From Solirhodobacter olei (lineage in GTDB: Bacteria; Pseudomonadota; Alphaproteobacteria; Rhodobacterales; Rhodobacteraceae), in assembly GCF_004010155.1 (NCBI RefSeq), contig NZ_RRYH01000003.1:1-64000 (forward strand): 64,000 nucleotides of DNA, written 5' to 3'. Positions 1 to 64,000 of this stretch are shown here, piece by piece; positions within the stretch are counted from its first letter, which is position 1, and every line of letters starts with the position of its first letter. A program made the position numbers and the translations under genes. Under the pieces are notes generated by a model. The model ran no database searches and was not told the origin of the DNA. It worked only from the letters and a program-made list of their open reading frames with translations.

Positions 1-721
1 CCGAATAGAGCGTGCCGCCGCCGGAGACGATCACCGGCGCCTTGGCGGCACGGATCATCCCGGCCACCTCTTCCACCTCGTGCGGGTCGGGCTCCGGCCG
101 GCGGATGCGCCAGACCTTCGGTTCGAAGAAGGCCTCGGGGTAATCGTAGGCCTCTGCCTGAACGTCCTGGCAGAAGGCCAGACAGACCGGGCCGCAGTTC
201 GTCGGATCGGTCATCACGGCCAGCGCCCGCGGCAGGCAGCTCAGCAGGTGCTCCGGCCGGGTGATGCGGTCGAAGTAGCGCACCACAGGGCGGAAGCAGT
301 CATTGGCGCTGACGGTGCCGTCGTCGAAATCCTCGATCTGCTGGAGCACCGGATCGGGCCGGCGGTTGGCGAAGACATCGCCGGGGATCAGCAGGACCGG
401 CAGCCGGTTCACATGCGCCAGCGCGGCGGCGGTGACCATGTTGGTCGCCCCCGGGCCGATCGAGGAGGTGACCGCCATCGCCCGTCGCCGCTTCTTCGCC
501 TTGGCATAGGCGATGGCGGCATGGGCCATGGTCTGTTCGTTCTGCCCGCGCCAGGTTGGCAGCGCGTCGCCGATGCCCTGCAGCGCCTCGCCCAGCCCCG
601 CCACGTTGCCGTGGCCGAAGATCGCCCAGACGCCCTCGATGAAGCGCTCTCCCTCCTCGGTCATCTGAACCGAGAGCCAGCGCACCATTGCCTGCGCCGC
701 GGTCAACCGGATCGTGTTCAT
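1..721 (-). CDS. iolD: IolD, trihydroxycyclohexane-1,2-dione hydrolase (5' part only)
   Basis: This is the N-terminal 240 or so codons of a ThDP-dependent enzyme; the rest lies beyond the left edge. IolD opens the ring of 3D-trihydroxycyclohexane-1,2-dione in cytoplasmic myo-inositol catabolism. Reading from ATG at 721 gives MNTIRLTAAQAMVRWL, then the thiamine-enzyme N-terminal fold with GHGNVAGLGEAL, the QNEQTMAHAAIAYAK substrate-side segment and SSIGPGATNMVTAAA. A GGAGG-type ribosome site lies just upstream. It follows the isomerase gene by 23 nt on the same strand, which fits one inositol operon under the LacI regulator further upstream. The family call is secure; only the truncation limits detail. 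Confidence 0.88.
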   Translation of the reverse strand, partial: MNTIRLTAAQAMVRWLSVQMTEEGERFIEGVWAIFGHGNVAGLGEALQGIGDALPTWRGQNEQTMAHAAIAYAKAKKRRRAMAVTSSIGPGATNMVTAAALAHVNRLPVLLIPGDVFANRRPDPVLQQIEDFDDGTVSANDCFRPVVRYFDRITRPEHLLSCLPRALAVMTDPTNCGPVCLAFCQDVQAEAYDYPEAFFEPKVWRIRRPEPDPHEVEEVAGMIRAAKAPVIVSGGGTLYS

Positions 722-744
722 CTTGTCTCCTCCCTCCGGACGTC

Positions 745-1557
745 TCAGACGGGGGCGGCCACCCGGGCCGCGATGTAATCGAACGAGGCCCCGATCGCAG
801 CCTGCGGATCTGTCAGTGCCTGGGTCTCGGGCGAGAAACATTCGTAGGAAAAGGCGCCGTCGTAGCCCGCAGCCAGAAGCGCCGCGATCTGGGCGATGTT
901 GCCGAGGCGGTCGTTTTCATCGACCAGCACGCGGTCGGCGTCGAGCATCTCCTCCACCGCCGGGGCGGGGTCGCTCACGCCGGAGATGTGGACGATGCCG
1001 GTGTGCGCCGGGAAAATCGGCCCGCCGCCCGCCAGCGCGTGGTGGAACGTGTCGTGGACCAGCTTGAAATGCGCCTGCGCGCCGAGCGCCTCGATCACGT
1101 CGACCAGCTCCGATTTCTGGCGGAGCGAGGAGACCGGGAAGCCCAGCGGCTCTACCAGCGCGACGAGGTCCGCCTCCTGCAGCATCGGCAGGGTCTCCTT
1201 CATGGCCAGGCGCAGGTTGGCCTGCCGCTCGCCATTCGCGGTGCCGGTGCCGTCGTTGCGGGGGATCAGGCTGATCGTTTCCGCCCCGGCGGCCTTGGCC
1301 GTGGCGATGAGCGCGCGGACCTCGGCGGCGATGGCGTCGGACCAGCTGTTGAACGGGTAGACCTGGCTGAGGCCGAGCAGGCGCAGGCCTTTGGCGCGGG
1401 CCAGCCGGCCGGCCTCGGCCGGGTCCATCCCGTCGAAGAGCGGGCGGGCAATGTCGTTGCGCACCTCGACGCCGATGCAGCCGAGCTGCGCCGCGAGGTC
1501 GAGGAAGGCCTCGTAACCCAGCCCGGGCGTGGTGATGTGGTTCAAGGCCTTGAGCAT
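745..1557 (-). CDS. IolI-like inosose isomerase (TIM-barrel sugar isomerase)
   Basis: A 270-residue TIM-barrel isomerase/epimerase, probably interconverting inosose isomers in myo-inositol breakdown. The start MLKALNHITTPGLGYEAF at 1557 is preferred over an upstream start because GGAGGGG lies at proper spacing before it. Diagnostic stretches are GCIGVEVRNDIARPLF near the N-terminus, GLSQVYPFNSWSD, ETISLIPRNDG, a metal-ligand-like LVEPLGF, KLVHDTFHHALAGG and FSYECFSPE near the C-terminus. These match the rhizobial/Rhodobacter IolI-like group better than IolE, from general family knowledge. It lies between the LacI gene and iolD. Substrate specificity is inferred from context; the fold assignment is firm. 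Confidence 0.75.
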   Translation of the reverse strand: MLKALNHITTPGLGYEAFLDLAAQLGCIGVEVRNDIARPLFDGMDPAEAGRLARAKGLRLLGLSQVYPFNSWSDAIAAEVRALIATAKAAGAETISLIPRNDGTGTANGERQANLRLAMKETLPMLQEADLVALVEPLGFPVSSLRQKSELVDVIEALGAQAHFKLVHDTFHHALAGGGPIFPAHTGIVHISGVSDPAPAVEEMLDADRVLVDENDRLGNIAQIAALLAAGYDGAFSYECFSPETQALTDPQAAIGASFDYIAARVAAPV

Positions 1558-1638
1558 CGCGTTCCCCCTCCGGCGCGGTATCCGGGGCCGACCCTGCGCG
1601 GGCTGGGGGCCCTGCGTCAATCTGCGGGGCGGTGGAAT

Positions 1639-1693
1639 CCATCATTCATGATGGGTTTTAACCGGGCGCCATGATGGAAAACCATCATGGCGC
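1639..1693. promoter_or_regulatory. Palindromic sites between lacI-type gene and iolI-like gene
   Basis: Two inverted repeats built from the same heptamer occupy this 145-bp gap. Site 1 at 1639-1654 is CCATCATTCATGATGG (7-bp arms, 2-nt centre), a LacI-family operator geometry. Site 2 has 12-bp arms, GCGCCATGATGG at 1666-1677 and CCATCATGGCGC at 1682-1693, around an AAAA loop; it could be a second operator pair or a hairpin ending the regulator transcript. They sit immediately upstream of the iol-type genes, so control by the neighbouring LacI protein is a reasonable inference. Confidence 0.6.
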
Positions 1694-1702
1694 GCCCGCG
1701 CC

Positions 1703-2734
1703 TCAGATCGACTCCGGGGTGTAGAGCCGGGGTTCCAGGAAGTGCTGGCCGGGGACCGGGCTCATCCCCTCGCGCACGGCCTTTACCATGAAATCCACGA
1801 GGTCGCGGCAGAGATCGGCAAGCGGCGTCGCCATGACCAGCGTCAGGTATCGCGCGGAGAGGGCTGCGCGGCTTTCGGCGGTCAGCTCGTTCACCACGAA
1901 GGCGATCTGGCCGGGCGGCAGCGTCTCGCGCACCGCCGCAATGGCGCCCTCCATCCCGCCGCCGGCGACGTAGATGCCTTTGAGGTCCGGGTTGCGGTGC
2001 AGCAGGTCGAGTGTCGCCTCGTAGGTCACCTGCCGGGTCTCGAGGTTCACCAGCGTGTCGAGCACGGTGAAGCCCGGCGCATGCTCGCGGACGTAGGAGC
2101 GGAAGCCGGTCTCGCGCAGTTCGTGCCCGTGCCAGCGGTTGCCGCCGACAAAGACCGCGATCTTGCCGGGGGTGCGTGCGGCGGTGGCGATGGTCCAGGC
2201 CGCGATGCGGCCGACCTGCACGTTGTTGAGCCCGATATAACTTTCGCGGATGCCCTGGCCGAAATCGTTCAGGAGCGCGAAGGTCGGTACGCCGGCCCCC
2301 TTCAACTCCTGCACCGCTGCGCTGACGCCGGGATGGTTTACCGCAGCGCAGGCAATGGCATCCGCCTCCTGCCCTAGCGCGCGCATGTGGGCGGCGAAAT
2401 CCTCCGGCCCCTGCGAGGGAGAGAAGCGGATCAGCGCGCGGCCGCGAATGTCGCTGCGGGCGGCGACGGCGGCGCGGATCCCGGCCGCGAAGTTCTGGTA
2501 GAACTCCTGTTTCTCCTTCAGCAGAACGAAGCCGAGGTCGAGCACTGGGAGTTCTGGCGAGAGCCGCCGCTCGATCAGGCCGCGGGCGTGGAAGCCGATG
2601 CGATGCGCGGCCTCTGCCACCCGCCGCGCGGTATCCTCGCGCACCTTCAGGCGGCCGTTGAGCACCCGGTCCACTGTGGCGGTGCTGACACCGGCGGCGC
2701 GGGCAAGATCCTCGATCGTGGGGCGTCGCGCCAT
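1703..2734 (-). CDS. LacI-family transcriptional regulator
   Basis: A 343-residue LacI/GalR regulator. The start at 2734 gives MARRPTIEDLARAAGVSTATVDRVLNGRLKV, the canonical N-terminal helix-turn-helix and hinge; the longer upstream reading adds 90 residues with no family counterpart and was discarded. A periplasmic-binding-protein-like effector domain follows from about residue 60, including LGFVLLKEKQEFYQNFAAGI, AVNHPGV and KIAVFVGGNRWHGHELRETGFRSY. It stands at the head of the iolI/iolD genes on the same strand, separated from them by palindromic sites. It probably responds to an inositol intermediate and represses the operon; the ligand is inference. Confidence 0.88.
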   Translation of the reverse strand: MARRPTIEDLARAAGVSTATVDRVLNGRLKVREDTARRVAEAAHRIGFHARGLIERRLSPELPVLDLGFVLLKEKQEFYQNFAAGIRAAVAARSDIRGRALIRFSPSQGPEDFAAHMRALGQEADAIACAAVNHPGVSAAVQELKGAGVPTFALLNDFGQGIRESYIGLNNVQVGRIAAWTIATAARTPGKIAVFVGGNRWHGHELRETGFRSYVREHAPGFTVLDTLVNLETRQVTYEATLDLLHRNPDLKGIYVAGGGMEGAIAAVRETLPPGQIAFVVNELTAESRAALSARYLTLVMATPLADLCRDLVDFMVKAVREGMSPVPGQHFLEPRLYTPESI

Positions 2735-2869
2735 CGCGGGCAGGGTCCGGTGCTGTGTCACGCGGCCGATGATGCGGGTTTCGGCCGCCGGATCAAGCCG
2801 CAAGCCCTCCGGCCGGGCGTTGCGGTTTCGTCCCCCCGCGCGGGGCCGGGTTGTCGATGGATTAAGGTT

Positions 2870-2883
2870 AATCGTCCGGCCTG
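2870..2883. promoter_or_regulatory. Short palindrome upstream of the LacI-type gene
   Basis: GATTAAGGTTAATC is a perfect inverted repeat with 6-bp arms, 136 bp upstream of the regulator's start, in an AT-rich spot of a GC-rich gap. It could be an operator for the regulator or for the rightward side. It does not match the CCATCAT/ATGATGG sites, so it may belong to a different protein. Confidence 0.3.
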
Positions 2884-3033
2884 CCGGGGATTGGCCGGCG
2901 ATCCCGCTCCACCGCCACAAAAAGGACCTGCCTGCTCCCATTTCCGGATGCATTTGAAGGATGAGAGTGGCCCATCGACAGTACCCCGAGCGTAGCCAGT
3001 CCAAAATCCATCAGAAGAACATAGGCAGCTTGA

Positions 3034-3273
3034 ATGACCCCGAAAGACCGCATGACCTCCACCAGTTCCGACAAGCGCCGCCGGGGCCTCGACGTGCTGC
3101 CCGAGATCGCGCCCCCGGAGCCGGAGATCATTCCGCCGACCACGCTCGATCGCCTGATCGACCTTGCGTCCTGGACCGGCCACCTGCTGTCGCGCGCCAC
3201 CCGGCTTGCCGCCCGCGGGCTGCGATTCGCCGCCAGCCTTCGCCGCCGCGCCCGCGCCACCCGCTTGGTCTGA
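3034..3273 (+). CDS. Small hypothetical protein (uncertain)
   Basis: A 79-residue reading frame starting MTPKDRMTSTSSDKRRRGL, with a proline-rich middle (LPEIAPPEPEIIPPTTLD) and an arginine/alanine-rich tail. An AGG lies about nine bases before the start. It is the only plausible gene between the LacI-type gene and the secreted protein at 3734. Frames on both strands are open here because of high GC, so coding status is doubtful. I recognise no family. The positively charged tail could simply reflect GC-rich non-coding sequence. Confidence 0.28.
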   Translation: MTPKDRMTSTSSDKRRRGLDVLPEIAPPEPEIIPPTTLDRLIDLASWTGHLLSRATRLAARGLRFAASLRRRARATRLV

Positions 3274-3733
3274 AACGCGCGGTCACGCGCGCGCGCCTCA
3301 CTGTAATCTTCCGCGGCCGCTGCCGGCCCCTGCGCGCCCGGCTGCGCCCGAACCACGGTGCGCGGCGGAGGGGGCCGGAAAACTCCCCTTTCGACAAACC
3401 CTTACCGGGCCGTACCACCGGTCCGCGCGGCGTGGCTGCGCGTCCTGCCCGCCGGCAGATTGGGGCGCCGCTGCGTCGCGGCCCGCCGGCGTTGGCAAAA
3501 ATACGCCGCATTTTTCCTGCAAACTTTGAACCTCCCGTTAACTCCCTATGCTGCACGATCATGGCAAGGGCAGTGTGCGGGCCAGGCCGAAGACGCAGAT
3601 GTAGCAGTGCTGCGCAGGTGTAGGTGTATCGCGCGGGTGTAACCCCATCCGTTGAGATGGGGCCAGACGCGGTCGACGGTCCGTGCTTGGGCAGGGCGGC
3701 AGATGGGGCCGCATTTACAGGAAAGGTTTACAC
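3274..3733. other. Intergenic stretch, 460 bp, with one hairpin
   Basis: No convincing gene was found. Overlapping open frames on both strands are GC artefacts without family signatures. A perfect hairpin lies at 3643-3662 (CCCCATC, six-base loop, GATGGGG), about 70 bp upstream of the secreted protein gene; it may be part of its leader. Confidence 0.4.
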
Positions 3734-4333
3734 ATGACAGGGAAGCTGATCGGGCCGCTGGCAGCGGCACTGGTATGTGTCTCTTTCTCTGCAGGGGCGG
3801 ACGGCGCTCCCCTGCTGGCGGCCAGCGCGAGCCCCGGCATCGCCCGGCTCTCGACAAGTAACGCCCGTTCCTCCGAACGCCAGTTCAAGGCCTATATCAC
3901 CGGCTACAGCTACTGGGACAACACGCCGCCCGGCTCCGCCGAGATCGCGCGGCCCGTCATCCATCGCCGCGCCGGCGGAACCGGGACCTACACCGACCCG
4001 GTCACCATCGCCGTGGGCCATTCCATCATCGGCGGCCAGCAGAAGCTGGACTTCCCCGCCGGCACGCGCTTCTACCTTACCCGGCTCGAGAAATACGCCG
4101 TGGTCGAGGATGTCTGCGGCGACGGCCCAGACCCGCAGGACGGCCCCTGCCATACCGGCTACAAGGGTCATCCCTGGCTTGACGTCTATGTCGGCGGGCG
4201 CCGCCAGTCGGCCGTCGCCGCCGATGCCTGCGTCCACCGCATCACCGCGCTGCAGACCATCATCATCAACCCCCGCCCGAACTACCGCGTGAGGCAGGGT
4301 GCAATCGCCGACGCCGGCTGCCGCGTGTTCTGA
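3734..4333 (+). CDS. Secreted double-psi beta-barrel (3D/expansin-like) protein
   Basis: A 199-residue protein with an N-terminal signal peptide (MTGKLIGPLAAALVCVSF, cleavage near AGADGA). The mature part carries YITGYSYWDN, GTYTDPVTIAVGHS, FPAGTRFYLTRL, VVEDVCGDG and HPWLDVYVGG. That order, with a late Asp in a D-V-Y strand, resembles the 3D/RlpA/barwin-like double-psi barrel found in peptidoglycan- or polysaccharide-binding secreted proteins. Several cysteines may form disulfides. It is convergent with the large polysaccharide fusion gene, 34 bp between stops, so a cell-wall or exopolysaccharide role is conceivable. No catalytic assignment is made. Confidence 0.7.
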   Translation: MTGKLIGPLAAALVCVSFSAGADGAPLLAASASPGIARLSTSNARSSERQFKAYITGYSYWDNTPPGSAEIARPVIHRRAGGTGTYTDPVTIAVGHSIIGGQQKLDFPAGTRFYLTRLEKYAVVEDVCGDGPDPQDGPCHTGYKGHPWLDVYVGGRRQSAVAADACVHRITALQTIIINPRPNYRVRQGAIADAGCRVF

Positions 4334-4367
4334 TCCGTCAGGCCGCCCAGCCCCTCGGGGCCTCGGC

Positions 4368-7300
4368 TCAGCTCGCGGGCGTTGCCTCTTTCCGCCGCCG
4401 CGCGGGGGCGGCGGCATGCACCGGGACCGCTATCGCCTGGGCCGGTAGCACCGGGCCGACGGGGGCCGCGTCGGGCCGGGCCTCCTCTTCCCGGCCGGGC
4501 AGCTGCACGGTGCCCAGCCGCACCAGCTTTCCCCAGCTTGCGAGTTGGCCAGAAATCGACCGCAGAACCGCGCGGTAGACGGTGAAATAGAGGAGCTGCC
4601 GGTAACAGAACCGCTGGATGGGAACCAGAAGCAGCAGCCGGTATGTCTCCCGCCGCTCCATCCGGAAGGCCAGCGCCGCCACCGCAAGGTCCGCCAGCGG
4701 CAGCACCAGATAGCTTGCCATCACCATCGCCGGATAGGGCTGCGCCGGCCCCCCGCGCCCGACCACGAGATCCACCACGTACCGCAGCGCGACATTCAGG
4801 AAGACCAGATCCGCGACCGGCGCGAGCAGCCCGAGCAGCACTCCGAAGACCAGCAGGTCGATCAGCGAGATCAGCCCCACCGGCCGCAGCTCTCGGATCG
4901 CCCCGCGATGCTTCCAGCCGACCTGCATCATCCCCAGCGTCCAGCGCAGCCGCTGGGCGAGGAAGGCTTTCACATCCTCCGGCGCCTCTGTGTAGGAGAA
5001 CGCATCCGTGCGGCAGGCGATGCGGTAGCCCGCCCGCTGCAGCGCGACGGTCAGGTCGGCATCCTCCGTCAGCGTGTCGCTGGAATAAAGCCCCACGGCG
5101 CGCACCGCGCTCGCCCGCCAGGCGCCGATGGCGCCAGGCACCACCATGACGCCGCCATAGACCTCTGCCGCGCGCCGGTCGATGTTCTGCGCGGTGATGT
5201 ACTCCACCGCCTGGAACCGGGTCAGCAGCCGGTCGCGGTTGCCGACCTTCACGTTGCCCGCCACCGCGCCCACCCGGGGATCGTGGAACGGCTCCACCAG
5301 CTTGCCGATCGCATCGGGGGCCAGCAGCGTGTCGCTGTCGATGGCGACGACGATCTCGGCCCGCACCAGCCCGTAGGCGGTGCCGAGCGCCCGCGACTTG
5401 CCGCCATTGGCCTGCCGCACCACCGTGACCGGCCCGCCGGGGGGATAGGCCTCGGTCACCCGTGAATAGGTCGCGTCGGCCGAGCCGTCGTCGACCACGA
5501 TTACCTCCAGCCCGGGATAGTCGCTCGCCAGCACCGAGCGGACGGTCTTCACGATCACCGCCTCCTCGTTATAGGCGGGGATGGCGACGGCGACCGAGGG
5601 CCGGTAGCTGCGGTAGGAGGGTCTGCGCCGCCGCGTCAGGGCGAGGGCGGCGAAAACCGTCATCCGCACCGGCCCCAGCAGGATCGCCCCCCAGAAGATC
5701 CAGTTCAGCCCGCTCCAGAACTGGGTGACGAAGCCGAAGGTGATCTGCTCGAACAGCGTCCGCGGCCCGGTCTCGCGCGGCATCAGCGCGTCGCGGCTCA
5801 TCCCCAGCATCTCGGGAAGCGAGACGAGCTGGTAGCCCTCCGCCCTGAGGCGGTGGATCAGCAAGGGCACCGCCGCCACCGTCGCCGCCCGGTTGCCGCC
5901 GCCGTCGTGCAGCAGGATGACGTTGCCACCGATATCCTTCAGCTGCGCGAACACGCGATCGACGATCTGCTGCGGGGTCGAGGGCTTCCAGTCCGAGCTG
6001 TCGATCTGGCCCAGCACGGTGATGTAGCCCTTCTGCGCCAGCAGCGACATCGAGCGCGCGTCCGCAGTCGTGCGCGGCCCCATCCCGTCTTCGTAGGGAA
6101 ACCGGAAGAGCATCGTTCCGCGCCCGGTCTGCGCCACCAGCAGCCGCTGCACCGCGTTCAGTTCCAGCCCGCCGCGCAGCGGCGTCAGATGTTCGAACTT
6201 TCCATGCAGGAAGGTGTGGGAGCCAATCTCGAACCCCTCCTGCGCCGCGCGGGCGACCACGCCGGGCGCGCCCAGCATCGCCTCGCCGACCATGAAGAAG
6301 GCCCCCGGCGCCTTGGCGGCCAGCAGCTCGTCGAGGATCTTCGGCGTGTAATTCGGGTCCGGTCCGTCATCGAAGGTCAGCGCGATCTTCTTCGGATCGG
6401 CCCGCCCGAAGCGCAGGATCGTGTAGGGCCGGGGCGGCACCGTATAGCGCGCCGCGGTAATCAGCCCGGTGCAGGGATCAAGCGTCACCTGCCGCGTGCC
6501 GGGCCGCATCGGGCTGGCCACCACCTGGAACGGCCCCTGGCCCTCGTAGCCGACGTAATCGGTCAGCTGGACGGAGGAGAGTGCCTCCACCGGCAGGGGC
6601 ATGGGGGCCGCGAGCAGGGGCCAGATCCCGGGATCCTCTTCCCCCAGGGGCCAGAGCGCGATGCCGGAGATCCCGAGCCGGGCCGCGATGGTCAGCTGGT
6701 TGAAGGCGGTGGCGGCATCGAGCATCCAGATCCGGTGCGGCGCGCCATCGGCGTCGCTGTAATCCAGCGTCGCGTTGCCGCTGGCCGGATCGAAATGGAC
6801 CACGGCCGCACGGCGCGCAGCACGGCGCATCGCCTCGGCATAGGGGATTTCCTCTCCCTCCGGCGCGCCGGCCTTCCAATCCATCGCGAAGCTCCCCAGC
6901 GCAAGGACCAGCTTGCTCGGCGGCACCGCCGCGGCGAGCGCCCGGGCCTGCGCCGCGAACCAGCCCTGCGGGGCCAGCGGCTCTGGCGTGGACGGGGTGC
7001 GGAAGGCCTGCACCACGATCTTGTCATACCCCGCGACGAGCGCCGGCTGCTGCCACAGCCCGTCCTCCGCCGCGCTGATCAGGCAGCGCGTCAACCCGCG
7101 CGCCTTCAGCGCCCCCGAAAGCGCGCGCAGCATCCTGTCGAGCAGCCCCGCCCCCGCATCGCCGAACCCGTTGGGTGCGATGCAGAGGCCCGCGGCACCA
7201 TCCGCCTTTGCCGCCGCGGCCAGACGCTCGGCGGTCGCAGCCGGATCGACCGGCGCAGAGGACGCCGGATCGTAGCTGAGCGACAGGACCGGAAGCATCT

Positions 7301-7889
7301 TCATCCCGGGAATATCCGCGCGGATGCGGCGGGTGATCTGGGCCTGGTGCCCCGCCATCGGGTCCAGCCGGGTCAGGGCGCCGCCGGGCAGCGACATCTC
7401 GTAGCGCTCTGCCATCAGCACGTCGCGGGCCGTGCAGTGCTGCGCGAAGGGTGCATAGGTCCAATGCGACCAGTACGGCAGGTAGATGTGCAGCCGCCGG
7501 TTGGCCGGATCCCCGGCCGGCAAACCCGTCGTTATCGCGGCGGCGCCCGCGGAGCCCGCTCCGCCCCCGTCCAGCGGATGGCGGCAGATGGCGGGCGAGA
7601 CGCTGGGCAGCGCGGCGGGCGGACCCGCGACGGGCGGCACCTCTCGCAGCGCCTGGGCAAACGCACTGCCCTGCGCGGCCAGCACCGGACCCGATGGAAG
7701 TCGCGCCACCGAAATGAGGCTGAATGCAAATACCGCAATCCAGCCAATTGCAATTGTGGCGAATAAAAAGAGGATCCGGCGAAACAATTGCTGTCGCCTG
7801 TGCGTCGGATCGGAAAATACAGGTTGGCCCCCGGCCAATTCGGCCGGAGATTTACCTGCCCCCAATCCAGAGGGCCCTCGTTCATGCAT
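4368..7889 (-). CDS. GH18-like / NodB deacetylase / GT2 polysaccharide synthase fusion
   Basis: A 1173-residue three-domain membrane protein. One N-terminal TM helix (about 37-62) is followed by a GH18-like barrel (about 130-430; GISGIALWPLGEEDPGIW). Next is a NodB/CE4 deacetylase (about 500-690) with TFDDGPD, SHTFLHGK, RFPYEDG, DSSDW and ILLHDGGGN, so all metal and catalytic motifs are present. The GT2 synthase (about 765-1130) has VAIPAYNEE, VVDDGS, DSD, TEDADL and QRLRW, with TM segments around it. The set predicts synthesis and partial deacetylation of a hexosamine-containing polymer, PgaB/PgaC-like in logic. The GH18 part lacks the usual DxxDxE acid motif (the segment reads GLCIAPNGFG), so it may only bind glycan. 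It is divergent from the DUF3131 gene. Confidence 0.85.
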   Translation of the reverse strand: MHERGPSGLGAGKSPAELAGGQPVFSDPTHRRQQLFRRILFLFATIAIGWIAVFAFSLISVARLPSGPVLAAQGSAFAQALREVPPVAGPPAALPSVSPAICRHPLDGGGAGSAGAAAITTGLPAGDPANRRLHIYLPYWSHWTYAPFAQHCTARDVLMAERYEMSLPGGALTRLDPMAGHQAQITRRIRADIPGMKMLPVLSLSYDPASSAPVDPAATAERLAAAAKADGAAGLCIAPNGFGDAGAGLLDRMLRALSGALKARGLTRCLISAAEDGLWQQPALVAGYDKIVVQAFRTPSTPEPLAPQGWFAAQARALAAAVPPSKLVLALGSFAMDWKAGAPEGEEIPYAEAMRRAARRAAVVHFDPASGNATLDYSDADGAPHRIWMLDAATAFNQLTIAARLGISGIALWPLGEEDPGIWPLLAAPMPLPVEALSSVQLTDYVGYEGQGPFQVVASPMRPGTRQVTLDPCTGLITAARYTVPPRPYTILRFGRADPKKIALTFDDGPDPNYTPKILDELLAAKAPGAFFMVGEAMLGAPGVVARAAQEGFEIGSHTFLHGKFEHLTPLRGGLELNAVQRLLVAQTGRGTMLFRFPYEDGMGPRTTADARSMSLLAQKGYITVLGQIDSSDWKPSTPQQIVDRVFAQLKDIGGNVILLHDGGGNRAATVAAVPLLIHRLRAEGYQLVSLPEMLGMSRDALMPRETGPRTLFEQITFGFVTQFWSGLNWIFWGAILLGPVRMTVFAALALTRRRRPSYRSYRPSVAVAIPAYNEEAVIVKTVRSVLASDYPGLEVIVVDDGSADATYSRVTEAYPPGGPVTVVRQANGGKSRALGTAYGLVRAEIVVAIDSDTLLAPDAIGKLVEPFHDPRVGAVAGNVKVGNRDRLLTRFQAVEYITAQNIDRRAAEVYGGVMVVPGAIGAWRASAVRAVGLYSSDTLTEDADLTVALQRAGYRIACRTDAFSYTEAPEDVKAFLAQRLRWTLGMMQVGWKHRGAIRELRPVGLISLIDLLVFGVLLGLLAPVADLVFLNVALRYVVDLVVGRGGPAQPYPAMVMASYLVLPLADLAVAALAFRMERRETYRLLLLVPIQRFCYRQLLYFTVYRAVLRSISGQLASWGKLVRLGTVQLPGREEEARPDAAPVGPVLPAQAIAVPVHAAAPARRRKEATPAS

Positions 7890-7950
7890 TTTTGTTTTAT
7901 CAGACCGTTACCTTGTCATTCTGGCATAATCTGAATGAGGCAAAATCGTG

Positions 7951-8040
7951 ATGATTACGGTCAATGATGTGGCGAGAATTGCGGACTTCTATGATCCCAT
8001 GTTCCTGGTGCTGAAGTGGAGGCCTGTCCGATGCCCGTGA
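7951..8040 (+). CDS. Possible 29-aa leader ORF overlapping the DUF3131 start
   Basis: ATG at 7951 opens a 29-codon frame (MITVNDVARIADFYDPMFLV...) whose TGA at 8038-8040 lies inside the first codons of the DUF3131 gene (ATG at 8031). GAGG lies about 11 bases before it. The 10-nt overlap is typical of translational coupling. It has no recognisable family. It may be a real small protein, a coupling leader or chance. Confidence 0.35.
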   Translation: MITVNDVARIADFYDPMFLVLKWRPVRCP

Positions 8041-10592
8041 CACGCCGCGCCCTCCTGCGCAGCCTCACGGCGCTGGTCCTCGCCGCGCCGGGCTGGCGGG
8101 CATGGGCCGGGGAGGGGGGCGCGCAGCCGGTCTTCCTGATCCTGGACGGCGTGGCAGGCGATGTGCCGCCCGAGGTGATGCGCCCGCTTCTTGCCGCGCT
8201 GGAACGCGCCCGGCTCCCGGCGGGCTTCCTGCTGCGCCCCGGCGGCGAGGGCGCGCGGCCGGGCATCCGACCGGGCGGGGCAGGGGACCCGACGATGCGG
8301 CTGGTGCGCGACTACCTCCTGGCCGCGCCGGAGCTGGGAGAACCGATCGCATGGGCGCCGGGCCTGGCCGAGGCGCGGCCATATTTCCAGCTGCGCGCGG
8401 CCGAGAGCGCGCGCGCCGAGGCCGCGCGCCTGCTGCCGCCGGGGCCGGAGCCGGGGGCGGCGGCCCTCGCGCCCGTCACGCTGGCCACGGCGGGACAGGG
8501 CCAGCCCATGGACCTGTCCGGCATCCGGGCGATGGGATTCCGCAACCTCGCCTTCCTTGACGCGACCGGCGCGCCCGGCGCCTCGGACCGCTGCGGGGCG
8601 GCGATGCCCTGCCTGCGCGGCAGCCTCTCCTGGCAGCCCGGGGTGCCGCTCGCAGGCCCGCTTGCCCGCTATGGCGTGAGCGGGCCGGTGCAGCTGATCC
8701 TGCCGCTCGACCGGCTCGCGGCACTAGGCCCCGCCGCGCGGGAGGCGGAGATCGCCCGCGTCATCGGTGATATTGCCGACGGCATCGGTGCGGGCCGGCT
8801 GTCCGCCGCTTTGCCGCGTGACAATGTGCTGTGGTTTGCCGCGGATACCGCCCGTTTTGTTGGCCTGCTCGTCGTCCCGCCTGCCGATCCGGCCCGCCGG
8901 GCGGAATTCGCCGCTTTCACCGCCGCGCTGAACCGGGCCGGGATCGTCTACAGCCTCGTCGAACCCGGGTCCCGTGCAGGGCCGGCCGACTGCGTCGACC
9001 TGCGCCCCGGCGGCCCCCCACTGGCGCCGGGCGGTCCAGCCCCCTGCGTCTTCCTGCGTGCCGGGGCGGCCCCGGCCGGGCCGCTTGCCGCGGCGGGGGT
9101 GGTGGCGGTGCTCGACCCTTCGGGCCCTGCGACGCCGCGGCTCGACCCCGAAGGCATCCTGCATCTTCCCGCCCCGCCGGTGGCCCTGGCTCTGGCCGGG
9201 CGCGAGGCGGGTCAGGACCCGGCCGCGGGGCTGCGCGACCTGGTCCTGACCGCCGCGCCCGAGGCCTATGCCGACGGCCATGATCGCGATCGCATCCTGC
9301 AGGGGCTGGCCGGGCTGAAGGCGCGCGGACCGACCGAGTTCCGCCCCCTTCCGGCCTATCTGCGCGGCCTCCTGCCCGCCGATCCGGTCGAGGCGCTGAT
9401 GCGCACAACCCGGCGCGACGCCCTTGCCGACCCGCCGGCCCCGCCCGACGACAGCCCGGCGCGGCAGGCGGCCCTGCGCGAGGATGCCCGCGTCGCCTTC
9501 GCCTATTTCACCCGGATGAGCGAGCGGTCGACCGGCCTCTACGCCTCCGCCGTCTTCGACGGGCCGCAGTCGCGCAGCCTGCAGCGCATGCTGACCATGT
9601 GGGACTTCGCCAACCTGATCCAGGGCGTCCTGGCCGCGCATGAGCTGGGCCTGATGAGCGACGACGACTACCGCGCCCGCGCCCGCGCCATCCTCGGCAA
9701 TCTTCCGGCAGGGCGCATCGCCGGGCTGACACTCCCCAACAGCGAGATCGACACCAGCCGCCGCGCTGCCCGCGCCTGGGATTACAATCCCTTCGACACC
9801 GGCCACCTTCTGAGCGCGCTGCACGAGCTGAACCGTCACCCGCTCTCGCGCGGGCTGGCGGAACCCCATGTCGAGAAGTGGCAGATTTCTCGCACGGTGG
9901 TGGGGGGGCGGATCCAATGGGTCTCCAACGGGCGGCTCGCGCCGGCGCCGGCTTCGCAATACTCCCATTACACCGCCCGCGCCTTCGCCCTCTGGGGGAT
10001 CGCTGCGAACAGCCCCTATGACACCCCCGCCACCCTGCCCGAGACCGACCGGCAGATGGCGCTGCTCTACACCGTCGCCGATATCGGCTCGCTCGGAACC
10101 GAGCCGATGCTGGTCGAGGGGGTGGAGATGGGCCTCTCGCCGCCCTCGGCCTATCTCTCCGACGTGCTCTTCTTCGCCCAGAAGCGCGCCTATGCGGAAA
10201 GCGGCGAGCTTTACTGCGTCTCGGAAGGGCCGATCGACCGCGCGCCCTGGTTCGTCTACGAGGGCCTCCGCGTCGACCGGCCCGACGATCCCTGGATGGT
10301 CGAGCCGATCAGCCGCGCCCCGGAATACGACAGCGCCGCCTTCCGGGCGTCGATGCGGCTGGTCAGCCCGAAGGCGGCCTTCCTCTGGGCCGCGATGCGG
10401 CCTGGGTCCTATTCGGACCTGCTTCTTGCCTATGTCCGCGCCCGGGCGCGGCTGGAAAAGGGCGGCTACGCCTCCGGCATCTATGCCAAGACCGGCAAGC
10501 CCACCGCTTTCTACACCGATATCAACACCAACGGCGTCATTCTTCAGGCGATCGCCTATATCCTGCGCGGCCGCAGGCCGAGGCCCGTGTGA
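8031..10592 (+). CDS. Exported DUF3131 protein, polysaccharide-associated
   Basis: An 853-residue exported protein. ATG at 8031 is chosen because GGAGG at about 8018-8022 is well spaced; the GTG at 8016 overlaps that site. The N-terminus reads PVTRRALLRSLTALVLAAPG, a Tat/Sec-like signal. Residues to about 470 form a divergent region with deacetylase-like remnants. The C-terminal 370 residues are a DUF3131 alpha/alpha-toroid type domain (MLTMWDFANLIQGVLAAHEL, AWDYNPFDTGHLL, WQISRTVVGGRI, MLVEGVEMGLSPPSAYLSDVL, YTDINTNGVILQAIAYIL). Divergence from the GH18-NodB-GT2 fusion across 141 bp suggests joint work on one exopolysaccharide in the periplasm. Enzymatic activity is unknown. Confidence 0.75.
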   Translation: MPVTRRALLRSLTALVLAAPGWRAWAGEGGAQPVFLILDGVAGDVPPEVMRPLLAALERARLPAGFLLRPGGEGARPGIRPGGAGDPTMRLVRDYLLAAPELGEPIAWAPGLAEARPYFQLRAAESARAEAARLLPPGPEPGAAALAPVTLATAGQGQPMDLSGIRAMGFRNLAFLDATGAPGASDRCGAAMPCLRGSLSWQPGVPLAGPLARYGVSGPVQLILPLDRLAALGPAAREAEIARVIGDIADGIGAGRLSAALPRDNVLWFAADTARFVGLLVVPPADPARRAEFAAFTAALNRAGIVYSLVEPGSRAGPADCVDLRPGGPPLAPGGPAPCVFLRAGAAPAGPLAAAGVVAVLDPSGPATPRLDPEGILHLPAPPVALALAGREAGQDPAAGLRDLVLTAAPEAYADGHDRDRILQGLAGLKARGPTEFRPLPAYLRGLLPADPVEALMRTTRRDALADPPAPPDDSPARQAALREDARVAFAYFTRMSERSTGLYASAVFDGPQSRSLQRMLTMWDFANLIQGVLAAHELGLMSDDDYRARARAILGNLPAGRIAGLTLPNSEIDTSRRAARAWDYNPFDTGHLLSALHELNRHPLSRGLAEPHVEKWQISRTVVGGRIQWVSNGRLAPAPASQYSHYTARAFALWGIAANSPYDTPATLPETDRQMALLYTVADIGSLGTEPMLVEGVEMGLSPPSAYLSDVLFFAQKRAYAESGELYCVSEGPIDRAPWFVYEGLRVDRPDDPWMVEPISRAPEYDSAAFRASMRLVSPKAAFLWAAMRPGSYSDLLLAYVRARARLEKGGYASGIYAKTGKPTAFYTDINTNGVILQAIAYILRGRRPRPV

Positions 10593-10598
10593 GCCGTC

Positions 10599-11561
10599 TC
10601 AGCCGCCGCGCCGCGCCGTCGCGCGGCCAAGCGCGGCGAGGTAATCCTGTCGTGCCCGGGCGCGGTGGCGGGCAAGCGCCACGGCCTCCGCGGGCGGGAT
10701 CGCGCTGAACCGCACCGCATCGCGCGGGCGAAGCTGGGCGAATCCGTCAAGATCGGCATCCACCACCGTCGCGATCTTCGGATAGCCGCCGGTCGTCTGG
10801 TGATCGGCCAGAAGCACCACCGGCACCCCGTCGCCCGCCACCTGGACCGAGCCGCGCAGGATCGCCTCCGACGGGATGCCGAGTGCCGCCTCCGGCACTA
10901 GCGCCGGGCCGGAGAGGCGCACGCCCATCCGGTCATAGGCGTCGGAGAGCGTGTAGCGGGCGGACAGGAACGCCTCCACCGCCTCCGCCCCGAAGAAGCG
11001 GTCCTGTGGGCCGAGGACCACGCGCGCCGTGTGGCGGGGCCGGGCGATGACCGGGCAGGGGATCGGGCCTTCGAGCACGGGGCGGATCTGTGCCTCGGCA
11101 ATCTCGATCGCCTGTCCGGTGCGGATCACCCCGCCGCCGAGGCCCGAAAGCGCATGGGTCGAGGCGCTGCCGAGCCAGTCCCCGGCCTGAAGCGCACCGG
11201 CGAAGGCAACGTAGCACCAGCTGCCCCAGGGACCGGGGCGGATCACCAGCCGCTCGCCCTCGCGGAGCGTGAGGATGTGCCAGGAGCCGAGCGGCCCGCC
11301 AGCGGCCTCGACGATGAACCCGCCGCCGGCGATGGCGAGGGTCACGGCGCCTTCGCTGCAGGAGAGGGTCAGCCCGCCGCGCGAGACCTCGATCCCTGCC
11401 GCGCCGGGCGCATTGCCGAGCGCGGTGTTCGCGGCGGCGAGCGCCAGCCGGTCCATCGCGCCGGATTCCGGCACGCCGAATCGCATGCGCCCCATCCGCC
11501 CGCCGTCCTGCACCGAGACGAGCGGCCCCGCGAAGCCGATCTTCAGCCGCGCGCCGCTCAT
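10599..11561 (-). CDS. pxpC: 5-oxoprolinase subunit C (biotin-dependent carboxylase-like)
   Basis: A 320-residue KipA/PxpC protein, one of three subunits that hydrolyse 5-oxoproline to glutamate with ATP. Signatures are FAGPLVSVQDGGRMGRMRFGVPESGAMDRLALAAAN at the N-terminus (given in part), GSWCYVAFAG, DRFFGAEAVEAF and VLLADHQTTGGYPKIATVV. The start at 11561 is fixed by an ATGA overlap with the stop of pxpB; a longer upstream reading runs through pxpB in another frame. It is last in the leftward order pxpA-pxpB-pxpC. The tail HRARARQDYLAALG is normal for the family. Confidence 0.92.
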   Translation of the reverse strand: MSGARLKIGFAGPLVSVQDGGRMGRMRFGVPESGAMDRLALAAANTALGNAPGAAGIEVSRGGLTLSCSEGAVTLAIAGGGFIVEAAGGPLGSWHILTLREGERLVIRPGPWGSWCYVAFAGALQAGDWLGSASTHALSGLGGGVIRTGQAIEIAEAQIRPVLEGPIPCPVIARPRHTARVVLGPQDRFFGAEAVEAFLSARYTLSDAYDRMGVRLSGPALVPEAALGIPSEAILRGSVQVAGDGVPVVLLADHQTTGGYPKIATVVDADLDGFAQLRPRDAVRFSAIPPAEAVALARHRARARQDYLAALGRATARRGG

Positions 11562-12241
11562 GCCTTGCCCTCCGCCCGGGCGAAATCGTCCCGGCCGACC
11601 CGGCGGAAGATCACCTTGTCGCCAACGTCGAACAGGAAGGGCCGGTCGGGATCGCCGGTCAGGATCGGCGTCGGCGAGCGGCCGATGACCCACCAGCCCG
11701 TGGGCATGGTCAGCGTGGTCACAAGGCATTGTGCCCCGGCCACGATCAGGCTGCCCGCCGGGATGCCGCGCACCGGCGCAGGCTTGCGCGGCTGGCGGAT
11801 CGCCTCCGGCACCCCGGCGAGATAGGCGTAGCCGGGCGCGAAGCCGTACATGAAGACGCGGTAGTCGCCGGCCAGATGGGCCGCGATCACCGCTTCCACG
11901 CTCATCCCGCAAAGCTCGGCCAGAGCGGGCAGGTCGGGGGCGAGGTCCCCCTCGTAGCAGGCCAGAACCTCGCGTACCGCCGGGTCCGGACGCGGCCCGG
12001 CCTTTGCGCCGAGCAGGGCACGGAGCGCGGCCTCGGCCGCCGCGTGATCGGTCTCCAGCGGGTCGAAATCCACCAGCAGGTTTACATAGGCCGGGATCGC
12101 CTCGCGGAACCCGGGAAAGGGGGCGGCCGCCAGCGCGCCGTCAAGCCGCAGCACGGCCTCATGCGCGGCATCGCTGATCTCGCTGCCGAATTCGACCAGG
12201 AGGGCATGCTCGGCCACCGGCCGGAACGCGGGATCCGCCAT
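11558..12241 (-). CDS. pxpB: 5-oxoprolinase subunit B
   Basis: A 227-residue KipI/PxpB (allophanate hydrolase subunit 1 family) protein. The key stretches are HALLVEFGSEISD, PAYVNLLVDFDPLETD, YGFAPGYAYLAGVPEAIRQPRK (middle of the protein) and the C-terminal PTGWWVIGRSPTPI. The GFAPGYAYL segment is the family hallmark. Three bases separate its start from the pxpA stop, and its own stop overlaps the pxpC start (ATGA), so the three subunits should be translated in coupled fashion. Confidence 0.93.
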   Translation of the reverse strand: MADPAFRPVAEHALLVEFGSEISDAAHEAVLRLDGALAAAPFPGFREAIPAYVNLLVDFDPLETDHAAAEAALRALLGAKAGPRPDPAVREVLACYEGDLAPDLPALAELCGMSVEAVIAAHLAGDYRVFMYGFAPGYAYLAGVPEAIRQPRKPAPVRGIPAGSLIVAGAQCLVTTLTMPTGWWVIGRSPTPILTGDPDRPFLFDVGDKVIFRRVGRDDFARAEGKA

Positions 12242-12244
12242 GGC

Positions 12245-13012
12245 TCAGCCGGCGAGGAAGGGGGCGACGGTGACGCCCGCACCCGCCAGGCGCGCGCGGA
12301 TCTGCCCGGCGGTGGCGACGGCGACCGGGTTGTCGCCATGCACGCAGACCGATTGCGCGGCGAGCGGGATCGCCTCGCCCTCGATCGTCGGCATCCGCCC
12401 GCTTTCAAGGAAACGGATCAGCCGCTCGGCGGCCTCGTCGGCGTCATGCAGCATCGCGCCCGGCCGCGACCGGGGCACGAGCTGTCCGTCGGGCATGTAG
12501 GCGCGGTCGGCGAAGATCTCCGAGAACACCGGGGCGCCTGCGGTCCGTGCCGCCCGCTCCAGCGCGGTGCCGGATATTGCGAGGATCGAGAGCCCGCCGG
12601 GCAGAGCCTGCACCGCGGCCACGATCGCCTCGGCCACCGCCATGTCGGCCGCCGCGAGATTGCCGAGCGCGCCATGCGGTTTCACGTAGCGCACCTCCAC
12701 CGGCACCAGGGCCGCGACATGGACGAGCGCGCCGATCTGCGCCGCAACCATCCGGCCGATCTCGGCCGGGGTCATCGGGATCACCCGGCGCCCGAAGCCC
12801 TCGCGGTCCGGATAGCCCGGATGGGCGCCCACAATCACGCCGCGCGCATCGGCGAGCTTCAGGGTCTCGAACATCGTCTCCGGATCGCTGGCATGGCCGC
12901 CGCAGGCGATGTTGGCGGAAGTAACGATGCCCAGCATCTCCTTGTCATCGCCCATTTTCCACGGGCCGAAGCCCTCGCCCAGATCGGAGTTGAGGTCGAT
13001 CACCTGCGCCAT
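12245..13012 (-). CDS. pxpA: 5-oxoprolinase subunit A (LamB/YcsF family)
   Basis: A 255-residue LamB/YcsF protein starting MAQVIDLNSDLGEGFGPW at 13012. Family motifs in order are SANIACGGHASDP, VGAHPGYPDREGFGRR, VRYVKPHGAL, VFSEIFADRAY and CVHGDNP near the end. It forms the 5-oxoprolinase complex with the two downstream subunits, recycling the pyroglutamate formed from glutamate or glutamine. The longer in-frame extension to 13174 is rejected because it overlaps the divergent oxidase gene and lacks family similarity. The pxp operon and the oxidase share a 119-bp divergent promoter region. Confidence 0.93.
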   Translation of the reverse strand: MAQVIDLNSDLGEGFGPWKMGDDKEMLGIVTSANIACGGHASDPETMFETLKLADARGVIVGAHPGYPDREGFGRRVIPMTPAEIGRMVAAQIGALVHVAALVPVEVRYVKPHGALGNLAAADMAVAEAIVAAVQALPGGLSILAISGTALERAARTAGAPVFSEIFADRAYMPDGQLVPRSRPGAMLHDADEAAERLIRFLESGRMPTIEGEAIPLAAQSVCVHGDNPVAVATAGQIRARLAGAGVTVAPFLAG

Positions 13013-13131
13013 GTCCTGTCCTTGCCTTGAATGCCGGAGAAGGGATTGCCCCGGCAACGGCGGCATATTGACCGGCGAATCCGCCTCCGGCAATGGTGGG
13101 CGGGCGGCGATCCGCCGACCAAGGCAAGGGG

Positions 13132-14394
13132 ATGACGATGAGCGGCGTGGCAAGGTTCTCTCTCTGGGACGCATCTGCGGAAGAGGCAGAGACCGACGCG
13201 CCGCTGGGCGGCGACCGGACCACCGATCTCGCCATCGTCGGCGGGGGCTTCACCGGGCTTTCGACAGCACTTCATGCCGCAGCCGCGGGCATGGGCGTGC
13301 AGGTGCTGGAGGCCGAGAAGATCGGCTTCGGCGGCTCGGGCCGCAACGTTGGCCTCGTCAACGCCGGGCTCTGGGTGCCGCCGGCCGAGGTGCTGTCGCA
13401 TATGGGCCAAGCCGAGGGACGGGCGCTGCTGGACTTCCTCGGCGCCGCGCCAGCCTATGTCTTCGATCTGATCGAAAAGCACCAGATCCGCTGCGAGCCG
13501 ACGCGGACGGGCACCATCCACGCCGCCCATTCGACGAAGGGCTACGAGGATCTTGCGCGCAGGGCAGAGGGCTGGAAGGCGCTCGGCGCCCCCGTGGATC
13601 TGCTTTCGCGCGAAGAAACCCGGGCGCGGACCGGAAGCGCGGCCTTCTACGGCGGCCTTCTCGACCGGCGGGCAGGGACGATCAACCCGATGGGCTATGC
13701 CCGCGGCCTCGCCCGCGCGGCACGGGCGGCGGGGGCGGAGATCAGCACCGGCACCCCGGCCCTGTCGCTGGAGCGGGCGGGTGAGGGCTGGCGGATCCGC
13801 ACCCCCTCGGGCACGGTCACCGCGCGCTACGTGGTGCTGGCGACCAACGCCTACAGCGGCGCGCTCTGGCCCGGGCTTTCCCGCAGCTTCACGCCGCTGA
13901 ACTTCTTCCAGATCGCGACGGAGCCGCTGGGCAGCCGCGTTTCCCACATCCTGCCGGAGCGGCAGGGCCTCTGGGACACCGCGCCGATCATGTTCTCGTT
14001 CCGGCGGGACGCGGCGGGGCGGCTGATCCTCGGCTCGATGGGGTCGGTCTCCGCGCTCTCCGAGCGCTGGGCGCGGCGGCGCCTGGCGCGGCTTTACCCC
14101 GAGCTTGGCCCTGTGCGGTTCGAAGCCCCCTGGCACGGCCGCATCGCCATGACGCCGGACCATTTCCCGAAGATCCACCGGCTGGCCGAGGGGCTTTACA
14201 CGCCGATGGGTTATTCAGGGCGCGGCATCACCACGGGCACCGTCTTCGGCCGGGCCGTCGCCGCGCTTCTCACCGGCGGGCCGGCGGAACTGCCGCTGCC
14301 CCTGACCGAGCCGAAGCCGGTCGCCGGCCGGGCATTGCGGGAGGCGTTCTACGCCTCTGCCTTCGCGGCGGCGCAGTTGGCGCGCAGCCTTTGA
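13132..14394 (+). CDS. FAD-dependent amine/amino-acid oxidase (DAO family)
   Basis: A flavoprotein of about 420 residues with the DAO/PuuB-like fold. The Rossmann motif LAIVGGGFTGLSTALHAAAA lies near residue 33, followed by the second signature GFGGSGRNVGLVNAG. ATNAYSG and the C-terminal YSGRGITTGTVFGRAVA close the FAD site. The start could be 13132 (MTMSGV) or 13138; purine-rich AAGGCAAGGGG precedes both. It is divergent from pxpABC, so it may feed glutamate or gamma-glutamyl metabolism, as gamma-glutamylputrescine oxidases do. The substrate is unproven. It converges on purC with a 6-bp gap. Confidence 0.83.
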   Translation: MTMSGVARFSLWDASAEEAETDAPLGGDRTTDLAIVGGGFTGLSTALHAAAAGMGVQVLEAEKIGFGGSGRNVGLVNAGLWVPPAEVLSHMGQAEGRALLDFLGAAPAYVFDLIEKHQIRCEPTRTGTIHAAHSTKGYEDLARRAEGWKALGAPVDLLSREETRARTGSAAFYGGLLDRRAGTINPMGYARGLARAARAAGAEISTGTPALSLERAGEGWRIRTPSGTVTARYVVLATNAYSGALWPGLSRSFTPLNFFQIATEPLGSRVSHILPERQGLWDTAPIMFSFRRDAAGRLILGSMGSVSALSERWARRRLARLYPELGPVRFEAPWHGRIAMTPDHFPKIHRLAEGLYTPMGYSGRGITTGTVFGRAVAALLTGGPAELPLPLTEPKPVAGRALREAFYASAFAAAQLARSL

Positions 14395-14400
14395 GACCGC

Positions 14401-15348
14401 TCAGGCGGTGAAATAGGGCGCGAGGTTGGCGCGGACGCGGTCCAGCACCGTCTCGCCCGACAGATCGGGGACGAAGGGCGTGCCGGTGATCCGCTCGTAT
14501 GCCTCGGTATAGACGCGGCTGGTCTTCTCGATCATCTCGGCCGGGATCTCGGGCACGGGGTCGCGATAGGGATCGCAGCGCTCCGCCACCCAGGCGCGGA
14601 TCACGTCCTTGTCGAACGACGGTGGGCGGGTACCGGAGGCGAGCGCCGCCTCGTAGCCCTCAGCGATCCAGTAGCGCGAGGAATCCGGGGTGTGGATCTC
14701 GTCCGCCAGCAGGATCCGGCCGTCGCGGTCCAGGCCGAATTCGTACTTGGTGTCGACGAGGATCAGCCCGCGCTCCCGCGCCATCTCCTGCCCGCGCGCG
14801 AAGAGGCGCAGCGAATAATCCGCGACCTGATCCCATTGCGCCTGGGTCAGCAGCCCCTCGGCCACGATCTGCGCCGCCGTCAGCGGCTCGTCATGGCCGC
14901 CGTCGAAGGCCTTGGAGGTCGGCGTGATGATCGGCGTGGGCAGCGCCGCGTTGTCGCGCAGGCCACCCGGCAGGCGGTGGCCGTACATCTCGCGCTGGCC
15001 CTTCCTGTAAAGCGTCAGGATCGAGGTGCCCGTGGTCCCGGCCAGATAGCCGCGCACCACCATCTCCACCGGCAGGATCTCCAGCCTCTGGCCCAGCACG
15101 ACGTTCGGATCGGGATAGCCGAGCACGTGGTTGGGGCAGATGTCGCCCGTCGCCTCGAACCAGAAGCGGGCGACCTGGGTCAGCACCTGGCCCTTGTAGG
15201 GCACCGAGCAGAGGATCCGGTCGAAGGCCGACAGCCGGTCGGAGGAGATGATCAGCCGGCGTCCGTCCGGCAGGTCGTAATTGTCCCGCACCTTGCCGAA
15301 ATAGGGATTCGGCAGTTCCGGGATGACGGCTTTTTCCAGGATGCGCAT
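14401..15348 (-). CDS. purC: SAICAR synthetase
   Basis: A 315-residue phosphoribosylaminoimidazole-succinocarboxamide synthase of the longer, yeast/alphaproteobacterial type. Motifs are [46 protein letters not shown] and [14 protein letters not shown], which bind ATP and CAIR. It joins aspartate to CAIR in purine synthesis. The start [16 protein letters not shown] at 15348 fits the family; the 19-residue upstream reading is arginine-rich and unsupported. It is monocistronic, between a convergent oxidase and the zinc-ribbon gene. The length suggests it may be a second PurC alongside the short purC of the purine operon seen in many Rhodobacterales; that is inference. Confidence 0.93.
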
Positions 15349-15459
15349 GGGGCCTCCGTCCGCAGGGCTCGCGCGTCTCATCCGCCGCCGGGGCCGCGGA
15401 GTCAACCGGGACCGGGGCCCGCGGGGCCGGCCGGTGCGGGCCGTGACCGCAAAAGCGGC

Positions 15460-16602
15460 TCAGTAGCCGTGGGTCTGCTGCCAGAACTGGTAGTAATAGG
15501 CCAGCGCCCCGGCGGCGATCAGCGCCACCACCACGGCGCCCGCGATCTTCCAGGCCGACCAGGGCCGCTCTCCCTGCACCCGGCCGGACTGGCCGTTGAC
15601 GACGAAGCGGTAGCTCTTTCCGCCGTACTTGTAGGCCGCCATCCAGACCGGCAGCAGGATATGCTTGAAGGTCTCGCCGGAAGCCTGCGTATCGATGGAG
15701 ATAATCCGCTGCTGGTCGCCGCCGATGTCGCGCCGCACGTCGGCCTCGATCACCTGGTCCATCCGCGCCCGCGCCTCGGCATGGCCGTCCTGCAGGCCGA
15801 CGGTGTAGCCCTCGGACTGGAAGCCCGCGAGGTAGTCCGGCGAATAGTCCCGAAGCTCCGCCAGCGTCCAGGGCTCCAGCGCGTCAAGGTAACGTTGCGG
15901 CAGGCCCTTGGAGGCCATCACCAGCACGTCGTCGAACCGCCGCCCGACCGTACCCGCCGCCGGGTACCAGGCGACATGGGGAACCTGCTCCGTTCGCTGC
16001 TCCATCCGGCCATTGACGTTCACTGTGACGGTGCGGGTCTCGTACCAGACCTCGCCGCGCTCGCCCTGGTAGGCTGACACGGTTTCGGCGTCGAAGGTCC
16101 AGTAGGGGACGTAGATGCCCGTGAGCGCGCGGCCCTTGCGGGCGTATTCCTGCAGGCCCGAGGGAGCGAACCAAAGCCGGCCCAGCCAGTCCGTCATGGC
16201 CTTCCGCGCCTCTGCCTCGCCAAGGGCGAAAGGGATCACCCCCTGCGGCTTGAAGCGCCGCGTGGCCCCGGTGCCGGCAACGACGGGCGTGGCGCAGAAC
16301 GGGCATTCGGAGGAATGCACGTCCGGCGGCAGCGTGAAGGCCGCGCCACAGGAGGGGCAGGTGACGTTCTGCACCGTCTCGAGCGCGGCGGAGGGCACGG
16401 CCTCGGCGACCGCGCTGAGATAGTCGAGCTCGGCGATCGTATCGGGGGCAAGGTTGCCGGCGCCGGCAATCGACTGCACGTGCCCGCAATGGTCGCAGAC
16501 AAGCGAGGTCTGCCCCGGCGCGAACCTCAGCTCCGCGCCGCAAGCCTCGCATTTGTAATGGATATCGGCGCCCGCCGATGCGCCCGCCCCGGCCTCGGCC
16601 AT
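15460..16602 (-). CDS. TFIIB-type zinc-ribbon membrane protein (YdjG-like)
   Basis: A 380-residue protein with two N-terminal Cys4 zinc ribbons (YKCEACGAELRF...LVCDHCGHV and VTCPSCGAAF...SECPFCATPV). A large middle domain follows (YVPYWTFDAETVSAYQGERG, HILLPVWMAAYKYGGKSY), then one C-terminal TM helix (IAGAVVVALIAAGALAYYY). It lies 4 bp after the SPFH gene on the same strand, so the two form an operon. In Bacillus subtilis the comparable pair YdjG/YdjI anchors PspA at damaged membranes; the same division of labour is inferred here. No PspA gene is visible in the window. Confidence 0.8.
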   Translation of the reverse strand: MAEAGAGASAGADIHYKCEACGAELRFAPGQTSLVCDHCGHVQSIAGAGNLAPDTIAELDYLSAVAEAVPSAALETVQNVTCPSCGAAFTLPPDVHSSECPFCATPVVAGTGATRRFKPQGVIPFALGEAEARKAMTDWLGRLWFAPSGLQEYARKGRALTGIYVPYWTFDAETVSAYQGERGEVWYETRTVTVNVNGRMEQRTEQVPHVAWYPAAGTVGRRFDDVLVMASKGLPQRYLDALEPWTLAELRDYSPDYLAGFQSEGYTVGLQDGHAEARARMDQVIEADVRRDIGGDQQRIISIDTQASGETFKHILLPVWMAAYKYGGKSYRFVVNGQSGRVQGERPWSAWKIAGAVVVALIAAGALAYYYQFWQQTHGY

Positions 16603-16606
16603 GGGG

Positions 16607-17752
16607 TCACGACCCCGAGGCGGTGGGCGGTGCCGGAGGCGGCGGGGGCGGCGGCATCACGGTGAAAAGCTGCGCCAGCTCGGTGATCTCGCCCGCCTGA
16701 GTCCAGCCGTCGAGGCCCGGGGTCCAGACCAGGGTCGCGCGTGTCAGCCCGCCCTCCATCGCCATCCGGCCAAGCGTGGCGCGGCTGAACGGGCCCGTGG
16801 TCTCGCCGTTCTCGGCAATGTGCCAGACCTTCTCGACCGGCGGCGGAGGCGGGGGCGGCGGGGCGGCATAAGCGGGCTGCGCCGCCTGCGGGACGGCGCC
16901 CCAAGGGCCTGCCACCATCTGCTGCGCCATCCCGACGCCCATCCCGGCGCCCATCCCCGTCGCCATCGCGGCGCCGGCGCCCGACTGCGGGTTGTTCATC
17001 GCCTCCGCCGCCGAGAACTGGGTGTATTTGGACAGATCCCCGGCCAGCCCCACAGAGGTGCGCTTGTCCAGAACCTTCTCCACCTCCTCGGGCAGCGACA
17101 CGTTCTCGATGTAGAACTCCGGCAGGACCAGCCCGTAGTTCGCGACGGTGGGCGCGATAGCCGCGGCGACGATCTTTCCGAGGTCCCCGGTGTTCGCCGC
17201 CATGTCGAGCACCGGAATGTTCGATTTTGCCATGGTCTGGCTGAATTCCTGCACGATCACATTGCGGATCTGGTCGGATATTTCATCTGCCGTAAATTCG
17301 CCGTCGGTGCCCACGACCTCCTTCAGGAACTTCCCGGGGTCGGCCACGCGCATCGCATAGGTGCCATAGGCGCGGATGCGCACTGGGCCGAATTCGGGGT
17401 CGCGGCAGATGATCGGATTCTTGGTGCCCCATTTGAGGTCGTTGAACCGCGTTGTGTTGACGAAATAGACCTCGGCCTTGAAGGGCGACTGGAAGCCGTG
17501 ATCCCAGTGCTGCAGCGTGGTCAGGATCGGCATGTTGTTGGTCTCCAGCATGTAGAGACCGGGGGTGAAGACATCGGCCAGCTGGCCCTCGTTCACGAAG
17601 ACCGCCGACTGGCCCTCGCGCACCGTCAGCTTGGCGCCGTACTTGATCGCGTTGCCGCGCCGCTCGAACCGCCACACCATCGTGTCGCGGGTGTCATCGG
17701 TCCAGGCGATGACGTCGATGAACTCGCCGCCGAGGAAGTTGAAGAGGGCCAT
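16607..17752 (-). CDS. SPFH-domain protein with C-terminal GYF_2 domain (YdjI-like)
   Basis: A 381-residue protein. Residues 1-270 are an SPFH/virion-core-like region (FNFLGGEFIDVIAWTDD, VREGQSAVFVNEGQLADVF, GLYMLETNNMPIL, VRAYGTYAMRV-type strand, LPEFYIENVSLPEEVEKVLD). A glycine/methionine-rich linker and a polyproline stretch follow, then a GYF_2 domain (WHIAENGETTGPFSRATLGRMA). It probably oligomerises at the membrane and recruits a partner through GYF_2. It is first in a two-gene operon with the zinc-ribbon membrane protein. The B. subtilis YdjI comparison is family knowledge; a membrane-stress role is inference. Confidence 0.8.
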   Translation of the reverse strand: MALFNFLGGEFIDVIAWTDDTRDTMVWRFERRGNAIKYGAKLTVREGQSAVFVNEGQLADVFTPGLYMLETNNMPILTTLQHWDHGFQSPFKAEVYFVNTTRFNDLKWGTKNPIICRDPEFGPVRIRAYGTYAMRVADPGKFLKEVVGTDGEFTADEISDQIRNVIVQEFSQTMAKSNIPVLDMAANTGDLGKIVAAAIAPTVANYGLVLPEFYIENVSLPEEVEKVLDKRTSVGLAGDLSKYTQFSAAEAMNNPQSGAGAAMATGMGAGMGVGMAQQMVAGPWGAVPQAAQPAYAAPPPPPPPPVEKVWHIAENGETTGPFSRATLGRMAMEGGLTRATLVWTPGLDGWTQAGEITELAQLFTVMPPPPPPPAPPTASGS

Positions 17753-17915
17753 GCTGCTATCCTTTCCAACGCCGGGGCGGCCTGCATCTGCGCGCCCGGC
17801 TCAAACCTGCGGCGGGGCGGGCGCGGATGCAAGCGGATCGGCGCCCGGGGCGGTGCCTCCGGGGCCGATCCCACGCGCTCGTGACGCGCCTGTGCCCCTT
17901 GATCCTGCCCCTGGG

Positions 17916-20114
17916 TCAGGCCGCCTTTGCCTCTGGCGCGAAGCGGCCGTAGAAGCTCTCGCCCTTCTCCGCCATCTCCACGAGCAGCTTCGGCGCCGCG
18001 AAGCGGGGGCCGTGCGCGGCCTCCAGCCCGCGGCAGATCTCAACCGCCTTCCCCGCGCCCAGGATGTCGAGCCAGGAGAACGGGCCGCCCGACCAGGGCG
18101 CGAAGCCCCAGCCGAGGATCGCGCCCACGTCGCCCTCGCGGATATCGGTCAGCACGCCCGTCTCCAGCGCGCGGACCGCCTCCAGCACCTGAACGAAGAG
18201 CAGGCGGTGCTGAACCTCGTGCAGGTCCGGCTGCGCCTCGGCTTCGGCGAAGCGGGCGGAAAGCCCGTCCCACAGGCCCTCCCGCTTGCCTGCGTCGTCA
18301 TAGGCGTAGAACCCGGCCTTGGCCTTGCGGCCCATCCGGCCCTGGTCGGCCATCCAGAACAGCACCTCGTCCACCGCGCCGTCGGGGTAGCCCGCGCCCA
18401 TCGCCGCCTTGGTCGCCTTCGCGATCTTCACGCCGAGGTCGATCGAGGTTTCGTCAACCAGCTGCAGCGGCCCGAGCGGCATGCCTACCAGCTTCGCCGC
18501 ATTCTCGATCAACGGCGGCGCGATGCCCTCGGCCACCATGCGGATACCCTCGTTGATATAGGGGATGATGCAGCGGTTGGCGTAGAAGAAGCGGGCGTCG
18601 TTCACCACGATCGGGGTCTTGCGGATCTGGCGCACGAAGTCGAGCGCCTTGGCCACCGCCCGGTCGCCGGTCTCTGCGCCCTTGATGATCTCCACCAGCA
18701 TCATCCTGTCGACGGGCGAGAAGAAGTGGATGCCGATGAAATCGCCGGGCCGCGAGAATGCCTTGGCAAGCTCGCTGATCGGCAGGGTGGAGGTGTTGGT
18801 GGCGAAGATGCAATCGGCGCCGATGGCAGCCTCGGTCTTTGCGGTCACCTCGGCCTTCACCTTCGGGTCCTCGAAAACGGCCTCCACGATCAGGTCGCAG
18901 CCCTTGAGTGCTGCATAGTCGGTCGTGGGCGTGATGCGGGCCAGAAGCTCTTCCTTCTGCGCCTCGGTGGCCTTGCGGCGCGAGATCGCCTTATCCATCA
19001 GCCCGGCGGAATGGGCCTTGCCGCGCTCGGCCGCCTCCTGCGCGGAGTCGATCAGCACCACCTCGATCCCTGCGCGGGCGGAGACATAGGCGATGCCCGC
19101 CCCCATCATCCCCGCGCCGAGCACGCCGAGCTTCGTCACCGTCTGGTCGGGCACGCCCTTCGGCCGCACCGCGCCCTTCTCCAGCGCCTCCTTGTTGAGG
19201 AAGAGCGAGCGGATCATCGCGCCGGAAGAGGGGTTCATCAGAACCTGCGTGAACCAGCGCGCCTCGATCCGGATCGCCACGTCGAAAGGCACCAGCGCGC
19301 CTTCGTAGACGGCGGAAAGGAGCGCCCTTGCGGCGGGGTAGACGCCCATCGTCCGGCCCATCACCATCGCATTGGCGCCGAGGAAATTCATGAACCCGCC
19401 CGGCGTATATGGCGCGCCGCCGGGGATCTTGAACCCTTTCTGGTCCCAGGGCTTCACCAGGTCCGCTTCCTTGGCCTGCAGGATCCAGGCCTTGGCGGCG
19501 GCGACGGGATCCTCCGCCACCTCGTCGATCAGGCCCATGGCCTTGGCGGCCTTGGGGTTCGAAAGCTTGCCCTCCAGCAGCACCGGCGCCGCGGCGATGG
19601 GGCCCAGCTTGCGCACCAGCCGCGTTGTGCCGCCGGAGCCGGGGAAGATGCCGACGAGGATCTCAGGCAGGCCGATCTTGGCCTTGGGATTGTCGGCCGC
19701 GAAGATCCGGTGGCAGGCCAGCGGGATCTCCAGCCCGATCCCCACCGCTGTGCCGGGCAGGGCGGCGGCGACGGGTTTTCCCCCTTTCAGCGTCTTCGGG
19801 TCCATCCCCGCGCGCTCGATCTTCCGCAGAAGGTGATGGATCCGCATCAGCCCGTCGAAAAGGCCCTGCGCCGGGGCATCGCCCGCGGCCTCCTTCATCC
19901 TTGCCACGACGTTGAGGTCCATCCCCCCGGCAAAGTCCTTCTTGGCCGAGGTGATGACGATCCCCTTGACCTCCGCATCGCCGAGGCCGCGGTCGATCAG
20001 CGCCTCCAGCGCGTCGAAGCCTTCGAGCGACATGACGTTCATGGATTTCCCGGGCACGTCCCAGGTGATGGTGGCGACGCCCTCGGCATCGACGGCATAG
20101 GTGAAATCGGTCAT
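17916..20114 (-). CDS. fadJ: Fatty acid oxidation multifunctional enzyme (enoyl-CoA hydratase / 3-hydroxyacyl-CoA dehydrogenase)
   Basis: A 732-residue FadB/FadJ-type alpha subunit. The N-terminal crotonase domain (1-about 300) includes GTAVGIGLEIPLACHR and LPEILVGIFPGSGGTTRL, which hold the two catalytic glutamates. The NAD-binding dehydrogenase domain starts at LGVLGAGMMGAGIAYVSARAG and continues through NTSTLPISELA, GIHFFSPVDRMMLVEII and IVVNDARFFYANR. It performs the hydration and second oxidation of beta-oxidation with the thiolase encoded upstream. The start at 20114 has GGAGGACC before it; an upstream extension runs into the cupin region. It is last in the beta-oxidation operon. Confidence 0.92.
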   Translation of the reverse strand: MTDFTYAVDAEGVATITWDVPGKSMNVMSLEGFDALEALIDRGLGDAEVKGIVITSAKKDFAGGMDLNVVARMKEAAGDAPAQGLFDGLMRIHHLLRKIERAGMDPKTLKGGKPVAAALPGTAVGIGLEIPLACHRIFAADNPKAKIGLPEILVGIFPGSGGTTRLVRKLGPIAAAPVLLEGKLSNPKAAKAMGLIDEVAEDPVAAAKAWILQAKEADLVKPWDQKGFKIPGGAPYTPGGFMNFLGANAMVMGRTMGVYPAARALLSAVYEGALVPFDVAIRIEARWFTQVLMNPSSGAMIRSLFLNKEALEKGAVRPKGVPDQTVTKLGVLGAGMMGAGIAYVSARAGIEVVLIDSAQEAAERGKAHSAGLMDKAISRRKATEAQKEELLARITPTTDYAALKGCDLIVEAVFEDPKVKAEVTAKTEAAIGADCIFATNTSTLPISELAKAFSRPGDFIGIHFFSPVDRMMLVEIIKGAETGDRAVAKALDFVRQIRKTPIVVNDARFFYANRCIIPYINEGIRMVAEGIAPPLIENAAKLVGMPLGPLQLVDETSIDLGVKIAKATKAAMGAGYPDGAVDEVLFWMADQGRMGRKAKAGFYAYDDAGKREGLWDGLSARFAEAEAQPDLHEVQHRLLFVQVLEAVRALETGVLTDIREGDVGAILGWGFAPWSGGPFSWLDILGAGKAVEICRGLEAAHGPRFAAPKLLVEMAEKGESFYGRFAPEAKAA

Positions 20115-20141
20115 TTCGGTCCTCCGGGATCGGGCGGGAAG

Positions 20142-20162
20142 CCGGGGGCTGTCTGCCCCCGG
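20142..20162. repeat. Intergenic GC hairpin between cupin and fadJ genes
   Basis: CCGGGGGC and GCCCCCGG (8 bp each) flank a five-base loop, followed rightward by ACCCCCGAGG. This composition is common in intergenic spaces of Rhodobacterales, from general familiarity. There is no T-run, so it may be a processing or mRNA-stability element rather than a terminator. Confidence 0.45.
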
Positions 20163-20202
20163 ACCCCCGAGGAAATTTCGGCCATGATGAAGGCGGGGTC
20201 GG

Positions 20203-20673
20203 TCACCGCGGACCCTTCCAGTCGCTGCCGTCCTTGTAGGTGAAGCGGGGGCCACCGCCTTCCATGTGGACCATGAGGTCGACATCGGAATAGGTCGCGA
20301 CCTCGCCCTGCGCGCGGGTGCCGACGACAAGGAAGCGGGCCTCGCGATCGGTGCGGTTGAGGAAGTGGTGCCCGTTCGGATCGCCTGCCGGGAAGGCGGC
20401 GCAATCGCCGGGGCGCATCACGGTCTCGCCCTCGTCCTGGACAAGGACGCATTCGCCCTCGGTCACCATGACGAACTCGTCCTCCTTCAGGTGCCAGTGG
20501 CGGAGCGAGGATTTTGCGCCGGGCTGCAGGATCACGAGATTGGCGCCGAACTGGGTCAACCCACCCGCATCGCCGAGGCGGAGCGAGGAGCGGCCGGCCA
20601 CCTCGGCGGCATAGGGCTCGGGGTAGATAGAGCCGGTCTTCACCGGGCATCTGGACTGGTCGATGACGCCCAT
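20203..20673 (-). CDS. Cupin-domain protein
   Basis: A 156-residue single-domain cupin. The two cupin motifs are visible: RHWHLKEDEFVMVTEGECVLV (first set of metal ligands, H-W-H...E) and PGDCAAFPAGDPNGHHFLN (last His). The end, YSDVDLMVHMEGGGPRFTYKDG, resembles the conserved tail of a cupin group seen in many Rhodobacterales. One base separates it from the thiolase stop, so it is part of the beta-oxidation operon. It could be a small metalloenzyme or sensor. Its substrate is unknown. Confidence 0.82.
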   Translation of the reverse strand: MGVIDQSRCPVKTGSIYPEPYAAEVAGRSSLRLGDAGGLTQFGANLVILQPGAKSSLRHWHLKEDEFVMVTEGECVLVQDEGETVMRPGDCAAFPAGDPNGHHFLNRTDREARFLVVGTRAQGEVATYSDVDLMVHMEGGGPRFTYKDGSDWKGPR

Positions 20674-20674
20674 G

Positions 20675-21886
<1,212 letters not shown>

Positions 21887-21896
21887 GGGATCCTCC

Positions 21897-22532
21897 TCAG
21901 GCCCGGTCGGAGGGATTGCCGGGCATCAACTCATAGGGGTGTTTCCAGCCGGGCAGGGCCGCGATGCGGTCAAGCCAGGCGGCGATATGGGGCCAGTCGG
22001 CGCGGGAGAACCCGAAGGGCTCCGGATAGTAGAGATAGGAACAGCAGGCGCAGTCGGCCAGCGTCGGGCCCGGGCCCACCATCCAGTCCCGGCCGTCGAG
22101 ATGCCCGTCGAGCGTCTTCAGCGCCGCCTGCATCCGGCCCGAGAGCCAGGCGATCGCCTCCTGCGGGCGCTTTGCCTCGGGCAGGAAGTTCATCAGGAAG
22201 CGCAGCGTGCCGGCCTGGCTGGACATCTTGTGATTGTCCCAGAAGAGCCAGCGCAGGACCTCGCGCCGCTCAGCCGCGTCCCGGCCGTAGAGCTTGCCCG
22301 TCTGCCCGGCCACGTAATCCTGGATCACGCCAGACTGGGCGAGGATGAGGTCGCCCTCGACGAAGACCGGAACCTCGCCCATCTCGTTGAGCGCGCGGAA
22401 GTCCGGCGTGCGCGTCCCGCCGTTGAAGAAGTCGACATAGACCGGCTCCCAGTCATAGCCTGCCAGCTGCAGGGTCAGCGCCGCCTTGTAGGCATTGCCG
22501 CTTTCGCCGAAGCAGTAGAGTTTCGCGGTCAT
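21897..22532 (-). CDS. Glutathione S-transferase family protein
   Basis: A 211-residue GST. The N-terminal thioredoxin-like domain begins MTAKLYCFGESGNAYKAALT, where S and N take the usual active-site positions, and includes EVPVFVEGDLILAQSGVIQDYV with the glutathione-binding cis-Pro/Asp region. The C-terminal helical domain includes GPTLADCACCSYLYY. ATG at 22532 overlaps the stop of the upstream small ORF (ATGA), so translation is coupled. Within a beta-oxidation operon it may detoxify reactive enoyl or peroxidised lipids; that is inference. Confidence 0.87.
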   Translation of the reverse strand: MTAKLYCFGESGNAYKAALTLQLAGYDWEPVYVDFFNGGTRTPDFRALNEMGEVPVFVEGDLILAQSGVIQDYVAGQTGKLYGRDAAERREVLRWLFWDNHKMSSQAGTLRFLMNFLPEAKRPQEAIAWLSGRMQAALKTLDGHLDGRDWMVGPGPTLADCACCSYLYYPEPFGFSRADWPHIAAWLDRIAALPGWKHPYELMPGNPSDRA

Positions 22533-22837
22533 TGATCTTCTCCCATCAGGACAGCCCAATCCAGAATTCGGTGGCGATGCATCCTGGTCTTTGCAGCTGA
22601 CATACGGCCGGCGCTAACCTCAGCAGCGCCATGGTGGCGTGTGGGGGAGTACCTTGAAAGGTCGGCCTTCAACTCCTGCAACTCGGACCAAACGCTTGAT
22701 GGAACATCGCTTTCGATCACATGGACTAGGCATTCGTAGTAGGTCTCCGCCAAGCCAGCGGCTAGACGCCGGTGATCAAGCAGTTGGTGTGCCGCTTGCC
22801 AAATCTTGTTTTGACCATATGCGCCGTCTCCACTCAT
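22529..22837 (-). CDS. Uncharacterised 102-aa protein in the beta-oxidation operon
   Basis: I do not recognise the family. The protein begins MSGDGAYGQNKIWQAAHQLL and contains AETYYECLVHVIESDVPSSVW and a basic end. Coding status rests mainly on context: its ATG (22837-22835) overlaps the stop of the CopG-like gene, and its TGA overlaps the GST start, both as ATGA. Codon pattern and length are compatible with a small soluble alpha-helical protein. It has no signal or TM segment. Being sandwiched by two coupled overlaps makes chance unlikely. Confidence 0.6.
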   Translation of the reverse strand: MSGDGAYGQNKIWQAAHQLLDHRRLAAGLAETYYECLVHVIESDVPSSVWSELQELKADLSRYSPTRHHGAAEVSAGRMSAAKTRMHRHRILDWAVLMGEDQ

Positions 22838-23046
22838 TTCTTCCGCGCCTCCAGCTCCGCCAGGAAAAGCCGCAGCCGGTGGCCCAGCGTCTCCTCGTCG
22901 GTGACGGAGGCGAAATTCTCGAACAGGAACACCAGCGCCTCGTCCTGGGTGATGCCGGCCTCGGCCGAGAAGGCGCGCAGCTTGCGGTAGGCGTCTTCGG
23001 TCAGCATCACCGGGAAGCGGCGGGTGAAGCGCAGGCGTTTCGGCAT
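22834..23046 (-). CDS. Small CopG/RHH-like protein
   Basis: A 70-residue protein. The N-terminus MPKRLRFTRRFPVMLTEDAYRKLRAFSAEAG has the basic beta-strand followed by a helix (TEDAYRKLRAFS) seen in ribbon-helix-helix DNA-binding proteins. The remainder is helical and acidic/basic mixed, ending EARKK. It lies 27 bp after the acyl-CoA dehydrogenase and overlaps the next small ORF by ATGA. It could regulate the operon or be the DNA-binding half of a pair with the 102-aa protein. The assignment is from pattern only. Confidence 0.6.
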   Translation of the reverse strand: MPKRLRFTRRFPVMLTEDAYRKLRAFSAEAGITQDEALVFLFENFASVTDEETLGHRLRLFLAELEARKK

Positions 23047-23073
23047 CTCGTCCTCCCTCTCGATGCCGGGAGC

Positions 23074-24852
23074 CTAGAACGCCTCGGGGGCGAGCGCCAT
23101 CACCGGCGCCGATCCGCTCTCGATCCGCGCGAGGTGCAGCGCGGTGGCCGGAAGCTGGCGCGCCATGTAGTAGCGCCCGGTGGCGAGCTTGGTTTCGTGG
23201 AAGCCCGCGTCCTCTGCCCCGGCGGCCAGGGCCGCCGTTGAGGCCTTGGCCATCCGCGCCCACATCAGTCCCAGGCAGGTATGGCCGAAGAGGTGCAGGA
23301 AATCGGTGGCGCCGGCGAGCGCGGCGCTCGGATCCTTCATCCCATGCTGCATGAAGAACATCGCCGCCGCCTGCAGGTCTTTCGAGGCGCGCTTCAGCGG
23401 CTCCAGGAAGTCGCGGGCGAGCGCCTCGTCCCCGGCGTTTTCCTTGATGAAACCCTTGACCATCTCGAAGAAGGCCATGATCGGCTTGCCGCCATCCGCC
23501 GCGAGCTTGCGGCCGACGAGGTCGAGCGCCTGGATGCCGTTCGCGCCCTCGTAGATCATCGCGATCCGGGCATCGCGCACGAACTGGCTCATGCCCTGTT
23601 CCTCGATATAGCCGTGCCCACCCCAGATCTGCTGGGCGACGACGGCCATGTCGAAGCCGCGGTCGGTCTGGAAGCCCTTGATGACCGGGGTGAGGAGCGA
23701 GATCATCGCCTCGGCCTCCGCGTCGCCGGTGCGATGGGCGCGGTCGATCAGCTCGGCGCCCCAGAGGGTCAGCGCGCGGGCGCCCTCGACGAAGCTCTTC
23801 TGGTCCATCAGCGCGCGACGGATGTCGGGGTGCACGATCAGCGGATCGGCCGGGCTTTCCGGTGCTGCGGGCTTCGGCACCGCGCGGCCCTGCTGGCGGT
23901 CCTTGGCATAGGCGAGCGAGGCCTGGTAGGCGGCCTCGGCCACGGCGTAGCCCTGCAGGCCGACGCCCAGCCGCGCCTCGTTCATCATGGTGAACATGTT
24001 GCGCATGCCCTTGTGCAGCTCGCCGACAAGGTAGCCGGTCGCGCCGTCATAGTTCATCACGCAGGTGGCATTGCCATGAATGCCCATCTTCTCTTCGATC
24101 TTCCCGGCCGCGACCGCGTTGCGCGCCCCGAGCGAGCCGTCCTCGTTCACCAGGAACTTCGGCACGATGAAGAGAGAGATGCCCCGCGTCCCCTCGCCGC
24201 CGCCCGGCGCCTTGGCGAGGACGAGGTGGATGATGTTCTCCGCCAGGTCATGCTCGCCGGCCGAGATGAAGATCTTCTGGCCGGTGATGAGGTAGCTGCC
24301 GTCGTCCTGCGGCTCCGCCTTGGTGCGAATGAGGCCCAGGTCGGTGCCGCAATGCGGCTCCGTCAGGTTCATCGTGCCGGTCCAGTCGAGCGAGACCATC
24401 TTCGGAAGGTAGGTGGCTTTCTGCCCTTCCGAGCCATGGGCGAGGATCGCCGCGATCGCGCCATGGGTCAGGCCCTGGTACATGTTGAAGGCCATGTTGG
24501 AGGAGACGAAGAACTCCCCCACCGCCGTGCCCATCAGATAGGGCAGGCCCGCGCCGCCGAATTCCTCCGGCAGGTCGAGGCCGTTCCAGCCGCCGTCCTT
24601 CACCGCCTGGAAGGCCTCGGCAAAGCCGGTGGGGGTGCGGACGACGCCATTCTCGAACCGGCAGCCCTCGCGGTCGCCCACGGCGTTCAGCGGCGCCAGC
24701 ACCTCGGAGGCGAGCTTGCCGGCCTCCTCGAGGATCGCGCCGGTGGTCTCGGGGTCAAGTTCGCCATAGCCCGGCACCGGGCTTTCGCTGACCTTCAGCA
24801 CCTCGTGCAGAAGAAAGGCGACGTCTCGCGTGGGCGCGGTGTAGCCGGGCAT
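23074..24852 (-). CDS. Acyl-CoA dehydrogenase, DmdC-type
   Basis: A 592-residue FAD-dependent acyl-CoA dehydrogenase with the long C-terminal extension of the DmdC/AcdA subgroup. Motifs are [48 protein letters not shown], and [41 protein letters not shown] (given in part), which contains the catalytic glutamate region. It makes the first double bond in beta-oxidation; DmdC relatives also act on methylmercaptopropionyl-CoA. Eleven bases separate it from the upstream MerR gene on the same strand, so that regulator probably controls it. Confidence 0.9.
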
Positions 24853-24863
24853 GGTCTCTTCCC

Positions 24864-25268
24864 TTATTTGGCGGCGGGGCGGTGGCGGGCGGACTGGTCT
24901 TCGAACCAGGCGAGCTCCACCCTCAGCTCCGCGATGGTCTCGTCGAGCTCGGCGCGCTGGCTTTCAAGCTGCGCCAGCCGCTTGCGGCCGATCTCGCAGC
25001 CGCGCTTCAGCTGGGCCTCGTTGCGGCTGCCGCGGTCGTAGAGGTCGAGGATCTCGCGGATCTCCTCCAGGCTCAGCCCGAAGCGCTTGCCGCGCAGGAT
25101 CAGCTTCAGCCGGCCGCGGTCGCGCTTGGTGTAAAGCCGCTTCTGGCCCGTTCGGTACGGCGCCAGAAGCGCCTTGGATTCATAGAAGCGCAGCGCCCGC
25201 GGCGTGACCTCGAAGGCCTCGCTCATCTCGCGGATCGTCATCAGCTCTTCCGTGGTCGTTTGTTGCAC
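24864..25268 (-). CDS. MerR-family regulator of the beta-oxidation operon
   Basis: A 134-residue MerR protein. The winged HTH is [20 protein letters not shown], followed by [22 protein letters not shown] and [16 protein letters not shown], then a long coiled dimerisation helix. No cysteine cluster is present, so it is not a metal sensor; this subgroup includes regulators of fatty or branched-chain acyl-CoA oxidation (LiuR-like). GTG at 25268 or ATG at 25241 could be the start; the shorter form begins exactly at [10 protein letters not shown]. It leads the leftward operon that ends at fadJ. The effector is probably an acyl-CoA, by inference. Confidence 0.85.
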
Positions 25269-25411
25269 GTTCGCATCCCGTCACGGTGGGTTTGGCAGAC
25301 AACTTGGCCGGACGGGACGCGGAAACAAGGGTGCTTTACGCAAACGTCAGAGGAACGTCGCGTCACGAACGTCGCACGGGCAGAGGGGGCCGCGACGGCG
25401 GGCGGCGGCGC

Positions 25412-28400
25412 TCAGGGCCCGCCGACCGCCGCCAGAAGCTGTGCATTCCCGCCCGACGCTGTGGTGTCGATGCAGACGTGCCGCTCCACCAGTACCCGGC
25501 CCGGATCGGGGGCCTCGGTGACAAGCGGCAGGATCGGCCCGTCGCGGCGGGCGAGGGCCCGCGCAAAGGCCCGCGCCTCCTCTGCACCGCCCCACCAGAG
25601 GGCCTGCGAGAAGCCTCGAAGCCTGACCAGGGCCTCCGGCGCCAAGGTGCCTTCGGCCGCGACGCCGACGCCACCCACGGCCTGCACCGCCGCGACCTGC
25701 CGCGCCGCCGCCTCCGCCCCCGGGCCGAGGCAGAGCACCGGCGCGCGGGGGAAGAGCGAGAGCCGGTTCGACTCGCCCGTCGGCCCCGGCAGGTCGATCA
25801 CCCGCGAGGCGCCCTTGGGAAGGGGGGCGGCATCCAGCGCGGCCTGCGCACGGGCTGGGTCGGCCTCGCGTTCCCAAGCGCCGCCTTCCGCGCCGGCCCC
25901 CAGCACGAAGCGGGTCAGATACTCCGGCCCGCCCGCCTTCGGCCCGGTGCCAGAGAGCCCCTCGCCCCCGAAGGGCTGCGAGCCGACGACGGCGCCGATC
26001 TGGTTGCGGTTGACGTAGGTGTTGCCGCAGCGCAGCCGGTCGACCACCTGCTGCACCCGGTCGTCGATCCGCGTATGCAGCCCGAAGGTCAGGCCGTAGC
26101 CCGTGGCGTTCACGGCGTCGATCACCGCGTCGATCTCCTGCGCCTTGAAGGTGGCGAGATGCAGGACCGGTCCGAAGACCTCGCGCTCCATCTCGGCGAT
26201 ACCCGAGACGCGAAGCACGGTGGGGGCGATGAAATGGCCGGCGGCGGGGGCGGAGAGTTCCTTCAGCACCCGGCCCTCGGCCCGCGCCTTGGCGATGTAA
26301 TCGGCGATCTGCCCCGCGGCCTCGGCATCGATGACCGGGCCGACGTCGGTGGAGAGATCCCAGGGATCGCCGAGCGCCAGCTCCTCCATCGCGCCGAAGA
26401 GCATCTCGGAGATGGTGCCGGCCACGTCCTCCTGCACGTAGAGGCAGCGCAGCGCCGAGCAGCGCTGGCCTGCGGACTGGAAGGCGGAGGCGAGGATGTC
26501 GCGTATCGCCTGCTCCGGCAGGGCGGTGGAATCGACGATCATCGCGTTCAGCCCGCCGGTCTCTGCGATCAGCGGCGCGGTGGCGTTGCCGGTTTCGGCC
26601 ATCGACCGGCGGATCGCCTTGGCGGTTTCGGTCGAGCCGGTGAAGGCCACGCCCGCGATCCGTGGATCGCCCGTCACCGCCGCGCCCACCGTGGCGCCGT
26701 CGCCCGGCAGGAACTGCAGCGTGGCCTCCGGCACGCCCGCCTGGTGGAGAAGCCGCACCGCAAGAGCGGCGATCAGCGGGGTCTGTTCAGCGGGCTTGGC
26801 AATCACCGCGTTGCCGGCCGCGAGCGCCGCCGCCACCTGCCCGGTGAAGATCGCCAGCGGGAAATTCCACGGGCTGATGCAGGCGAAGGTACCGCGCGGG
26901 CCGGCCGTCAGCTTCTCGGCCCCGTCGGCATAGAAGCGCAGGAAATCGGCCGCCTCGCGCAGCTCGCTGACCGCGTCGGGCAGCGCCTTGCCAGCCTCGC
27001 GCGCGAGCAGGGCGAAGATCGCGCCGTATTCCGCCTCGTAAAGCTCCGCCGCTCGACGCAGCGCCTGCGCGCGCTCGGCCGCGGGCGCGTCCCAGGTCCT
27101 GGCCCCGGCCAGCGCCGCCTCGACCTCCGCCGGGGTGGCATTGGCGATCATGCCGACGCGGTCCTCGGGCCGGGCCGGGTTGGCGACCGGCTCCGCCGCC
27201 GCGCCCTTGGCGCCGCCCACGACCATCGGGGCGGCGTGGAAAAGCTCGCGATGGCTTGGGCCGCGCGCCGCCTCGATCGCGGCAAGATCGTCTGCCCCGG
27301 TCAGGTCCCAGCCGCGCGAGTTGGCCCGTGTGCCGTAAAGATCCGGCCCGCGCCGGATCGCCGGGTTGGCCGGCTCGGGCAGGACGGCCTCGACAGCCGT
27401 GAACGGACAGGCGGCCACGACCTCGGGCGGGACGTCCTCGTCGACGATCTGGTTGACGAAGGAACTGTTCGCCCCGTTCTCCAGCAGCCGGCGGACGAGA
27501 TAGGCCAGAAGGTCCCGATGCGCGCCCACCGGCGCGTAGATCCGGCAGCGGGTGCCCTCATCGGCATGGACCAGATCGTGAAGCCGCTCGCCCATCCCGT
27601 GCAGGCGCTGGAACTCGAAGGCGGTCTTGTCGGTGGCCATCTCGAGGATCGCGGCGACGGTATGGGCGTTGTGGGTGGCGAATTGCGGATAGATCCGGTC
27701 CGTCATCCCCAAGAGCTTGCGGGCATTGGCGATGTAGCTGACATCGGTCGCGGCCTTGCGGGTGAAGACCGGGAAGCTCTCCAGCCCCAGCACCTGCGCC
27801 CGCTTCACCTCGGCATCCCAGTAGGCGCCCTTGACGAGGCGCACCATGATCCGCCTGTCATAGCGTTCGGCGAGGTCATGCAGGAAGTCGAGCACCGGCC
27901 CCGCGCGGCGGCCATAGGCCTGCACCACCACGCCGAACCCGTCCCAGCCCTTCAGCGAGGGATCGGCCAGCACCGCCTCGATCACCTCGAGCGACAGCGC
28001 CAGCCGGTCGGCTTCCTCCGCGTCGATGTTGAAGCCCAGACCCGCGGCCTTGGCGAGCCCGGCCAGCGCGCGCACCCGCGGCACCAGCTCCGCCATCACC
28101 CGTTCGCGCTTGGCGACCTCGTAGCGCGGGTGAAGCGCCGAGAGCTTTACCGAGATGCCCGGGTTTTCGCGGATATCGCGCGAGGTGCAGGCCCCGGCGA
28201 TGGCACCGATCGCCTTGGAATAGGCGAGGTGATAGCGCCGGGCATCGGCCTCGGTGCGCGCAGCCTCTCCCAGCATGTCGTAGGAATAGGTGTAGCCCTT
28301 GGCCTCCAGCCCCCGGGCGCGCTCCATCGCCGCGCCGATGGTCTCGCCAAGGACGAACTGCCGCCCCATCTCCTTCATCGCGCGGCCGACCGCGGTGCGG

Positions 28401-28867
28401 ATCACCGGCTCGCCCAGCCGCTTCACCGCCCCGCGCAGGTGGCCGACGATGCCCGGCTCGCGCTCGTCCAGCACCTTGCCGGTCAGCATCAGCGCCCAGG
28501 TCGAGGCATTGACCAGCGAGGAGGCGGAGCGCCCGAGGTGGCGGCCCCAGTCGGAGGGCGCGATCTTGTCCTCGATCAGCGCATCCATGGTCTCGGCATC
28601 GGGCACGCGGAGGAGCGCCTCGGCGAGGCACATCAGCGCGATCCCCTCCTCGGTTGACAGACCGTATTCGGCCAGGAAGACCTCCATGAGGCCGGGCTTC
28701 ACGCTGGCGCGGATACGCCGGACCAGCGCCGCGCCTGCGGTCACGATCCGGTCCCGCGTGTCGGGGGCAAGCGCCGCCTGGGCGATCAGCCGTTCGAGAA
28801 GCGGGCCCTCGGGGGCCAGGGTCTGGGCCTCGATCCGGGCGAGGGCGTCTTTCGAATGCTCGGTCAT
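25412..28867 (-). CDS. putA: Bifunctional proline dehydrogenase / P5C dehydrogenase
   Basis: An 1151-residue PutA converting proline to glutamate. The PRODH barrel (about 120-450) contains GFGVVVQAYGRRAGPVLDFL, RLVKGAYWDAEVKRAQ and FATHNAHTVAAIL. The P5CDH domain (about 520-1000) contains FACISPWNFPLAIFTGQVAAALAAGN (in part), AETGGLNAMIVDS and FQSAGQRCSALRCLY with the nucleophilic cysteine, then GGEGLSGTGPKAGGPEYL. The start MTEHSKDALARIEAQT at 28867 lacks an N-terminal ribbon-helix-helix, so this PutA does not repress itself. Proline control probably comes from an Lrp-type regulator elsewhere. It is transcribed away from the TPR gene. Confidence 0.95.
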   Translation of the reverse strand: MTEHSKDALARIEAQTLAPEGPLLERLIAQAALAPDTRDRIVTAGAALVRRIRASVKPGLMEVFLAEYGLSTEEGIALMCLAEALLRVPDAETMDALIEDKIAPSDWGRHLGRSASSLVNASTWALMLTGKVLDEREPGIVGHLRGAVKRLGEPVIRTAVGRAMKEMGRQFVLGETIGAAMERARGLEAKGYTYSYDMLGEAARTEADARRYHLAYSKAIGAIAGACTSRDIRENPGISVKLSALHPRYEVAKRERVMAELVPRVRALAGLAKAAGLGFNIDAEEADRLALSLEVIEAVLADPSLKGWDGFGVVVQAYGRRAGPVLDFLHDLAERYDRRIMVRLVKGAYWDAEVKRAQVLGLESFPVFTRKAATDVSYIANARKLLGMTDRIYPQFATHNAHTVAAILEMATDKTAFEFQRLHGMGERLHDLVHADEGTRCRIYAPVGAHRDLLAYLVRRLLENGANSSFVNQIVDEDVPPEVVAACPFTAVEAVLPEPANPAIRRGPDLYGTRANSRGWDLTGADDLAAIEAARGPSHRELFHAAPMVVGGAKGAAAEPVANPARPEDRVGMIANATPAEVEAALAGARTWDAPAAERAQALRRAAELYEAEYGAIFALLAREAGKALPDAVSELREAADFLRFYADGAEKLTAGPRGTFACISPWNFPLAIFTGQVAAALAAGNAVIAKPAEQTPLIAALAVRLLHQAGVPEATLQFLPGDGATVGAAVTGDPRIAGVAFTGSTETAKAIRRSMAETGNATAPLIAETGGLNAMIVDSTALPEQAIRDILASAFQSAGQRCSALRCLYVQEDVAGTISEMLFGAMEELALGDPWDLSTDVGPVIDAEAAGQIADYIAKARAEGRVLKELSAPAAGHFIAPTVLRVSGIAEMEREVFGPVLHLATFKAQEIDAVIDAVNATGYGLTFGLHTRIDDRVQQVVDRLRCGNTYVNRNQIGAVVGSQPFGGEGLSGTGPKAGGPEYLTRFVLGAGAEGGAWEREADPARAQAALDAAPLPKGASRVIDLPGPTGESNRLSLFPRAPVLCLGPGAEAAARQVAAVQAVGGVGVAAEGTLAPEALVRLRGFSQALWWGGAEEARAFARALARRDGPILPLVTEAPDPGRVLVERHVCIDTTASGGNAQLLAAVGGP

Positions 28868-28913
28868 GTCGATTCTCCGCGAATGGCACATCATATCCGG
28901 CCACGGCGGATCT

Positions 28914-28954
28914 GATCGGCCAAAGTATGGCTTTGGGCTATCCGGATCGGCCAA
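28914..28954. promoter_or_regulatory. Direct repeats GATCGGCCAA upstream of putA
   Basis: GATCGGCCAA occurs at 28914-28923 and 28945-28954, 31 bp apart (about three helical turns), within 90 bp of the putA start. Such phasing suits an Lrp-type activator that wraps DNA, as known for putA control in alphaproteobacteria. The intervening AGTATGG is AT-richer. This is a candidate only. Confidence 0.35.
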
Positions 28955-29038
28955 GAATCAGCCCGGAACAGGCCGAATGGCCTACGAGACCGCGCGCGGC
29001 CCGCTTGATTTCGCGGACGGATACGCCATGCTGGGCCG

Positions 29039-29578
29039 ATGCGGGTTCCAATGCTTCTCGCCCTTCTTGCCGCGCCGGCGATGGCGCAGACCTGCCCCAA
29101 GGGGCCGGACAAGGCGCCCGAGCGCGCCGCGATCATCGCCGACATGCAGGCGGCCAAGACGCAGAAAGCGGCCTCGGCCCTGATGACGGCGTTCTGGATG
29201 AACCAGATGCGCGCGCCCGACGTCCGTGCCCAGGCGCTTCTGAACGCGGCCACGGCGCAGCGCGACCAGGGCGATCTCGCCGCCGCGCGCGACACGCTGA
29301 CCGGACTGATCGCCGACTGCCCCGACTTCACCGAGGCCTACAACCAGCGCTCTTTCGTCGAGTTCCTCGCCTCCGAGAACAAGGCCGCGCTGGCCGACGC
29401 CAACCACGTGCTTGCGGTGGCGCCCGACCATCTCGGGGCGCTCGCGGGCAAGGCGCTGGTGCTGATGCGGATAGGGCGGACGGCGGAGGGCCAGCAGGTG
29501 CTGCGCCGTGCGGTGCAACTCGACCCCTGGCTGCCGGAGCGGCGGCTTCTGACGGGCCCTTCGGCCAAGAAGCCCTAG
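29039..29578 (+). CDS. Exported tetratricopeptide-repeat protein
   Basis: A 179-residue protein starting MRVPMLLALLAAPAMAQTCP, a Sec signal with cleavage after AMA. Helical repeats follow: AQALLNAATAQRDQGDLAAARDTLTGLI, DFTEAYNQRSFVEFLASENKAALADANHVLAVAPDHLGALAGKALVL (given in part) and the final GRTAEGQQVLRRAVQLDPWLPE. These are TPR-like pairs that mediate protein contacts in the periplasm. It is divergent from putA and ends 43 bp before the tRNA-Leu remnant. It has no operon partner, and the function is unknown. Confidence 0.8.
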   Translation: MRVPMLLALLAAPAMAQTCPKGPDKAPERAAIIADMQAAKTQKAASALMTAFWMNQMRAPDVRAQALLNAATAQRDQGDLAAARDTLTGLIADCPDFTEAYNQRSFVEFLASENKAALADANHVLAVAPDHLGALAGKALVLMRIGRTAEGQQVLRRAVQLDPWLPERRLLTGPSAKKP

Positions 29579-29621
29579 CCCCCGCCGCGACCCGCCGCTA
29601 TGGTCCGCCGGCGCCGCTCGG

Positions 29622-29663
29622 GCCCGCGTGGTGGAATGGTAGACACAGGGGACTTAAAATCCC
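29622..29663 (+). pseudogene. 5' half of split tRNA-Leu(UAA), left island junction
   Basis: The sequence starts with the acceptor strand GCCCGCG (29622-29628), then the D-arm GTGGAATGGTAGACAC, anticodon stem and loop CTTAAAA (anticodon TAA) and CCC. After 29663 it stops matching a tRNA. The missing variable arm, T-arm and acceptor complement (CGCGGGC plus ACCA) are at 46371-46412. Joining the halves gives a proper tRNA-Leu(UAA). The piece is therefore a disrupted chromosomal gene whose promoter is still upstream. Confidence 0.9.
29651..29663 (+). repeat. attL core GACTTAAAATCCC
   Basis: Thirteen bases shared exactly with 46358-46370; the flanking base differs on both sides (G versus T before, G versus T after). 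The core spans the 3' side of the anticodon stem and the whole loop. It marks the left crossover of the integrase-borne element. Confidence 0.88.
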
Positions 29664-29750
29664 GATGTGCCGACCGGGAAGCGCATTGTTGTCAGCGCGT
29701 TAGGGTTGTATCGAGTTTCCGCGGCCCGGATGAGGCCCGGCACAGAGATG

Positions 29751-29779
29751 TTGATGGGCTCCGCCCGGCCTGATAGAGG
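29751..29779 (+). promoter_or_regulatory. Candidate promoter of the island tRNA
   Basis: TTGATG (29751-29756) and TAGAGG (29774-29779) are 17 bp apart and end 9 bp before the mature tRNA 5' end. The match to sigma-70 is fair at -35 and weak at -10. Alternatively the tRNA is read from the old tRNA promoter upstream of 29622. Confidence 0.35.
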
Positions 29780-29788
29780 GCGAAGGCC

Positions 29789-29873
29789 GGCCCCTTGGCG
29801 GAATTGGTAGACGCAAGGCACTTAAAATGCCTGGCCGCAAGGCGTTCCGGTTCGACCCCGGAAGGGGCCACCA
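29789..29873 (+). tRNA. tRNA-Leu(UAA), complete, carried by the island
   Basis: An 85-nt class II tRNA. Acceptor strands GGCCCCT (29789-29795) and AGGGGCC (29863-29869) pair fully; discriminator A and encoded CCA follow to 29873. The D-arm has GGCGGAATTGGTAGACGC, the anticodon stem AGGCA/TGCCT encloses loop CTTAAAA (anticodon TAA), and a long variable arm and T-arm CCGG-TTCGACC-CCGG follow. It differs from the split chromosomal tRNA-Leu in acceptor and stems, so it is not a duplicate made by integration. It lies 125 bp inside the left att core and 3 bp from the mcrC-like stop. Confidence 0.95.
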
Positions 29874-29876
29874 AAC

Positions 29877-31229
29877 TTACGGGAGCAGCGCGCGCACCGC
29901 CGCGACGAACGCCCTCTCTTCATCCTCGATGGGTACTGCATCCAGGTCGATCATTCCGTTGAAGACCTTGAAGCCGCCAATTTCGCCGCAAAACTCTGCT
30001 TGGTCGCGCCCTTCGGGACGGCCGGCGTGCAATAGCATGATCCGATCGGCCGAGTATCTTATGCCATATACGACGACCTGATTGACGTCCCCACGATCGG
30101 GCATTCTCGGCGCCGGCTTGTACTTCGTGTCAATGACCAGCACCGGCGTCCCATCCCTCTCAATCACGATATCAGGTGTTACGGCGGGATTGTTCGTTCC
30201 GACGGCAAGTGGATCGTACAGCGCAAGCTTCGCTCCCCCGTCGCCTGCCCTGTTTCCGTCCTTGACCTCCAAAGATGGGTCGTCGGCCAGCCCCTCGGCG
30301 AGGACTCGGCGCACGTAGGCCTCGAAGACCAGAGCCATGTCTATTAGGATTGACGGCAGGATGGCGACGCCGCCAGCCTGGCGTATTGAGAGACCGAGGT
30401 CGTAGACCACCAGATGAGCGACGAGGAGCGCGTCAGCGTAGGCCTCGTGATGGTAGGGTAGCCGTGTGACATACTGGGCGATCGCCTGGGTCGTCAGCTC
30501 GGATGGGGAGGCGCGTCCGACCCCCTCTAACCTCGCAATGGCCGCGCGAAGCCTCTGCGTGCGCAACCTCTGTGTCGGCTCCGACAGGCCAAGGTAGCGG
30601 GCCAGAAGTTTCTCGAAAGCGTGGCGGAGCAGCCTGTTTGGGCCGAAGTCTGGCGTGCGACGGAAGGCCGTTGATACAGCGGTGGGCCGTCCGACCTTGG
30701 CGGACTTCCACTCGGTTTCGAACGGCATGATGCGACCGCTCGGCGTTGAGCCCGAGTTGACCACCCGGCCATAGCTTTGCAGCAGTCCGCCGGACCAGAT
30801 CCTGTCGAACGCACCGAGGAGCTGGTCCGCGAGCAGGTCAACGAGAGCCTCAGGCCGATCCTCGGAGTCACTGAATAGTCGAGAGTACTTGCGCAGGACT
30901 GCCGGCGTGTATCCGGCGGCCATCCCGACCAGCCGTTCCAGATTTCCCACCGGGACACGCGTCGATACCTCAAGAGCGTACGAGTCATTTAGTGGAATGT
31001 AGCCCACCCAGCCGGAGCACTGGATCGACGGTCGATTCCTCTGATAGGTTGGCCGGAACCTGTTGAGCACGTCCTCGTAAAGGTCGAGCGAGCCGTCATC
31101 GCGGACGAGTTCGGACGGAAGCGCAACGGTTTCGTGCTCGATCGCAGGGATGGCAATGCGGGCGATCCCGCCGGACGCCGCTAGGCCGCGGCCCCTGAAT
31201 GCGGCCTCCAGGGCGCCACTGCCTGCCAT
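29877..31229 (-). CDS. McrC-like nuclease subunit (LlaJI R2-type)
   Basis: A 450-residue McrC-family protein, the nuclease partner of a McrB GTPase. The N-terminal part has a beta-rich adaptor region (GWVGYIPLNDSYALEVSTRVPVGNLERLVGMAAGY, given in part). The C-terminal PD-(D/E)XK site is TPDIVIERDG...VLVIDTKYK, with D353 and D367-T-K369 as metal and catalytic residues. The gene begins 2 bp after the mcrB-like stop and ends next to the island tRNA. In LlaJI-type systems the equivalent pair cuts unmethylated target sites beside cognate methyltransferases. The methyltransferase upstream supports that reading over a pure type IV McrBC. Confidence 0.85.
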   Translation of the reverse strand: MAGSGALEAAFRGRGLAASGGIARIAIPAIEHETVALPSELVRDDGSLDLYEDVLNRFRPTYQRNRPSIQCSGWVGYIPLNDSYALEVSTRVPVGNLERLVGMAAGYTPAVLRKYSRLFSDSEDRPEALVDLLADQLLGAFDRIWSGGLLQSYGRVVNSGSTPSGRIMPFETEWKSAKVGRPTAVSTAFRRTPDFGPNRLLRHAFEKLLARYLGLSEPTQRLRTQRLRAAIARLEGVGRASPSELTTQAIAQYVTRLPYHHEAYADALLVAHLVVYDLGLSIRQAGGVAILPSILIDMALVFEAYVRRVLAEGLADDPSLEVKDGNRAGDGGAKLALYDPLAVGTNNPAVTPDIVIERDGTPVLVIDTKYKPAPRMPDRGDVNQVVVYGIRYSADRIMLLHAGRPEGRDQAEFCGEIGGFKVFNGMIDLDAVPIEDEERAFVAAVRALLP

Positions 31230-31231
31230 CG

Positions 31232-32254
31232 TCAGTTGCCTTCGGCGCTGACCGGCCCAAGTTCAGGCTCCGCGCTATCGGTCCCATCTGGTGGAATCGG
31301 GGCAACGTCGGCGGGAAACGACCGCGCCCACGACTTGCTGATCCTGTCTAGTAGGGCACTGTCAAGGCGGCACGCTTTCTTGAAGAAGGGCAGGAGCCTG
31401 TACTCCCAACAGCGACGGGCGCTGGCCTCATCCAGACAGGTGATGAAGTAGGCGTGGCCTAGGCGGACCATTTCGTCGCTCTCCCGCTGGACAGAGTCGA
31501 AGAAGGCAACCACCCTGTCGATCAAATCGGGCGCCGCGCCGCCCTCAATCAGGAGGTCGCGCAGCTTCGCGGCGCTGGGCGGCACGTCGATCTGGGCGAA
31601 CCGCCGTTCGAGCGCCACGTCCAACTCATCGACGCCCTTATCCCAGGGGTTCATTGTGGCAAGTACGATCAGGTTCTTCGGCACCGCCATCGTCCCGCCA
31701 GATGCCACGGTGAACCGTTGACCCCTCTTGTCCATCTCCAGGTATGTCAATGCCTCGCCGAAGACCCTTGCCACGTCGCATCGGCTAATCTCATCAATCA
31801 GCAGGACGTGCAGCACATCGGGCCGCTCGGCTGCGTCGTCACAGAGCAGGGCGAAAGTCTTCTTCTGTAGATGGAAACCCCCTCCATCGCGCGGCGCGAA
31901 ACCGAGCATGAAGTCCTCGTACTGGTAGGATGTGTGGAACTGCACGGTTCGGACTGCGTCCAGGTCGCCGGCGATCGCGCTGGCAAGTCGCTTCGCGTAC
32001 CAGCTCTTGCCCGTCCCAGGCGGTCCCGACAGGATCACGCCGGCGAAGCCCATGGCGAGGGCCGCACGGACCTCGATCAGCATCTCGTCGGTTTCCGGGA
32101 GTGGGTCAGTTTGGTCCTCCCGCTCGGCGTCGACGTCCGAAGCCGTCTCTCCGTCTTCGTCCAAAATCCGTTCAAGAGTGGCAGGCGGATGAATGTCCAG
32201 TCCGAGATCCTCCAAAGACATTGGTCGGACCTTGTCAGATGTCAGGCTATCCAT
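31232..32254 (-). CDS. McrB-like AAA+ GTPase subunit (LlaJI R1-type)
   Basis: A 340-residue AAA+ motor. Walker A GPPGTGKS is at residues 77-84, Walker B is VLLIDEISR, and the McrB-type signature NP-W-D is in LATMNPWDKGVDELDVALERRF. The start at 32254 follows AGGGGGG and overlaps the stop of the preceding 216-aa gene by 8 nt. Compared with E. coli McrB the protein lacks a long N-terminal DNA-recognition domain: only about 60 acidic residues precede the motor. DNA recognition must therefore come from another subunit. It should form a ring that drives the McrC-like nuclease. Confidence 0.88.
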   Translation of the reverse strand: MDSLTSDKVRPMSLEDLGLDIHPPATLERILDEDGETASDVDAEREDQTDPLPETDEMLIEVRAALAMGFAGVILSGPPGTGKSWYAKRLASAIAGDLDAVRTVQFHTSYQYEDFMLGFAPRDGGGFHLQKKTFALLCDDAAERPDVLHVLLIDEISRCDVARVFGEALTYLEMDKRGQRFTVASGGTMAVPKNLIVLATMNPWDKGVDELDVALERRFAQIDVPPSAAKLRDLLIEGGAAPDLIDRVVAFFDSVQRESDEMVRLGHAYFITCLDEASARRCWEYRLLPFFKKACRLDSALLDRISKSWARSFPADVAPIPPDGTDSAEPELGPVSAEGN

Positions 32255-32897
32255 CCGCTTGCCCCCCTTGAAGCATTTCCAGGTCTTCGGGCGTGAAGCT
32301 GTCCGCATCGTCGGCAAATAGGGTGTCGAACACCTTCCTCTCCTCGGGATCGGCCTCGCTCAACCCGAACTCGTAGCGAAACAGATCTATCACCCGTGAC
32401 ACTTCGCGGGCGTCTAGGCGGAATCCGTAGTCGCGGTAGAAGAAGGCGGCGAGGGCCCCGACGGGCACCTTCCCCTTCAAGAGAAACCGTCTGGCGAGCT
32501 TCGCGTGCTCGTCCTTCAGCCTATACGTTGCGCTCGCTCCCTCCCCCTCTACCTCGATGACCTCCGATAGTTTGCCACGCGCACGTATCGAACTCGCGCC
32601 ATACGACCCGGCGACATTTGGGTTGAAGAGCTCAAGGCCTCGGCTACCGCGTGAAGCAAAGGGGCGGACGTAGACGGATTGCTTGTTCTCGTCGGCGACG
32701 CTTAGGTACCTGTTGTGCAGGTCCCAAATTGCCTTGGATCTCACGGGCTCCCCCGGCTCTGCCGACTTCAACCCGCGCAGAATTGCCAGGTAGCCGGGGA
32801 AGTGCTCATGAATCTTGCAAGTCTCAAGCAAGCGGATGGAGCGAAGGACAGCATCCCTCGTGAAGACGTAAGTGCTCGGCTCACTTGGCTCCGCCAC
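32247..32897 (-). CDS. Unknown 216-aa protein in the methyltransferase/McrBC-like operon
   Basis: I do not recognise a named domain. A GTG start at 32897 overlaps the methyltransferase stop by 17 nt, and the stop overlaps the mcrB-like start by 8 nt. Visible features are an N-terminal helical section (DAVLRSIRLLETCKIHEHFP), a basic middle (FASRGSRGLELFNPNVAGSYGAS) and a C-terminal helical domain (FFYRDYGFRLDAREVSRVIDLFRYEFGL). The position suggests the missing DNA-binding or specificity partner of the short McrB-like motor. That is inference from context. Confidence 0.75.
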   Translation of the reverse strand: MAEPSEPSTYVFTRDAVLRSIRLLETCKIHEHFPGYLAILRGLKSAEPGEPVRSKAIWDLHNRYLSVADENKQSVYVRPFASRGSRGLELFNPNVAGSYGASSIRARGKLSEVIEVEGEGASATYRLKDEHAKLARRFLLKGKVPVGALAAFFYRDYGFRLDAREVSRVIDLFRYEFGLSEADPEERKVFDTLFADDADSFTPEDLEMLQGGQADG

Positions 32898-34008
32898 GCT
32901 TCGTAGACCTCATCGATTCGCTCTTCTGAGCGAGGTCTACACCAATGGCGCTTCTGCCGATATCCCTTGCGGCACGTAGGGTTGTGCCCGTGCCCATGAA
33001 CGGATCAAGGACGATTCCGGGGCGAAACGGCGCGTCGCACCCGCAGTCGGTCCATCCAACCGTCTCGCGCTTGGCAAAGGTGAACTCGCGGAAGTAACCC
33101 CCAAGCGCGGCCTTGGCCTCTGCTGCAAGCGCCTTCACCACAGCCGAGTTCCGGCCGGTTCCGGTCTGGACAAGCATGGCCTTGCCCGCGTCCGAGATTC
33201 CCGTAGCCTGCACTGCCGCGATGTGCTCCGGCGTCAGACCCTTCTCCGCTGCGAGTTCCATCGCCCGCTTTGCCTGCGGCCGGGAGGGGTCGAGGCGCGC
33301 AGTCCGCCGGACGATCCTTTCCCGGGGCTTGCCGCAGCAGGTGCATACCTCGACAGGGCATGCAAGCGTCAACACCCGGTCCACCAACTCGGTTGGGTAC
33401 GGAGCGAGATGCTTGCTCATGTCACGACGCAGCCCAATCTGCCAAACGTCGCTCGGCCCCGTTCCGTTACCGTATTTCTCGGCATAACCAAACTGGTCAT
33501 AATAGTAGCCGCGACGCTTCGGTGTGAAGTGGATGATGTATTCGTGGCGGCTCTTGAGCCGATCCTTGGCCGGGTCCGGCATGCCGGCGTCCTTCACCCA
33601 GACGATGCGATTGCGAACGGTCCAACCCGCCGCTTGGGCCGCGATCTCTAGGCGGCCGGGTGTGTTGGCGAGTGAGCCGTTGTGATAGGTGTCGCCGATG
33701 TTCATGAAGACCGAGCCCCACGGGGGCAGGATGGTCCGCCAGTTCTCCATGCACTCGATCATGGAGGCGACGTATTCGTCTGGGGTGGCTTCCTGCCCAA
33801 TCTGTCCGGCAACCCCGTAGTCGCGCTTGAGCCAATACGGAGGTGAAGTTACCACGATGTCGGCGGCGCCAGCACTCAGCGGAACCTCTCTGGCATCTCC
33901 GTGTAGCTTTCGGGTGAACGGCCCCTCGTGGACACGTGGTTTCTCATTGCAAGGATCTTTGGACAGGTCTGTTTTCGTGTCCGAGCTGAGCGGTGCAATT
34001 AAGTTCAT
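32881..34008 (-). CDS. DNA methyltransferase, N4-cytosine type
   Basis: A 375-residue amino-methyltransferase with circularly permuted (beta-class) motif order. Catalytic motif IV TSPPYW is at residues 54-59, typical of N4-cytosine enzymes, and motif I DPFMGTGTT (AdoMet site) is near 335-343. Between them is a target-recognition region with cysteine pairs (VCTCCGKPRERIVRR, DCGCD) that may bind zinc. The start MNLIAPLSSDTK at 34008 is chosen over an upstream extension rich in Arg/Ser. It is followed by the 216-aa, mcrB-like and mcrC-like genes with overlaps, so it protects host DNA from that nuclease. N6-adenine activity cannot be excluded. Confidence 0.88.
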   Translation of the reverse strand: MNLIAPLSSDTKTDLSKDPCNEKPRVHEGPFTRKLHGDAREVPLSAGAADIVVTSPPYWLKRDYGVAGQIGQEATPDEYVASMIECMENWRTILPPWGSVFMNIGDTYHNGSLANTPGRLEIAAQAAGWTVRNRIVWVKDAGMPDPAKDRLKSRHEYIIHFTPKRRGYYYDQFGYAEKYGNGTGPSDVWQIGLRRDMSKHLAPYPTELVDRVLTLACPVEVCTCCGKPRERIVRRTARLDPSRPQAKRAMELAAEKGLTPEHIAAVQATGISDAGKAMLVQTGTGRNSAVVKALAAEAKAALGGYFREFTFAKRETVGWTDCGCDAPFRPGIVLDPFMGTGTTLRAARDIGRSAIGVDLAQKSESMRSTKRGGAK

Positions 34009-34082
34009 TGTGGTGTCCGACCGTTCTGTTCGACGCCGCCTCGCAAGGGCATTGCTTGAGTTGTGCGCCAAAGTGATTCTCG

Positions 34083-34105
34083 AACACACTACCTAATAAT
34101 GTGTT
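34083..34105. promoter_or_regulatory. Inverted repeat upstream of the methyltransferase
   Basis: AACACA (34083-34088) and TGTGTT (34100-34105) flank an AT-rich 11-bp spacer, 75 bp upstream of the methyltransferase start and 18 bp after the XRE gene. It may be an operator for that XRE (control) protein, giving timed expression of the system. Confidence 0.4.
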
Positions 34106-34122
34106 GCTCGTCGAGTGAAAAT

Positions 34123-34404
34123 CTACATCTTGGGGGCTTCGCCCATTCGTGTGGGCGGCCTCCCGCCCGCCTCTACCTTGAGTTTGTCGATCATCGCGGA
34201 AGCGTCGATCCCAATGGCCCGGCAGAGGTGCAGGAACTCCACCACGTCCAGCCGCCGCTCGTACCCCTCGACCTTGGCCACGAACGACTGCGGCCGCCCG
34301 AGCCGGTCGGCGACCTGCTGCTGGGTCAGGCCCGCACCCTGGCGCGCTGACCTTAGGGCGTCGATGAGCCGCCGATACTCCTCGTCGTAAATGCTCTTCG
34401 ACAA
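34123..34404 (-). CDS. XRE-family regulator (possible restriction-modification control protein)
   Basis: A 93-residue Cro/CI-type protein. The HTH is SARQGAGLTQQQVADRLGRPQSFVAKVEGYERRLDVVEFLHLCRAI (given in part), residues 18-64. It is slightly longer than typical C-proteins (about 80-95 residues) and ends in a basic tail. The gene is upstream of the methyltransferase on the same strand and divergent from the PD-(D/E)XK gene, with a palindrome in each flanking gap. A role in delayed nuclease expression, as in classical R-M loci, is inferred. Confidence 0.82.
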   Translation of the reverse strand: MSKSIYDEEYRRLIDALRSARQGAGLTQQQVADRLGRPQSFVAKVEGYERRLDVVEFLHLCRAIGIDASAMIDKLKVEAGGRPPTRMGEAPKM

Positions 34405-34455
34405 CCGCGCGTTCCGTTGACCGGGGACGCGGAGAGCGGTAGTCCCGCAATCGGA

Positions 34456-34474
34456 TTATCCCAAAATAGGATAA
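34456..34474. promoter_or_regulatory. Operator-like palindrome between XRE and PD-(D/E)XK genes
   Basis: TTATCC (34456-34461) and GGATAA (34469-34474) flank the 7-bp spacer CAAAATA. It lies 10 bp before the rightward gene start and 52 bp before the leftward XRE start, in an 79-bp divergent gap. Binding by the XRE protein would control both directions. Confidence 0.5.
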
Positions 34475-34483
34475 GTCGGCGGC

Positions 34484-34969
34484 ATGGCGGAGGGGCTTAC
34501 CTCCACGCAGAGGGGCAGGATAGCCGAGCTTCACGTCGCGACGGCACTTATGGCGCAGTCCGGCGGGAGGCTGTCTCCGTTCGCGCCGATCTCCGACGAC
34601 CACGGCGTCGACCTCGTCGTGCTGGACAAGGAGAGCGGCCGTGCGCTGCCGGTGCAGGTGAAGTCGTGGTTCCTTTCGCTCGACCGGCCTGTGCGGAACG
34701 TCCAGTTCGATGTGCAGCGGTCGACCTTCGCCGAGGGCGGCCGCGGCGCCGTCGTCTGCGTGGTCATGGACCCGATGACGCTCACTATGATCGTCGGTTG
34801 GGTGTTTCCTATGCGTGACATCCCCACAATCGGAACGGAGCGCGCCGCGAAATTTGCCCTCGTGCCGAGCCTCCGCGTCACCACACGGGACAAATACGTT
34901 ATCTACCGTCACACGACGCTTTCCGCCCTGACGGCCGGCATAGATAACTTGCTTCGATCGAACCCCTGA
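34484..34969 (+). CDS. PD-(D/E)XK-like small nuclease or restriction-like protein
   Basis: A 161-residue protein with the compact core of the PD-(D/E)XK superfamily: E15 in the first helix, D43 in SDDHGVDLVVLD, and Q58-V-K60 in ALPVQVKSW. This E-D-QxK pattern occurs in Holliday-junction-resolvase-like and small defence-associated nucleases. A second half with beta strands (AVVCVVMD, MIVGWVFPM) completes the fold. It is divergent from the XRE gene and 75 bp before the Schlafen-like gene on the same strand. It may act alone as a DNA-sensing nuclease. Its target is unknown. Confidence 0.7.
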   Translation: MAEGLTSTQRGRIAELHVATALMAQSGGRLSPFAPISDDHGVDLVVLDKESGRALPVQVKSWFLSLDRPVRNVQFDVQRSTFAEGGRGAVVCVVMDPMTLTMIVGWVFPMRDIPTIGTERAAKFALVPSLRVTTRDKYVIYRHTTLSALTAGIDNLLRSNP

Positions 34970-35044
34970 CAGTTCACCCGGCAGAGAAAATCCGCTAACC
35001 ATTCAGTCCGACCCTATCGACCCATTGCTGCAGGAGCCGACGTT

Positions 35045-36217
35045 ATGCTGCTCGGGAAGAACTTTGACGAGATTGATAGTGCCACAATCCAGGCGCTCGT
35101 AGGCGCTGGGGCAACTGAATCGGTTCATCTGGAGTTTAAGCGCGACCCCTACGGTTCGGCGGACAGCGACAAGAAGGAATTTCTCAAGGACGTTTCTGCA
35201 TTCGCGAATGCGCTTGGAGGCCACCTGCTAATAGGTGTCGATGAGGTGGATGGAGCCGCGTCGGCGGTCACGCCAATCGTCGGCATTGACGTAGACAAGG
35301 AGCTGCTTCGTCTTGAGAGCGTGGTGCGAACCGGCATTGAGCCGGCCATCGTCGGCGTTCGGATGAAACGGATCCAAGCCGGTGTCGGCGATGTGATCGT
35401 TATCCAGATCCCGCGCAGCTATAATCCTCCGCATCGGATCATCTTCAAGGGCAGCAATCGGTACCATTCGCGTAGCTCTTCAGGGACCTACGAATTGTCG
35501 CTTGAAGAACTGCGGACGCTGTTCGGGCAATTCCGAAGTGTTGAGGAGCGCGCCAAGACCTTTATGAGAGAGCGGCTACTTCGTGTTCAGGCGAACGACG
35601 GAGCCATGCCGCTTCCGGTTGAAGTCGGAGCCATGATCATGCATCTCGTTCCGCTGCCGGACTTTGGGTCGGGAAGACGCCATGAGCTTTCCGAGCTACG
35701 TCAGCAGAGCATGGCGTTCGCTCCCCTCGGTGCGAGTGGGTATACCCCCCGTGTCAACCTGGATGGATTCCTTCTCTACCGCGGCGGCCCAGTGTGCCGC
35801 GGCTACACCCAAGTCTTCCGAGATGGGAGCGTCGAGGCGACGAGCGTCAGTATGATTGCGGAGATGGATGGTCGAAGGCTGCTGCCGTCCGTCGCAGTGC
35901 CCGAAAGGATTATGCAGGCGCTCCGATCCTATATGACGGGCCTTAGGGCAATTGATGCTTCATCGCCTATCCTACTTCAGGTGTCATTTCTCGCGATGAA
36001 TGGGGTCGGGCTGGGCATAGATCCAATGAGAGTACTGAACCCACCGCCTACGTATGGACGGGAGGAGCTGCACTTGCCCGCGTCGATAATTTCCGAATAT
36101 CGGAATGATGAAGACTACCAGGACGTGGTCGCCGAACAGATGGATTTCCTTTGGAACGTGTTCGACTTCGAGCGCTGCTTCTATTTTAACAGCGAGGGCA
36201 AGTGGGCTGGCCCATAG
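35045..36217 (+). CDS. Schlafen/AlbA_2-domain protein
   Basis: A 390-residue protein with an N-terminal Schlafen AlbA_2 domain: ESVHLEFKRDPYG, DKKEFLKDVSAFANALGGHLLIGVDE, GVRMKRIQAGVGDVIVIQIPRSYNPPHRI (in part), and YHSRSSSGTYELSLEELR. The conserved E-F-K and the Asn/Gly-rich turn are intact, consistent with nucleotide or nucleic-acid handling. The C-terminal 230 residues are unfamiliar and may sense or execute. AGGAG precedes ATG at 35045. AlbA_2 proteins recur in defence islands, and Schlafen relatives cleave tRNA in eukaryotes; activity here is inference. It converges on the FRG gene with a 29-bp gap. Confidence 0.82.
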   Translation: MLLGKNFDEIDSATIQALVGAGATESVHLEFKRDPYGSADSDKKEFLKDVSAFANALGGHLLIGVDEVDGAASAVTPIVGIDVDKELLRLESVVRTGIEPAIVGVRMKRIQAGVGDVIVIQIPRSYNPPHRIIFKGSNRYHSRSSSGTYELSLEELRTLFGQFRSVEERAKTFMRERLLRVQANDGAMPLPVEVGAMIMHLVPLPDFGSGRRHELSELRQQSMAFAPLGASGYTPRVNLDGFLLYRGGPVCRGYTQVFRDGSVEATSVSMIAEMDGRRLLPSVAVPERIMQALRSYMTGLRAIDASSPILLQVSFLAMNGVGLGIDPMRVLNPPPTYGREELHLPASIISEYRNDEDYQDVVAEQMDFLWNVFDFERCFYFNSEGKWAGP

Positions 36218-36246
36218 CGAACAAACCAACAAGGTCTCTCCAAGGT

Positions 36247-36999
36247 TCAAGCAGAGAGAACGTCTTTCAGGCTTTGTAGCCAGTCCGACTCCAGCGCAGA
36301 AAGGGCGATTCCCTCAAAATCTGGAAAGAGCTTGCGTGCATTGACGCCTACAGAGCTAAGGTATGCAAACGCCGTCCGGGCCTCAGTAACCGGCAAAACA
36401 AACCTAATCAACAAGGGTTGACCTTGCGGAGGCGCAGCTCTGGCATAATCTTCAAGCGTCTCGTGGAGTCCGGTGAGGTGAGTAAAGTATCCAAGTTGCG
36501 CATTTGCGCGAAGATTTCCCTTCGATCGAGCTTCAAGAACGCTCAGACCAAGTTGATGATGGATTAACTTGCTGGAACGCTGAAGGGCCCAAATTACAAC
36601 ATTTCCGGAGCGTTGATTGCTCAAAGCGGCGCGGTTAAAAGCAAAGTAAGCTGCTACGAAAGGATTTGAAGACCAGTCTAGAAGCCGGGTCGGTAATCCA
36701 TAGTGTTGAGCGACTGATATAGTCAAGTCGTCAGACGCTTCCTCATCAACCTCTTCTCTGTAAAGCTTCGCAAAATTGTCCTTGACTCTTTGGTACTTTC
36801 TCACGCGATCATCAATCGGAATGTCAGCAAACCTGCGGTCAAATGATGAGCGCAACTCGTAGTTCGCGTCTCCTTGGCCTCGGAAAAGAAAACCCCCTGG
36901 CAAAATCACTCCATCTAGAAAGAGATCGAATCCGAAGTTGGCAACAAATTTGTGCCAACTCCTGAAGCGAATAGTGCGGATGTTTCCGGTATCGGTCAT
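36247..36999 (-). CDS. FRG-domain protein
   Basis: A 250-residue protein with an FRG domain. The name motif is visible in FLFRGQGDANYELRSSFDRR (about 37-56), and the second conserved block AQHYGLPTRLLDWSSNPFVAAYFAF is in full (about 95-120). FRG proteins occur widely next to defence genes, and the fold is thought to be related to ADP-ribosyl-type or toxin-like effectors; activity is unproven. ATG at 36999 overlaps the stop of the ATPase gene (ATGA), so the two are co-translated. The DNA is clearly AT-richer than the host chromosome. Confidence 0.83.
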   Translation of the reverse strand: MTDTGNIRTIRFRSWHKFVANFGFDLFLDGVILPGGFLFRGQGDANYELRSSFDRRFADIPIDDRVRKYQRVKDNFAKLYREEVDEEASDDLTISVAQHYGLPTRLLDWSSNPFVAAYFAFNRAALSNQRSGNVVIWALQRSSKLIHHQLGLSVLEARSKGNLRANAQLGYFTHLTGLHETLEDYARAAPPQGQPLLIRFVLPVTEARTAFAYLSSVGVNARKLFPDFEGIALSALESDWLQSLKDVLSA

Positions 37000-38573
37000 A
37001 TGACGTCCAACTCCGTGATTGGAGATTCGCCAGAGATACCCAAAGGAACAGCATCCCTAACACATGAATGGAAGGCAAAGCTAATGGCGTCATCTGGAAT
37101 CAAAAAGTCCTCTCGGTCATCCAGGTTGAAAAAGCTGTAGCCAATTTGGTCCTCCTTATGCTTGCAGCCGACTAGGCCATTTTGCCAAAGAATGGACATC
37201 ACGTCGACGTCTCGTGGCAAATCCGCCGAGATCGCGGTCCTAGCCTCATTAAGTGCGTCGCGATCGAATGCCTCGGCTCCGATCATTTTAATAACTTCCT
37301 TCAAATAGCTCGACTTTGCTGAAATATACTCTTGGCCTGAGGTGTAAAGCTCATGGTAATCGTGCCGCGCAGAAAATTCTGGACGGTCATGAGAGGCAAG
37401 TTGATTCGCGCATATAGTAAGTTGTTCGTTGGCAAACGAACGCGCGGCTCTCGAAACCAGTTTTCGGATGACTTCCTGCCAAGAGTTGGAGTCGGAAATT
37501 CCATTCTCCCTAGCAGTAATCTTCGCGTTTGCTAAATTGTTCCCCAACTCCACTATATCCCTTGGAAGAAACCGAGTGTGGCGAATTATGTAGTTAACGA
37601 TATCCTCGTCTATGCCACGTTCTACATTTCGTATCTTCGACAGCGAAAGGAAATTTTCGACATTCCGGTCCCCGGCGGGCTGGTCAAAGTACCTTTCATC
37701 TAGTTTCTCTATTTTCCGTTGAAAGAAGAATTTGATTCTTTTGGTGTCCCAGTTCAATTTGCAAATATGGGGCGCTCCGCGATATCTTGAGGCGTGTTCG
37801 GTCCGGAGTACAGACGAAAGGACCATATCGCGAATACATATGGCGACATGGAACCTATTCGCCAATGGCCCTTGGCCTCGCAGCATGCGCATTACTGCAT
37901 CAAAGAGGCCCTTTTGGCATTGATGCCATTCCATTGGTGCATGAGCAAATTCTTCATCCACTGCGTCCAAATAGTAGAAGACGGGAGGGGTCGTTTTCAT
38001 TAGTTCGGAGAGCTCATGTCGGAGCTGTAACCATACCGAACGATTGATAAATTCGTCGTATCGGGCTTGGGTTGCGATCGTTGAAATGTAGAATCCAATT
38101 ATATTGTAGGCCGTGTGAACCACGGCGCCATCAGGTAGGATGCCGCGATATTTTTGTGCAAGTTCATCTCGCTGTTTTTGTGTAACGTAAGGTGCGAAAT
38201 ATCCTTTGTGAAGAATTAAGGAAAGCAAAGATGCAAGTATAGAGACTCTCCACAGCTCGCTCCACTTTTCTGTTACTTGCTCGCCTTGGCATATTTCGCA
38301 GAACCTTAGTATTTGTGCGGTGGAAGGTATGTCGGTCTGGATTGTTTGGGAGAAGACAGACTCCTCTGCGCGAGTTGAAACCTGCAATCTGCGCAGGTAT
38401 ACGGTTTTCCCCGACCCTTTCTTTCCAACAATTACCCTTACTGTTCTGTCGTCTGCACGAGTAGCTATCCCGCCCCAGCCCGGATGGCCGCCGAAGCCGA
38501 CGAACCCGTCCATAATGTCGACTAGCTCGGCGCGGGCACCGTCGGGATCTCCGAAGGGATAGTCTGCTTGCAT
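36996..38573 (-). CDS. P-loop ATPase (Sll1717-like) coupled to the FRG protein
   Basis: A 525-residue P-loop NTPase. Walker A GKKGSGKT is at residues 50-57, Walker B is PVFYYLDAVDEE (about 197-208), and a sensor-like RFHVAICIRD lies near 240. The C-terminal 250 residues are helical with HTH-like segments (RHTRFLPRDIVELGNNL). The arrangement resembles the 'P-loop ATPase, Sll1717 family', from memory of that annotation. ATG at 38573 is preferred over an in-frame TTG two codons earlier; AAGG lies upstream. With FRG it forms a sensor-plus-effector pair. Low GC suggests separate acquisition. Confidence 0.78.
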   Translation of the reverse strand: MQADYPFGDPDGARAELVDIMDGFVGFGGHPGWGGIATRADDRTVRVIVGKKGSGKTVYLRRLQVSTRAEESVFSQTIQTDIPSTAQILRFCEICQGEQVTEKWSELWRVSILASLLSLILHKGYFAPYVTQKQRDELAQKYRGILPDGAVVHTAYNIIGFYISTIATQARYDEFINRSVWLQLRHELSELMKTTPPVFYYLDAVDEEFAHAPMEWHQCQKGLFDAVMRMLRGQGPLANRFHVAICIRDMVLSSVLRTEHASRYRGAPHICKLNWDTKRIKFFFQRKIEKLDERYFDQPAGDRNVENFLSLSKIRNVERGIDEDIVNYIIRHTRFLPRDIVELGNNLANAKITARENGISDSNSWQEVIRKLVSRAARSFANEQLTICANQLASHDRPEFSARHDYHELYTSGQEYISAKSSYLKEVIKMIGAEAFDRDALNEARTAISADLPRDVDVMSILWQNGLVGCKHKEDQIGYSFFNLDDREDFLIPDDAISFAFHSCVRDAVPLGISGESPITELDVI

Positions 38574-39188
38574 TGGCAAGGCCTTTCGGCAAGTTGTCGT
38601 TCGAGGTGGTCAAGGTCAGCGTAAGTGTACCCGTCTCAGAATCAAGGATCTTCTTGGCGGACAGCTTTGAGTGTCTGTGTTGTTGTTGTTCACGGGGCAT
38701 GCGCAAAGTCTTGCGCTTGGCGATTGCGGTTTTTGTTCACAATTATGTGTTGTGTTTGGCTCCCGGGCATTCAGGAGTCGGCATCTTTGCTATTTGGTCT
38801 GGATGACTGGACAAATTGGGCCGGTCCTGTCCCGCACTTCGGCGGAGTGCCTTCGCCGGGCCGACCATTGTGACCTTCGGCCGGTTTGGCCGGGGAGTGC
38901 GAGTGGCGTTCGGGAGCGGGCATGCCGAGCGATCCGAAGCAATCCGGGAAACGCGACGATCGGATGATGGTCTCCCTTAGGCGCGTACAAATTCTCGATC
39001 CGGAATCTGCGAGGGGCAGTTTCGCTGTCGCGATCTAGCGGTGATTTTGCGACGGGATAGCGCCACGGGTGGTGTGCTCCCCGGGCCGTCAGCAAGAGAA
39101 GTGGCCGCCCCCGGGGAAGGAGGCCAACCCGGGGACGGCCTGGCGCCGCCGGGCCCCCGTCGCCCGGGCGGCGTTTGCCATCCGACCG
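38574..39188. other. Non-coding boundary region, 615 bp
   Basis: No supported gene. It holds the upstream region of the ATPase gene and the change from AT-rich cargo (left) to GC-rich satellite core (right), at about 38.8 kb. Small open frames here have no ribosome site or family features. It could contain packaging or regulatory sites of the element. Confidence 0.4.
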
Positions 39189-39407
39189 TCAGTCGGTCGG
39201 ACCCGGCCTCAGCTGCGCCTGGAGGCGCGCGGCGAGGTCGGCGGCGACGAGCGTCTGCCGGCCGCGCTCCGTCTGGCACACGGCGTGGTAGGCGTCGTAG
39301 TAGTCCTCGCCCCGCTCGTCGGCGCGGGCCTTGGCCATGGCGTCGAGCTCGGCCTCGAACCGCTGACGGAGGTCCGCGGCCTTCTGGTACTGCGCGTCGG
39401 CTGCCAT
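39189..39407 (-). CDS. Small hypothetical protein of the island core
   Basis: A 72-residue, mostly helical, charged protein (MAADAQYQKAADLRQRFEAE, then RGEDYYDAYHAVCQTERGRQT). It begins 1 bp after the stop of the coiled-coil gene, so both are co-transcribed with the TerS-like gene. No family is recognised. It has no signal or TM segment. Small acidic/basic helical proteins are common next to replication or packaging modules of phages and satellites. Confidence 0.6.
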   Translation of the reverse strand: MAADAQYQKAADLRQRFEAELDAMAKARADERGEDYYDAYHAVCQTERGRQTLVAADLAARLQAQLRPGPTD

Positions 39408-39408
39408 C

Positions 39409-39951
39409 TCAGATATCTCCCAGCTGCTGTGCGAGGGGCCGGTCCTTGCGGGCCCCGATCGTCGGCCTCAGGCGGAGGGCGCGGGCGAGGGTGGGCGCCC
39501 CGGCCCAGAGGGCCGCGCGCATCGCCTCTGCGCGCGCTCGTGCGTCGTGCGCCCGTCCCGTCTGGCCGAGCCGCCGCGCCAGGCCGCGTATCTCGCCGCC
39601 CGCGGTCTCCAGCTCGCCGAAGATCTCCTCCAGGGCGCGGATGGTGGCGTCGGCCTCCGCGGCGAGCCTCAGCCGCTCGGCCAGCAGGGCGTCCAGGGCC
39701 GCGGCGTCCGCTTCCCGCTCCCGCGCGGTCGATTCCTCGCGCTCCTCGGCGAGGCGGCGTGTGGCCTCGGCCTCGGCGGCGTCGATGCGGTCGAGCTCGT
39801 CGAGCTCTCGCGCCAGGGCCTCGCGGCGTCTCCGGTACTCCTCGGGGTCGTCCAGCGCGTGCGCGGCCAGCTCGCCCTCGGCCTCGTCTATGACGGCGGT
39901 GACCTCGTCCCGCCTCCCGCGCAGGCGGGCGATCTGCTCTGCGAGCGACAT
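39409..39951 (-). CDS. Coiled-coil protein of the island core
   Basis: A 180-residue protein. Residues 1-110 form long coiled coil (LAEQIARLRGRRDEVTAVID, EALARELDELDRIDAAEAEATRRLAEEREE in part), then an Ala/Arg-rich end. AGGAGGA lies 8 bases before ATG at 39951, a strong ribosome site. It sits between the TerS-like HTH gene and the 72-aa gene on the same strand. It may be structural or interfere with a helper phage. Function cannot be assigned from sequence. Confidence 0.65.
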   Translation of the reverse strand: MSLAEQIARLRGRRDEVTAVIDEAEGELAAHALDDPEEYRRRREALARELDELDRIDAAEAEATRRLAEEREESTAREREADAAALDALLAERLRLAAEADATIRALEEIFGELETAGGEIRGLARRLGQTGRAHDARARAEAMRAALWAGAPTLARALRLRPTIGARKDRPLAQQLGDI

Positions 39952-39986
39952 CGCGGTGCTCCTCCTTTGCTGCAGGCCGTTCTTGC

Positions 39987-40301
39987 TCAGCTTGCGCCGC
40001 TTGCCGCGCTCCGGGGAACCGTCGTTCGCGGCCCGGACCCGGGTCCCAGATCGGGCGGCGCTCCCGCTCCCGCGCCGCTCAGCGCACGGTCGCCGGCGAC
40101 GGCGCCCCGCCTCGCTTCCAGCCGTCGGGCGGCCGTGGCGTCCCAGGCGGCGCGGAACCCGGGGTCGCGGGCGCGGTGCCAGTACATGGTGTGGCGCGCC
40201 ACGCCCAGCTCGGCGCAGGCCGAGGCGACCGTCAGTCCGACGGCCAGGAGGTCCAGGAACCTCGCCTTGTGCTCAGGGAGGATCAGCCTCGGCGCTGCCA
40301 T
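39987..40301 (-). CDS. Short terminase-small-subunit-like HTH protein
   Basis: A 104-residue protein starting MAAPRLILPEHKARFLDLLA. The segment GLTVASACAELGVARHTMYWHRARDPGFRAAWDATAARRLEARR (in part) matches the N-terminal HTH of phage TerS-like proteins: a recognition helix, then DPxFxxAW and an alanine/arginine helix. It lacks the oligomerisation domain of full TerS (the rest is Ala/Gly/Pro-rich). In satellites a TerS variant redirects packaging; here it may bind DNA only. It heads the HTH/coiled-coil/72-aa operon beside the origin-like repeats. Confidence 0.55.
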   Translation of the reverse strand: MAAPRLILPEHKARFLDLLAVGLTVASACAELGVARHTMYWHRARDPGFRAAWDATAARRLEARRGAVAGDRALSGAGAGAPPDLGPGSGPRTTVPRSAASGAS

Positions 40302-40583
40302 TCTCTTGCGTCCCCGTCGGGCCCCGCGCCGGGCCGCGGATCTCCCTACCCGCAACGCCATGCCGCGGAAGGGGAATCCGGCCCGATTCAGGGGCTAGTG
40401 ATCCGCCGTCATCAGCGGACGCGATCCAGGCTGCGCAGTCCGAGCCGCGGCGCGAGCCATCGTTGCGCTCGGCAACTATCTCGTGCGCGCCCGCGCGCAA
40501 GGCCAGACCAGGACGGTCTGAAGTTGCGCACCCTGTGACCGATCTGGATGCTCCAGTCTGGCAGGAACGTGGCTCCGTATGGC

Positions 40584-40750
40584 TTGTAGGGCTACGCTGC
40601 TATATTCTGCCGTTGATGCACCCATTTGGGCCAGCCGTCGCAGACAACTCCGCTGCGCAATGTCATTTTCAGACCTACATGCTCTGCAGCCCTACAAGGC
40701 AACCGAAACAAGGCTTTGTGCGTGTAGGGCTTCGTGCAGCAAAGCCCTAC
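40584..40750. repeat. GTAGGGCT repeat array, origin-like, beside the primase gene
   Basis: The octamer GTAGGGCT (or its complement AGCCCTAC) appears four times in the 484-bp gene-free gap 40302-40785: at about 40586, 40689, 40724 and 40743, alternating in orientation. The first two extend to TTGTAGGGCT/AGCCCTACAA. The last two form a perfect hairpin with 9-bp arms, GTAGGGCTT (40724-40732) and AAGCCCTAC (40742-40750). The array lies 36 bp from the end of the prim-pol/VapE gene. Satellites often place their origin beside the primase gene, so iteron-like function is likely. There is no T-run to support a terminator. Confidence 0.55.
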
Positions 40751-40785
40751 TTCGCCTACGTTAAGAGACCGGATCTTCGCCGCAT

Positions 40786-43050
40786 CTAGGTTGCGGCATC
40801 GGAGGTGGGGGAGATGTAGCCTGCTCGGACGACCTCGCCGATCCTGACGGACTTCCGGTATCTCCAGCCGAGCGCCTCCATGACCCGGCGTAGGCGCATT
40901 GTGTGAGATCGGTTCTGCCTGCCTCCGTCGAGTTCGAGGGCTCGGAGCAGCGTGCCGGTGTGGATGCGGTCCGGCTCGTGCGGCCTCTCGGCGGGCACGG
41001 CCACCAGCCGCCCGTCCACGATCTCCTCGATCGTCTCCGTTGTGCCGAGGGCCCAGTCGGCGTAGTCGGCGGCGAGCCTGTCCAGGATGGCGCGCACCTC
41101 GTCGGCCCACGGATCGTCCACAGTCTCGGCTGCCTGCTGCTCCGCGGCGCGCGGCCAGAGTGCCTCGGGAAGGACGTGCGCCTCGCCCCGATGGAACCTG
41201 GCTTCCGCCTCGGCCCAGAGCTGGTCCCTGTTGGCGGCAATCCACGCGAGGTCGACGCGCGTCCCGGGGCGCATCTCAAGGGGCCAGAAGCGCCGGCCGC
41301 CAGTCGGGTCGCTGAGGTAGCCGCCCTCGTTGACCGTCCCGGCGAAGACCGCCCGGCGGGGATGGTCATCGATGGTTCGACCGTAGGGCACGCGGTATCG
41401 GTCCGTCGCCCGGGACATGAAGGCCTTCAGGACGTCCATGTCGCTGGCCCGCAGGCCGGCCAGCTCGGCGAACTCGTGGACCCAGATTCCGTCCAGCTGC
41501 ATCGGCGCGTCCTTGTTGCGCAGGTCGCCGAGCTCGGAATCACTGAACCACTCGGTGGAGAACAGGTCACGCAGGCCGGACGACTTGTTTGAGCCCTGCG
41601 GCCCCTTGATGACGGGCATTGTGTCGAGCTTGCATCCCGGGCTTCTCTGGCGGGCGACGGCGCCGACCATGAAGCAGCGCGATACGGCCCTGGTGTACTC
41701 GTCGTCGGCGCACATGAACCCATCGGTGAAGAGGCGCTCCACCCTCTCGGTTCCATCCCACTCCAGGCGGTCCAGGTAGTCGTGGATCGGATTGAACTTA
41801 TGTGCGTAGGCAAGCGTCATGGCAGCCTCTAGGACGTTCTCCTTCGACGGCTGGTAGTCGTTACCCTGGTGGATCTCCATTAGGAGCAGTCGGGTCATCC
41901 GCGCAGTTTGATCGTTGAGTTCCCTGCCGTAGCTCACGTCCCAAGGTAGCTCGCCGGAGAACACGACGCGCTGCTTGAGCTCGTCAAAACGCGGAGTGAG
42001 GCCGGAGGCGTGGACCGCTCTCAGCGCGTTCACGGGCGTGTCGGGCGCAACCCGAGTCTTGTTGTGTATAGATAGTCCGCCCACGTGGATCGGCTGTTCT
42101 TCGCTGGTCGCAACGTTGGTGGTGACCCGCAGAGCTTCATCGCCGTCGATAACGTCGAAGTCCTCCTGAGGCGTCGGGCGCGGCACGAGGTCCTCGCGGC
42201 CGGCCTCAACGAGCAGACGGTAGAGAGTGCGCGCCGTCACCATGCCCTCGCGGCCGTCCAGGCGCAGGCTATCCCAGTGCTGCCCGATGATCTCGGCGTC
42301 GCCAGCGTAGGCCGGGTCCCCGATCGACCAGGTGATGAACTCCTCGCGACCCGCGCTTGCGGTGCCGTGATGGCTGGCCATCATGACGCCCAGCCAGGCC
42401 GAATAATCCCTGAAGTCCTCCACGTCGAGGGCGTCGAGCATTGAGGCCAGCTGCCCCGCGTCGATCTCACCTGGCTCGGCATTGCCCGCCCCGGTCGTTT
42501 CGTCGCGCGCGATGGCCACTAGGAGCCTCTCGGGCGCCCTCGCCACGTCGGCGAATGGCGGGGTCAGGAAGTCCCACTCATAGGTCCGACCGGTGACGGG
42601 ATGGACCGAGCCCGCGGCAACGACGTAGCCGCCGACCGACTTGAAGTCGATGCCCTCGTAGCCGTCCAGCTTCTGACGGATCGTGACATCGGCCGGCTTG
42701 AGCATGTAGACGTGCAGCCCGCCCGATCCCGTATTCACGGTCGGGTAGGCGTCGGGGTCGATCCCTGCATCCTTGCAGAGTCTCTCCCAGGGGTTGTCGC
42801 CTTCGATGAAGTTGCGCGGGTCGACGTCCACCACGAGCTGCCCGGCCCGCAGGCGCACCCCGGCGTTTCCGCCGCCGGTGACGTGACGTACCACGTCCGC
42901 GCGGGCGTAGCGCTTATCCATCCACCCGCGTTCTCGCGGGACTTTGGTCAGGGGCTTCAGCGGGATCAGATCCCAACGCCCCTCAGGATATCTCTCGATC
43001 TCATCTGGCTTTGATGGCGTGCTCGACGCCCGCGAGTTGCTATGGTTCAT
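40786..43050 (-). CDS. Primase-polymerase / VapE-type helicase replication protein
   Basis: A 754-residue protein. The N-terminal bifunctional prim-pol domain (about 20-170) has LVVDVDP with D75 and D77, TGSGGLHVY with H113, and IDFKSVGGYVVAAGS with D135: the catalytic triad is intact. A PriCT-like linker (about 200-285) follows. The VapE helicase domain (about 400-640) has WDGTERV, Walker A GPQGSNKS (483-490), VHEFAELAG and GRRFWPLEM. It should initiate autonomous replication of the island. ATG at 43050 has GGAGGG about 10 bases upstream. Similar proteins replicate P4-like and PICI-type satellites. Confidence 0.85.
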   Translation of the reverse strand: MNHSNSRASSTPSKPDEIERYPEGRWDLIPLKPLTKVPRERGWMDKRYARADVVRHVTGGGNAGVRLRAGQLVVDVDPRNFIEGDNPWERLCKDAGIDPDAYPTVNTGSGGLHVYMLKPADVTIRQKLDGYEGIDFKSVGGYVVAAGSVHPVTGRTYEWDFLTPPFADVARAPERLLVAIARDETTGAGNAEPGEIDAGQLASMLDALDVEDFRDYSAWLGVMMASHHGTASAGREEFITWSIGDPAYAGDAEIIGQHWDSLRLDGREGMVTARTLYRLLVEAGREDLVPRPTPQEDFDVIDGDEALRVTTNVATSEEQPIHVGGLSIHNKTRVAPDTPVNALRAVHASGLTPRFDELKQRVVFSGELPWDVSYGRELNDQTARMTRLLLMEIHQGNDYQPSKENVLEAAMTLAYAHKFNPIHDYLDRLEWDGTERVERLFTDGFMCADDEYTRAVSRCFMVGAVARQRSPGCKLDTMPVIKGPQGSNKSSGLRDLFSTEWFSDSELGDLRNKDAPMQLDGIWVHEFAELAGLRASDMDVLKAFMSRATDRYRVPYGRTIDDHPRRAVFAGTVNEGGYLSDPTGGRRFWPLEMRPGTRVDLAWIAANRDQLWAEAEARFHRGEAHVLPEALWPRAAEQQAAETVDDPWADEVRAILDRLAADYADWALGTTETIEEIVDGRLVAVPAERPHEPDRIHTGTLLRALELDGGRQNRSHTMRLRRVMEALGWRYRKSVRIGEVVRAGYISPTSDAAT

Positions 43051-43133
43051 CTGCTTGCGGCCCTCCGGGGCCGATCTCATTCGGGACTCCAACGGCGCTG
43101 TTCGCTAACTCGTTCGGTCCCGGGTTAAGGTCT

Positions 43134-43166
43134 GGCCGCCGCGCTCCTTTGCATTGCGCGGCGGCC
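43134..43166. promoter_or_regulatory. GC hairpin between AlpA-type and primase genes
   Basis: Perfect 11-bp arms, GGCCGCCGCGC (43134-43144) and GCGCGGCGGCC (43156-43166), flank an 11-base AT-richer loop, 84 bp upstream of the primase start. It could be an operator or an attenuator. There is no T-tract on either strand. Confidence 0.4.
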
Positions 43167-43246
43167 GCTCACCCGAATCACTTTACGCCCCCGTCAAGCG
43201 CAAATCGTCCATCATTACGGTGCTGGAAGCCGGGCAGCCGGGCCGC

Positions 43247-43486
43247 TCAGGCGAGCGGCTCGCGGCGCAGCCCGGCCATGAATGCCCGCAGGTCATCCAC
43301 CGAGTAGAGGCACTTCCTGCCCACCCGGTGGACGGCGGGGCCGCCGCCTCGGAGCCGCCAGAGTTCGAGCTGCTGACGGCTCAGGCCAAGGAAGCCGGCC
43401 GCCTGGTTGGTGTCGAGGAACTCGCGGCGCGGCGCCGCCAACGTCCGCTCGATGCGCTCGAGTCGTTCCATGATTTCCTGCTGCAT
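43247..43486 (-). CDS. AlpA/excisionase-type HTH protein
   Basis: A 79-residue MerR-like HTH_17 protein: FLDTNQAAGFLGLSRQQLELWRLRGGGP is the HTH, then VHRVGRKCLYSVDDLRAFMAGL completes the wing. A short N-terminal helix (QQEIMERLERIERTL) probably dimerises. Such proteins act as excisionases or as activators of satellite integrase or replication genes. It sits directly upstream of the primase gene on the same strand. Confidence 0.8.
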   Translation of the reverse strand: MQQEIMERLERIERTLAAPRREFLDTNQAAGFLGLSRQQLELWRLRGGGPAVHRVGRKCLYSVDDLRAFMAGLRREPLA

Positions 43487-43613
43487 CGTCGTGGCTCGCG
43501 AATGAGGTAGGTCGGGTTGATCGTGCGCGAACCACGAGTGTCAGTAACCCGTTACTTCCTGCTCGGCCCTATGCATCGGTAGCGCACTGCCTTTGCAGAA
43601 GAGTGAGTGTAGC

Positions 43614-44960
43614 CTAACCAACATGTACCCGAACGTCATTCCCAAGCGACCGCAACGATTTCGACGTTCTTCCATTGCGAGGCGGGAAGGCGTCTGGGAG
43701 GGCCCACCCCACCAATTCGCCAAGTGCACTAATCCCGAGGCCTTCAAGTTTCCATCTCGGATCGCTGAATCCCTGCCACAGTCGCTCTGGGAGTTTATCA
43801 TTTGGCCCACCATAGAGAATGTGCGCGAGCAACTGTCTGACGTCAGTTCCTCCCTCCGAACGTTCTCTCCAAATTCGGGCGGATAGGGCATCGACCTTCT
43901 GAGGAATCGTATAAGGGATTTTGCTTTCTGGTAACCCAACCGATTTGTTAGCTACGCGACGGGCGTAATCCTTGATGGCATGCACGCCCATACAAATCAT
44001 ACGAAATCCGTTTTCGTCCAAGGTCTTCAGATTTTCCTTAGATAGCGCTGATCTTAATTTGGGCGCTGTAATATTTAGCATCTCATCTTCCTCGGATGGA
44101 GCGCTACGAAGGTTGCGCCACCAAGCAACAGCTTCCCTTAGTGCAGCATCAGGATCGTTCTTATTCTTTTCGTAGAACTCTTCGTACCGAGCTCTCCTAC
44201 CATCCATGGTGCGCTGATAGTAGTGTGCATGAAGAAACTGATCGGCGAGGGCCCCAGCTGGTGCCTCTTTCTTGATCCAAGAAGGACGGTTTTCTGGCCG
44301 ACTCACGAGGGTGCCGATGTCGCGAAGCTGTTGAAGAGTCGAGTGCCACTCCGCCAAAAACGCTTGGCGCCTTCGATCGCTGGCTGCTTTTCGTTGTGTT
44401 TGTATGAGACCAGGCCACGTGTTGAAGCTTGCGCTCTTCCAGAACTCATCCTCGGGTGGTTTCCGCTTACCCAACTCCTTCTCTCGATCTTTCATGATCG
44501 TCAATAATTCTTCGGTAAGTGGAGTGGCGTGGGCGTGCAAAGTTTCAAATAAATCTAGAACGTCATTTGCGATTTCATCAGTAATTTCATTTTCTTCAAA
44601 GAAACAGCCTGATTCAATATTACTGTACCAGGCGCTGCCGGTCAAATTTGCTGAGCCTACGTAAAGACCGTGCCCTCGCCACCATATCACTTTAGCGTGA
44701 TGGTGTTGGACGAGCCAGCACTGGAACTTGGCGGAACGCTGTTCCAAGAACTGCCTCAGGATATTCCAGGTGACGGCGACGCCATCATCTAGTCGACCAT
44801 AGTATCTCAAAGGGATTGAGTAATCGAGGCACCATTTGAAGAGAAGTGACATGTCGGTTGCATATGCGACTGCAGCGAGAACCTCATCTGTCTCTTTGGC
44901 GGCTCTATCTCTAATATCCCTCAAATAGTGCCCATTAATCCCGCCCATGACCAAGTGCAT
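43614..44960 (-). CDS. PLD-like (HKD-type) protein, possible defence nuclease
   Basis: A 448-residue protein. The N-terminal PLD-like domain contains one HxK motif (H88-A-K90 in QHHHAKVIWW) followed by VGSANLTGSAW (N105), the arrangement of phospholipase D superfamily nucleases that dimerise to make an active site. The remaining 320 residues are helical and unfamiliar (LQQLRDIGTLVSRPENRPSW, HAIKDYARRVANKSVG). AT content is clearly higher than in flanking integrase and AlpA genes. PLD-fold nucleases occur as effectors of defence systems. It stands alone between the satellite regulator and integrase, a usual cargo position. Confidence 0.72.
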   Translation of the reverse strand: MHLVMGGINGHYLRDIRDRAAKETDEVLAAVAYATDMSLLFKWCLDYSIPLRYYGRLDDGVAVTWNILRQFLEQRSAKFQCWLVQHHHAKVIWWRGHGLYVGSANLTGSAWYSNIESGCFFEENEITDEIANDVLDLFETLHAHATPLTEELLTIMKDREKELGKRKPPEDEFWKSASFNTWPGLIQTQRKAASDRRRQAFLAEWHSTLQQLRDIGTLVSRPENRPSWIKKEAPAGALADQFLHAHYYQRTMDGRRARYEEFYEKNKNDPDAALREAVAWWRNLRSAPSEEDEMLNITAPKLRSALSKENLKTLDENGFRMICMGVHAIKDYARRVANKSVGLPESKIPYTIPQKVDALSARIWRERSEGGTDVRQLLAHILYGGPNDKLPERLWQGFSDPRWKLEGLGISALGELVGWALPDAFPPRNGRTSKSLRSLGNDVRVHVG

Positions 44961-45075
44961 TAAAGACCCCTTACTCTTCTCGAGGGTGAAATTGCTGCTA
45001 CCGATGTGGTTACATGGTTTTGGTGGCCGAGCTACAGATTTTTAGTTGCCAAGGTGTCTTTCTGGGAGAGGTTGT

Positions 45076-46215
45076 TCATTTGCCTCGATAGCTGGCGATC
45101 AGCCCCGCGACCCTCTCCGAGGCGTCCCGCATAGGCCCGAGAAGGTTAGCCCGCGTCACGTAGTTCCACGTCACCCCTGCCGGTCGGTGGTTCATCAGGA
45201 CCATCGCCATCTGCAGGTCCACTCCCGCCTCCAGCGCCATCGTCCGATAGGTGTGGCGCATCCCGTGCGGTGCGTAGGGGAACGACGCGATGCGGCGCTG
45301 CTGTTCGATGTGTCCGCTCTTCGCGGAGGGCGAGGGGAAGACGAACGGGCTTTCCAGTGGCCGTGTCAGCTCCCGCACCTCCTCCAGCTCCTGCCGGAGC
45401 AGTCGGGGGAGGGGGAGCCGGAACGCCTTGGCCTCGCCGCCCTTCGGGTTCGGCACGGCGAGCAGGCCGTCGGCGTCGAGGTGCTCCCAACGCATCGAGC
45501 GGGCGTCGTGAGAGCGTAGGCCGGTGAGCAGCATGACGAGCCACGCGCCCCGGCGAACCCGGTCCTCCATCGCGTCGAGCCTCCGCCACAGCAGGGGCAT
45601 CTCCTCCGGCGGCACCGCCCAGTCGCGGGGCGTCTCGCGGTTCATCCTCACCCCGCGCGAGACGGGGTTGGGCGGCAGGTCGTGAGTGCGGGCCACGTCG
45701 TTCAGCACTAGCTTCAGCAGCCGCATGGCTCCGTTCGCCCCGTAGGGCCCGCACCTCCGCGTCAGCCTCTCGTGGAGCGTCCGCACGGCCTCACGGTCGA
45801 TCCGGTCGGCGGGTAGCCTGGCCACGGACTTGAGCGGGCCTGTGATCTTCTCGCGGTACCACTTGTGGGTGGCCGGGCTCAGGTCGGGGCGTCCGGCGAG
45901 GTAGCGCTCGAGGGCCTCGGCCACGGTTGGCACGGAGACCTTCGGCGTCCTCGGGTCGGTGCCGCGACGCAGCGCGAGGCGCAGCTCCGTCGAGCGCTCT
46001 CGGGCTGACCTGAGGCTCAGGTCCGTCGTCCTGCCGAGCGCGATCGAGACGTACCGGTCGGTGCCGTCGTTGATCCTGCCCACGAACTTGTAGGAGCAGC
46101 CCGTCTTGCCCACCACGACCCTGAGGCCCGAGACCTCCTCGTCGTAGAGCTGGGTGCCGGGCGCGTGCTGCTCTCGGGCCCTCGCGACGAGGGCCTGCGT
46201 CAGCCTTGTTGCCAT
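45076..46215 (-). CDS. int: Tyrosine recombinase (integrase)
   Basis: A 379-residue phage-type integrase. An N-terminal arm-binding DUF4102-like region (LYDEEVSGLRVVVGKTG) and a SAM-like core-binding domain (about 95-180) precede the catalytic domain. Catalytic residues are R234 (LLTGLRSHDARS), K258 (PNPKGGE), H317 and R320 (HGMRHTYR), H343 (MNHR) and Y352 (WNYVTR). All are intact, so it should be active. It lies 143 bp inside the right att core and reads inward, as usual for tRNA-inserted islands. Confidence 0.93.
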   Translation of the reverse strand: MATRLTQALVARAREQHAPGTQLYDEEVSGLRVVVGKTGCSYKFVGRINDGTDRYVSIALGRTTDLSLRSARERSTELRLALRRGTDPRTPKVSVPTVAEALERYLAGRPDLSPATHKWYREKITGPLKSVARLPADRIDREAVRTLHERLTRRCGPYGANGAMRLLKLVLNDVARTHDLPPNPVSRGVRMNRETPRDWAVPPEEMPLLWRRLDAMEDRVRRGAWLVMLLTGLRSHDARSMRWEHLDADGLLAVPNPKGGEAKAFRLPLPRLLRQELEEVRELTRPLESPFVFPSPSAKSGHIEQQRRIASFPYAPHGMRHTYRTMALEAGVDLQMAMVLMNHRPAGVTWNYVTRANLLGPMRDASERVAGLIASYRGK

Positions 46216-46357
46216 GTCCTGATCCTCCTGTGGGCCCGGTCTGAGGCCCGGTGTCAGAACCGATCCGATAGGGTCGGGTAGGAGGATTGTGTCGTGGTTT
46301 CAGTTGGTTGCGAACCATCATGGTGCGGCATAGGGCGCCATGAGACGCGCTTGGACT

Positions 46358-46370
46358 GACTTAAAATCCC
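46358..46370 (+). repeat. attR core GACTTAAAATCCC
   Basis: Exact copy of 29651-29663. To its right the tRNA-Leu continues; to its left is island DNA with only vague resemblance to a tRNA D-arm, so the element did not restore the tRNA at this end. The 142 bp between core and integrase include a palindrome ACCATCATGGT (46314-46324) that could be an arm-type or regulatory site. Confidence 0.88.
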
Positions 46371-46412
46371 TAGCCGCATGGCGTGCCGGTTCAAGTCCGG
46401 CCGCGGGCACCA
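46358..46412 (+). pseudogene. 3' half of split tRNA-Leu(UAA), right island junction
   Basis: From the anticodon loop this runs through a variable arm (TAGCCGCATGGC), T-arm GCCGG-TTCAAGT-CCGGC, acceptor CGCGGGC (46402-46408), discriminator A and CCA to 46412. The acceptor pairs perfectly with GCCCGCG at 29622-29628. No 5' half or promoter is present here, so it cannot make a tRNA in the integrated state. Confidence 0.9.
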
Positions 46413-47077
46413 GCGCCGGCCGTATGGCCGGTCTCGGGTGTGGGGGCGCGTTCCGGCATATCGGCGTCCAGCCGCACACCGCGGCGCGCGGCGGCGCGCA
46501 GCGCCCGGGCGGCCGCCGCCGCGCGGGCCGGCGGGCGCGGTGCGCCGGGCGGGAACGGACCGGTGGGCAGCGTGTCGAAGAGGCTGATCTCATGCGGTTG
46601 CGGCTCGGGCTCCGGCTCCAGTGCCGGTTCGGGCGCCGCGTGCCCGGCGGCGAGCGCCTTGGCCCGGGCCTTCAGCAGCCGGGCGATCGCGGGCGAGGCG
46701 GCGCTGTCGTCCCCGGGCGCGGGTGCCGCGGCCTCGCGCAGCAGCACCGCGTCCCAGACCATCTCCTGCGCCCGGTCGCGCAGTTTCAGAAGCTGCGCCC
46801 AGAGCCTGCGCGTGGTCAGAGCCTGCGCGTCGTCCCGGGCGCAGAGCTGGTCCGGCAGGGTCGCCAGCGCCGTCTCGGCAATGCGCAGTTCGGTCGCCGC
46901 CAGCCGCGCGATCTCGACGAAATGGCGCGGTTGGCCGTCGGGGCAGGGCAGGGCGGGGAAGAAGCCGCCCGCATCCTCCATCAGAACATCGGTCACGAAA
47001 TCGGCCACCTGCGAGCCCGGGTGGAGCGTCCGCAGCATCGCCCGGATATCCTCTCTGACCGCGACCTGCCCCAGCAT
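46391..47077 (-). CDS. Hypothetical protein
   Basis: A 228-residue protein beginning MLGQVAVREDIRAMLRTLHP. The first 130 residues are helical (GSQVADFVTDVLMEDAGGFFPALPC, LRIAETALATLPDQLC, LWAQLLKLRDRAQEMVWDAVLL in part); the rest is low-complexity (EPALEPEPEPQPHE, then Pro/Ala/Arg-rich). I do not recognise the family. Its stop lies within the antisense of the tRNA-Leu 3' half, to the right of the att core, so the reading frame is native and not changed by the island. It is upstream-adjacent to metG on the same strand after a 314-bp gap. Confidence 0.6.
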   Translation of the reverse strand: MLGQVAVREDIRAMLRTLHPGSQVADFVTDVLMEDAGGFFPALPCPDGQPRHFVEIARLAATELRIAETALATLPDQLCARDDAQALTTRRLWAQLLKLRDRAQEMVWDAVLLREAAAPAPGDDSAASPAIARLLKARAKALAAGHAAPEPALEPEPEPQPHEISLFDTLPTGPFPPGAPRPPARAAAAARALRAAARRGVRLDADMPERAPTPETGHTAGAGARGRT

Positions 47078-47391
47078 GTCGGCCTCCGTTTCCGGCCCTC
47101 GCGCAGCAGGGTACCACGCCTCGGGGCAGCGGTCAGGCTTGCAACCAAACGGTGCGAAACTGTGGTAAATGCTGTGACAAATCGGGCAATGCCGTGGTTT
47201 CTTGTCGGCGCGCCTGATCTGCGTTCCCGCTCGATCCCCGGCGTCGGCCTGCCCGGGTTCAGGCCCCGCGCGATCGGATCCGTTCGACCGAAGTCCGGAA
47301 AGCGCAGCGCCGGCGCCTGTCGGCCCTGACGCTTCTGAAGACTGGCGAGCCGGTAGACCCCGCCCGGACCCGCGTCATCGCGGGCCGGGCC
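47078..47391. other. Intergenic stretch between metG and the hypothetical gene
   Basis: Some 314 bp with no supported gene. It contains an AT-richer spot around 47150-47205, which could carry the promoter of the leftward hypothetical gene. No hairpin with a T-run follows the metG stop on the minus strand. Confidence 0.35.
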
Positions 47392-49134
47392 TCAGTTCCG
47401 GACGCCCGCGAATTTCTGCTGCCAGTCGGCGCGTTCCTCGTCGGTGATCTTGCGGAAGAGCACCTCGGGCACGCTGAAGCCATGTCCCGCCGGAAGCGCC
47501 TGAAGGGCAGCGCCGATCTCGCCGGGCCAGGACCAGTCGTCGCAGTCCATCGCCGTCATCATCGCCGCCGCCGCATCCGGAATGAAGGGCTGCGAGAGCA
47601 CCGCGTAGAGCCGCACGAGGTTCAGCGAGAGCCGCACGATGGCCGCTGCCGCCTCCGGATCCTCCTTCACCACGGACCAGGGCGCGGCGGCCTGGAGGTA
47701 TTCGTTGCCCGCCACCCAGATCGCGCGCAGCTCGCCCGCGGCCTTGCGGACCTCCATCGCCTCCATGAAGCCTTCGTAGGCACGCACGCGGGTCTCGAGT
47801 TCCGCGGCCAGCGCCGCCTCGCGCGCGCCGGACGCGCCGCCCTCCGGCACCGTCTCGCCGAACTTCGAGCGGCAGAACTTGGTGATCCGGCTGACGAAAT
47901 TCCCCAGCACGTCGGCAAGGTCCTTGTTCACCGAGGCCTGGAAATTCTCCCAGGTGAACTCGCTGTCGCCGCTCTCGGGCGCGTGGCTCAGAAGCCACCA
48001 GCGCCAGTAATCCGAGGGCAGGATCGACAGTGCCTGATCCATGAAGACGCCGCGCCCCTGGCTGGTCGAGAACTGGCCGCCGTCATAGTTCAGGTAGTTG
48101 AAGGACTTGATGTAATCGACCAGCTTCCACGGCTCGCCGGAGCCGAGGATCGTCGCGGGAAAGCTCAGCGTGTGGAAGGGCACGTTGTCCTTGCCCATGA
48201 ACTGGACGTAGCGGACATCCTCGGCCCCCTTGTCGGTGCGCCACCAGCGCTCCCACGCGCCCTCGCCGCGCCCGCCGGCATCGGCCCATTCGGCGGTGGC
48301 CGCGATATATTCGATCGGCGCGTCGAACCAGACGTAGAAGACCTTGCCTTCCATCCCCGGCCAGTCCTCGGTGCCCTTCTTGACCGGCACGCCCCAGTCG
48401 AGGTCGCGGGTGATGCCGCGGTCCTGCAGCCCGTCGCCGTCGTCGAGCCACTTGAGCGCGATGGAGGTGGTCAGCACCGGCCAGGCCGGTTGGCCGTTCC
48501 CGCCCATCTGGGTCTTCGACAGGATCCACTCCCGCAGCTGGTCGCGCATGGCCGACTGGCGCAGGTAAAGATGCTTGGTCGCCCGCACCTCCAGGTCTGT
48601 CGAGCCGGAGATCGCGGAGCGCGGATTGATCAGGTCGGTCGGGTCGAGCTGTTTTGTGCAGTTCTCGCACTGATCGCCGCGCGCCCGGTCATAGCCGCAG
48701 TTGGGGCAGGTGCCCTCTATGTAGCGGTCGGGCAGGAAGCGGCCGTCGGCATTGGAATAGACCTGCCGCTCCTCGACCTCGGCGATCAGCCCGGCCTCGG
48801 CCAGCTGGCCCGCGAAATGCTGGGTCAGCTCACGGTTCCGCTGCGAGGAGGAGCGCCCGAAATGGTCGAAGGACAGCCGGAACCCGGCGCCGAGGTTCTT
48901 CTGCACCTCGTGCATCTGCGCGCAGTAGTCGGCCACCGGCATTCCGGCCTTGGCGGCGGCAAGCTCGGCCGGGGTGCCGTGTTCGTCGGTGGCGCAGATG
49001 AACATCACCTCGTGCCCCCGCGCGCGGCTGTAGCGGGCATAGAGGTCCGCCGGCAGCTGGCTGCCCACCAGATTGCCCAGGTGCTTGATCCCGTTGATAT
49101 AGGGGATCGCCGAAGTGATCAGAATCCGGGCCAT
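47392..49134 (-). CDS. metG: Methionyl-tRNA synthetase
   Basis: A 580-residue class Ia synthetase charging tRNA-Met. The HIGH-type motif is in [14 protein letters not shown], and a Cys4 zinc knuckle is formed by [24 protein letters not shown] is replaced by the [10 protein letters not shown] form known in the archaeal/plant-like MetRS group. [15 protein letters not shown] and the anticodon-binding C-terminal helical domain follow. The start [12 protein letters not shown] at 49134 is preferred to 49143 because GAGGG then lies at workable spacing. There is no C-terminal tRNA-binding (EMAP/CsaA-like) domain. Confidence 0.93.
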
Positions 49135-49232
49135 GCACGCCATCCCTCGCCAATGTCGGGGGGTTGTTTATCCTCCGACGCGGCGAAGGGCCAGAGGGTT
49201 CCGGCCCCCCTCCCGGCGCCCCTGCGCCGGGC

Positions 49233-50471
49233 CTATGCCTTGGGGTCCGGCCCGTCCTCGCGCAGCCTCTGGGTCAGCTTGCCGATCAGGAACGAGGTCC
49301 GCTGCGCCGGGATATAGGCGGTCCGCGCACCCCGGCTCGGCCGCGCCCGCATCCGCGCGAGGCCAAAGACCACCAGCGCCAGATGCGCCAGCGAGATCAG
49401 CCCGAACATCGAGGCCGGCCCCGAATAGGTGATCAGCCAGGAGGCGATCAGCGGGCTGGCGATCGCACCCAGGGCATAAAGGAACATCTGCGCGGCCGAC
49501 AGCTCCACCCGCTGCTCGGTCGCCGCGAAGTCATGGGCATGGGCGGATGAGACGGAATAGATCGGGATCGTGGTGATCCCGAACAGCGCCGCCGCCGCCA
49601 TGATCGCCCGCGGCCCGATCCCGGCGGCAAGGACGGTCGCCGCACAGGCCATCATCGCGCCGAGCGAAAGCCCGATCAGCACCCAGCGCCGGTCGAACCG
49701 GTCGGCGAGCCACCCCACCGGCATCTGCGCCAGCCAGCCGCCGCCGACGTAGATTGCCAGGAAGAAGGCAAGCTGGTGCGTCGAAAGCCCCACCGCCACG
49801 CCGTAGAGCGGCCCGACCATCCGGAAGGCGGAACTGGTGACACCGGCCACCGCCACGCCGACCGAGCCGAGCGGCGAGCAGTCCCAGGAGAGCCGCGGCC
49901 GCAGGCGCGGCGCCTCGGGCATGTCGGGCTGCTCGGCCTTGGTGATCGTCACCGGCAGCAGCGCCATGCAGCAGAAGAGTGCCAGCAGGTTGTACGAGAG
50001 GTACGCCGCCGGCGGCAGGAAGCCGATCAGCGTCTGCGCCAGCAGGCTGCCGCCGCTGTCCACCATCCGGTAGATTCCCATCGCGCGGCCCCGCGTCTCG
50101 TTCGTCAGCCGCGCGTTCAGCCAGGCCTCAAGGATCGTGTAGCAGCCCGCGATGCAGAGGCCGGAGAGCATCCGCATCGCCGCCCAGGCATAGGGCGAGA
50201 CGATCATCATATGCATCAGCATCCCGATCGTCCCCGCCGCCGCGAAGGCGGCATAGGCGCGGGAATGGCCGACCGTTCCCATCAGCCGCGGGGCCCACCA
50301 GCAGCCGATGAAGAAACCGAAGAAATGTGCCGAGCCGAGAAAACCGATCTGCGCGTTGGAGAAATGCAGCTGCAGGCCGGAGATCGCGTCGAGCGGCGCC
50401 ACGCCGCCCGAGCCGAGCTGCAGAAGCACGTCGGAGATGAAGAGCGCCGAAAGCGTGAGGATCAGGCGCAT
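49233..50471 (-). CDS. MFS transporter (YcaD-like)
   Basis: A 412-residue, 12-TM major facilitator. The first helix is ALFISDVLLQLGSGGVAPLDA, and the loop 2-3 motif region is WAPRLMGTVGHSRAYAAFAAAG (in part). SGLCIAGCYTILEAWLNARLTNETRGRAMGIYRM (in part) is the YcaD/nucleoside-sugar type signature around TM5. The second half repeats the pattern with PVGWLADRFDRRWVLIG. The substrate is unknown. It is followed by metG on the same strand with a 98-bp gap. Confidence 0.87.
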   Translation of the reverse strand: MRLILTLSALFISDVLLQLGSGGVAPLDAISGLQLHFSNAQIGFLGSAHFFGFFIGCWWAPRLMGTVGHSRAYAAFAAAGTIGMLMHMMIVSPYAWAAMRMLSGLCIAGCYTILEAWLNARLTNETRGRAMGIYRMVDSGGSLLAQTLIGFLPPAAYLSYNLLALFCCMALLPVTITKAEQPDMPEAPRLRPRLSWDCSPLGSVGVAVAGVTSSAFRMVGPLYGVAVGLSTHQLAFFLAIYVGGGWLAQMPVGWLADRFDRRWVLIGLSLGAMMACAATVLAAGIGPRAIMAAAALFGITTIPIYSVSSAHAHDFAATEQRVELSAAQMFLYALGAIASPLIASWLITYSGPASMFGLISLAHLALVVFGLARMRARPSRGARTAYIPAQRTSFLIGKLTQRLREDGPDPKA

Positions 50472-50587
50472 CGGCGGAACGGGGCAGGGGTCTTGCGGGC
50501 CATGCCCCTCCCCTAGGACGGCGCGCCGGGTGCTGACCCTCCCGTTCCGTCATGGCCATGTCGCATTCCGCCCTTTCGTCCGGGCGG

Positions 50588-51136
50588 CTATTTCCGGGTT
50601 CCGAGGAGCATCCGGCGCAGGCTCCCGTCGCGCTTCGCCGCCCGCCGCAGCGCCCCCGCGACATGCAGCGAAAGAAGCCCGATCAGTGCGAAGGCAAGTA
50701 CGTAATGCAGCCGCAGGAAACCTTCCGCATTGGCCTCGGTCGCGGGGACGAGGCCGGGCAGAACCCAGCGCCCGAAGACCACCACGTCGATCCCCGTCGC
50801 AGCGCTTCCGGCCCAGCCGGCCAGCGGCAGCACGATCATCAGCGTGTAAAGCGCGCGATGCACCCAGCGCGCCAGCGCCATCTGCCAGCCGGGCGGCCCG
50901 GGCAGGGGCGGTGGCGGCGGGCTGACCCGGTGCCAGAGGAGCCGCGCGACCGCCAGCGTCAGCAGCGTGATCCCGATCGTCTTGTGCAGGCTGAAAAGCC
51001 AGATGTTGGAAAGGCTCGGCTGCGTCCGCGCGAGGCTCAGCCCAAGCGCGATGGTCCCGAGCATCCCCGCCGCCATCGCCCAGTGAAGAAGCCGCGAGAT
51101 GAGCCCGAAGCCCTCGGCGCTGTTTCTCAGCGTCAT
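50588..51136 (-). CDS. Cytochrome b561-type membrane protein
   Basis: A 182-residue, four-TM b-type cytochrome. Putative haem histidines are in ISRLLHWAMA (TM1), FSLHKTIGI (TM2), WVHRALYTLM (TM3) and LSLHVAGALRR (TM4), with LRLHYVLA close by. It transfers electrons between the quinone pool and periplasmic partners. Its start is 1 bp after the yceI-like stop, so the two form an operon, a pairing common in proteobacteria. Confidence 0.88.
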   Translation of the reverse strand: MTLRNSAEGFGLISRLLHWAMAAGMLGTIALGLSLARTQPSLSNIWLFSLHKTIGITLLTLAVARLLWHRVSPPPPPLPGPPGWQMALARWVHRALYTLMIVLPLAGWAGSAATGIDVVVFGRWVLPGLVPATEANAEGFLRLHYVLAFALIGLLSLHVAGALRRAAKRDGSLRRMLLGTRK

Positions 51137-51137
51137 C

Positions 51138-51716
51138 TCAGCCGCGCCGGTCCATGTTGGCGATGATGTCGAGATGCACGACATCACCCACCGTCCCGGC
51201 CCAGCCCGTCGCCCCGAACTCCGACCGCTTCACCTCTCCGGTCAGCTGGATCGCGAGATGGTCAAGCTCGCCCGGCGCCGTGCCACGCTGGCGGTAAAGA
51301 TCGGCCGTCAGCCGGATCGGCCGGGTCTGGCCTCGGATGGTGATCCTGCCGTCGATCAGCGCGCCGGTCGCGGTGGCGTGGACGGCGGTGCTCGTGAAGG
51401 AGATGTCGGGAAATTTTCGCGTGTCGAGCACCAGCGGCCCCTTCATCGCCTGCGCCGCGAAGGGAAAGCTCGCCTCCGCCTTGGCGGCGTCCAGCGTCAC
51501 CGAGACATGGCAATTGGCAAGCGACTGGAAGTCCAGCGTCACCGTCGCCTTTGCCACGGGCATCTGTCCCGTGATCTTGTCCCCGCCAAAGGCGACAGAG
51601 AAGCGGACGGCAGTCGTCGCCGGCTCCAGCGCGTAATGGCGCGGCATGGCGGAGGCCATGCCCGCGATCAGCACGAACGCGGCGGCGAGCAGGGTTTTCG
51701 GCAGGGCAGGGCGCAT
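51138..51716 (-). CDS. YceI-family periplasmic protein
   Basis: A 192-residue lipocalin-like protein with signal peptide MRPALPKTLLAAAFVLIAGM (cleavage after ASA). YceI hallmarks are YALEPATTAVRFSVAFGG, VTLDAAKAE, FPDISFTSTAV, ALIDGRITIRGQTRPI and VKRSEFGATGWAGTVGDVVHLDI (in part). YceI proteins bind long-chain isoprenoids such as quinones. Cotranscription with cytochrome b561 suggests a quinone-linked redox role. Confidence 0.9.
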   Translation of the reverse strand: MRPALPKTLLAAAFVLIAGMASAMPRHYALEPATTAVRFSVAFGGDKITGQMPVAKATVTLDFQSLANCHVSVTLDAAKAEASFPFAAQAMKGPLVLDTRKFPDISFTSTAVHATATGALIDGRITIRGQTRPIRLTADLYRQRGTAPGELDHLAIQLTGEVKRSEFGATGWAGTVGDVVHLDIIANMDRRG

Positions 51717-51810
51717 GGCGATCTCCGGTTTCTCCCTCTGTATACGAAGCAGGGCCCGTTTCAGTCCGAAATAAACCTCGGCCCCCTGCGCCGCCCGGGG
51801 GCGGGGCCGA

Positions 51811-51844
51811 AACAAAAGGGGCTGCCCGATCCCCGGGCAGCCCC
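51811..51844 (-). terminator. Rho-independent terminator after the TRAP genes
   Basis: Arms GGGGCTGCCCG (51818-51828) and CGGGCAGCCCC (51834-51844) pair over 11 bp with a 5-base loop. On the minus strand the stem is followed by TTTTGTT (complement of 51811-51817). It lies 23 bp after the TRAP large-permease stop and upstream of yceI. Confidence 0.85.
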
Positions 51845-51866
51845 CAATTTCGTCTCCTGTCCGGCG

Positions 51867-53645
51867 CTAGTTCGACGCGCCGCCGAAGTTCGGCGATCCG
51901 ACCGCCCCCCCGCCGCCGAGGTCGGGCGAACCCACGCCTCCGCCTCCGCCGAAGTTCGGGGTCCCGACGCTTCCCGCGCCGCCACCGCCGCCGAAGTTCG
52001 GGCTTCCGACGCTGCCCCCGCCTCCGCCGCCCGTACCCATTCCGGGAATGACGATCTTGACGTGCTCGGTGTCGACCGGCGGCCCCTTGTAGCGCATCAC
52101 CATGCCGGGGAAGGAGATCACGATCACGATCATGATGACCTGGATCACCACAAAGGGGATCGCCCCCCAGTAGATCTGGCTGGTCGCCACCGGCGCCATC
52201 ATCTTGCCCGTCACCCGGTCCTCGTAGGGCACCTTTGGTGCCACGGATCGAAGGTAGAACAAGGCAAATCCGAAGGGCGGATGCATGAAGCTCGTCTGCA
52301 TGTTCACGCCCAGGATCACCCCGAACCAGATCAGGTCGATCCCCAGCTTCTGCGCCGCCGGCGCCAGAAGCGGGATGATGATGAAGGCCAGCTCGAAGAA
52401 GTCCAGGAAGAAGGCCAGCACGAAGACCAGAAGCGATGTCACGACCAGAAAGCCGATCTTGCCGCCGGGCAGCGAGGTCAGCAGGTGCTCGACCCACAGA
52501 TGCCCGTTCACCCCGTAGAAGGTCAGCGAGAAGACCCGCGCGCCCAGAAGGATGAACATCACGAAGGACGACAGCCGCGTGGTCGAGGCCAGCGCCTGCC
52601 GGATCACGCCCAGGTTCAGCCGCCCCTTCATGCCCGCGAGGATCAGCGAGCCCACGGCCCCCATCGCGCCGCCCTCGGTCGGGGTGGCGATGCCCAGGAA
52701 GATCGTGCCCAGCACCAGGAAGATCAGCGCCAGCGGCGGGATCAGCACGATCACCACCTGCCGCGCCAGCCGGCTCATCAGGTTGATCTTCAGCACCCCG
52801 TCGAGCAGCGCCAGGACATAGGTAGCGGCGATGCCCACCATCGCGCCGAGAATATCGGCATTGTCGCTGTGATGCTTGGAGATCTCGCCCGACGCGTACC
52901 AGGAGATCGCGACACCGAGCGCCAGCACCACGAAGAGCGACGTGACGCCGGAGCCGAGCGTGCGTGCCTCCTTCGGCAGCGCCGGCACCATCGAGGGCTT
53001 GAAGATCGACAGAAGCAGCACGTAGCCGATGTAGATGCCGGTCAGCACGAAGCCCGGGATCAGCGCGCCCTGATACATGTCGCCCACCGACCGGCCCAGC
53101 TGGTCGGCCAGCACGATCAGCACCAGCGAGGGCGGGATGATCTGCGCCAGCGTGCCGGAGGCCGCGATGACCCCGGTGGCCACCCGCCGGTCATAGCCGT
53201 AGCGCAGCATGATCGGCAGCGAGATCAGGCCCATGGCGATGACCGAGGCGGCGATGACGCCGGTGGTCGCGGCCAGAAGCGCGCCGACCAGGATCACCGC
53301 ATAGGCAAGCCCGCCGCGCACCGGGCCGAAGAGCTGGCCGATGGTCTCCAACAGGTCCTCGGCCATTCCGGAGCGTTCCAGCACGATGCCCATGAAGGTG
53401 AAGAACGGAATGGCCAGCAATGTCTCGTTCGACATCACCCCCCAGAACCGTTCCGGCAGCGCGTAGAGAAGCGGCCAGTCGAGCGAGATCGTGCCGTGGG
53501 AATGCGGCGCCATGATCACGCCGATGACGAAGAACAGAAGGCCGTTCGCGGCCAGGGAGAAGGCGACGGGATAGCCGATGAGCAGGAAGACCATCAGCGA
53601 CAGGAACATGATCGGCGCCATGTTCTGGGCGATTACTTCGATCAT
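51867..53645 (-). CDS. TRAP transporter large permease (DctM type) with Gly-rich tail
   Basis: A 592-residue DctM-like permease with about 12-13 TM helices. Motifs are FSLAANGLLFFVIG, AIPFFTFMGIVLERSGMAEDLLETIG (in part), GVIAASGTLAQIIPPSLVLIVLAD (in part), ATPTEGGAMGAVGSLIL and MHPPFGFALFYLRSVAP. An extra segment between TM blocks makes it longer than classical DctM. The last 60 residues repeat GSPNFGGGGG-like units four times, an unusual tail. Its start overlaps the small permease stop (ATGA). It exchanges carboxylate-like solutes with Na+; the substrate is unknown because no binding protein gene is adjacent. Confidence 0.9.
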   Translation of the reverse strand: MIEVIAQNMAPIMFLSLMVFLLIGYPVAFSLAANGLLFFVIGVIMAPHSHGTISLDWPLLYALPERFWGVMSNETLLAIPFFTFMGIVLERSGMAEDLLETIGQLFGPVRGGLAYAVILVGALLAATTGVIAASVIAMGLISLPIMLRYGYDRRVATGVIAASGTLAQIIPPSLVLIVLADQLGRSVGDMYQGALIPGFVLTGIYIGYVLLLSIFKPSMVPALPKEARTLGSGVTSLFVVLALGVAISWYASGEISKHHSDNADILGAMVGIAATYVLALLDGVLKINLMSRLARQVVIVLIPPLALIFLVLGTIFLGIATPTEGGAMGAVGSLILAGMKGRLNLGVIRQALASTTRLSSFVMFILLGARVFSLTFYGVNGHLWVEHLLTSLPGGKIGFLVVTSLLVFVLAFFLDFFELAFIIIPLLAPAAQKLGIDLIWFGVILGVNMQTSFMHPPFGFALFYLRSVAPKVPYEDRVTGKMMAPVATSQIYWGAIPFVVIQVIMIVIVISFPGMVMRYKGPPVDTEHVKIVIPGMGTGGGGGGSVGSPNFGGGGGAGSVGTPNFGGGGGVGSPDLGGGGAVGSPNFGGASN

Positions 53646-54250
53646 TTACGGCTCTCCCCGGCCTGCTCGCCCAGCATCTCGCCGGCCAGTTCCTCCGCCT
53701 CCAGCTCTGCCGAGGCATGCGACGAGACGAAGGGCGTCGGATCTTCCATGTCGCCGCGCATCACCGCGATCTTCTTGATGATTTCGGACACGCCCTGCAC
53801 CGTCAGCAGCAGGAAGCCGCCCAGCAGAAGCGCCTTCGCCGGCCAGAGGATCAGCCCGCCCGCGTTGGTCGACATCTCGCCCGAGGTGAAGGAGAGCCAG
53901 ACCCAGGGGACCAGGTAGATGTCCATCAGGATCACGAAGGGCATCAGGAACAGCACATGGCCGATCAGGTCGATCCAGTGCTGCTTGCGGCGGCTCAGCG
54001 CGCCGTAGAGGATGTCGATCCGGATGTGTTCGTTGTGGCGCAGCGTGTTGGCCGAGGCCAGCAGGAAGGCGGCGCCGTAGAGGTACCACTGCAGCTCCAG
54101 CCAGGCGTTCGACGACACGTCGAAGACCTTGCGCACCGTCGCGTTGATTGCGCTGACCAGGATCGAGACCAGGATAAGCCAGGCCACGGATTTCCCGATC
54201 GCTTCCGTCGCCGCGTCAATGGCGCGGGCGAGTTTCAGCACTCCTCCCAT
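53642..54250 (-). CDS. TRAP transporter small permease (DctQ type)
   Basis: A 202-residue, four-TM DctQ protein beginning MGGVLKLARAIDAATEAIGK. The diagnostic stretch is WLELQWYLYGAAFLLASANTLRHNEHIRIDILYGALS (given in part) with the HNEHIRID core. The ATG at 54250 fits a DctQ length; the upstream 17 residues are arginine/proline-rich and unsupported. It is translationally coupled to the large permease. The tail EAEELAGEMLGEQAGESRK is acidic. Confidence 0.9.
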   Translation of the reverse strand: MGGVLKLARAIDAATEAIGKSVAWLILVSILVSAINATVRKVFDVSSNAWLELQWYLYGAAFLLASANTLRHNEHIRIDILYGALSRRKQHWIDLIGHVLFLMPFVILMDIYLVPWVWLSFTSGEMSTNAGGLILWPAKALLLGGFLLLTVQGVSEIIKKIAVMRGDMEDPTPFVSSHASAELEAEELAGEMLGEQAGESRK

Positions 54251-54441
54251 GGGGTCCCTTTCTCGGTGAGGGCGAGGCCGCGGCCCCTTTGTGGTCAACA
54301 CCTATGTCGGATGTGTGAGGAACCGTCAACTGCGCCGCGGCGGCACGCGCAGGCCTGTCGGGAAAGGGGTCGGCGGGGTGCCGGCCGCTGCCGGAGCGGC
54401 CCGATCCGGCCCCCGGAACAGGGGCGCCGCGAGGGGGGCGA

Positions 54442-54828
54442 TCACCGATACTCGATCAGATCCCAGCGGTTGCCGAACGGGTCGCGCCAGACCGCGACGG
54501 TGCCGTAGGGCTCCTCCCGCGGCGGCTCGTCGAAGGTCACGCCCGCGGCCCTCATGGCGGCATGGTCGCGGGCGAAATCGTCGGTTTGAAGGAAGAAACC
54601 CACGCGCCCGCCGGCCTGGTTGCCGACCGCGGCCTCCTGCGCCGGGCCCTCGGCGCGTGCCAGCAGCAGCGCGCAGCCCCCGCCGGGCGGCGCCACCACC
54701 ACCCAGCGCTTGCGGCCCTGGTCGATGTCCTCGACCAGCCGGAAGCCGAGCTTGCCCACGTAGAATTCGATCGCCGGCGCGTAGTCCGGCACGACCAGCG
54801 CCACCAGCGCGATCCTCGCTTCGCTCAT
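54442..54828 (-). CDS. VOC-family (glyoxalase-like) protein
   Basis: A 128-residue single-module vicinal-oxygen-chelate protein: ALVALVVPDYAPAIEFYVGKLGFRLVED at the start, VGFFLQTDDFARDHAAMRAAGVTF and the end GTVAVWRDPFGNRWDLIEY. Two modules from a dimer normally make the metal site. It lies 7 bp after the ate gene on the same strand. The substrate is unknown. The 191-bp gap to the TRAP genes contains nothing I can identify. Confidence 0.87.
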   Translation of the reverse strand: MSEARIALVALVVPDYAPAIEFYVGKLGFRLVEDIDQGRKRWVVVAPPGGGCALLLARAEGPAQEAAVGNQAGGRVGFFLQTDDFARDHAAMRAAGVTFDEPPREEPYGTVAVWRDPFGNRWDLIEYR

Positions 54829-54835
54829 CGGGTCC

Positions 54836-55672
54836 TCATCCGGCGCTGTGCAGCCCGTCGGGCAGGCGCAGCCGCGCCACCTGCTCGGCGATCGGATCGA
54901 CCGAGAGCGGATGCAGCTCCGCCCCGTGGCTCGCCGGATCGCCGATCGGCTGCCAGCCGCCGTGCTTGTAGATCTCCAGCGCCGAGAAATTGGCCTTGTA
55001 GCCCATCTTCCGGCTGCCCGGCACCCAGTAGCCCAGGTAGACGTATGGCAGCCCGGCCTCCTGCGCGATGCGGATATGGTCGAGGATGATGTAGGTCCCC
55101 AGCGATTTCGCGGCGAGGTCGGGGTCGTAGAAGGAATAGACCATCGACAGCCCGTCATCGAGCACGTCGGTCAGGCAGACGGCGGTCAGCACCCGCCGTC
55201 GCGGCCGGGCCGGATCGGGCAGGCTATATTCGATGACGCGGGAGCGCACCGGCGTCTCCTCGATCATCGCGGCAAACTCGAAGATATCCATGTCAGCCAT
55301 GCCGCCATCGGCGTGCCGGCTGTCGAGGTAGCGGCGGAACAGCGCGTATTGATCCTCGGTCGCCCAGGGGCTGGTGGCCTCGCGCCGCAACTCCGCGTTG
55401 CGCTTGAGCGCGCGCGACTGGCTGCGCGAAGGCTGGAAATCCGCCACCCGGATCCGCGCCGAAAGACAGGCGGAGCATTCCGCGCAGGAGGGCCGGTAAA
55501 GCACGTTCTGCGAGCGCCTGAAGCCCTGCTTCGACAGGGTGTCATTGAGCCGCTCGGCCCGGTCGCCCTGCAGCGCGGTGAACAGCTTCCGTTCCATCCG
55601 CCCGTCGAGATACGGGCAGGGTTGCGGGGCCGTCACATAGAATTGGGGCGCTATGGGCAGCGTGTGGCGCAT
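54836..55672 (-). CDS. bpt: Aspartate/glutamate leucyltransferase (N-end rule)
   Basis: A 278-residue Bpt/Ate-type transferase that attaches Leu from Leu-tRNA to N-terminal Asp/Glu, marking proteins for ClpS/ClpAP. Motifs are [33 protein letters not shown] (cysteine cluster), [22 protein letters not shown] (in part) and [20 protein letters not shown]. The start is at 55672. It is followed by the VOC gene with a 7-bp gap. Confidence 0.93.
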
Positions 55673-55761
55673 CGTAGCATGTTTGGCAGTTCAACCGGCA
55701 AAGCCTATCAAGCCCTCAAGGTTCCGCCAAGCGCAGAGTTTTCGCACATGGCGCGAACCGG

Positions 55762-56217
55762 TCAGACCCGCCCGGGCCGGTTGATCGCCACCGTGCCCAG
55801 GATCAGGTCGCTCAACCCCTGTCCCCGCGCTGTCACCAGCATCGCGCCGATGGAGGCAAGCTGCGGCAGCACCATCGCGCAGGAGATCGTGTAGCCGAGC
55901 GTATGCAGGAAAGCGGTCATCGGATCGAAGGGCGCGCCGTCGAGCCGGCGGAACTCGATCGCGGCCAGCCGCATCCCCCAGGTCGCCGAGCGGGTGGAGA
56001 TCGTCACCCAGCGGTAGAGGAAATTCAGCACCAGGAAGAGCGCGGGCAGGAAGAAGAGCGCGATGAAGGCGGTGAACGGCACCACGATCGCGGTCAGGAG
56101 CACGATCAGGATGGTGTCGACGACCCAGGCGAAGGCCCGTTTCATTGGCACGTCGCGATAGAACTCGGCCTGGAACTCGGGATCGGGCAGGCGGTCATAG
56201 GGATCGGCGCGGTACAT
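55762..56217 (-). CDS. RDD-family membrane protein
   Basis: A 151-residue protein with three to four TM segments. The N-terminal RDD region is MKRAFAWVVDTILIVLLTAI (an R-x-x-A-x-x-x-D variant), the middle LNFLYRWVTISTRSATWGMRLAAIEFRRLDG is the conserved GxTxG-like segment (here ATWGMRL), and ILGTVAINRPGR ends the protein. It may be a small transporter or ion-flux protein. It lies between bpt and DUF2852 on the same strand. Confidence 0.85.
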   Translation of the reverse strand: MYRADPYDRLPDPEFQAEFYRDVPMKRAFAWVVDTILIVLLTAIVVPFTAFIALFFLPALFLVLNFLYRWVTISTRSATWGMRLAAIEFRRLDGAPFDPMTAFLHTLGYTISCAMVLPQLASIGAMLVTARGQGLSDLILGTVAINRPGRV

Positions 56218-56280
56218 CTGGGGCCTCGGCGGCTTCGGGACGGACGGTCACGGGACGGACGGTCGCAGGGCGGGCAGGGC

Positions 56281-56305
56281 GAAAGGACGGCCCGGGGGGC
56301 CGCCC
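56281..56305 (-). terminator. Probable terminator after the DUF2852 gene
   Basis: On the minus strand a 9-bp GC stem with one G-U pair (56297-56305 with 56285-56293) and a CCC loop is followed by TTTC. It starts 24 bp after the DUF2852 stop. The T-run is short, so termination may be partial. Confidence 0.45.
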
Positions 56306-56328
56306 TCTTCAGCATAACCGGCTTCGGC

Positions 56329-56772
56329 TCAGGCGGAAGGGCCTTGCGGGGGTTCCGGCGCCTCGGGCGGAGCGGTCCGCGCCTCGCGGGCGCGCTCGTC
56401 CATGAAGGCGTCGAACTCGGTCTTGTCCTTGGCCTCGCGGAGGCGCTGCAGGAAGGCCTCGAAGGCGTCCTGTTCCTCCTCGAGGCGTCGCAGCGTCTCG
56501 GTCTTGTAGGCGTCGAAGGCACTGTTGCCGGAGGAGCGGAAGCCGTGGCGGTGCATCTCGCGATGCATCTTCCAGTCGTGGTGGTGGGAATGCCAGCGGT
56601 TGCGGCAGGATCCGTTGAACATGCGCTTGCTCCAGATCATGTAGAAGAGAATGCCCAGGCCAAGCGGCCAGAACAGGATGAAACCGAGGATCATCGTGGC
56701 GATCCACGCGGGCTTGCCGCGCTCGTCCAGCCAGTCCTGGGCCTGGTTGGGCCAGGCGGTGATGGCGCTCAT
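56329..56772 (-). CDS. DUF2852 membrane protein
   Basis: A 147-residue protein with one clear TM helix (WIATMILGFILFWPLGLGILFYMIW), followed by a His-rich segment (NRWHSHHHDWKMHREMHRHG) that may bind metal, and a C-terminal coiled coil (RRLEEEQDAFEAFLQRLREAKDKTEFDAFMDERARE in part), the family's conserved end. The family is common and uncharacterised in Rhodobacterales and rhizobia. A perfect palindrome 22 bp upstream of its start suggests specific regulation. Confidence 0.85.
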   Translation of the reverse strand: MSAITAWPNQAQDWLDERGKPAWIATMILGFILFWPLGLGILFYMIWSKRMFNGSCRNRWHSHHHDWKMHREMHRHGFRSSGNSAFDAYKTETLRRLEEEQDAFEAFLQRLREAKDKTEFDAFMDERAREARTAPPEAPEPPQGPSA

Positions 56773-56793
56773 TGTGAACTCCTGTGCGGAACT

Positions 56794-56870
56794 ATGTGAA
56801 GCATCTTCACATCAGCCAAGATCGGGATCGCCCGGCCCCGCGTCAAGAGGAATGTGAATGTTTTTTACAT
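56794..56870. promoter_or_regulatory. Pair of 19-bp palindromic operator candidates upstream of DUF2852 gene
   Basis: ATGTGAAGCATCTTCACAT (56794-56812) is a perfect inverted repeat with 8-bp arms. A degenerate second copy, ATGTGAATGTTTTTTACAT, lies at 56852-56870, centres 58 bp apart. The sites are 22 and 80 bp upstream of the DUF2852 start, where a promoter should be. The outer TGTGA/TCACA resembles CRP-like sites but the spacing is 7, not 6. The binding protein is unknown. Confidence 0.6.
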
Positions 56871-56940
56871 CGCCCGGCAACGGCGCTGCTGCGCGCCGGG
56901 CGGCAGGGGCGGCCGGGCGCCACGCCCGGCCGGGTGCCTG

Positions 56941-58113
56941 TCAGGGCAGGAGCCGCTCTGCAAAACCTGCGAGGCGGGTGAGGGCTTCCTCGAACTGGTC
57001 GTCGGCGATGGTCAGTGCCACGCGGATATGGCCGGCCGAGGCGTCGCCGAAGCTCTCGCCCGGCATCACCGCGATCTTCTCCTCGTCGAGCAGCCGGTTG
57101 GCGAAGCCCTTGCCGTCGAGCCCGGTCGCGCGGATGTCGAGCATCACGTACATCGCGCCCGAGGAATGGATGACCCGGATCGCGTTCGCGCCCGCCAGCA
57201 CCCGCAGCGCGATCTCGCGGCGGCGGCGGAAGGGCTCTGCGATCTTCGCCTCGAATGCGGGGCCCTGGTTCAGCGCGAAGAGCGCCGCGTCCTGAATGAA
57301 GGCCGGCACGCCGTAGGTGGTGGAGGTGGCGAGCATGGTGACGGCCTCGGCCACCGGCTCGGGCGCGACGACCCAGCCGAGGCGCGAGCCGGTCATCGCA
57401 TGGCTCTTCGACATAGAGCCGATGACGATGGTGCGTTCCTCCATGCCCGGCAGGGCGCGGGGGGAGATGTGTTCGCCGGTCCAGACCTGGCTGTCATAGA
57501 CCTCGTCGGAGATCAGCCAGAGGTCGGCCTGGGTCACCGCCCGTGCGATCCCTTCCAGCGTGGCGCGGTCATAGACCACGCCCGTCGGGTTGTTCGGGGT
57601 GTTGATGAGAAGCGTGCGCGCACCCTCGGCCCGGGCGAGGATGTCGGCCTCCTGCGGCAGGAAGTCCCGGTCCGAGGTGGTCGGCACGCGCCGCGACCGG
57701 GCGCCGGTGGCATGGATCGTGCCGGGGTAGGTGGCGTAGAACGGATCGCAATGCAGGCCCGTGCTGTCCGCGTCGAGCAGCGCCATGTGGCTGGCGAAAA
57801 GCGCCGCCTGGCCGCCGGCGGTGACGACGACGTTCTTCCAGCTTGTCGGCACGCCGGTGCGGGCCTCGGTGCGCGCGGCGATGGCCTCGCGCAGGTCGCG
57901 GTGGCCGGGGCCGAAGGCATAGCCGGTGTTGCCCGCGCGGGCAGAGGCGTTCATCGCCTCGAGGATCGCCGGATCGGTACGAATATCGTGCTCGCCGATG
58001 GTGAGGGGCAGGATCCGCTCGCCACGGGCCTGCATTTCCAGCGTGCGGTGGTAGATCTCCCAGCCGTCGGAGCCGTCGCCGGCGATATGGGAAATACGGT
58101 CCGCGATGCGCAT
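56941..58113 (-). CDS. Fold-type I PLP aminotransferase
   Basis: A 390-residue class I/II aminotransferase. Motifs are VVTAGGQAALFASHMALLD, INTPNNPTGVVYD, LWLISDEVYDSQVW and IGSMSKSHAMTGSRLGWVV with the PLP lysine in SMSK. The final Arg in GHIRVALTI binds the substrate carboxylate. The start MRIADRISHIAGDGSDGW at 58113 is chosen; longer frames run into the tandem repeat. The substrate could be aspartate, alanine or an aromatic acid. It is transcribed toward the DUF2852 promoter region, away from the repeats. Confidence 0.9.
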   Translation of the reverse strand: MRIADRISHIAGDGSDGWEIYHRTLEMQARGERILPLTIGEHDIRTDPAILEAMNASARAGNTGYAFGPGHRDLREAIAARTEARTGVPTSWKNVVVTAGGQAALFASHMALLDADSTGLHCDPFYATYPGTIHATGARSRRVPTTSDRDFLPQEADILARAEGARTLLINTPNNPTGVVYDRATLEGIARAVTQADLWLISDEVYDSQVWTGEHISPRALPGMEERTIVIGSMSKSHAMTGSRLGWVVAPEPVAEAVTMLATSTTYGVPAFIQDAALFALNQGPAFEAKIAEPFRRRREIALRVLAGANAIRVIHSSGAMYVMLDIRATGLDGKGFANRLLDEEKIAVMPGESFGDASAGHIRVALTIADDQFEEALTRLAGFAERLLP

Positions 58114-58179
58114 GGGGGCCTCCTGTCGTTGCGCCGGGACGTGGCCAGAAATCGAGCGGGGATGCAAGGGGGTGAGGCG

Positions 58180-58676
58180 GATCAGGAAACGCTCCAGTGG
58201 AGCGTTTCCCCGCCGAACGCCCGGAGCGCAAGCGAAGGGCCGGCAGGGCGGATCAGGAAACGCTCCAGTGGAGCGTTTCCCCGCCGAACGCCCGGAGCGC
58301 AAGCGAAGGGCCGGCAGGGCGGATCAGGAAACGCTCCAGTGGAGCGTTTCCCCGCCGAACGCCCGGAGCGCAAGCGAAGGGCCGGCAGGGCGGATCAGGA
58401 AACGCTCCAGTGGAGCGTTTCCCCGCCGAACGCCCGGAGCGCAAGCGAAGGGCCGGCAGGGCGGATCAGGAAACGCTCCAGTGGAGCGTTTCCCCGCCGA
58501 ACGCCCGGAGCGCAAGCGAAGGGCCGGCAGGGCGGATCAGGAAACGCTCCAGTGGAGCGTTTCCCCGCCGAACGCCCGGAGCGCAAGCGAAGGGCCGGCA
58601 GGGCGGATCAGGAAACGCTCCAGTGGAGCGTTTCCCCGCCGAACGCCCGAAGCGCACGCGAAGGGCCGGCAGGGCG
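58180..58676. repeat. Seven tandem copies of a 71-bp palindrome-bearing repeat
   Basis: Units start at 58180, 58251, 58322, 58393, 58464, 58535 and 58606. The first six are essentially identical; the last has a few changes (CCGAAGCGCACG for CCGGAGCGCAAG). Each unit carries a perfect 25-nt palindrome with 12-bp arms (GGAAACGCTCCA and TGGAGCGTTTCC around a single G; first copy 58185-58209). The unit has no stop codon in several frames on both strands, so long false frames appear. It lies between the 5' end of the aminotransferase gene and the 3' end of imuA. The interspaced 46-bp parts are identical too, which rules out a CRISPR array. Confidence 0.95.
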
Positions 58677-58722
58677 CGCCCTGCCGACCGCCCGAAGCGT
58701 TCCAACCCCTCCCTGTCCCCCC

Positions 58723-58792
58723 GGGCCCGAAACAGCGGTGCGCAGCACCGCCGGGCCAGCGCCCGCCCGCCCGGACGGATGGGCGCTTCTGG
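58723..58792. repeat. Dispersed intergenic element, copy 1 (copy 2 at about 60745-60807)
   Basis: A GGCCCGAAACAG core followed by a GC hairpin and CCGGACGGATGGGCGC resembles 60745-60807, where GGCCCGAAACAG is followed by a hairpin and AGGACGGACTGGCGC. The two copies lie in different intergenic gaps. A weaker relative (GGCCGAAACA) is next to the TRAP terminator at 51804. This seems to be a low-copy intergenic palindrome family. Confidence 0.4.
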
Positions 58793-58898
58793 CGCCGCAC
58801 CGCCCCGGCAAGACCAAGGGGTTCCTTGCGCCATAAACGGACAGACCTCAGCCGCCGAGAGCGCCCACCCGCGGACGGGCGCTGGCCCTCTTCCGCCC

Positions 58899-59576
58899 CT
58901 ATGGCGCCGCGTGCTCCTCCGCACTCTTCCCCGCCCGCGGCGCGCCATCCGGCCCCAGCTCCACCCGCCAGGCCTTCGGCGGGGCCACCCGGGCGCGGCG
59001 GCGCTCGATCTGCCAGGCACTCGCCTCGCGCCCATGCCGCGGCGCCATGTGCCAGCGGCTCTCCACCCCCGGCGCGCCGCCGTCGCCCGGGGTCAGCAGC
59101 AGCCCGACCGGCGCCTGCCGCCCCTCCGCGGCTCCGGTCTCCGCCGCCAGGTGCATCCGCCGCACCGCCACCAGCCCCGGCGGGCCGAAGAGATCCACCA
59201 CCACCAGCGCCAGCAGCCCCGAGCGCAGGGCCTCCTCCGCCGTCCAGAGTAGGTCCTCCGCCCGCCGCGGCGCGACCTGGATCAGCCGTCCGGGGGCCAG
59301 CCGCCCCGGCATCTGCCCCGCGGGCGCGACCAGTTCCGCCAGCCCCGGGGGATAGGGCCGCTCTGCCATCCAGGCCGGGCGGATCCACATCACCTCCGCC
59401 GCCTTGGCACCTGCCGCCCCCTCCTCCACCGCCGCCCGTACCGCCAGGGCGGCCAGCGTCCGCCGCGCCGGGCCGCAGATCTCATGCACCCGCGCGCGTT
59501 CCAGCGCCACGCCGTCCAGCACCGGCAGCGCCGCGCGCACCCGGTCCCCCCGGCGGCTGAGCATGTGAGTCGTCAT
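58899..59576 (-). CDS. imuA: ImuA-like (RecA-related) SOS mutagenesis protein
   Basis: A 225-residue protein with the ImuA pattern: VHEICGPARRTLAALAVRAAV at the N-terminus, VMWIRPAWMAERPYPPGLAEL, LIQVAPRRAEDLLWTAEEALRSGLLALVVVDLFG (in part) and AVRRMHLAAE, then SRWHMAPRHG at the C-terminus. The P-loop is degenerate, as usual in ImuA. With ImuB and DnaE2 it normally forms a translesion mutasome. GTTC-N7-GTTC lies 17 bp upstream of the start, supporting LexA control. No imuB or dnaE2 follows; the next item downstream is the 71-bp array. The start could also be the second Met at 59564. Confidence 0.78.
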   Translation of the reverse strand: MTTHMLSRRGDRVRAALPVLDGVALERARVHEICGPARRTLAALAVRAAVEEGAAGAKAAEVMWIRPAWMAERPYPPGLAELVAPAGQMPGRLAPGRLIQVAPRRAEDLLWTAEEALRSGLLALVVVDLFGPPGLVAVRRMHLAAETGAAEGRQAPVGLLLTPGDGGAPGVESRWHMAPRHGREASAWQIERRRARVAPPKAWRVELGPDGAPRAGKSAEEHAAP

Positions 59577-59592
59577 CCCCCAAGTCTAGGAT

Positions 59593-59607
59593 GTTCGCTA
59601 TATGTTC
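59593..59607. promoter_or_regulatory. SOS (LexA) box upstream of imuA
   Basis: GTTCGCTATATGTTC is an exact match to the alphaproteobacterial LexA site GTTC-N7-GTTC, 17 bp from the imuA start and 67 bp before the divergent aldo/keto reductase gene. It probably represses imuA until DNA damage. Confidence 0.85.
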
Positions 59608-59673
59608 TCAATCCCGCCCTTGCTCCCGCCGCCCCCCGCGCTAGGGTCCGCCGGACTGAGAGAAGAGGACCCA

Positions 59674-60717
59674 ATGAAGACCATCCCGCTCGGCCGCACC
59701 GGCCTCACCGTTTCCGAGCTCTGCCTCGGTACCATGACCTGGGGCAACCAGACCCCGGAAGCCGAGGCCCACGCCCAGATCGACCGGGCGCTCGACGCCG
59801 GCATCAGCTTCATCGACACGGCCGAGATGTATCCCGTCGCCCCGGTCACCCCCGAGACGGTGGGCCGGACCGAGGAGATCCTCGGCAACTGGATCGCGAA
59901 GACCGGGCGGCGCGATGCGTTCGTCCTCGCCACCAAGGTCTCCGGCAAGGGGCAGAGCGCGGTGCGCGGCGGCGCGCCCGCCTCCGGTGCCAGCATGACG
60001 GCGGCGGTCGAGGGCTCGCTGAAGCGGCTGAAGACCGACGTGATCGACATCTACCAGCTCCACGTCCCCAACCGCGCCGGCTACCACTTCCGCCGCAGCT
60101 GGGGCTACGACCCCTCGAGCCAGGACCGGGCCGAGACGGTCGCCCATATGACCGATATGCTGGAGACGGCCCAGAAGCTCATCGCCGCCGGCAAGATCCG
60201 CCATTTTGCGCTGTCGAACGAAACCACCTGGGGCACCGCCCTCTGGCTGCGGCTGGCCGAGGAGAACGGGCTTCCCCGTGTCGCCACGATCCAGAACGAG
60301 TATTCGCTGCTCTGCCGCATCGCCGATACCGACATGGCCGAACTCTGCCACAACGAGGCGCTGCCGATGCTCGGCTTCTCGCCGCTGGCGACGGGCCTTC
60401 TGACCGGCAAATACGCCGGCGACGTGACGCCCGAGACCTCGCGCCGCGCCCGCACGCCCGACCTCGGCGGCCGGATCACGCCGCGGGTGTGGGAGGCGGT
60501 CTCGGTCTATCTCGGCATCGCCACACGCCACGGGCTCGATCCGGCGCAGATGGCGCTGGCCTGGCTGAAGACCCGGCCCTTCCCGCTGGTCCCGATCCTC
60601 GGCGCCACGACACTCGAACAGCTGGAGACCGCACTGGGGGCCGCCGATCTCACCCTCGCCCCAGGGGTGCTGGAAGAGATCGAGACGGCCCACAAGGCCC
60701 ATCCGATGCCCTATTGA
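59674..60717 (+). CDS. Aldo/keto reductase (Tas-like)
   Basis: A 347-residue NADP(H)-dependent AKR. Family markers are KTIPLGRTGLTVSELCLGTM, GISFIDTAEMY (Asp and catalytic Tyr), FVLATKVSGK (catalytic Lys), DVIDIYQLHVPNR (His-containing), IQNEYSLLCR, MLGFSPLATGLLTGKY and VPILGATTLEQLETAL (cofactor site). The start at 59674 follows AGAAGAGGA. The PVAPVTPETVGRTEEILGNW insertion is typical of E. coli Tas. The substrate is unknown. It shares the SOS-box region with imuA but need not be LexA controlled. Confidence 0.9.
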   Translation: MKTIPLGRTGLTVSELCLGTMTWGNQTPEAEAHAQIDRALDAGISFIDTAEMYPVAPVTPETVGRTEEILGNWIAKTGRRDAFVLATKVSGKGQSAVRGGAPASGASMTAAVEGSLKRLKTDVIDIYQLHVPNRAGYHFRRSWGYDPSSQDRAETVAHMTDMLETAQKLIAAGKIRHFALSNETTWGTALWLRLAEENGLPRVATIQNEYSLLCRIADTDMAELCHNEALPMLGFSPLATGLLTGKYAGDVTPETSRRARTPDLGGRITPRVWEAVSVYLGIATRHGLDPAQMALAWLKTRPFPLVPILGATTLEQLETALGAADLTLAPGVLEEIETAHKAHPMPY

Positions 60718-61031
60718 GGGCGAGGGCGCGCCACCCCGCGCGCCCCGGCCCGAAACAGGGGTGCAGCCTGCCGGGGCTGCGCCCCTCCGCCAGGACGGAC
60801 TGGCGCAGGCCCTCCGCACGGTTACCACTCCACCGGCAAGAGCCATCCCATCGCCTTCCGGATCGGCCGGAACGAGGCGACGGTGATGACCCTCGCGCTC
60901 GACAAACTCGGGACCGTGGTCAGCGACGACAGGTCGCCCGGCCCCCCGCGCATGACGCTTGAACGGCGCGGGGATTCGGGGTCGGATAGGAACGGGCCTG
61001 CACCCGACGCGCGCCACCGACCCGGACCGAG
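60718..61031. other. Intergenic stretch with palindromic element, 314 bp
   Basis: No supported gene. It contains copy 2 of the dispersed GGCCCGAAACAG element (about 60745-60807) directly after the aldo/keto reductase. A frame reading HSTGKSHPIAFRIGRNEA around 60825-60880 looks protein-like, but it lacks a start and ribosome site and may be a gene remnant. Confidence 0.4.
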
Positions 61032-61370
61032 ATGCCGATGATCCGCACCAGCCTTGCCGCCCTTCTCTGCCTCGTCCTTGCCGGCTGCATGGGCGAGGGG
61101 CCGCCGAAGCTCCCCCCCGTCGGCGCGGCCAGCGTCGCCGCCTCGAAATCGCGCTGCGAGGCGACGGGCGGGCGCTGGGCGGGCAAGCCCGGCGCCGGCA
61201 TGCTCTGCTTCCGCACCCCGCCCGACGCCGGCAAGCTCTGCCGCCGCGCCTCCGACTGCACGTCGGGCTGCCTCGCGAAAAGCCGCACCTGCTCGCCGGT
61301 CACGCCCCTGATCGGCTGCCAGGACCTGCTCGACGAAAGCGGGCGCGTGGTGAAGCAATGCGTAAACTGA
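61032..61370 (+). CDS. Small cysteine-rich lipoprotein
   Basis: A 112-residue protein with a lipoprotein signal MPMIRTSLAALLCLVLAGC (lipobox LAGC). The mature part has eight further cysteines (SRCEATGG, LCFRT, LCRRASDCTSGCL, RTCSP, IGCQD, KQCVN), suggesting a disulfide-stabilised envelope protein. It resembles no family I can name. Its last 13 bases overlap the lipocalin gene start, so the two are coupled. Confidence 0.75.
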   Translation: MPMIRTSLAALLCLVLAGCMGEGPPKLPPVGAASVAASKSRCEATGGRWAGKPGAGMLCFRTPPDAGKLCRRASDCTSGCLAKSRTCSPVTPLIGCQDLLDESGRVVKQCVN

Positions 61371-61876
61371 GCCTTGCGCTTCTGCTGGCGCTCGCCGCGT
61401 GCGCCCCGGGTTTCGGCCCGAATGCCGGCTACCGCGATACCCGCGTCGACATCTCGACCCGCGCGGTGCTGGAACCCGCCCGCCTCGCCGGAACCTGGCA
61501 CGAGGTCGCGGGCTTCTACGACCCGGCCGCTTCCGGCTGCGCGCTGGGCCTGACGAAGGTGGAGCCCTTGCCGGCCGAGCGGCTGCGCCTGACGCTGGCC
61601 CCCTGCGCCGGGCTCGGCCCCCGCACCGTCATCGCCACGCGGGGCAGATACCCCGGCCGCTACAGCGTTCCCTTGCCGGGCCGCCTCGGCCAGCCCTGGT
61701 GGGTGCTCTGGGTCGACTGGGATTACCGGGTGATGGTGATCGGCACGCCCTCGGGCCGCTTCGGCGCGATCCTGAGCCGCAGCCCGCAGTTGCGCCACGA
61801 TCTGTCGCTCGCCGCCCGCCAGATCCTCGACTTCAATGGATACGACCTGCACAGGCTCAGGGCGGAGACGCACTGA
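61358..61876 (+). CDS. Bacterial lipocalin lipoprotein (Blc-like)
   Basis: A 172-residue outer-membrane-type lipocalin. Signal and lipobox are MRKLSLALLLALAACAPGFG. The lipocalin G-x-W motif is AGTWHEVAGFYD, followed by beta strands YRVMVIGTPSG and the C-terminal helix LRHDLSLAARQIL. ATG at 61358 lies within the end of the preceding lipoprotein gene. Blc-type lipocalins bind lysophospholipids and serve membrane maintenance. Confidence 0.85.
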   Translation: MRKLSLALLLALAACAPGFGPNAGYRDTRVDISTRAVLEPARLAGTWHEVAGFYDPAASGCALGLTKVEPLPAERLRLTLAPCAGLGPRTVIATRGRYPGRYSVPLPGRLGQPWWVLWVDWDYRVMVIGTPSGRFGAILSRSPQLRHDLSLAARQILDFNGYDLHRLRAETH

Positions 61877-61927
61877 CCCCGCTCTCCGGCCCGTCTCATA
61901 ACGTCCGGCCTCCCCCTCAGGCCCGCC

Positions 61928-62791
61928 TCACTCCGGCAGCGCCTCGCGGAGCTCGGTCAGAAAGGCCGGCACGTCGCGCGACTCCACCGTCGCCTCGCGC
62001 ACCAGCCCGTCGAACTGCTGGGTGAAGCGGTCGATCCGGTCGCGGTCGCGGAACGCCAGGTAATAGCGGCCGAGGTAGAGCACGGCGAGCAGCGGCCCGA
62101 AGATGGTGACGGGCGAGGAATAGACCCGCCGCGCGTCGTACAGGTGCAGCCTGAGCGCCGGGTAGAGCTGCGACAGAAGCCCGATCAGCCGGTCGAGCTG
62201 GCTGCGGCGCAGCGCCACCGGCAGCCCGTCGTAATAGCCGGTCCCAGCGGCGAAGCTCTCGATCTCGTGGCGGGGCAGGGCGATCTCGTAATCCGAGCGC
62301 GCGCCCCGCATCCAGGCCAGCCGGTCCTCCGAGGCGCCGATCGCCTGCTCCGCCGTCCGTCCCAGGTGGGGCGTGTATTCCCAGCGCAGCATCTCGTGGG
62401 TCTTGAGCATGTCGGGAAGGCTCGCCGGAACATGGCGGATCTTGTAGCCCGCCGCCTCCTGGTGCCAGGCGAAGATGCGTTCGTCGACCAGCGCGCGCGG
62501 CGCCTCGGTCAGCGAGAGCGAGGCCGCCATCAGGTCCGCAAGCTGCTCCGGCCGCTCGGTCAGCCCCAGAAGCCAGTCGGCCGAAACCCCCAGCGCTGCG
62601 GCGCATTCCGCCGCCACCTGCGCGTTCGGCAGCCGCGCCTCGCCCGTGGCCAGAAGCTGCGAGACGGTGGAGCGGTCGACGCCAACCGCGCGGGCCAGCG
62701 CGCTCTGGCTCATCGCGCGCTCCGCCAGCGCCCGGGCGAGGCGCTCGCGGAACAGCTCCGCTCGTCTGCGTTTGTCGAGTCTTTGCGGCAT
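61928..62791 (-). CDS. XRE-family transcriptional regulator
   Basis: A 287-residue protein. The HTH is RERLARALAERAMSQSALARAVGVDRSTVSQLLATGEARLPNAQVAAECAAALGV (in part), residues 14-68, followed by a 210-residue C-terminal domain (EYTPHLGRTAEQAIGASEDRL, GTGYYDGLPVALRRSQLDRLIGLLSQLYPALRLHLYDARRVYSSPVTIFG in part) that probably binds a ligand. ATG at 62791 is preferred over GTG at 62809. It is divergent from the DUF2061/desaturase pair across an AT-rich 85-bp gap and may control it. Confidence 0.83.
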   Translation of the reverse strand: MPQRLDKRRRAELFRERLARALAERAMSQSALARAVGVDRSTVSQLLATGEARLPNAQVAAECAAALGVSADWLLGLTERPEQLADLMAASLSLTEAPRALVDERIFAWHQEAAGYKIRHVPASLPDMLKTHEMLRWEYTPHLGRTAEQAIGASEDRLAWMRGARSDYEIALPRHEIESFAAGTGYYDGLPVALRRSQLDRLIGLLSQLYPALRLHLYDARRVYSSPVTIFGPLLAVLYLGRYYLAFRDRDRIDRFTQQFDGLVREATVESRDVPAFLTELREALPE

Positions 62792-62876
62792 TTGTTCACT
62801 GAATACCACATGTGATGAAAAATGTTAATCAAATTCAGAATCCCCAACCCCCGGGGGCTTCGGTTAATTTCATCCT

Positions 62877-63092
62877 ATGAAATTGAAATCAGAGACAAAA
62901 ATGAGAACCGTCGTGAAGGCGGTGGTGTGGAATGCGCTCGGGCTCATCGTGATGAGCCTCGTCGGCCTCGTGGCCACCGGATCGGCGGCCGTCGGCGGCG
63001 CGATGGCGCTGATCAACACCGCGATCGGTTTCCTGTTCTATATCGGCTACGAGCGCCTCTGGGCCAATATCGGCTGGGGCCGCCATGGCTGA
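62877..63092 (+). CDS. DUF2061 membrane protein
   Basis: A 71-residue two-TM protein matching DUF2061: RTVVKAVVWNALGLIVMSLVG, ATGSAAVGGAMALINTAIGF and the end FYIGYERLWANIGWGRHG. The start could be 62877 or the Met at 62901. Its end overlaps the desaturase gene by 8 nt. DUF2061 proteins are small inner-membrane proteins of unknown role, sometimes beside lipid enzymes. Confidence 0.82.
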   Translation: MKLKSETKMRTVVKAVVWNALGLIVMSLVGLVATGSAAVGGAMALINTAIGFLFYIGYERLWANIGWGRHG

Positions 63093-63996
63093 CCGCTTCC
63101 GAAGCCGCAACGACGGCATCGAATGGCCCACGCTGTCGCTCCTCGTCGCGACCTACCTCGTCTGGGGCTTCGCTACGACCGCGCTCGCGCGCTGGGCGCC
63201 GCCGCTTGCCGTGCTCGTCGCCGCCGTGGCCATCGCGCAGTTCTCCTCGCTCCAGCACGAGATCCTGCACGGCCACCCGTTCCGCAACCGCCGCCTGAAC
63301 GAGGCGTTGGTCTTCCCCGGCCTGACCGTCTGGGTGCCCTATATCCGGTTCCGCGACACCCACCTGGCGCATCACCACGACCCGATGCTGACCGATCCCT
63401 ATGACGATCCGGAGACGAACTACCTCGACCCGGCGGTCTGGGCCCGGCTTTCGCGCCCGGTCCGCTACCTCTTGCGGCTGAACAACACGCTTCTGGGGCG
63501 AATGGTCCTGGGCCCCGTCATCGGCACCGTCGCCTTCGTGCGCGACGACTGGCGCAAGGCCCGCGCCGGCGACCGGGCGATCCGCGACGCCTGGCTCTGG
63601 CATGTCCCGAGCCTCGCCCTGGTCCTTGTCTGGCTCTGGACGGTGGGCTCGATGTCGCTCGGGGCCTACCTTCTGGCCTCCTATCTCGGCTACGCGCTGC
63701 TGAAGATCCGGACCTTTCTGGAACACCGCGCGCATGAAAAACCCCGCGCCCGGTCCGCCATCGTCGAGGATCGCGGGCCGCTGGCGCTGCTCTTTCTCAA
63801 CATCAACCTGCACGCCGTCCACCACCAGCATCCGCAGGTCCCGTGGTACCGGCTTCCCGCCGCCTACCGCGCCGGGCGCGAGCGCTACCTGAAGCGCAAC
63901 GAGGGGTACCGCTACGGCTCTTATGCCGAGGTCATCCGCGCCCATCTGCTGAAGCCGAAGGACCCGGTGCCGCACCCGCTTTACCGTCCCCGCTGA
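63085..63996 (+). CDS. Membrane fatty acid desaturase
   Basis: A 303-residue di-iron desaturase with three histidine boxes: HEILHGH (about 58-64), HLAHHHD (about 94-100) and HAVHHQHP (about 251-258). Four TM segments surround them (LSLLVATYLVWGFATTALA, LALVLVWLWTVGSMSLGAYLLASYLG in part). It introduces double bonds into membrane acyl chains or related lipids. It is coupled to the DUF2061 gene by an 8-nt overlap and is complete, ending just inside the window. Confidence 0.9.
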   Translation: MADRFRSRNDGIEWPTLSLLVATYLVWGFATTALARWAPPLAVLVAAVAIAQFSSLQHEILHGHPFRNRRLNEALVFPGLTVWVPYIRFRDTHLAHHHDPMLTDPYDDPETNYLDPAVWARLSRPVRYLLRLNNTLLGRMVLGPVIGTVAFVRDDWRKARAGDRAIRDAWLWHVPSLALVLVWLWTVGSMSLGAYLLASYLGYALLKIRTFLEHRAHEKPRARSAIVEDRGPLALLFLNINLHAVHHQHPQVPWYRLPAAYRAGRERYLKRNEGYRYGSYAEVIRAHLLKPKDPVPHPLYRPR

Positions 63997-64000
63997 TCGC

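Follow-up and report, generated by a model that had tools for sequence, protein, structure and literature searches.

A satellite-like defence island that appears to replace the tRNA-Leu(UAA) gene it splits in Solirhodobacter olei

In the window, that is, the 64,000-nucleotide stretch of Solirhodobacter olei DNA analysed here, the host tRNA-Leu(UAA) gene is cut in its anticodon loop by a 16.7-kb tyrosine-integrase island with a 13-bp core. We are confident that this island swaps the tRNA by the principle of tRNA-dependent lysogeny, the element being a satellite-like defence island and not a phage. In our model, the island enters the host's only tRNA-Leu(UAA) through the core and destroys the gene, while the cell would be kept alive by the island's tRNA-Leu(UAA), which is of another lineage and would lie behind the captured host promoter; excision would restore the host gene. 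In this reading the island tRNA would be expressed and essential, and its loss would be lethal except by clean excision.

There are exactly two copies of the core, GACTTAAAATCCC, in the window; they start at 29651 and 46358, and both lie on the + strand. When the two halves are joined, ARAGORN recovers a canonical 84-nt tRNA-Leu(UAA), whose 3' half ends at 46412 with CCA included, and it reports no tRNA at either island junction; a functional gene is rebuilt at neither attL nor attR. This bears out the original prediction of a true split in the loop with no end restored. Its further claim, that a complete and different tRNA-Leu(UAA) starts 125 bp after the host 5' half on the same strand, also holds, both with ARAGORN and with a covariance model trained on 19 tRNA-Leu(UAA) genes, the window's left out, which gives the island copy 87.7 bits, the host 5' half 43.1 and the host 3' half 37.6. 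The features are collected in Table 1.

Table 1. Features of the island and its junctions, in window coordinates
Feature	Position	Strand	Evidence and remarks
Orphaned host tRNA-Leu(UAA) 5' half, attL side	29622..29663	+	100% of joined tRNA's 5' part; 43.1 bits (tRNA-Leu(UAA) model); intact counterpart in G006
attL core GACTTAAAATCCC	29651..29663	+	anticodon loop and adjoining stem
Spacer, 125 bp	29664..29788	+	two GGCCCG-type motifs (CGGCCCGGATGAGGCCCGG) that may serve as arm-type integrase sites
Island tRNA-Leu(UAA), complete, GGCCCCT type, CCA encoded	29789..29873	+	ARAGORN; 87.7 bits; acceptor stem 7/7; RF00005 silent
McrC-like subunit	29877..31229	-	Pfam McrBC PF10117 2.5e-22
AAA ATPase, McrB-like partner	31232..32317	-	AAA_5 3.6e-17; McrB role suggested by its place next to McrC
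N6/N4 DNA methyltransferase (type II-like)	32881..34089	-	
Schlafen AlbA_2 domain protein	35045..36217	+	PADLOC: no match
FRG-domain protein, candidate defence gene	36247..36999	-	PADLOC PDC-S15
Small helix-turn-helix protein	39987..40361	-	weak small terminase match, PHROG 4044 5.8e-07
Prim-Pol / PriCT-2 / VapE-like replication primase-helicase	40786..43092	-	relatives in other elements
HTH_17, AlpA/excisionase-like regulator	43247..43486	-	relatives in other elements
PLD-like domain protein (cargo)	43614..44960	-	PLDc_2 1.7e-07; PHROG 28026 1.2e-202; partial DrmC matches
Tyrosine integrase with arm-binding domain	45076..46215	-	PF00589 3.3e-09, PF13356 1.2e-07
Orphaned host tRNA-Leu(UAA) 3' half and core, attR	46358..46412	+	100% of joined tRNA's 3' part; 37.6 bits

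Sequence patterns and the covariance model detected no intact tRNA-Leu(UAA) besides the island copy in the 122-contig draft assembly. Run over the whole assembly, the model gave 20 matches, five of them above 65 bits (Leu CAA, the island UAA, GAG, TAG and CAG) and the next at 48.9. The pattern ACTTAAAATNCCTNG, with at most one mismatch, matched two places assembly-wide, both in the window; a longer pattern with up to three mismatches matched five. Two of these are in the window and one is the CAA gene; the remaining two we judged not to be tRNA-like from their letters. Rfam gave 39 tRNAs for the assembly, and typing every one of them with ARAGORN likewise revealed no second UAA tRNA. We rejected Rfam as the sole census and relied on the patterns and our own model instead, because RF00005 did not report the island's tRNA-Leu(UAA) and, among 12 sources, was also silent on two others, L075 and the Devosia copy, which closely resembles one that was detected; we take its silence on the island copy as a filter effect. 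Since tRNA-Tyr, Ile(GAT) and Ala(TGC), all three of which the cell should have, are missing from the 39, either the tRNA list or the assembly is incomplete; a guessed tRNA-Tyr pattern, used as a control, matched nothing in the assembly, for which the pattern or the assembly may be at fault. The island copy appears to be the host's only tRNA-Leu(UAA) gene, in a draft where a gap could hold another. The genome-wide count that the original prediction had proposed thus came out in its favour: neither another intact GCCCGCG-type copy nor any other UAA copy was found in the draft.

The comparison with an island-free relative that it had also proposed was favourable too. This relative (G006) has an intact GCCCGCG-type tRNA-Leu(UAA) between the same flanks, and a GGCCCCT-type copy was not found in it at E<=1e-12.

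The same layout recurs in a family of elements. Nine of them, with related integrases, interrupt tRNA-Leu(UAA) at one and the same point and bring a copy of their own on the same strand (the window, Litoreibacter, Devosia, Shinella, Rhizobium, Allorhizobium, an Inquilinus MAG, G128 and G468); their cores measure 10-13 bp, and the own tRNA follows the loop motif by 87-137 nt in all nine measured. An integrase search of genome contigs returned eight loci, seven with a close integrase (63-70% identity). All seven adjoin the 3' half of tRNA-Leu(UAA) and six have their own tRNA copy; at the seventh, in Erythrobacter, tRNA-Leu(UAA) is restored conventionally. The window's family contributed G128 (integrase identity 75%), G468 (58% over residues 1-103, at a contig end), G479 and G659. 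G479, the tenth case, shows the left end only, with a same-strand tRNA about 0.2 kb from the contig end; a close integrase was not found in this genome, the best match being 27% (E 3.6e-9) on another contig. G659, the eleventh, is a decayed element with an incomplete integrase and an intact tRNA on the same strand. The Litoreibacter integrase has an internal stop and the element tRNA is still intact; in all 11 elements the intact tRNA lies on the same strand in the attL-proximal place. These elements share ancestry and are not independent trials.

We also searched for a half gene followed by a whole one. With a gap of 95-125 the pattern occurred in none of 385 genomes drawn from the class, a figure that concerns the short-gap form only, the window itself lying outside that gap. 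A similar pattern with a gap of 120-150 was present in three of 394 family genomes (G000, G468 and G479), and once G128 and the decayed G659 are added the layout is found in at least five of the 394. The integrase query had no match among viral contigs, and one further gap range over them gave no matches. By patterns, one viral contig (L180) has the core followed by a whole tRNA-Leu(UAA) and another (L181) the 5' half followed by a whole one, an integrase-like ORF being seen in L180 only. Four other viral contigs were discarded as cases, three (L206, L207, L209) having two complete tRNA-Leu(UAA) genes each and one (L208) being cut at its end.

The gene content is that of a satellite-like element rather than a phage. 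No virion protein was recognised among the 10 of 16 named island proteins run against PHROGs, save for the weak small-terminase match; of the other six, compared with Pfam, five have enzyme or defence-type domains and orf161 (34484-34969) had no Pfam match. The PLD-like protein matches PHROG 28026, a phage family of unknown function, over its full length, and the integrase had five matches among 50,697 phage records, the best at 25.7% identity. By these protein-family and phage-record searches, the island does not have the temperate-phage character of tRNA-dependent lysogeny. P4-like satellites combine a core of integrase, AlpA and primase with small size and no virion genes, and within the limits of the protein searches (10 against PHROGs, six against Pfam) the island shows this combination. 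It resembles P4-like satellites and phage-inducible islands in its size of about 15 kb, integrase, AlpA-like regulator, Prim-Pol/VapE primase, defence cargo and weak small-terminase-like protein, a likeness of size and gene content in which helper, packaging and capsid-remodelling genes have no part.

As to why a whole tRNA is carried, a chimaera of the host 5' and element 3' parts pairs only 2-4 of the 7 acceptor positions in six of the nine elements. Judging from these sequences, acceptor-stem mismatch is a possible reason; the argument fails for G128, Litoreibacter and G468, because there host and element tRNA are of the same acceptor type. With a whole tRNA on board, the element would not have to match the host acceptor stem and could insert into any loop-bearing tRNA-Leu(UAA).

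Could the layout be explained otherwise? The genome is a draft in 122 contigs, and an unrelated stretch might have been joined into the tRNA gene. However, other genera show the same layout, among them Shinella (sp. H4-D48, in a record whose title says complete chromosome), and because the layout recurs in other genomes chance or mis-assembly is very unlikely; we give an artefact hardly any credence. It is just as improbable that the two halves, which are both intact and on the same strand, still yield a tRNA by trans-splicing of separate transcripts or by transcription through the 16.7-kb insertion. We know of no bacterial case of trans-splicing of tRNA halves, the insertion has an integrase, attachment-site-like ends and an empty-site relative, and an intact copy is already supplied by the island. 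Less far-fetched, though in our view still unlikely, is that the host can do without a tRNA that reads UUA, much as bldA is dispensable in Streptomyces, and that the island tRNA is cargo mainly for the island's own UUA-richer genes. UUA is indeed very rare in host ORFs (26 of 114,886 codons, or 0.23 per 1000, in 24 of 298 heuristic ORFs, an undercount given the filter's bias towards ORFs with GC-rich third positions) as against 11 of 4916 codons in the island. We ran 20 of the 24 UUA-containing ORFs against NCBIfam and checked the UUA position in five. In cca, rsfS, mtgA and pip the codon falls at residues 2-48 and may precede the true start; we therefore relied on der only, where UUA stands at residue 275 of 492, inside the GTPase match; der is essential in other bacteria. 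An intact tRNA kept at one place in 11 elements, even beside the stop-bearing Litoreibacter integrase or the incomplete one of G659, also speaks against dispensability.

Regarding expression of the island tRNA, we lean slightly towards read-through from the host tRNA promoter. That it is instead driven by its own promoter in the spacer, independently of the captured one, is a real possibility that we do not prefer: a 136-bp fragment from upstream acts as a strong promoter in Fionnbharth (PMC10865867), but the G128 tRNA starts only about 9 nt after the motif pair, which leaves little room, and the same-strand, attL-proximal place is constant in all 11 elements. No sigma-70 consensus site was found in 29450-29900, a range that includes the region upstream of the host half, so the blank spacer carries little weight. 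The motif pair itself, seen by eye in the nine aligned spacers and recurring in a similar version near the start of int, may represent arm-type integrase sites. Building on read-through, we propose, with doubt slightly outweighing belief, that the swap is gated by integration: a promoterless element tRNA would be expressed only behind the captured promoter and then be the sole UUA decoder, which would penalise non-precise loss and open a broad range of hosts to a satellite or defence island without acceptor matching.

The principle is already known, from published tRNA-dependent lysogeny and from similar swaps in Sinorhizobium. In the former work (Guerrero-Bustamante & Hatfull 2024, PMC10865867), tRNA-dependent lysogeny is described for the actinobacteriophages Fionnbharth, LeBron and Gaia, which share with our island a tyrosine integrase, an attB overlapping a tRNA gene and a host tRNA that is not rebuilt; their cores measure 8-17 bp (Table 2 therein) as against 10-13 bp here, and in both groups related integrases switch between restoring and replacing. 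However, the actinobacteriophage case is proven by experiment whereas the alphaproteobacterial one is known from sequence alone, the Fionnbharth tRNA overlaps gene 37 and is served by a promoter of its own whereas tRNA-Leu(UAA) lies 87-137 nt inside attL here, and those elements are phages whereas ours is an island without recognised virion genes (PMC10865867). In Sinorhizobium meliloti, as far as the accessible text goes, phage-related inserts replace an inactivated tRNA gene by a carried isoacceptor gene that resembles those of unrelated alphaproteobacteria, so that class and replacement are common to both systems (PMC11476347, PMC12429752). There, replacement is linked to prophages like Mesorhizobium phage vB_MloP_Lo5R7ANS (PMC12429752), phiLM21-like prophages in tRNA-Leu(UAA), at a frequency of 0.16, restore the gene, and tRNA-Leu(UAA) replacement is not named in those portions (PMC11476347, PMC12429752). 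Islander treats a tyrosine integrase with an anticodon-centred crossover as a common class of tDNA islands (2083 islands) and searches for a restored gene plus a displaced fragment (PMC4383910). Our island shares this integrase type and crossover, but conventional tDNA islands restore the target gene at one end and ours at neither (PMC4383910); searches for a restored tRNA gene would overlook this layout.

Our literature search, with subscription journals largely outside it, turned up no earlier description of such a family of islands that replace tRNA-Leu(UAA). The apparent novelty lies in a family of satellite-like islands with defence genes, and in a tRNA that always sits at one spot downstream of the captured host promoter. 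This extends tRNA-dependent integration from phages to small defence-carrying islands in several alphaproteobacterial genera, and suggests that the sole gene for an isoacceptor in a bacterium can be mobile and foreign.

Replacing and restoring relatives together offer a natural series for testing the acceptor-mismatch idea. Two integrase relatives restore their target tRNA conventionally, the one in Erythrobacter and G475 (tRNA-Asn); we had considered the latter as a tRNA-Asn replacement and rejected it as conventional restoration by an element of only about 3.4 kb. Our integrase tree has 19 rows, with L095 (the part after the internal stop) and L100 entered as parts, without L109 (G659) and L117 (G468), and with L180 dropped for having no hit to the query. 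Good support is confined to four of its 16 inner branches, which is too little to count how often elements changed between replacing and restoring the gene. No tRNA was found in the 16.6 kb around H6, a partial integrase relative on a Rhizobium gallicum plasmid. The integrase of G148 has 44% identity, and the relatives in G684 and G342 (52-53%) adjoin a protein-coding gene, which we take to resemble a gene-transfer-agent tail gene.

The original prediction of a split tRNA-Leu(UAA) in the window held: the two halves share a 13-bp core, GACTTAAAATCCC, found nowhere else in the window, and give a canonical tRNA-Leu(UAA) in ARAGORN when joined. The insert between them is 16.7 kb long, its right end occupied by a tyrosine integrase. 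Likewise, the complete tRNA-Leu(UAA) expected near the left end, on the same strand, scored 87.7 bits with a covariance model trained on 19 tRNA-Leu(UAA) genes, the window left out, against 43.1 and 37.6 bits for the halves. An Rfam search with RF00005 did not report this island copy. Since RF00005 also missed 2 of 12 other sources, one of which, the Devosia locus L165, is very like a sequence it did find, we read this miss as a filter effect.

Coordinates of the tRNA features and of two neighboring sites in the window
Feature	Position	Strand	Remark
5' half of tRNA-Leu(UAA)	29622-29663	+	
Terminator-like site	29679-29660	-	
Complete tRNA-Leu(UAA), island copy	29789-29873	+	near left end
3' half of tRNA-Leu(UAA)	46358-46412	+	
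Apparent repeat array with stem-loops	58175-58648	-	

The island copy is the only intact tRNA-Leu(UAA) that we found in the 122-contig draft of this genome (4,778,327 bases, completeness 100), although a further copy could lie in an assembly gap. The tRNA-Leu(UAA) model gave 20 matches over the whole assembly, five of them above 65 bits (Leu CAA, the island's UAA, GAG, TAG and CAG) and the next at 48.9 bits. The UAA-type anticodon arm pattern occurs at two places, both in the window; allowing up to three mismatches it occurs at five, of which the three others are the CAA tRNA and a pair of sites that look unlike any tRNA. Furthermore, no second UAA was present among the 39 Rfam tRNAs of the assembly, all typed by ARAGORN. 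Also absent from this list are tRNA-Tyr, Ile(GAT) and Ala(TGC), all expected in any living cell, and a guessed tRNA-Tyr pattern had zero matches in the assembly; either an assembly gap or a limit of the search accounts for these absences. The claim of a sole copy loses about as much from the missing tRNAs as it gains from the whole-genome model search.

Comparison with an island-free relative agreed with the proposal that the GGCCCCT-type tRNA arrived with the island. At this site G006, a genome of the same genus, carries a GCCCGCG-type tRNA-Leu(UAA) that is intact and shares 96% identity with the joined host gene. Its flanks match window positions 25410-28849 (left) and 47390-49136 and further on (right), with the order unchanged, and G006 showed no island-tRNA match at E<=1e-12. 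At that threshold, 12 of 390 genomes of the order matched, the own genome counted, the nearest being G409 (91%), G407 (84%) and G438 (96%, positions 1-48 only). Around the G409 gene, the 31.8 kb retrieved contained neither a second tRNA half nor a related integrase, and therefore a different genus of the family seems to have this tRNA type as an ordinary gene.

The layout recurs. Searching genome contigs with the window integrase gave eight loci, seven of them 63-70% identical, and all seven adjoin a tRNA-Leu(UAA) 3' half cut at the anticodon loop. Six also have the 5' half, with a complete tRNA-Leu(UAA) behind it: Litoreibacter, Devosia ureilytica, Shinella sp. H4-D48, Allorhizobium undicola, and Rhizobium sp. 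Root1212 and an Inquilinus MAG, whose element ends lie on separate contigs and were paired by inference. In the seventh, Erythrobacter sp. NAP1, the tRNA is restored at attL. Within the window's family, the integrase query matched 57 of 394 genomes at E<=1e-20, the own one counted and most of them distant, and at least five show the replacement layout: the own genome (G000), G128, G468 (spread over two contigs, one of which breaks off within the integrase), G479 (where only the left end is seen and the best integrase match has 27% identity) and G659 (decayed). Across the nine elements measured (the window, the six, G128 and G468), the cores are 10-13 bp and all contain ACTTAAAATC, and 87-137 nt separate the end of ACTTAAAAT from the element tRNA. 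With G479 and G659 added, this tRNA lies near attL, in the orientation of the split gene, in 11 of 11 cases. In Litoreibacter (L095, 10001-11125), the integrase frame has an internal stop and the element tRNA is intact.

Insertion at the anticodon loop parts the 5' strand of the acceptor stem from the 3' strand. Only 2-4 of 7 acceptor positions pair between the host 5' strand and the element tRNA 3' strand in six of the nine elements (window, Devosia, Shinella, Allorhizobium, Rhizobium and Inquilinus MAG), so in these an element bringing just a 3' half would probably not yield a working tRNA, while a whole tRNA would work anywhere. G128, Litoreibacter and G468, with 7 of 7 positions paired, fall outside this argument; their tRNA was possibly acquired locally, from the same lineage.

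The island copy could be read through from the captured host tRNA promoter, our first choice. In the phage precedent (PMC10865867), however, the tRNA has its own promoter, and the island copy may have one as well. A consensus promoter scan of 29450-29900 found none in the spacer and none upstream of the host half either, and is therefore uninformative; the region's single terminator-like site is on the minus strand. By eye, the spacer holds a pair of GGCCCG-type motifs, with a similar form near the int start, which look like putative arm-type integrase sites. UUA makes up 11 of 4916 codons in the island genes and 26 of 114,886 in 298 heuristically called host ORFs, an undercount because the filter favors GC-rich third positions. 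One host UUA lies inside der, which encodes a ribosome-assembly GTPase essential in other bacteria; in four other named genes checked for position, UUA is near the predicted start and may be untranslated. UUA decoding is likely essential.

Related integrases also have other targets or outcomes. In G475 (64% identical) a tRNA-Asn is restored by an element of only about 3.4 kb. The G684 and G342 integrases (L178 and L177; 52-53% identity) adjoin a coding gene, presumably resembling a gene-transfer-agent tail gene, which suggests a target change within the integrase clade. Replacing and restoring members are intermixed in the integrase tree, where Erythrobacter stands beside Litoreibacter (support 100/96, the Litoreibacter row being partial) and deeper forks are weak. 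In G038, a tRNA-Leu(UAA) is split at its anticodon-loop core, where contig C4 ends (L090, 15487) and C21 starts (L091). An element that failed to assemble, or that is present in both inserted and excised forms, may lie there; the single further weak match checked was tRNA-Leu(TAG). Another contig (L093, G023:C48:1-40) opens with the core of a 5' half of tRNA-Leu(UAA).

The principle of tRNA replacement is already known: tRNA-dependent lysogeny was described and proved in mycobacteriophages in 2024 (PMC10865867), and inserts replacing tRNA genes were noted in Sinorhizobium meliloti (PMC11476347, PMC12429752). In two IMG/VR viral contigs found here, the core (L180) or 5' half (L181) is followed by a whole tRNA-Leu(UAA). 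Judging from these contigs, both the site and the strategy may be shared by phages; the L180 tRNA adjoins an integrase only distantly similar to ours. As far as the literature searched shows, the novelty lies in the family of islands, the gene they target and the constant place of the tRNA close to attL.

Its gene content makes the element look like a satellite or defense island: integrase, AlpA-like regulator, Prim-Pol/VapE primase, McrBC-like pair, methyltransferase, FRG protein, Schlafen AlbA protein and a PLD-like protein matching, over its full length, a phage family of no known function. No virion gene was recognized in the island, a weak small-terminase match excepted, and a search of 50,697 phage records with the integrase gave only five matches, the highest identity being 25.7%. 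Counting Erythrobacter, seven tRNA-Leu elements have both ends on one contig; they span 13.5-16.8 kb and have the integrase, regulator and primase domain in common, with the window's cargo little matched among them. Near the element tRNA, L165 and the Rhizobium locus L168 carry a McrBC-like pair 29-45% identical to the window's. Elsewhere in the window, the apparent repeat array comprises five below-threshold matches to the Brucella sRNA CI153, mostly 71 bp apart.
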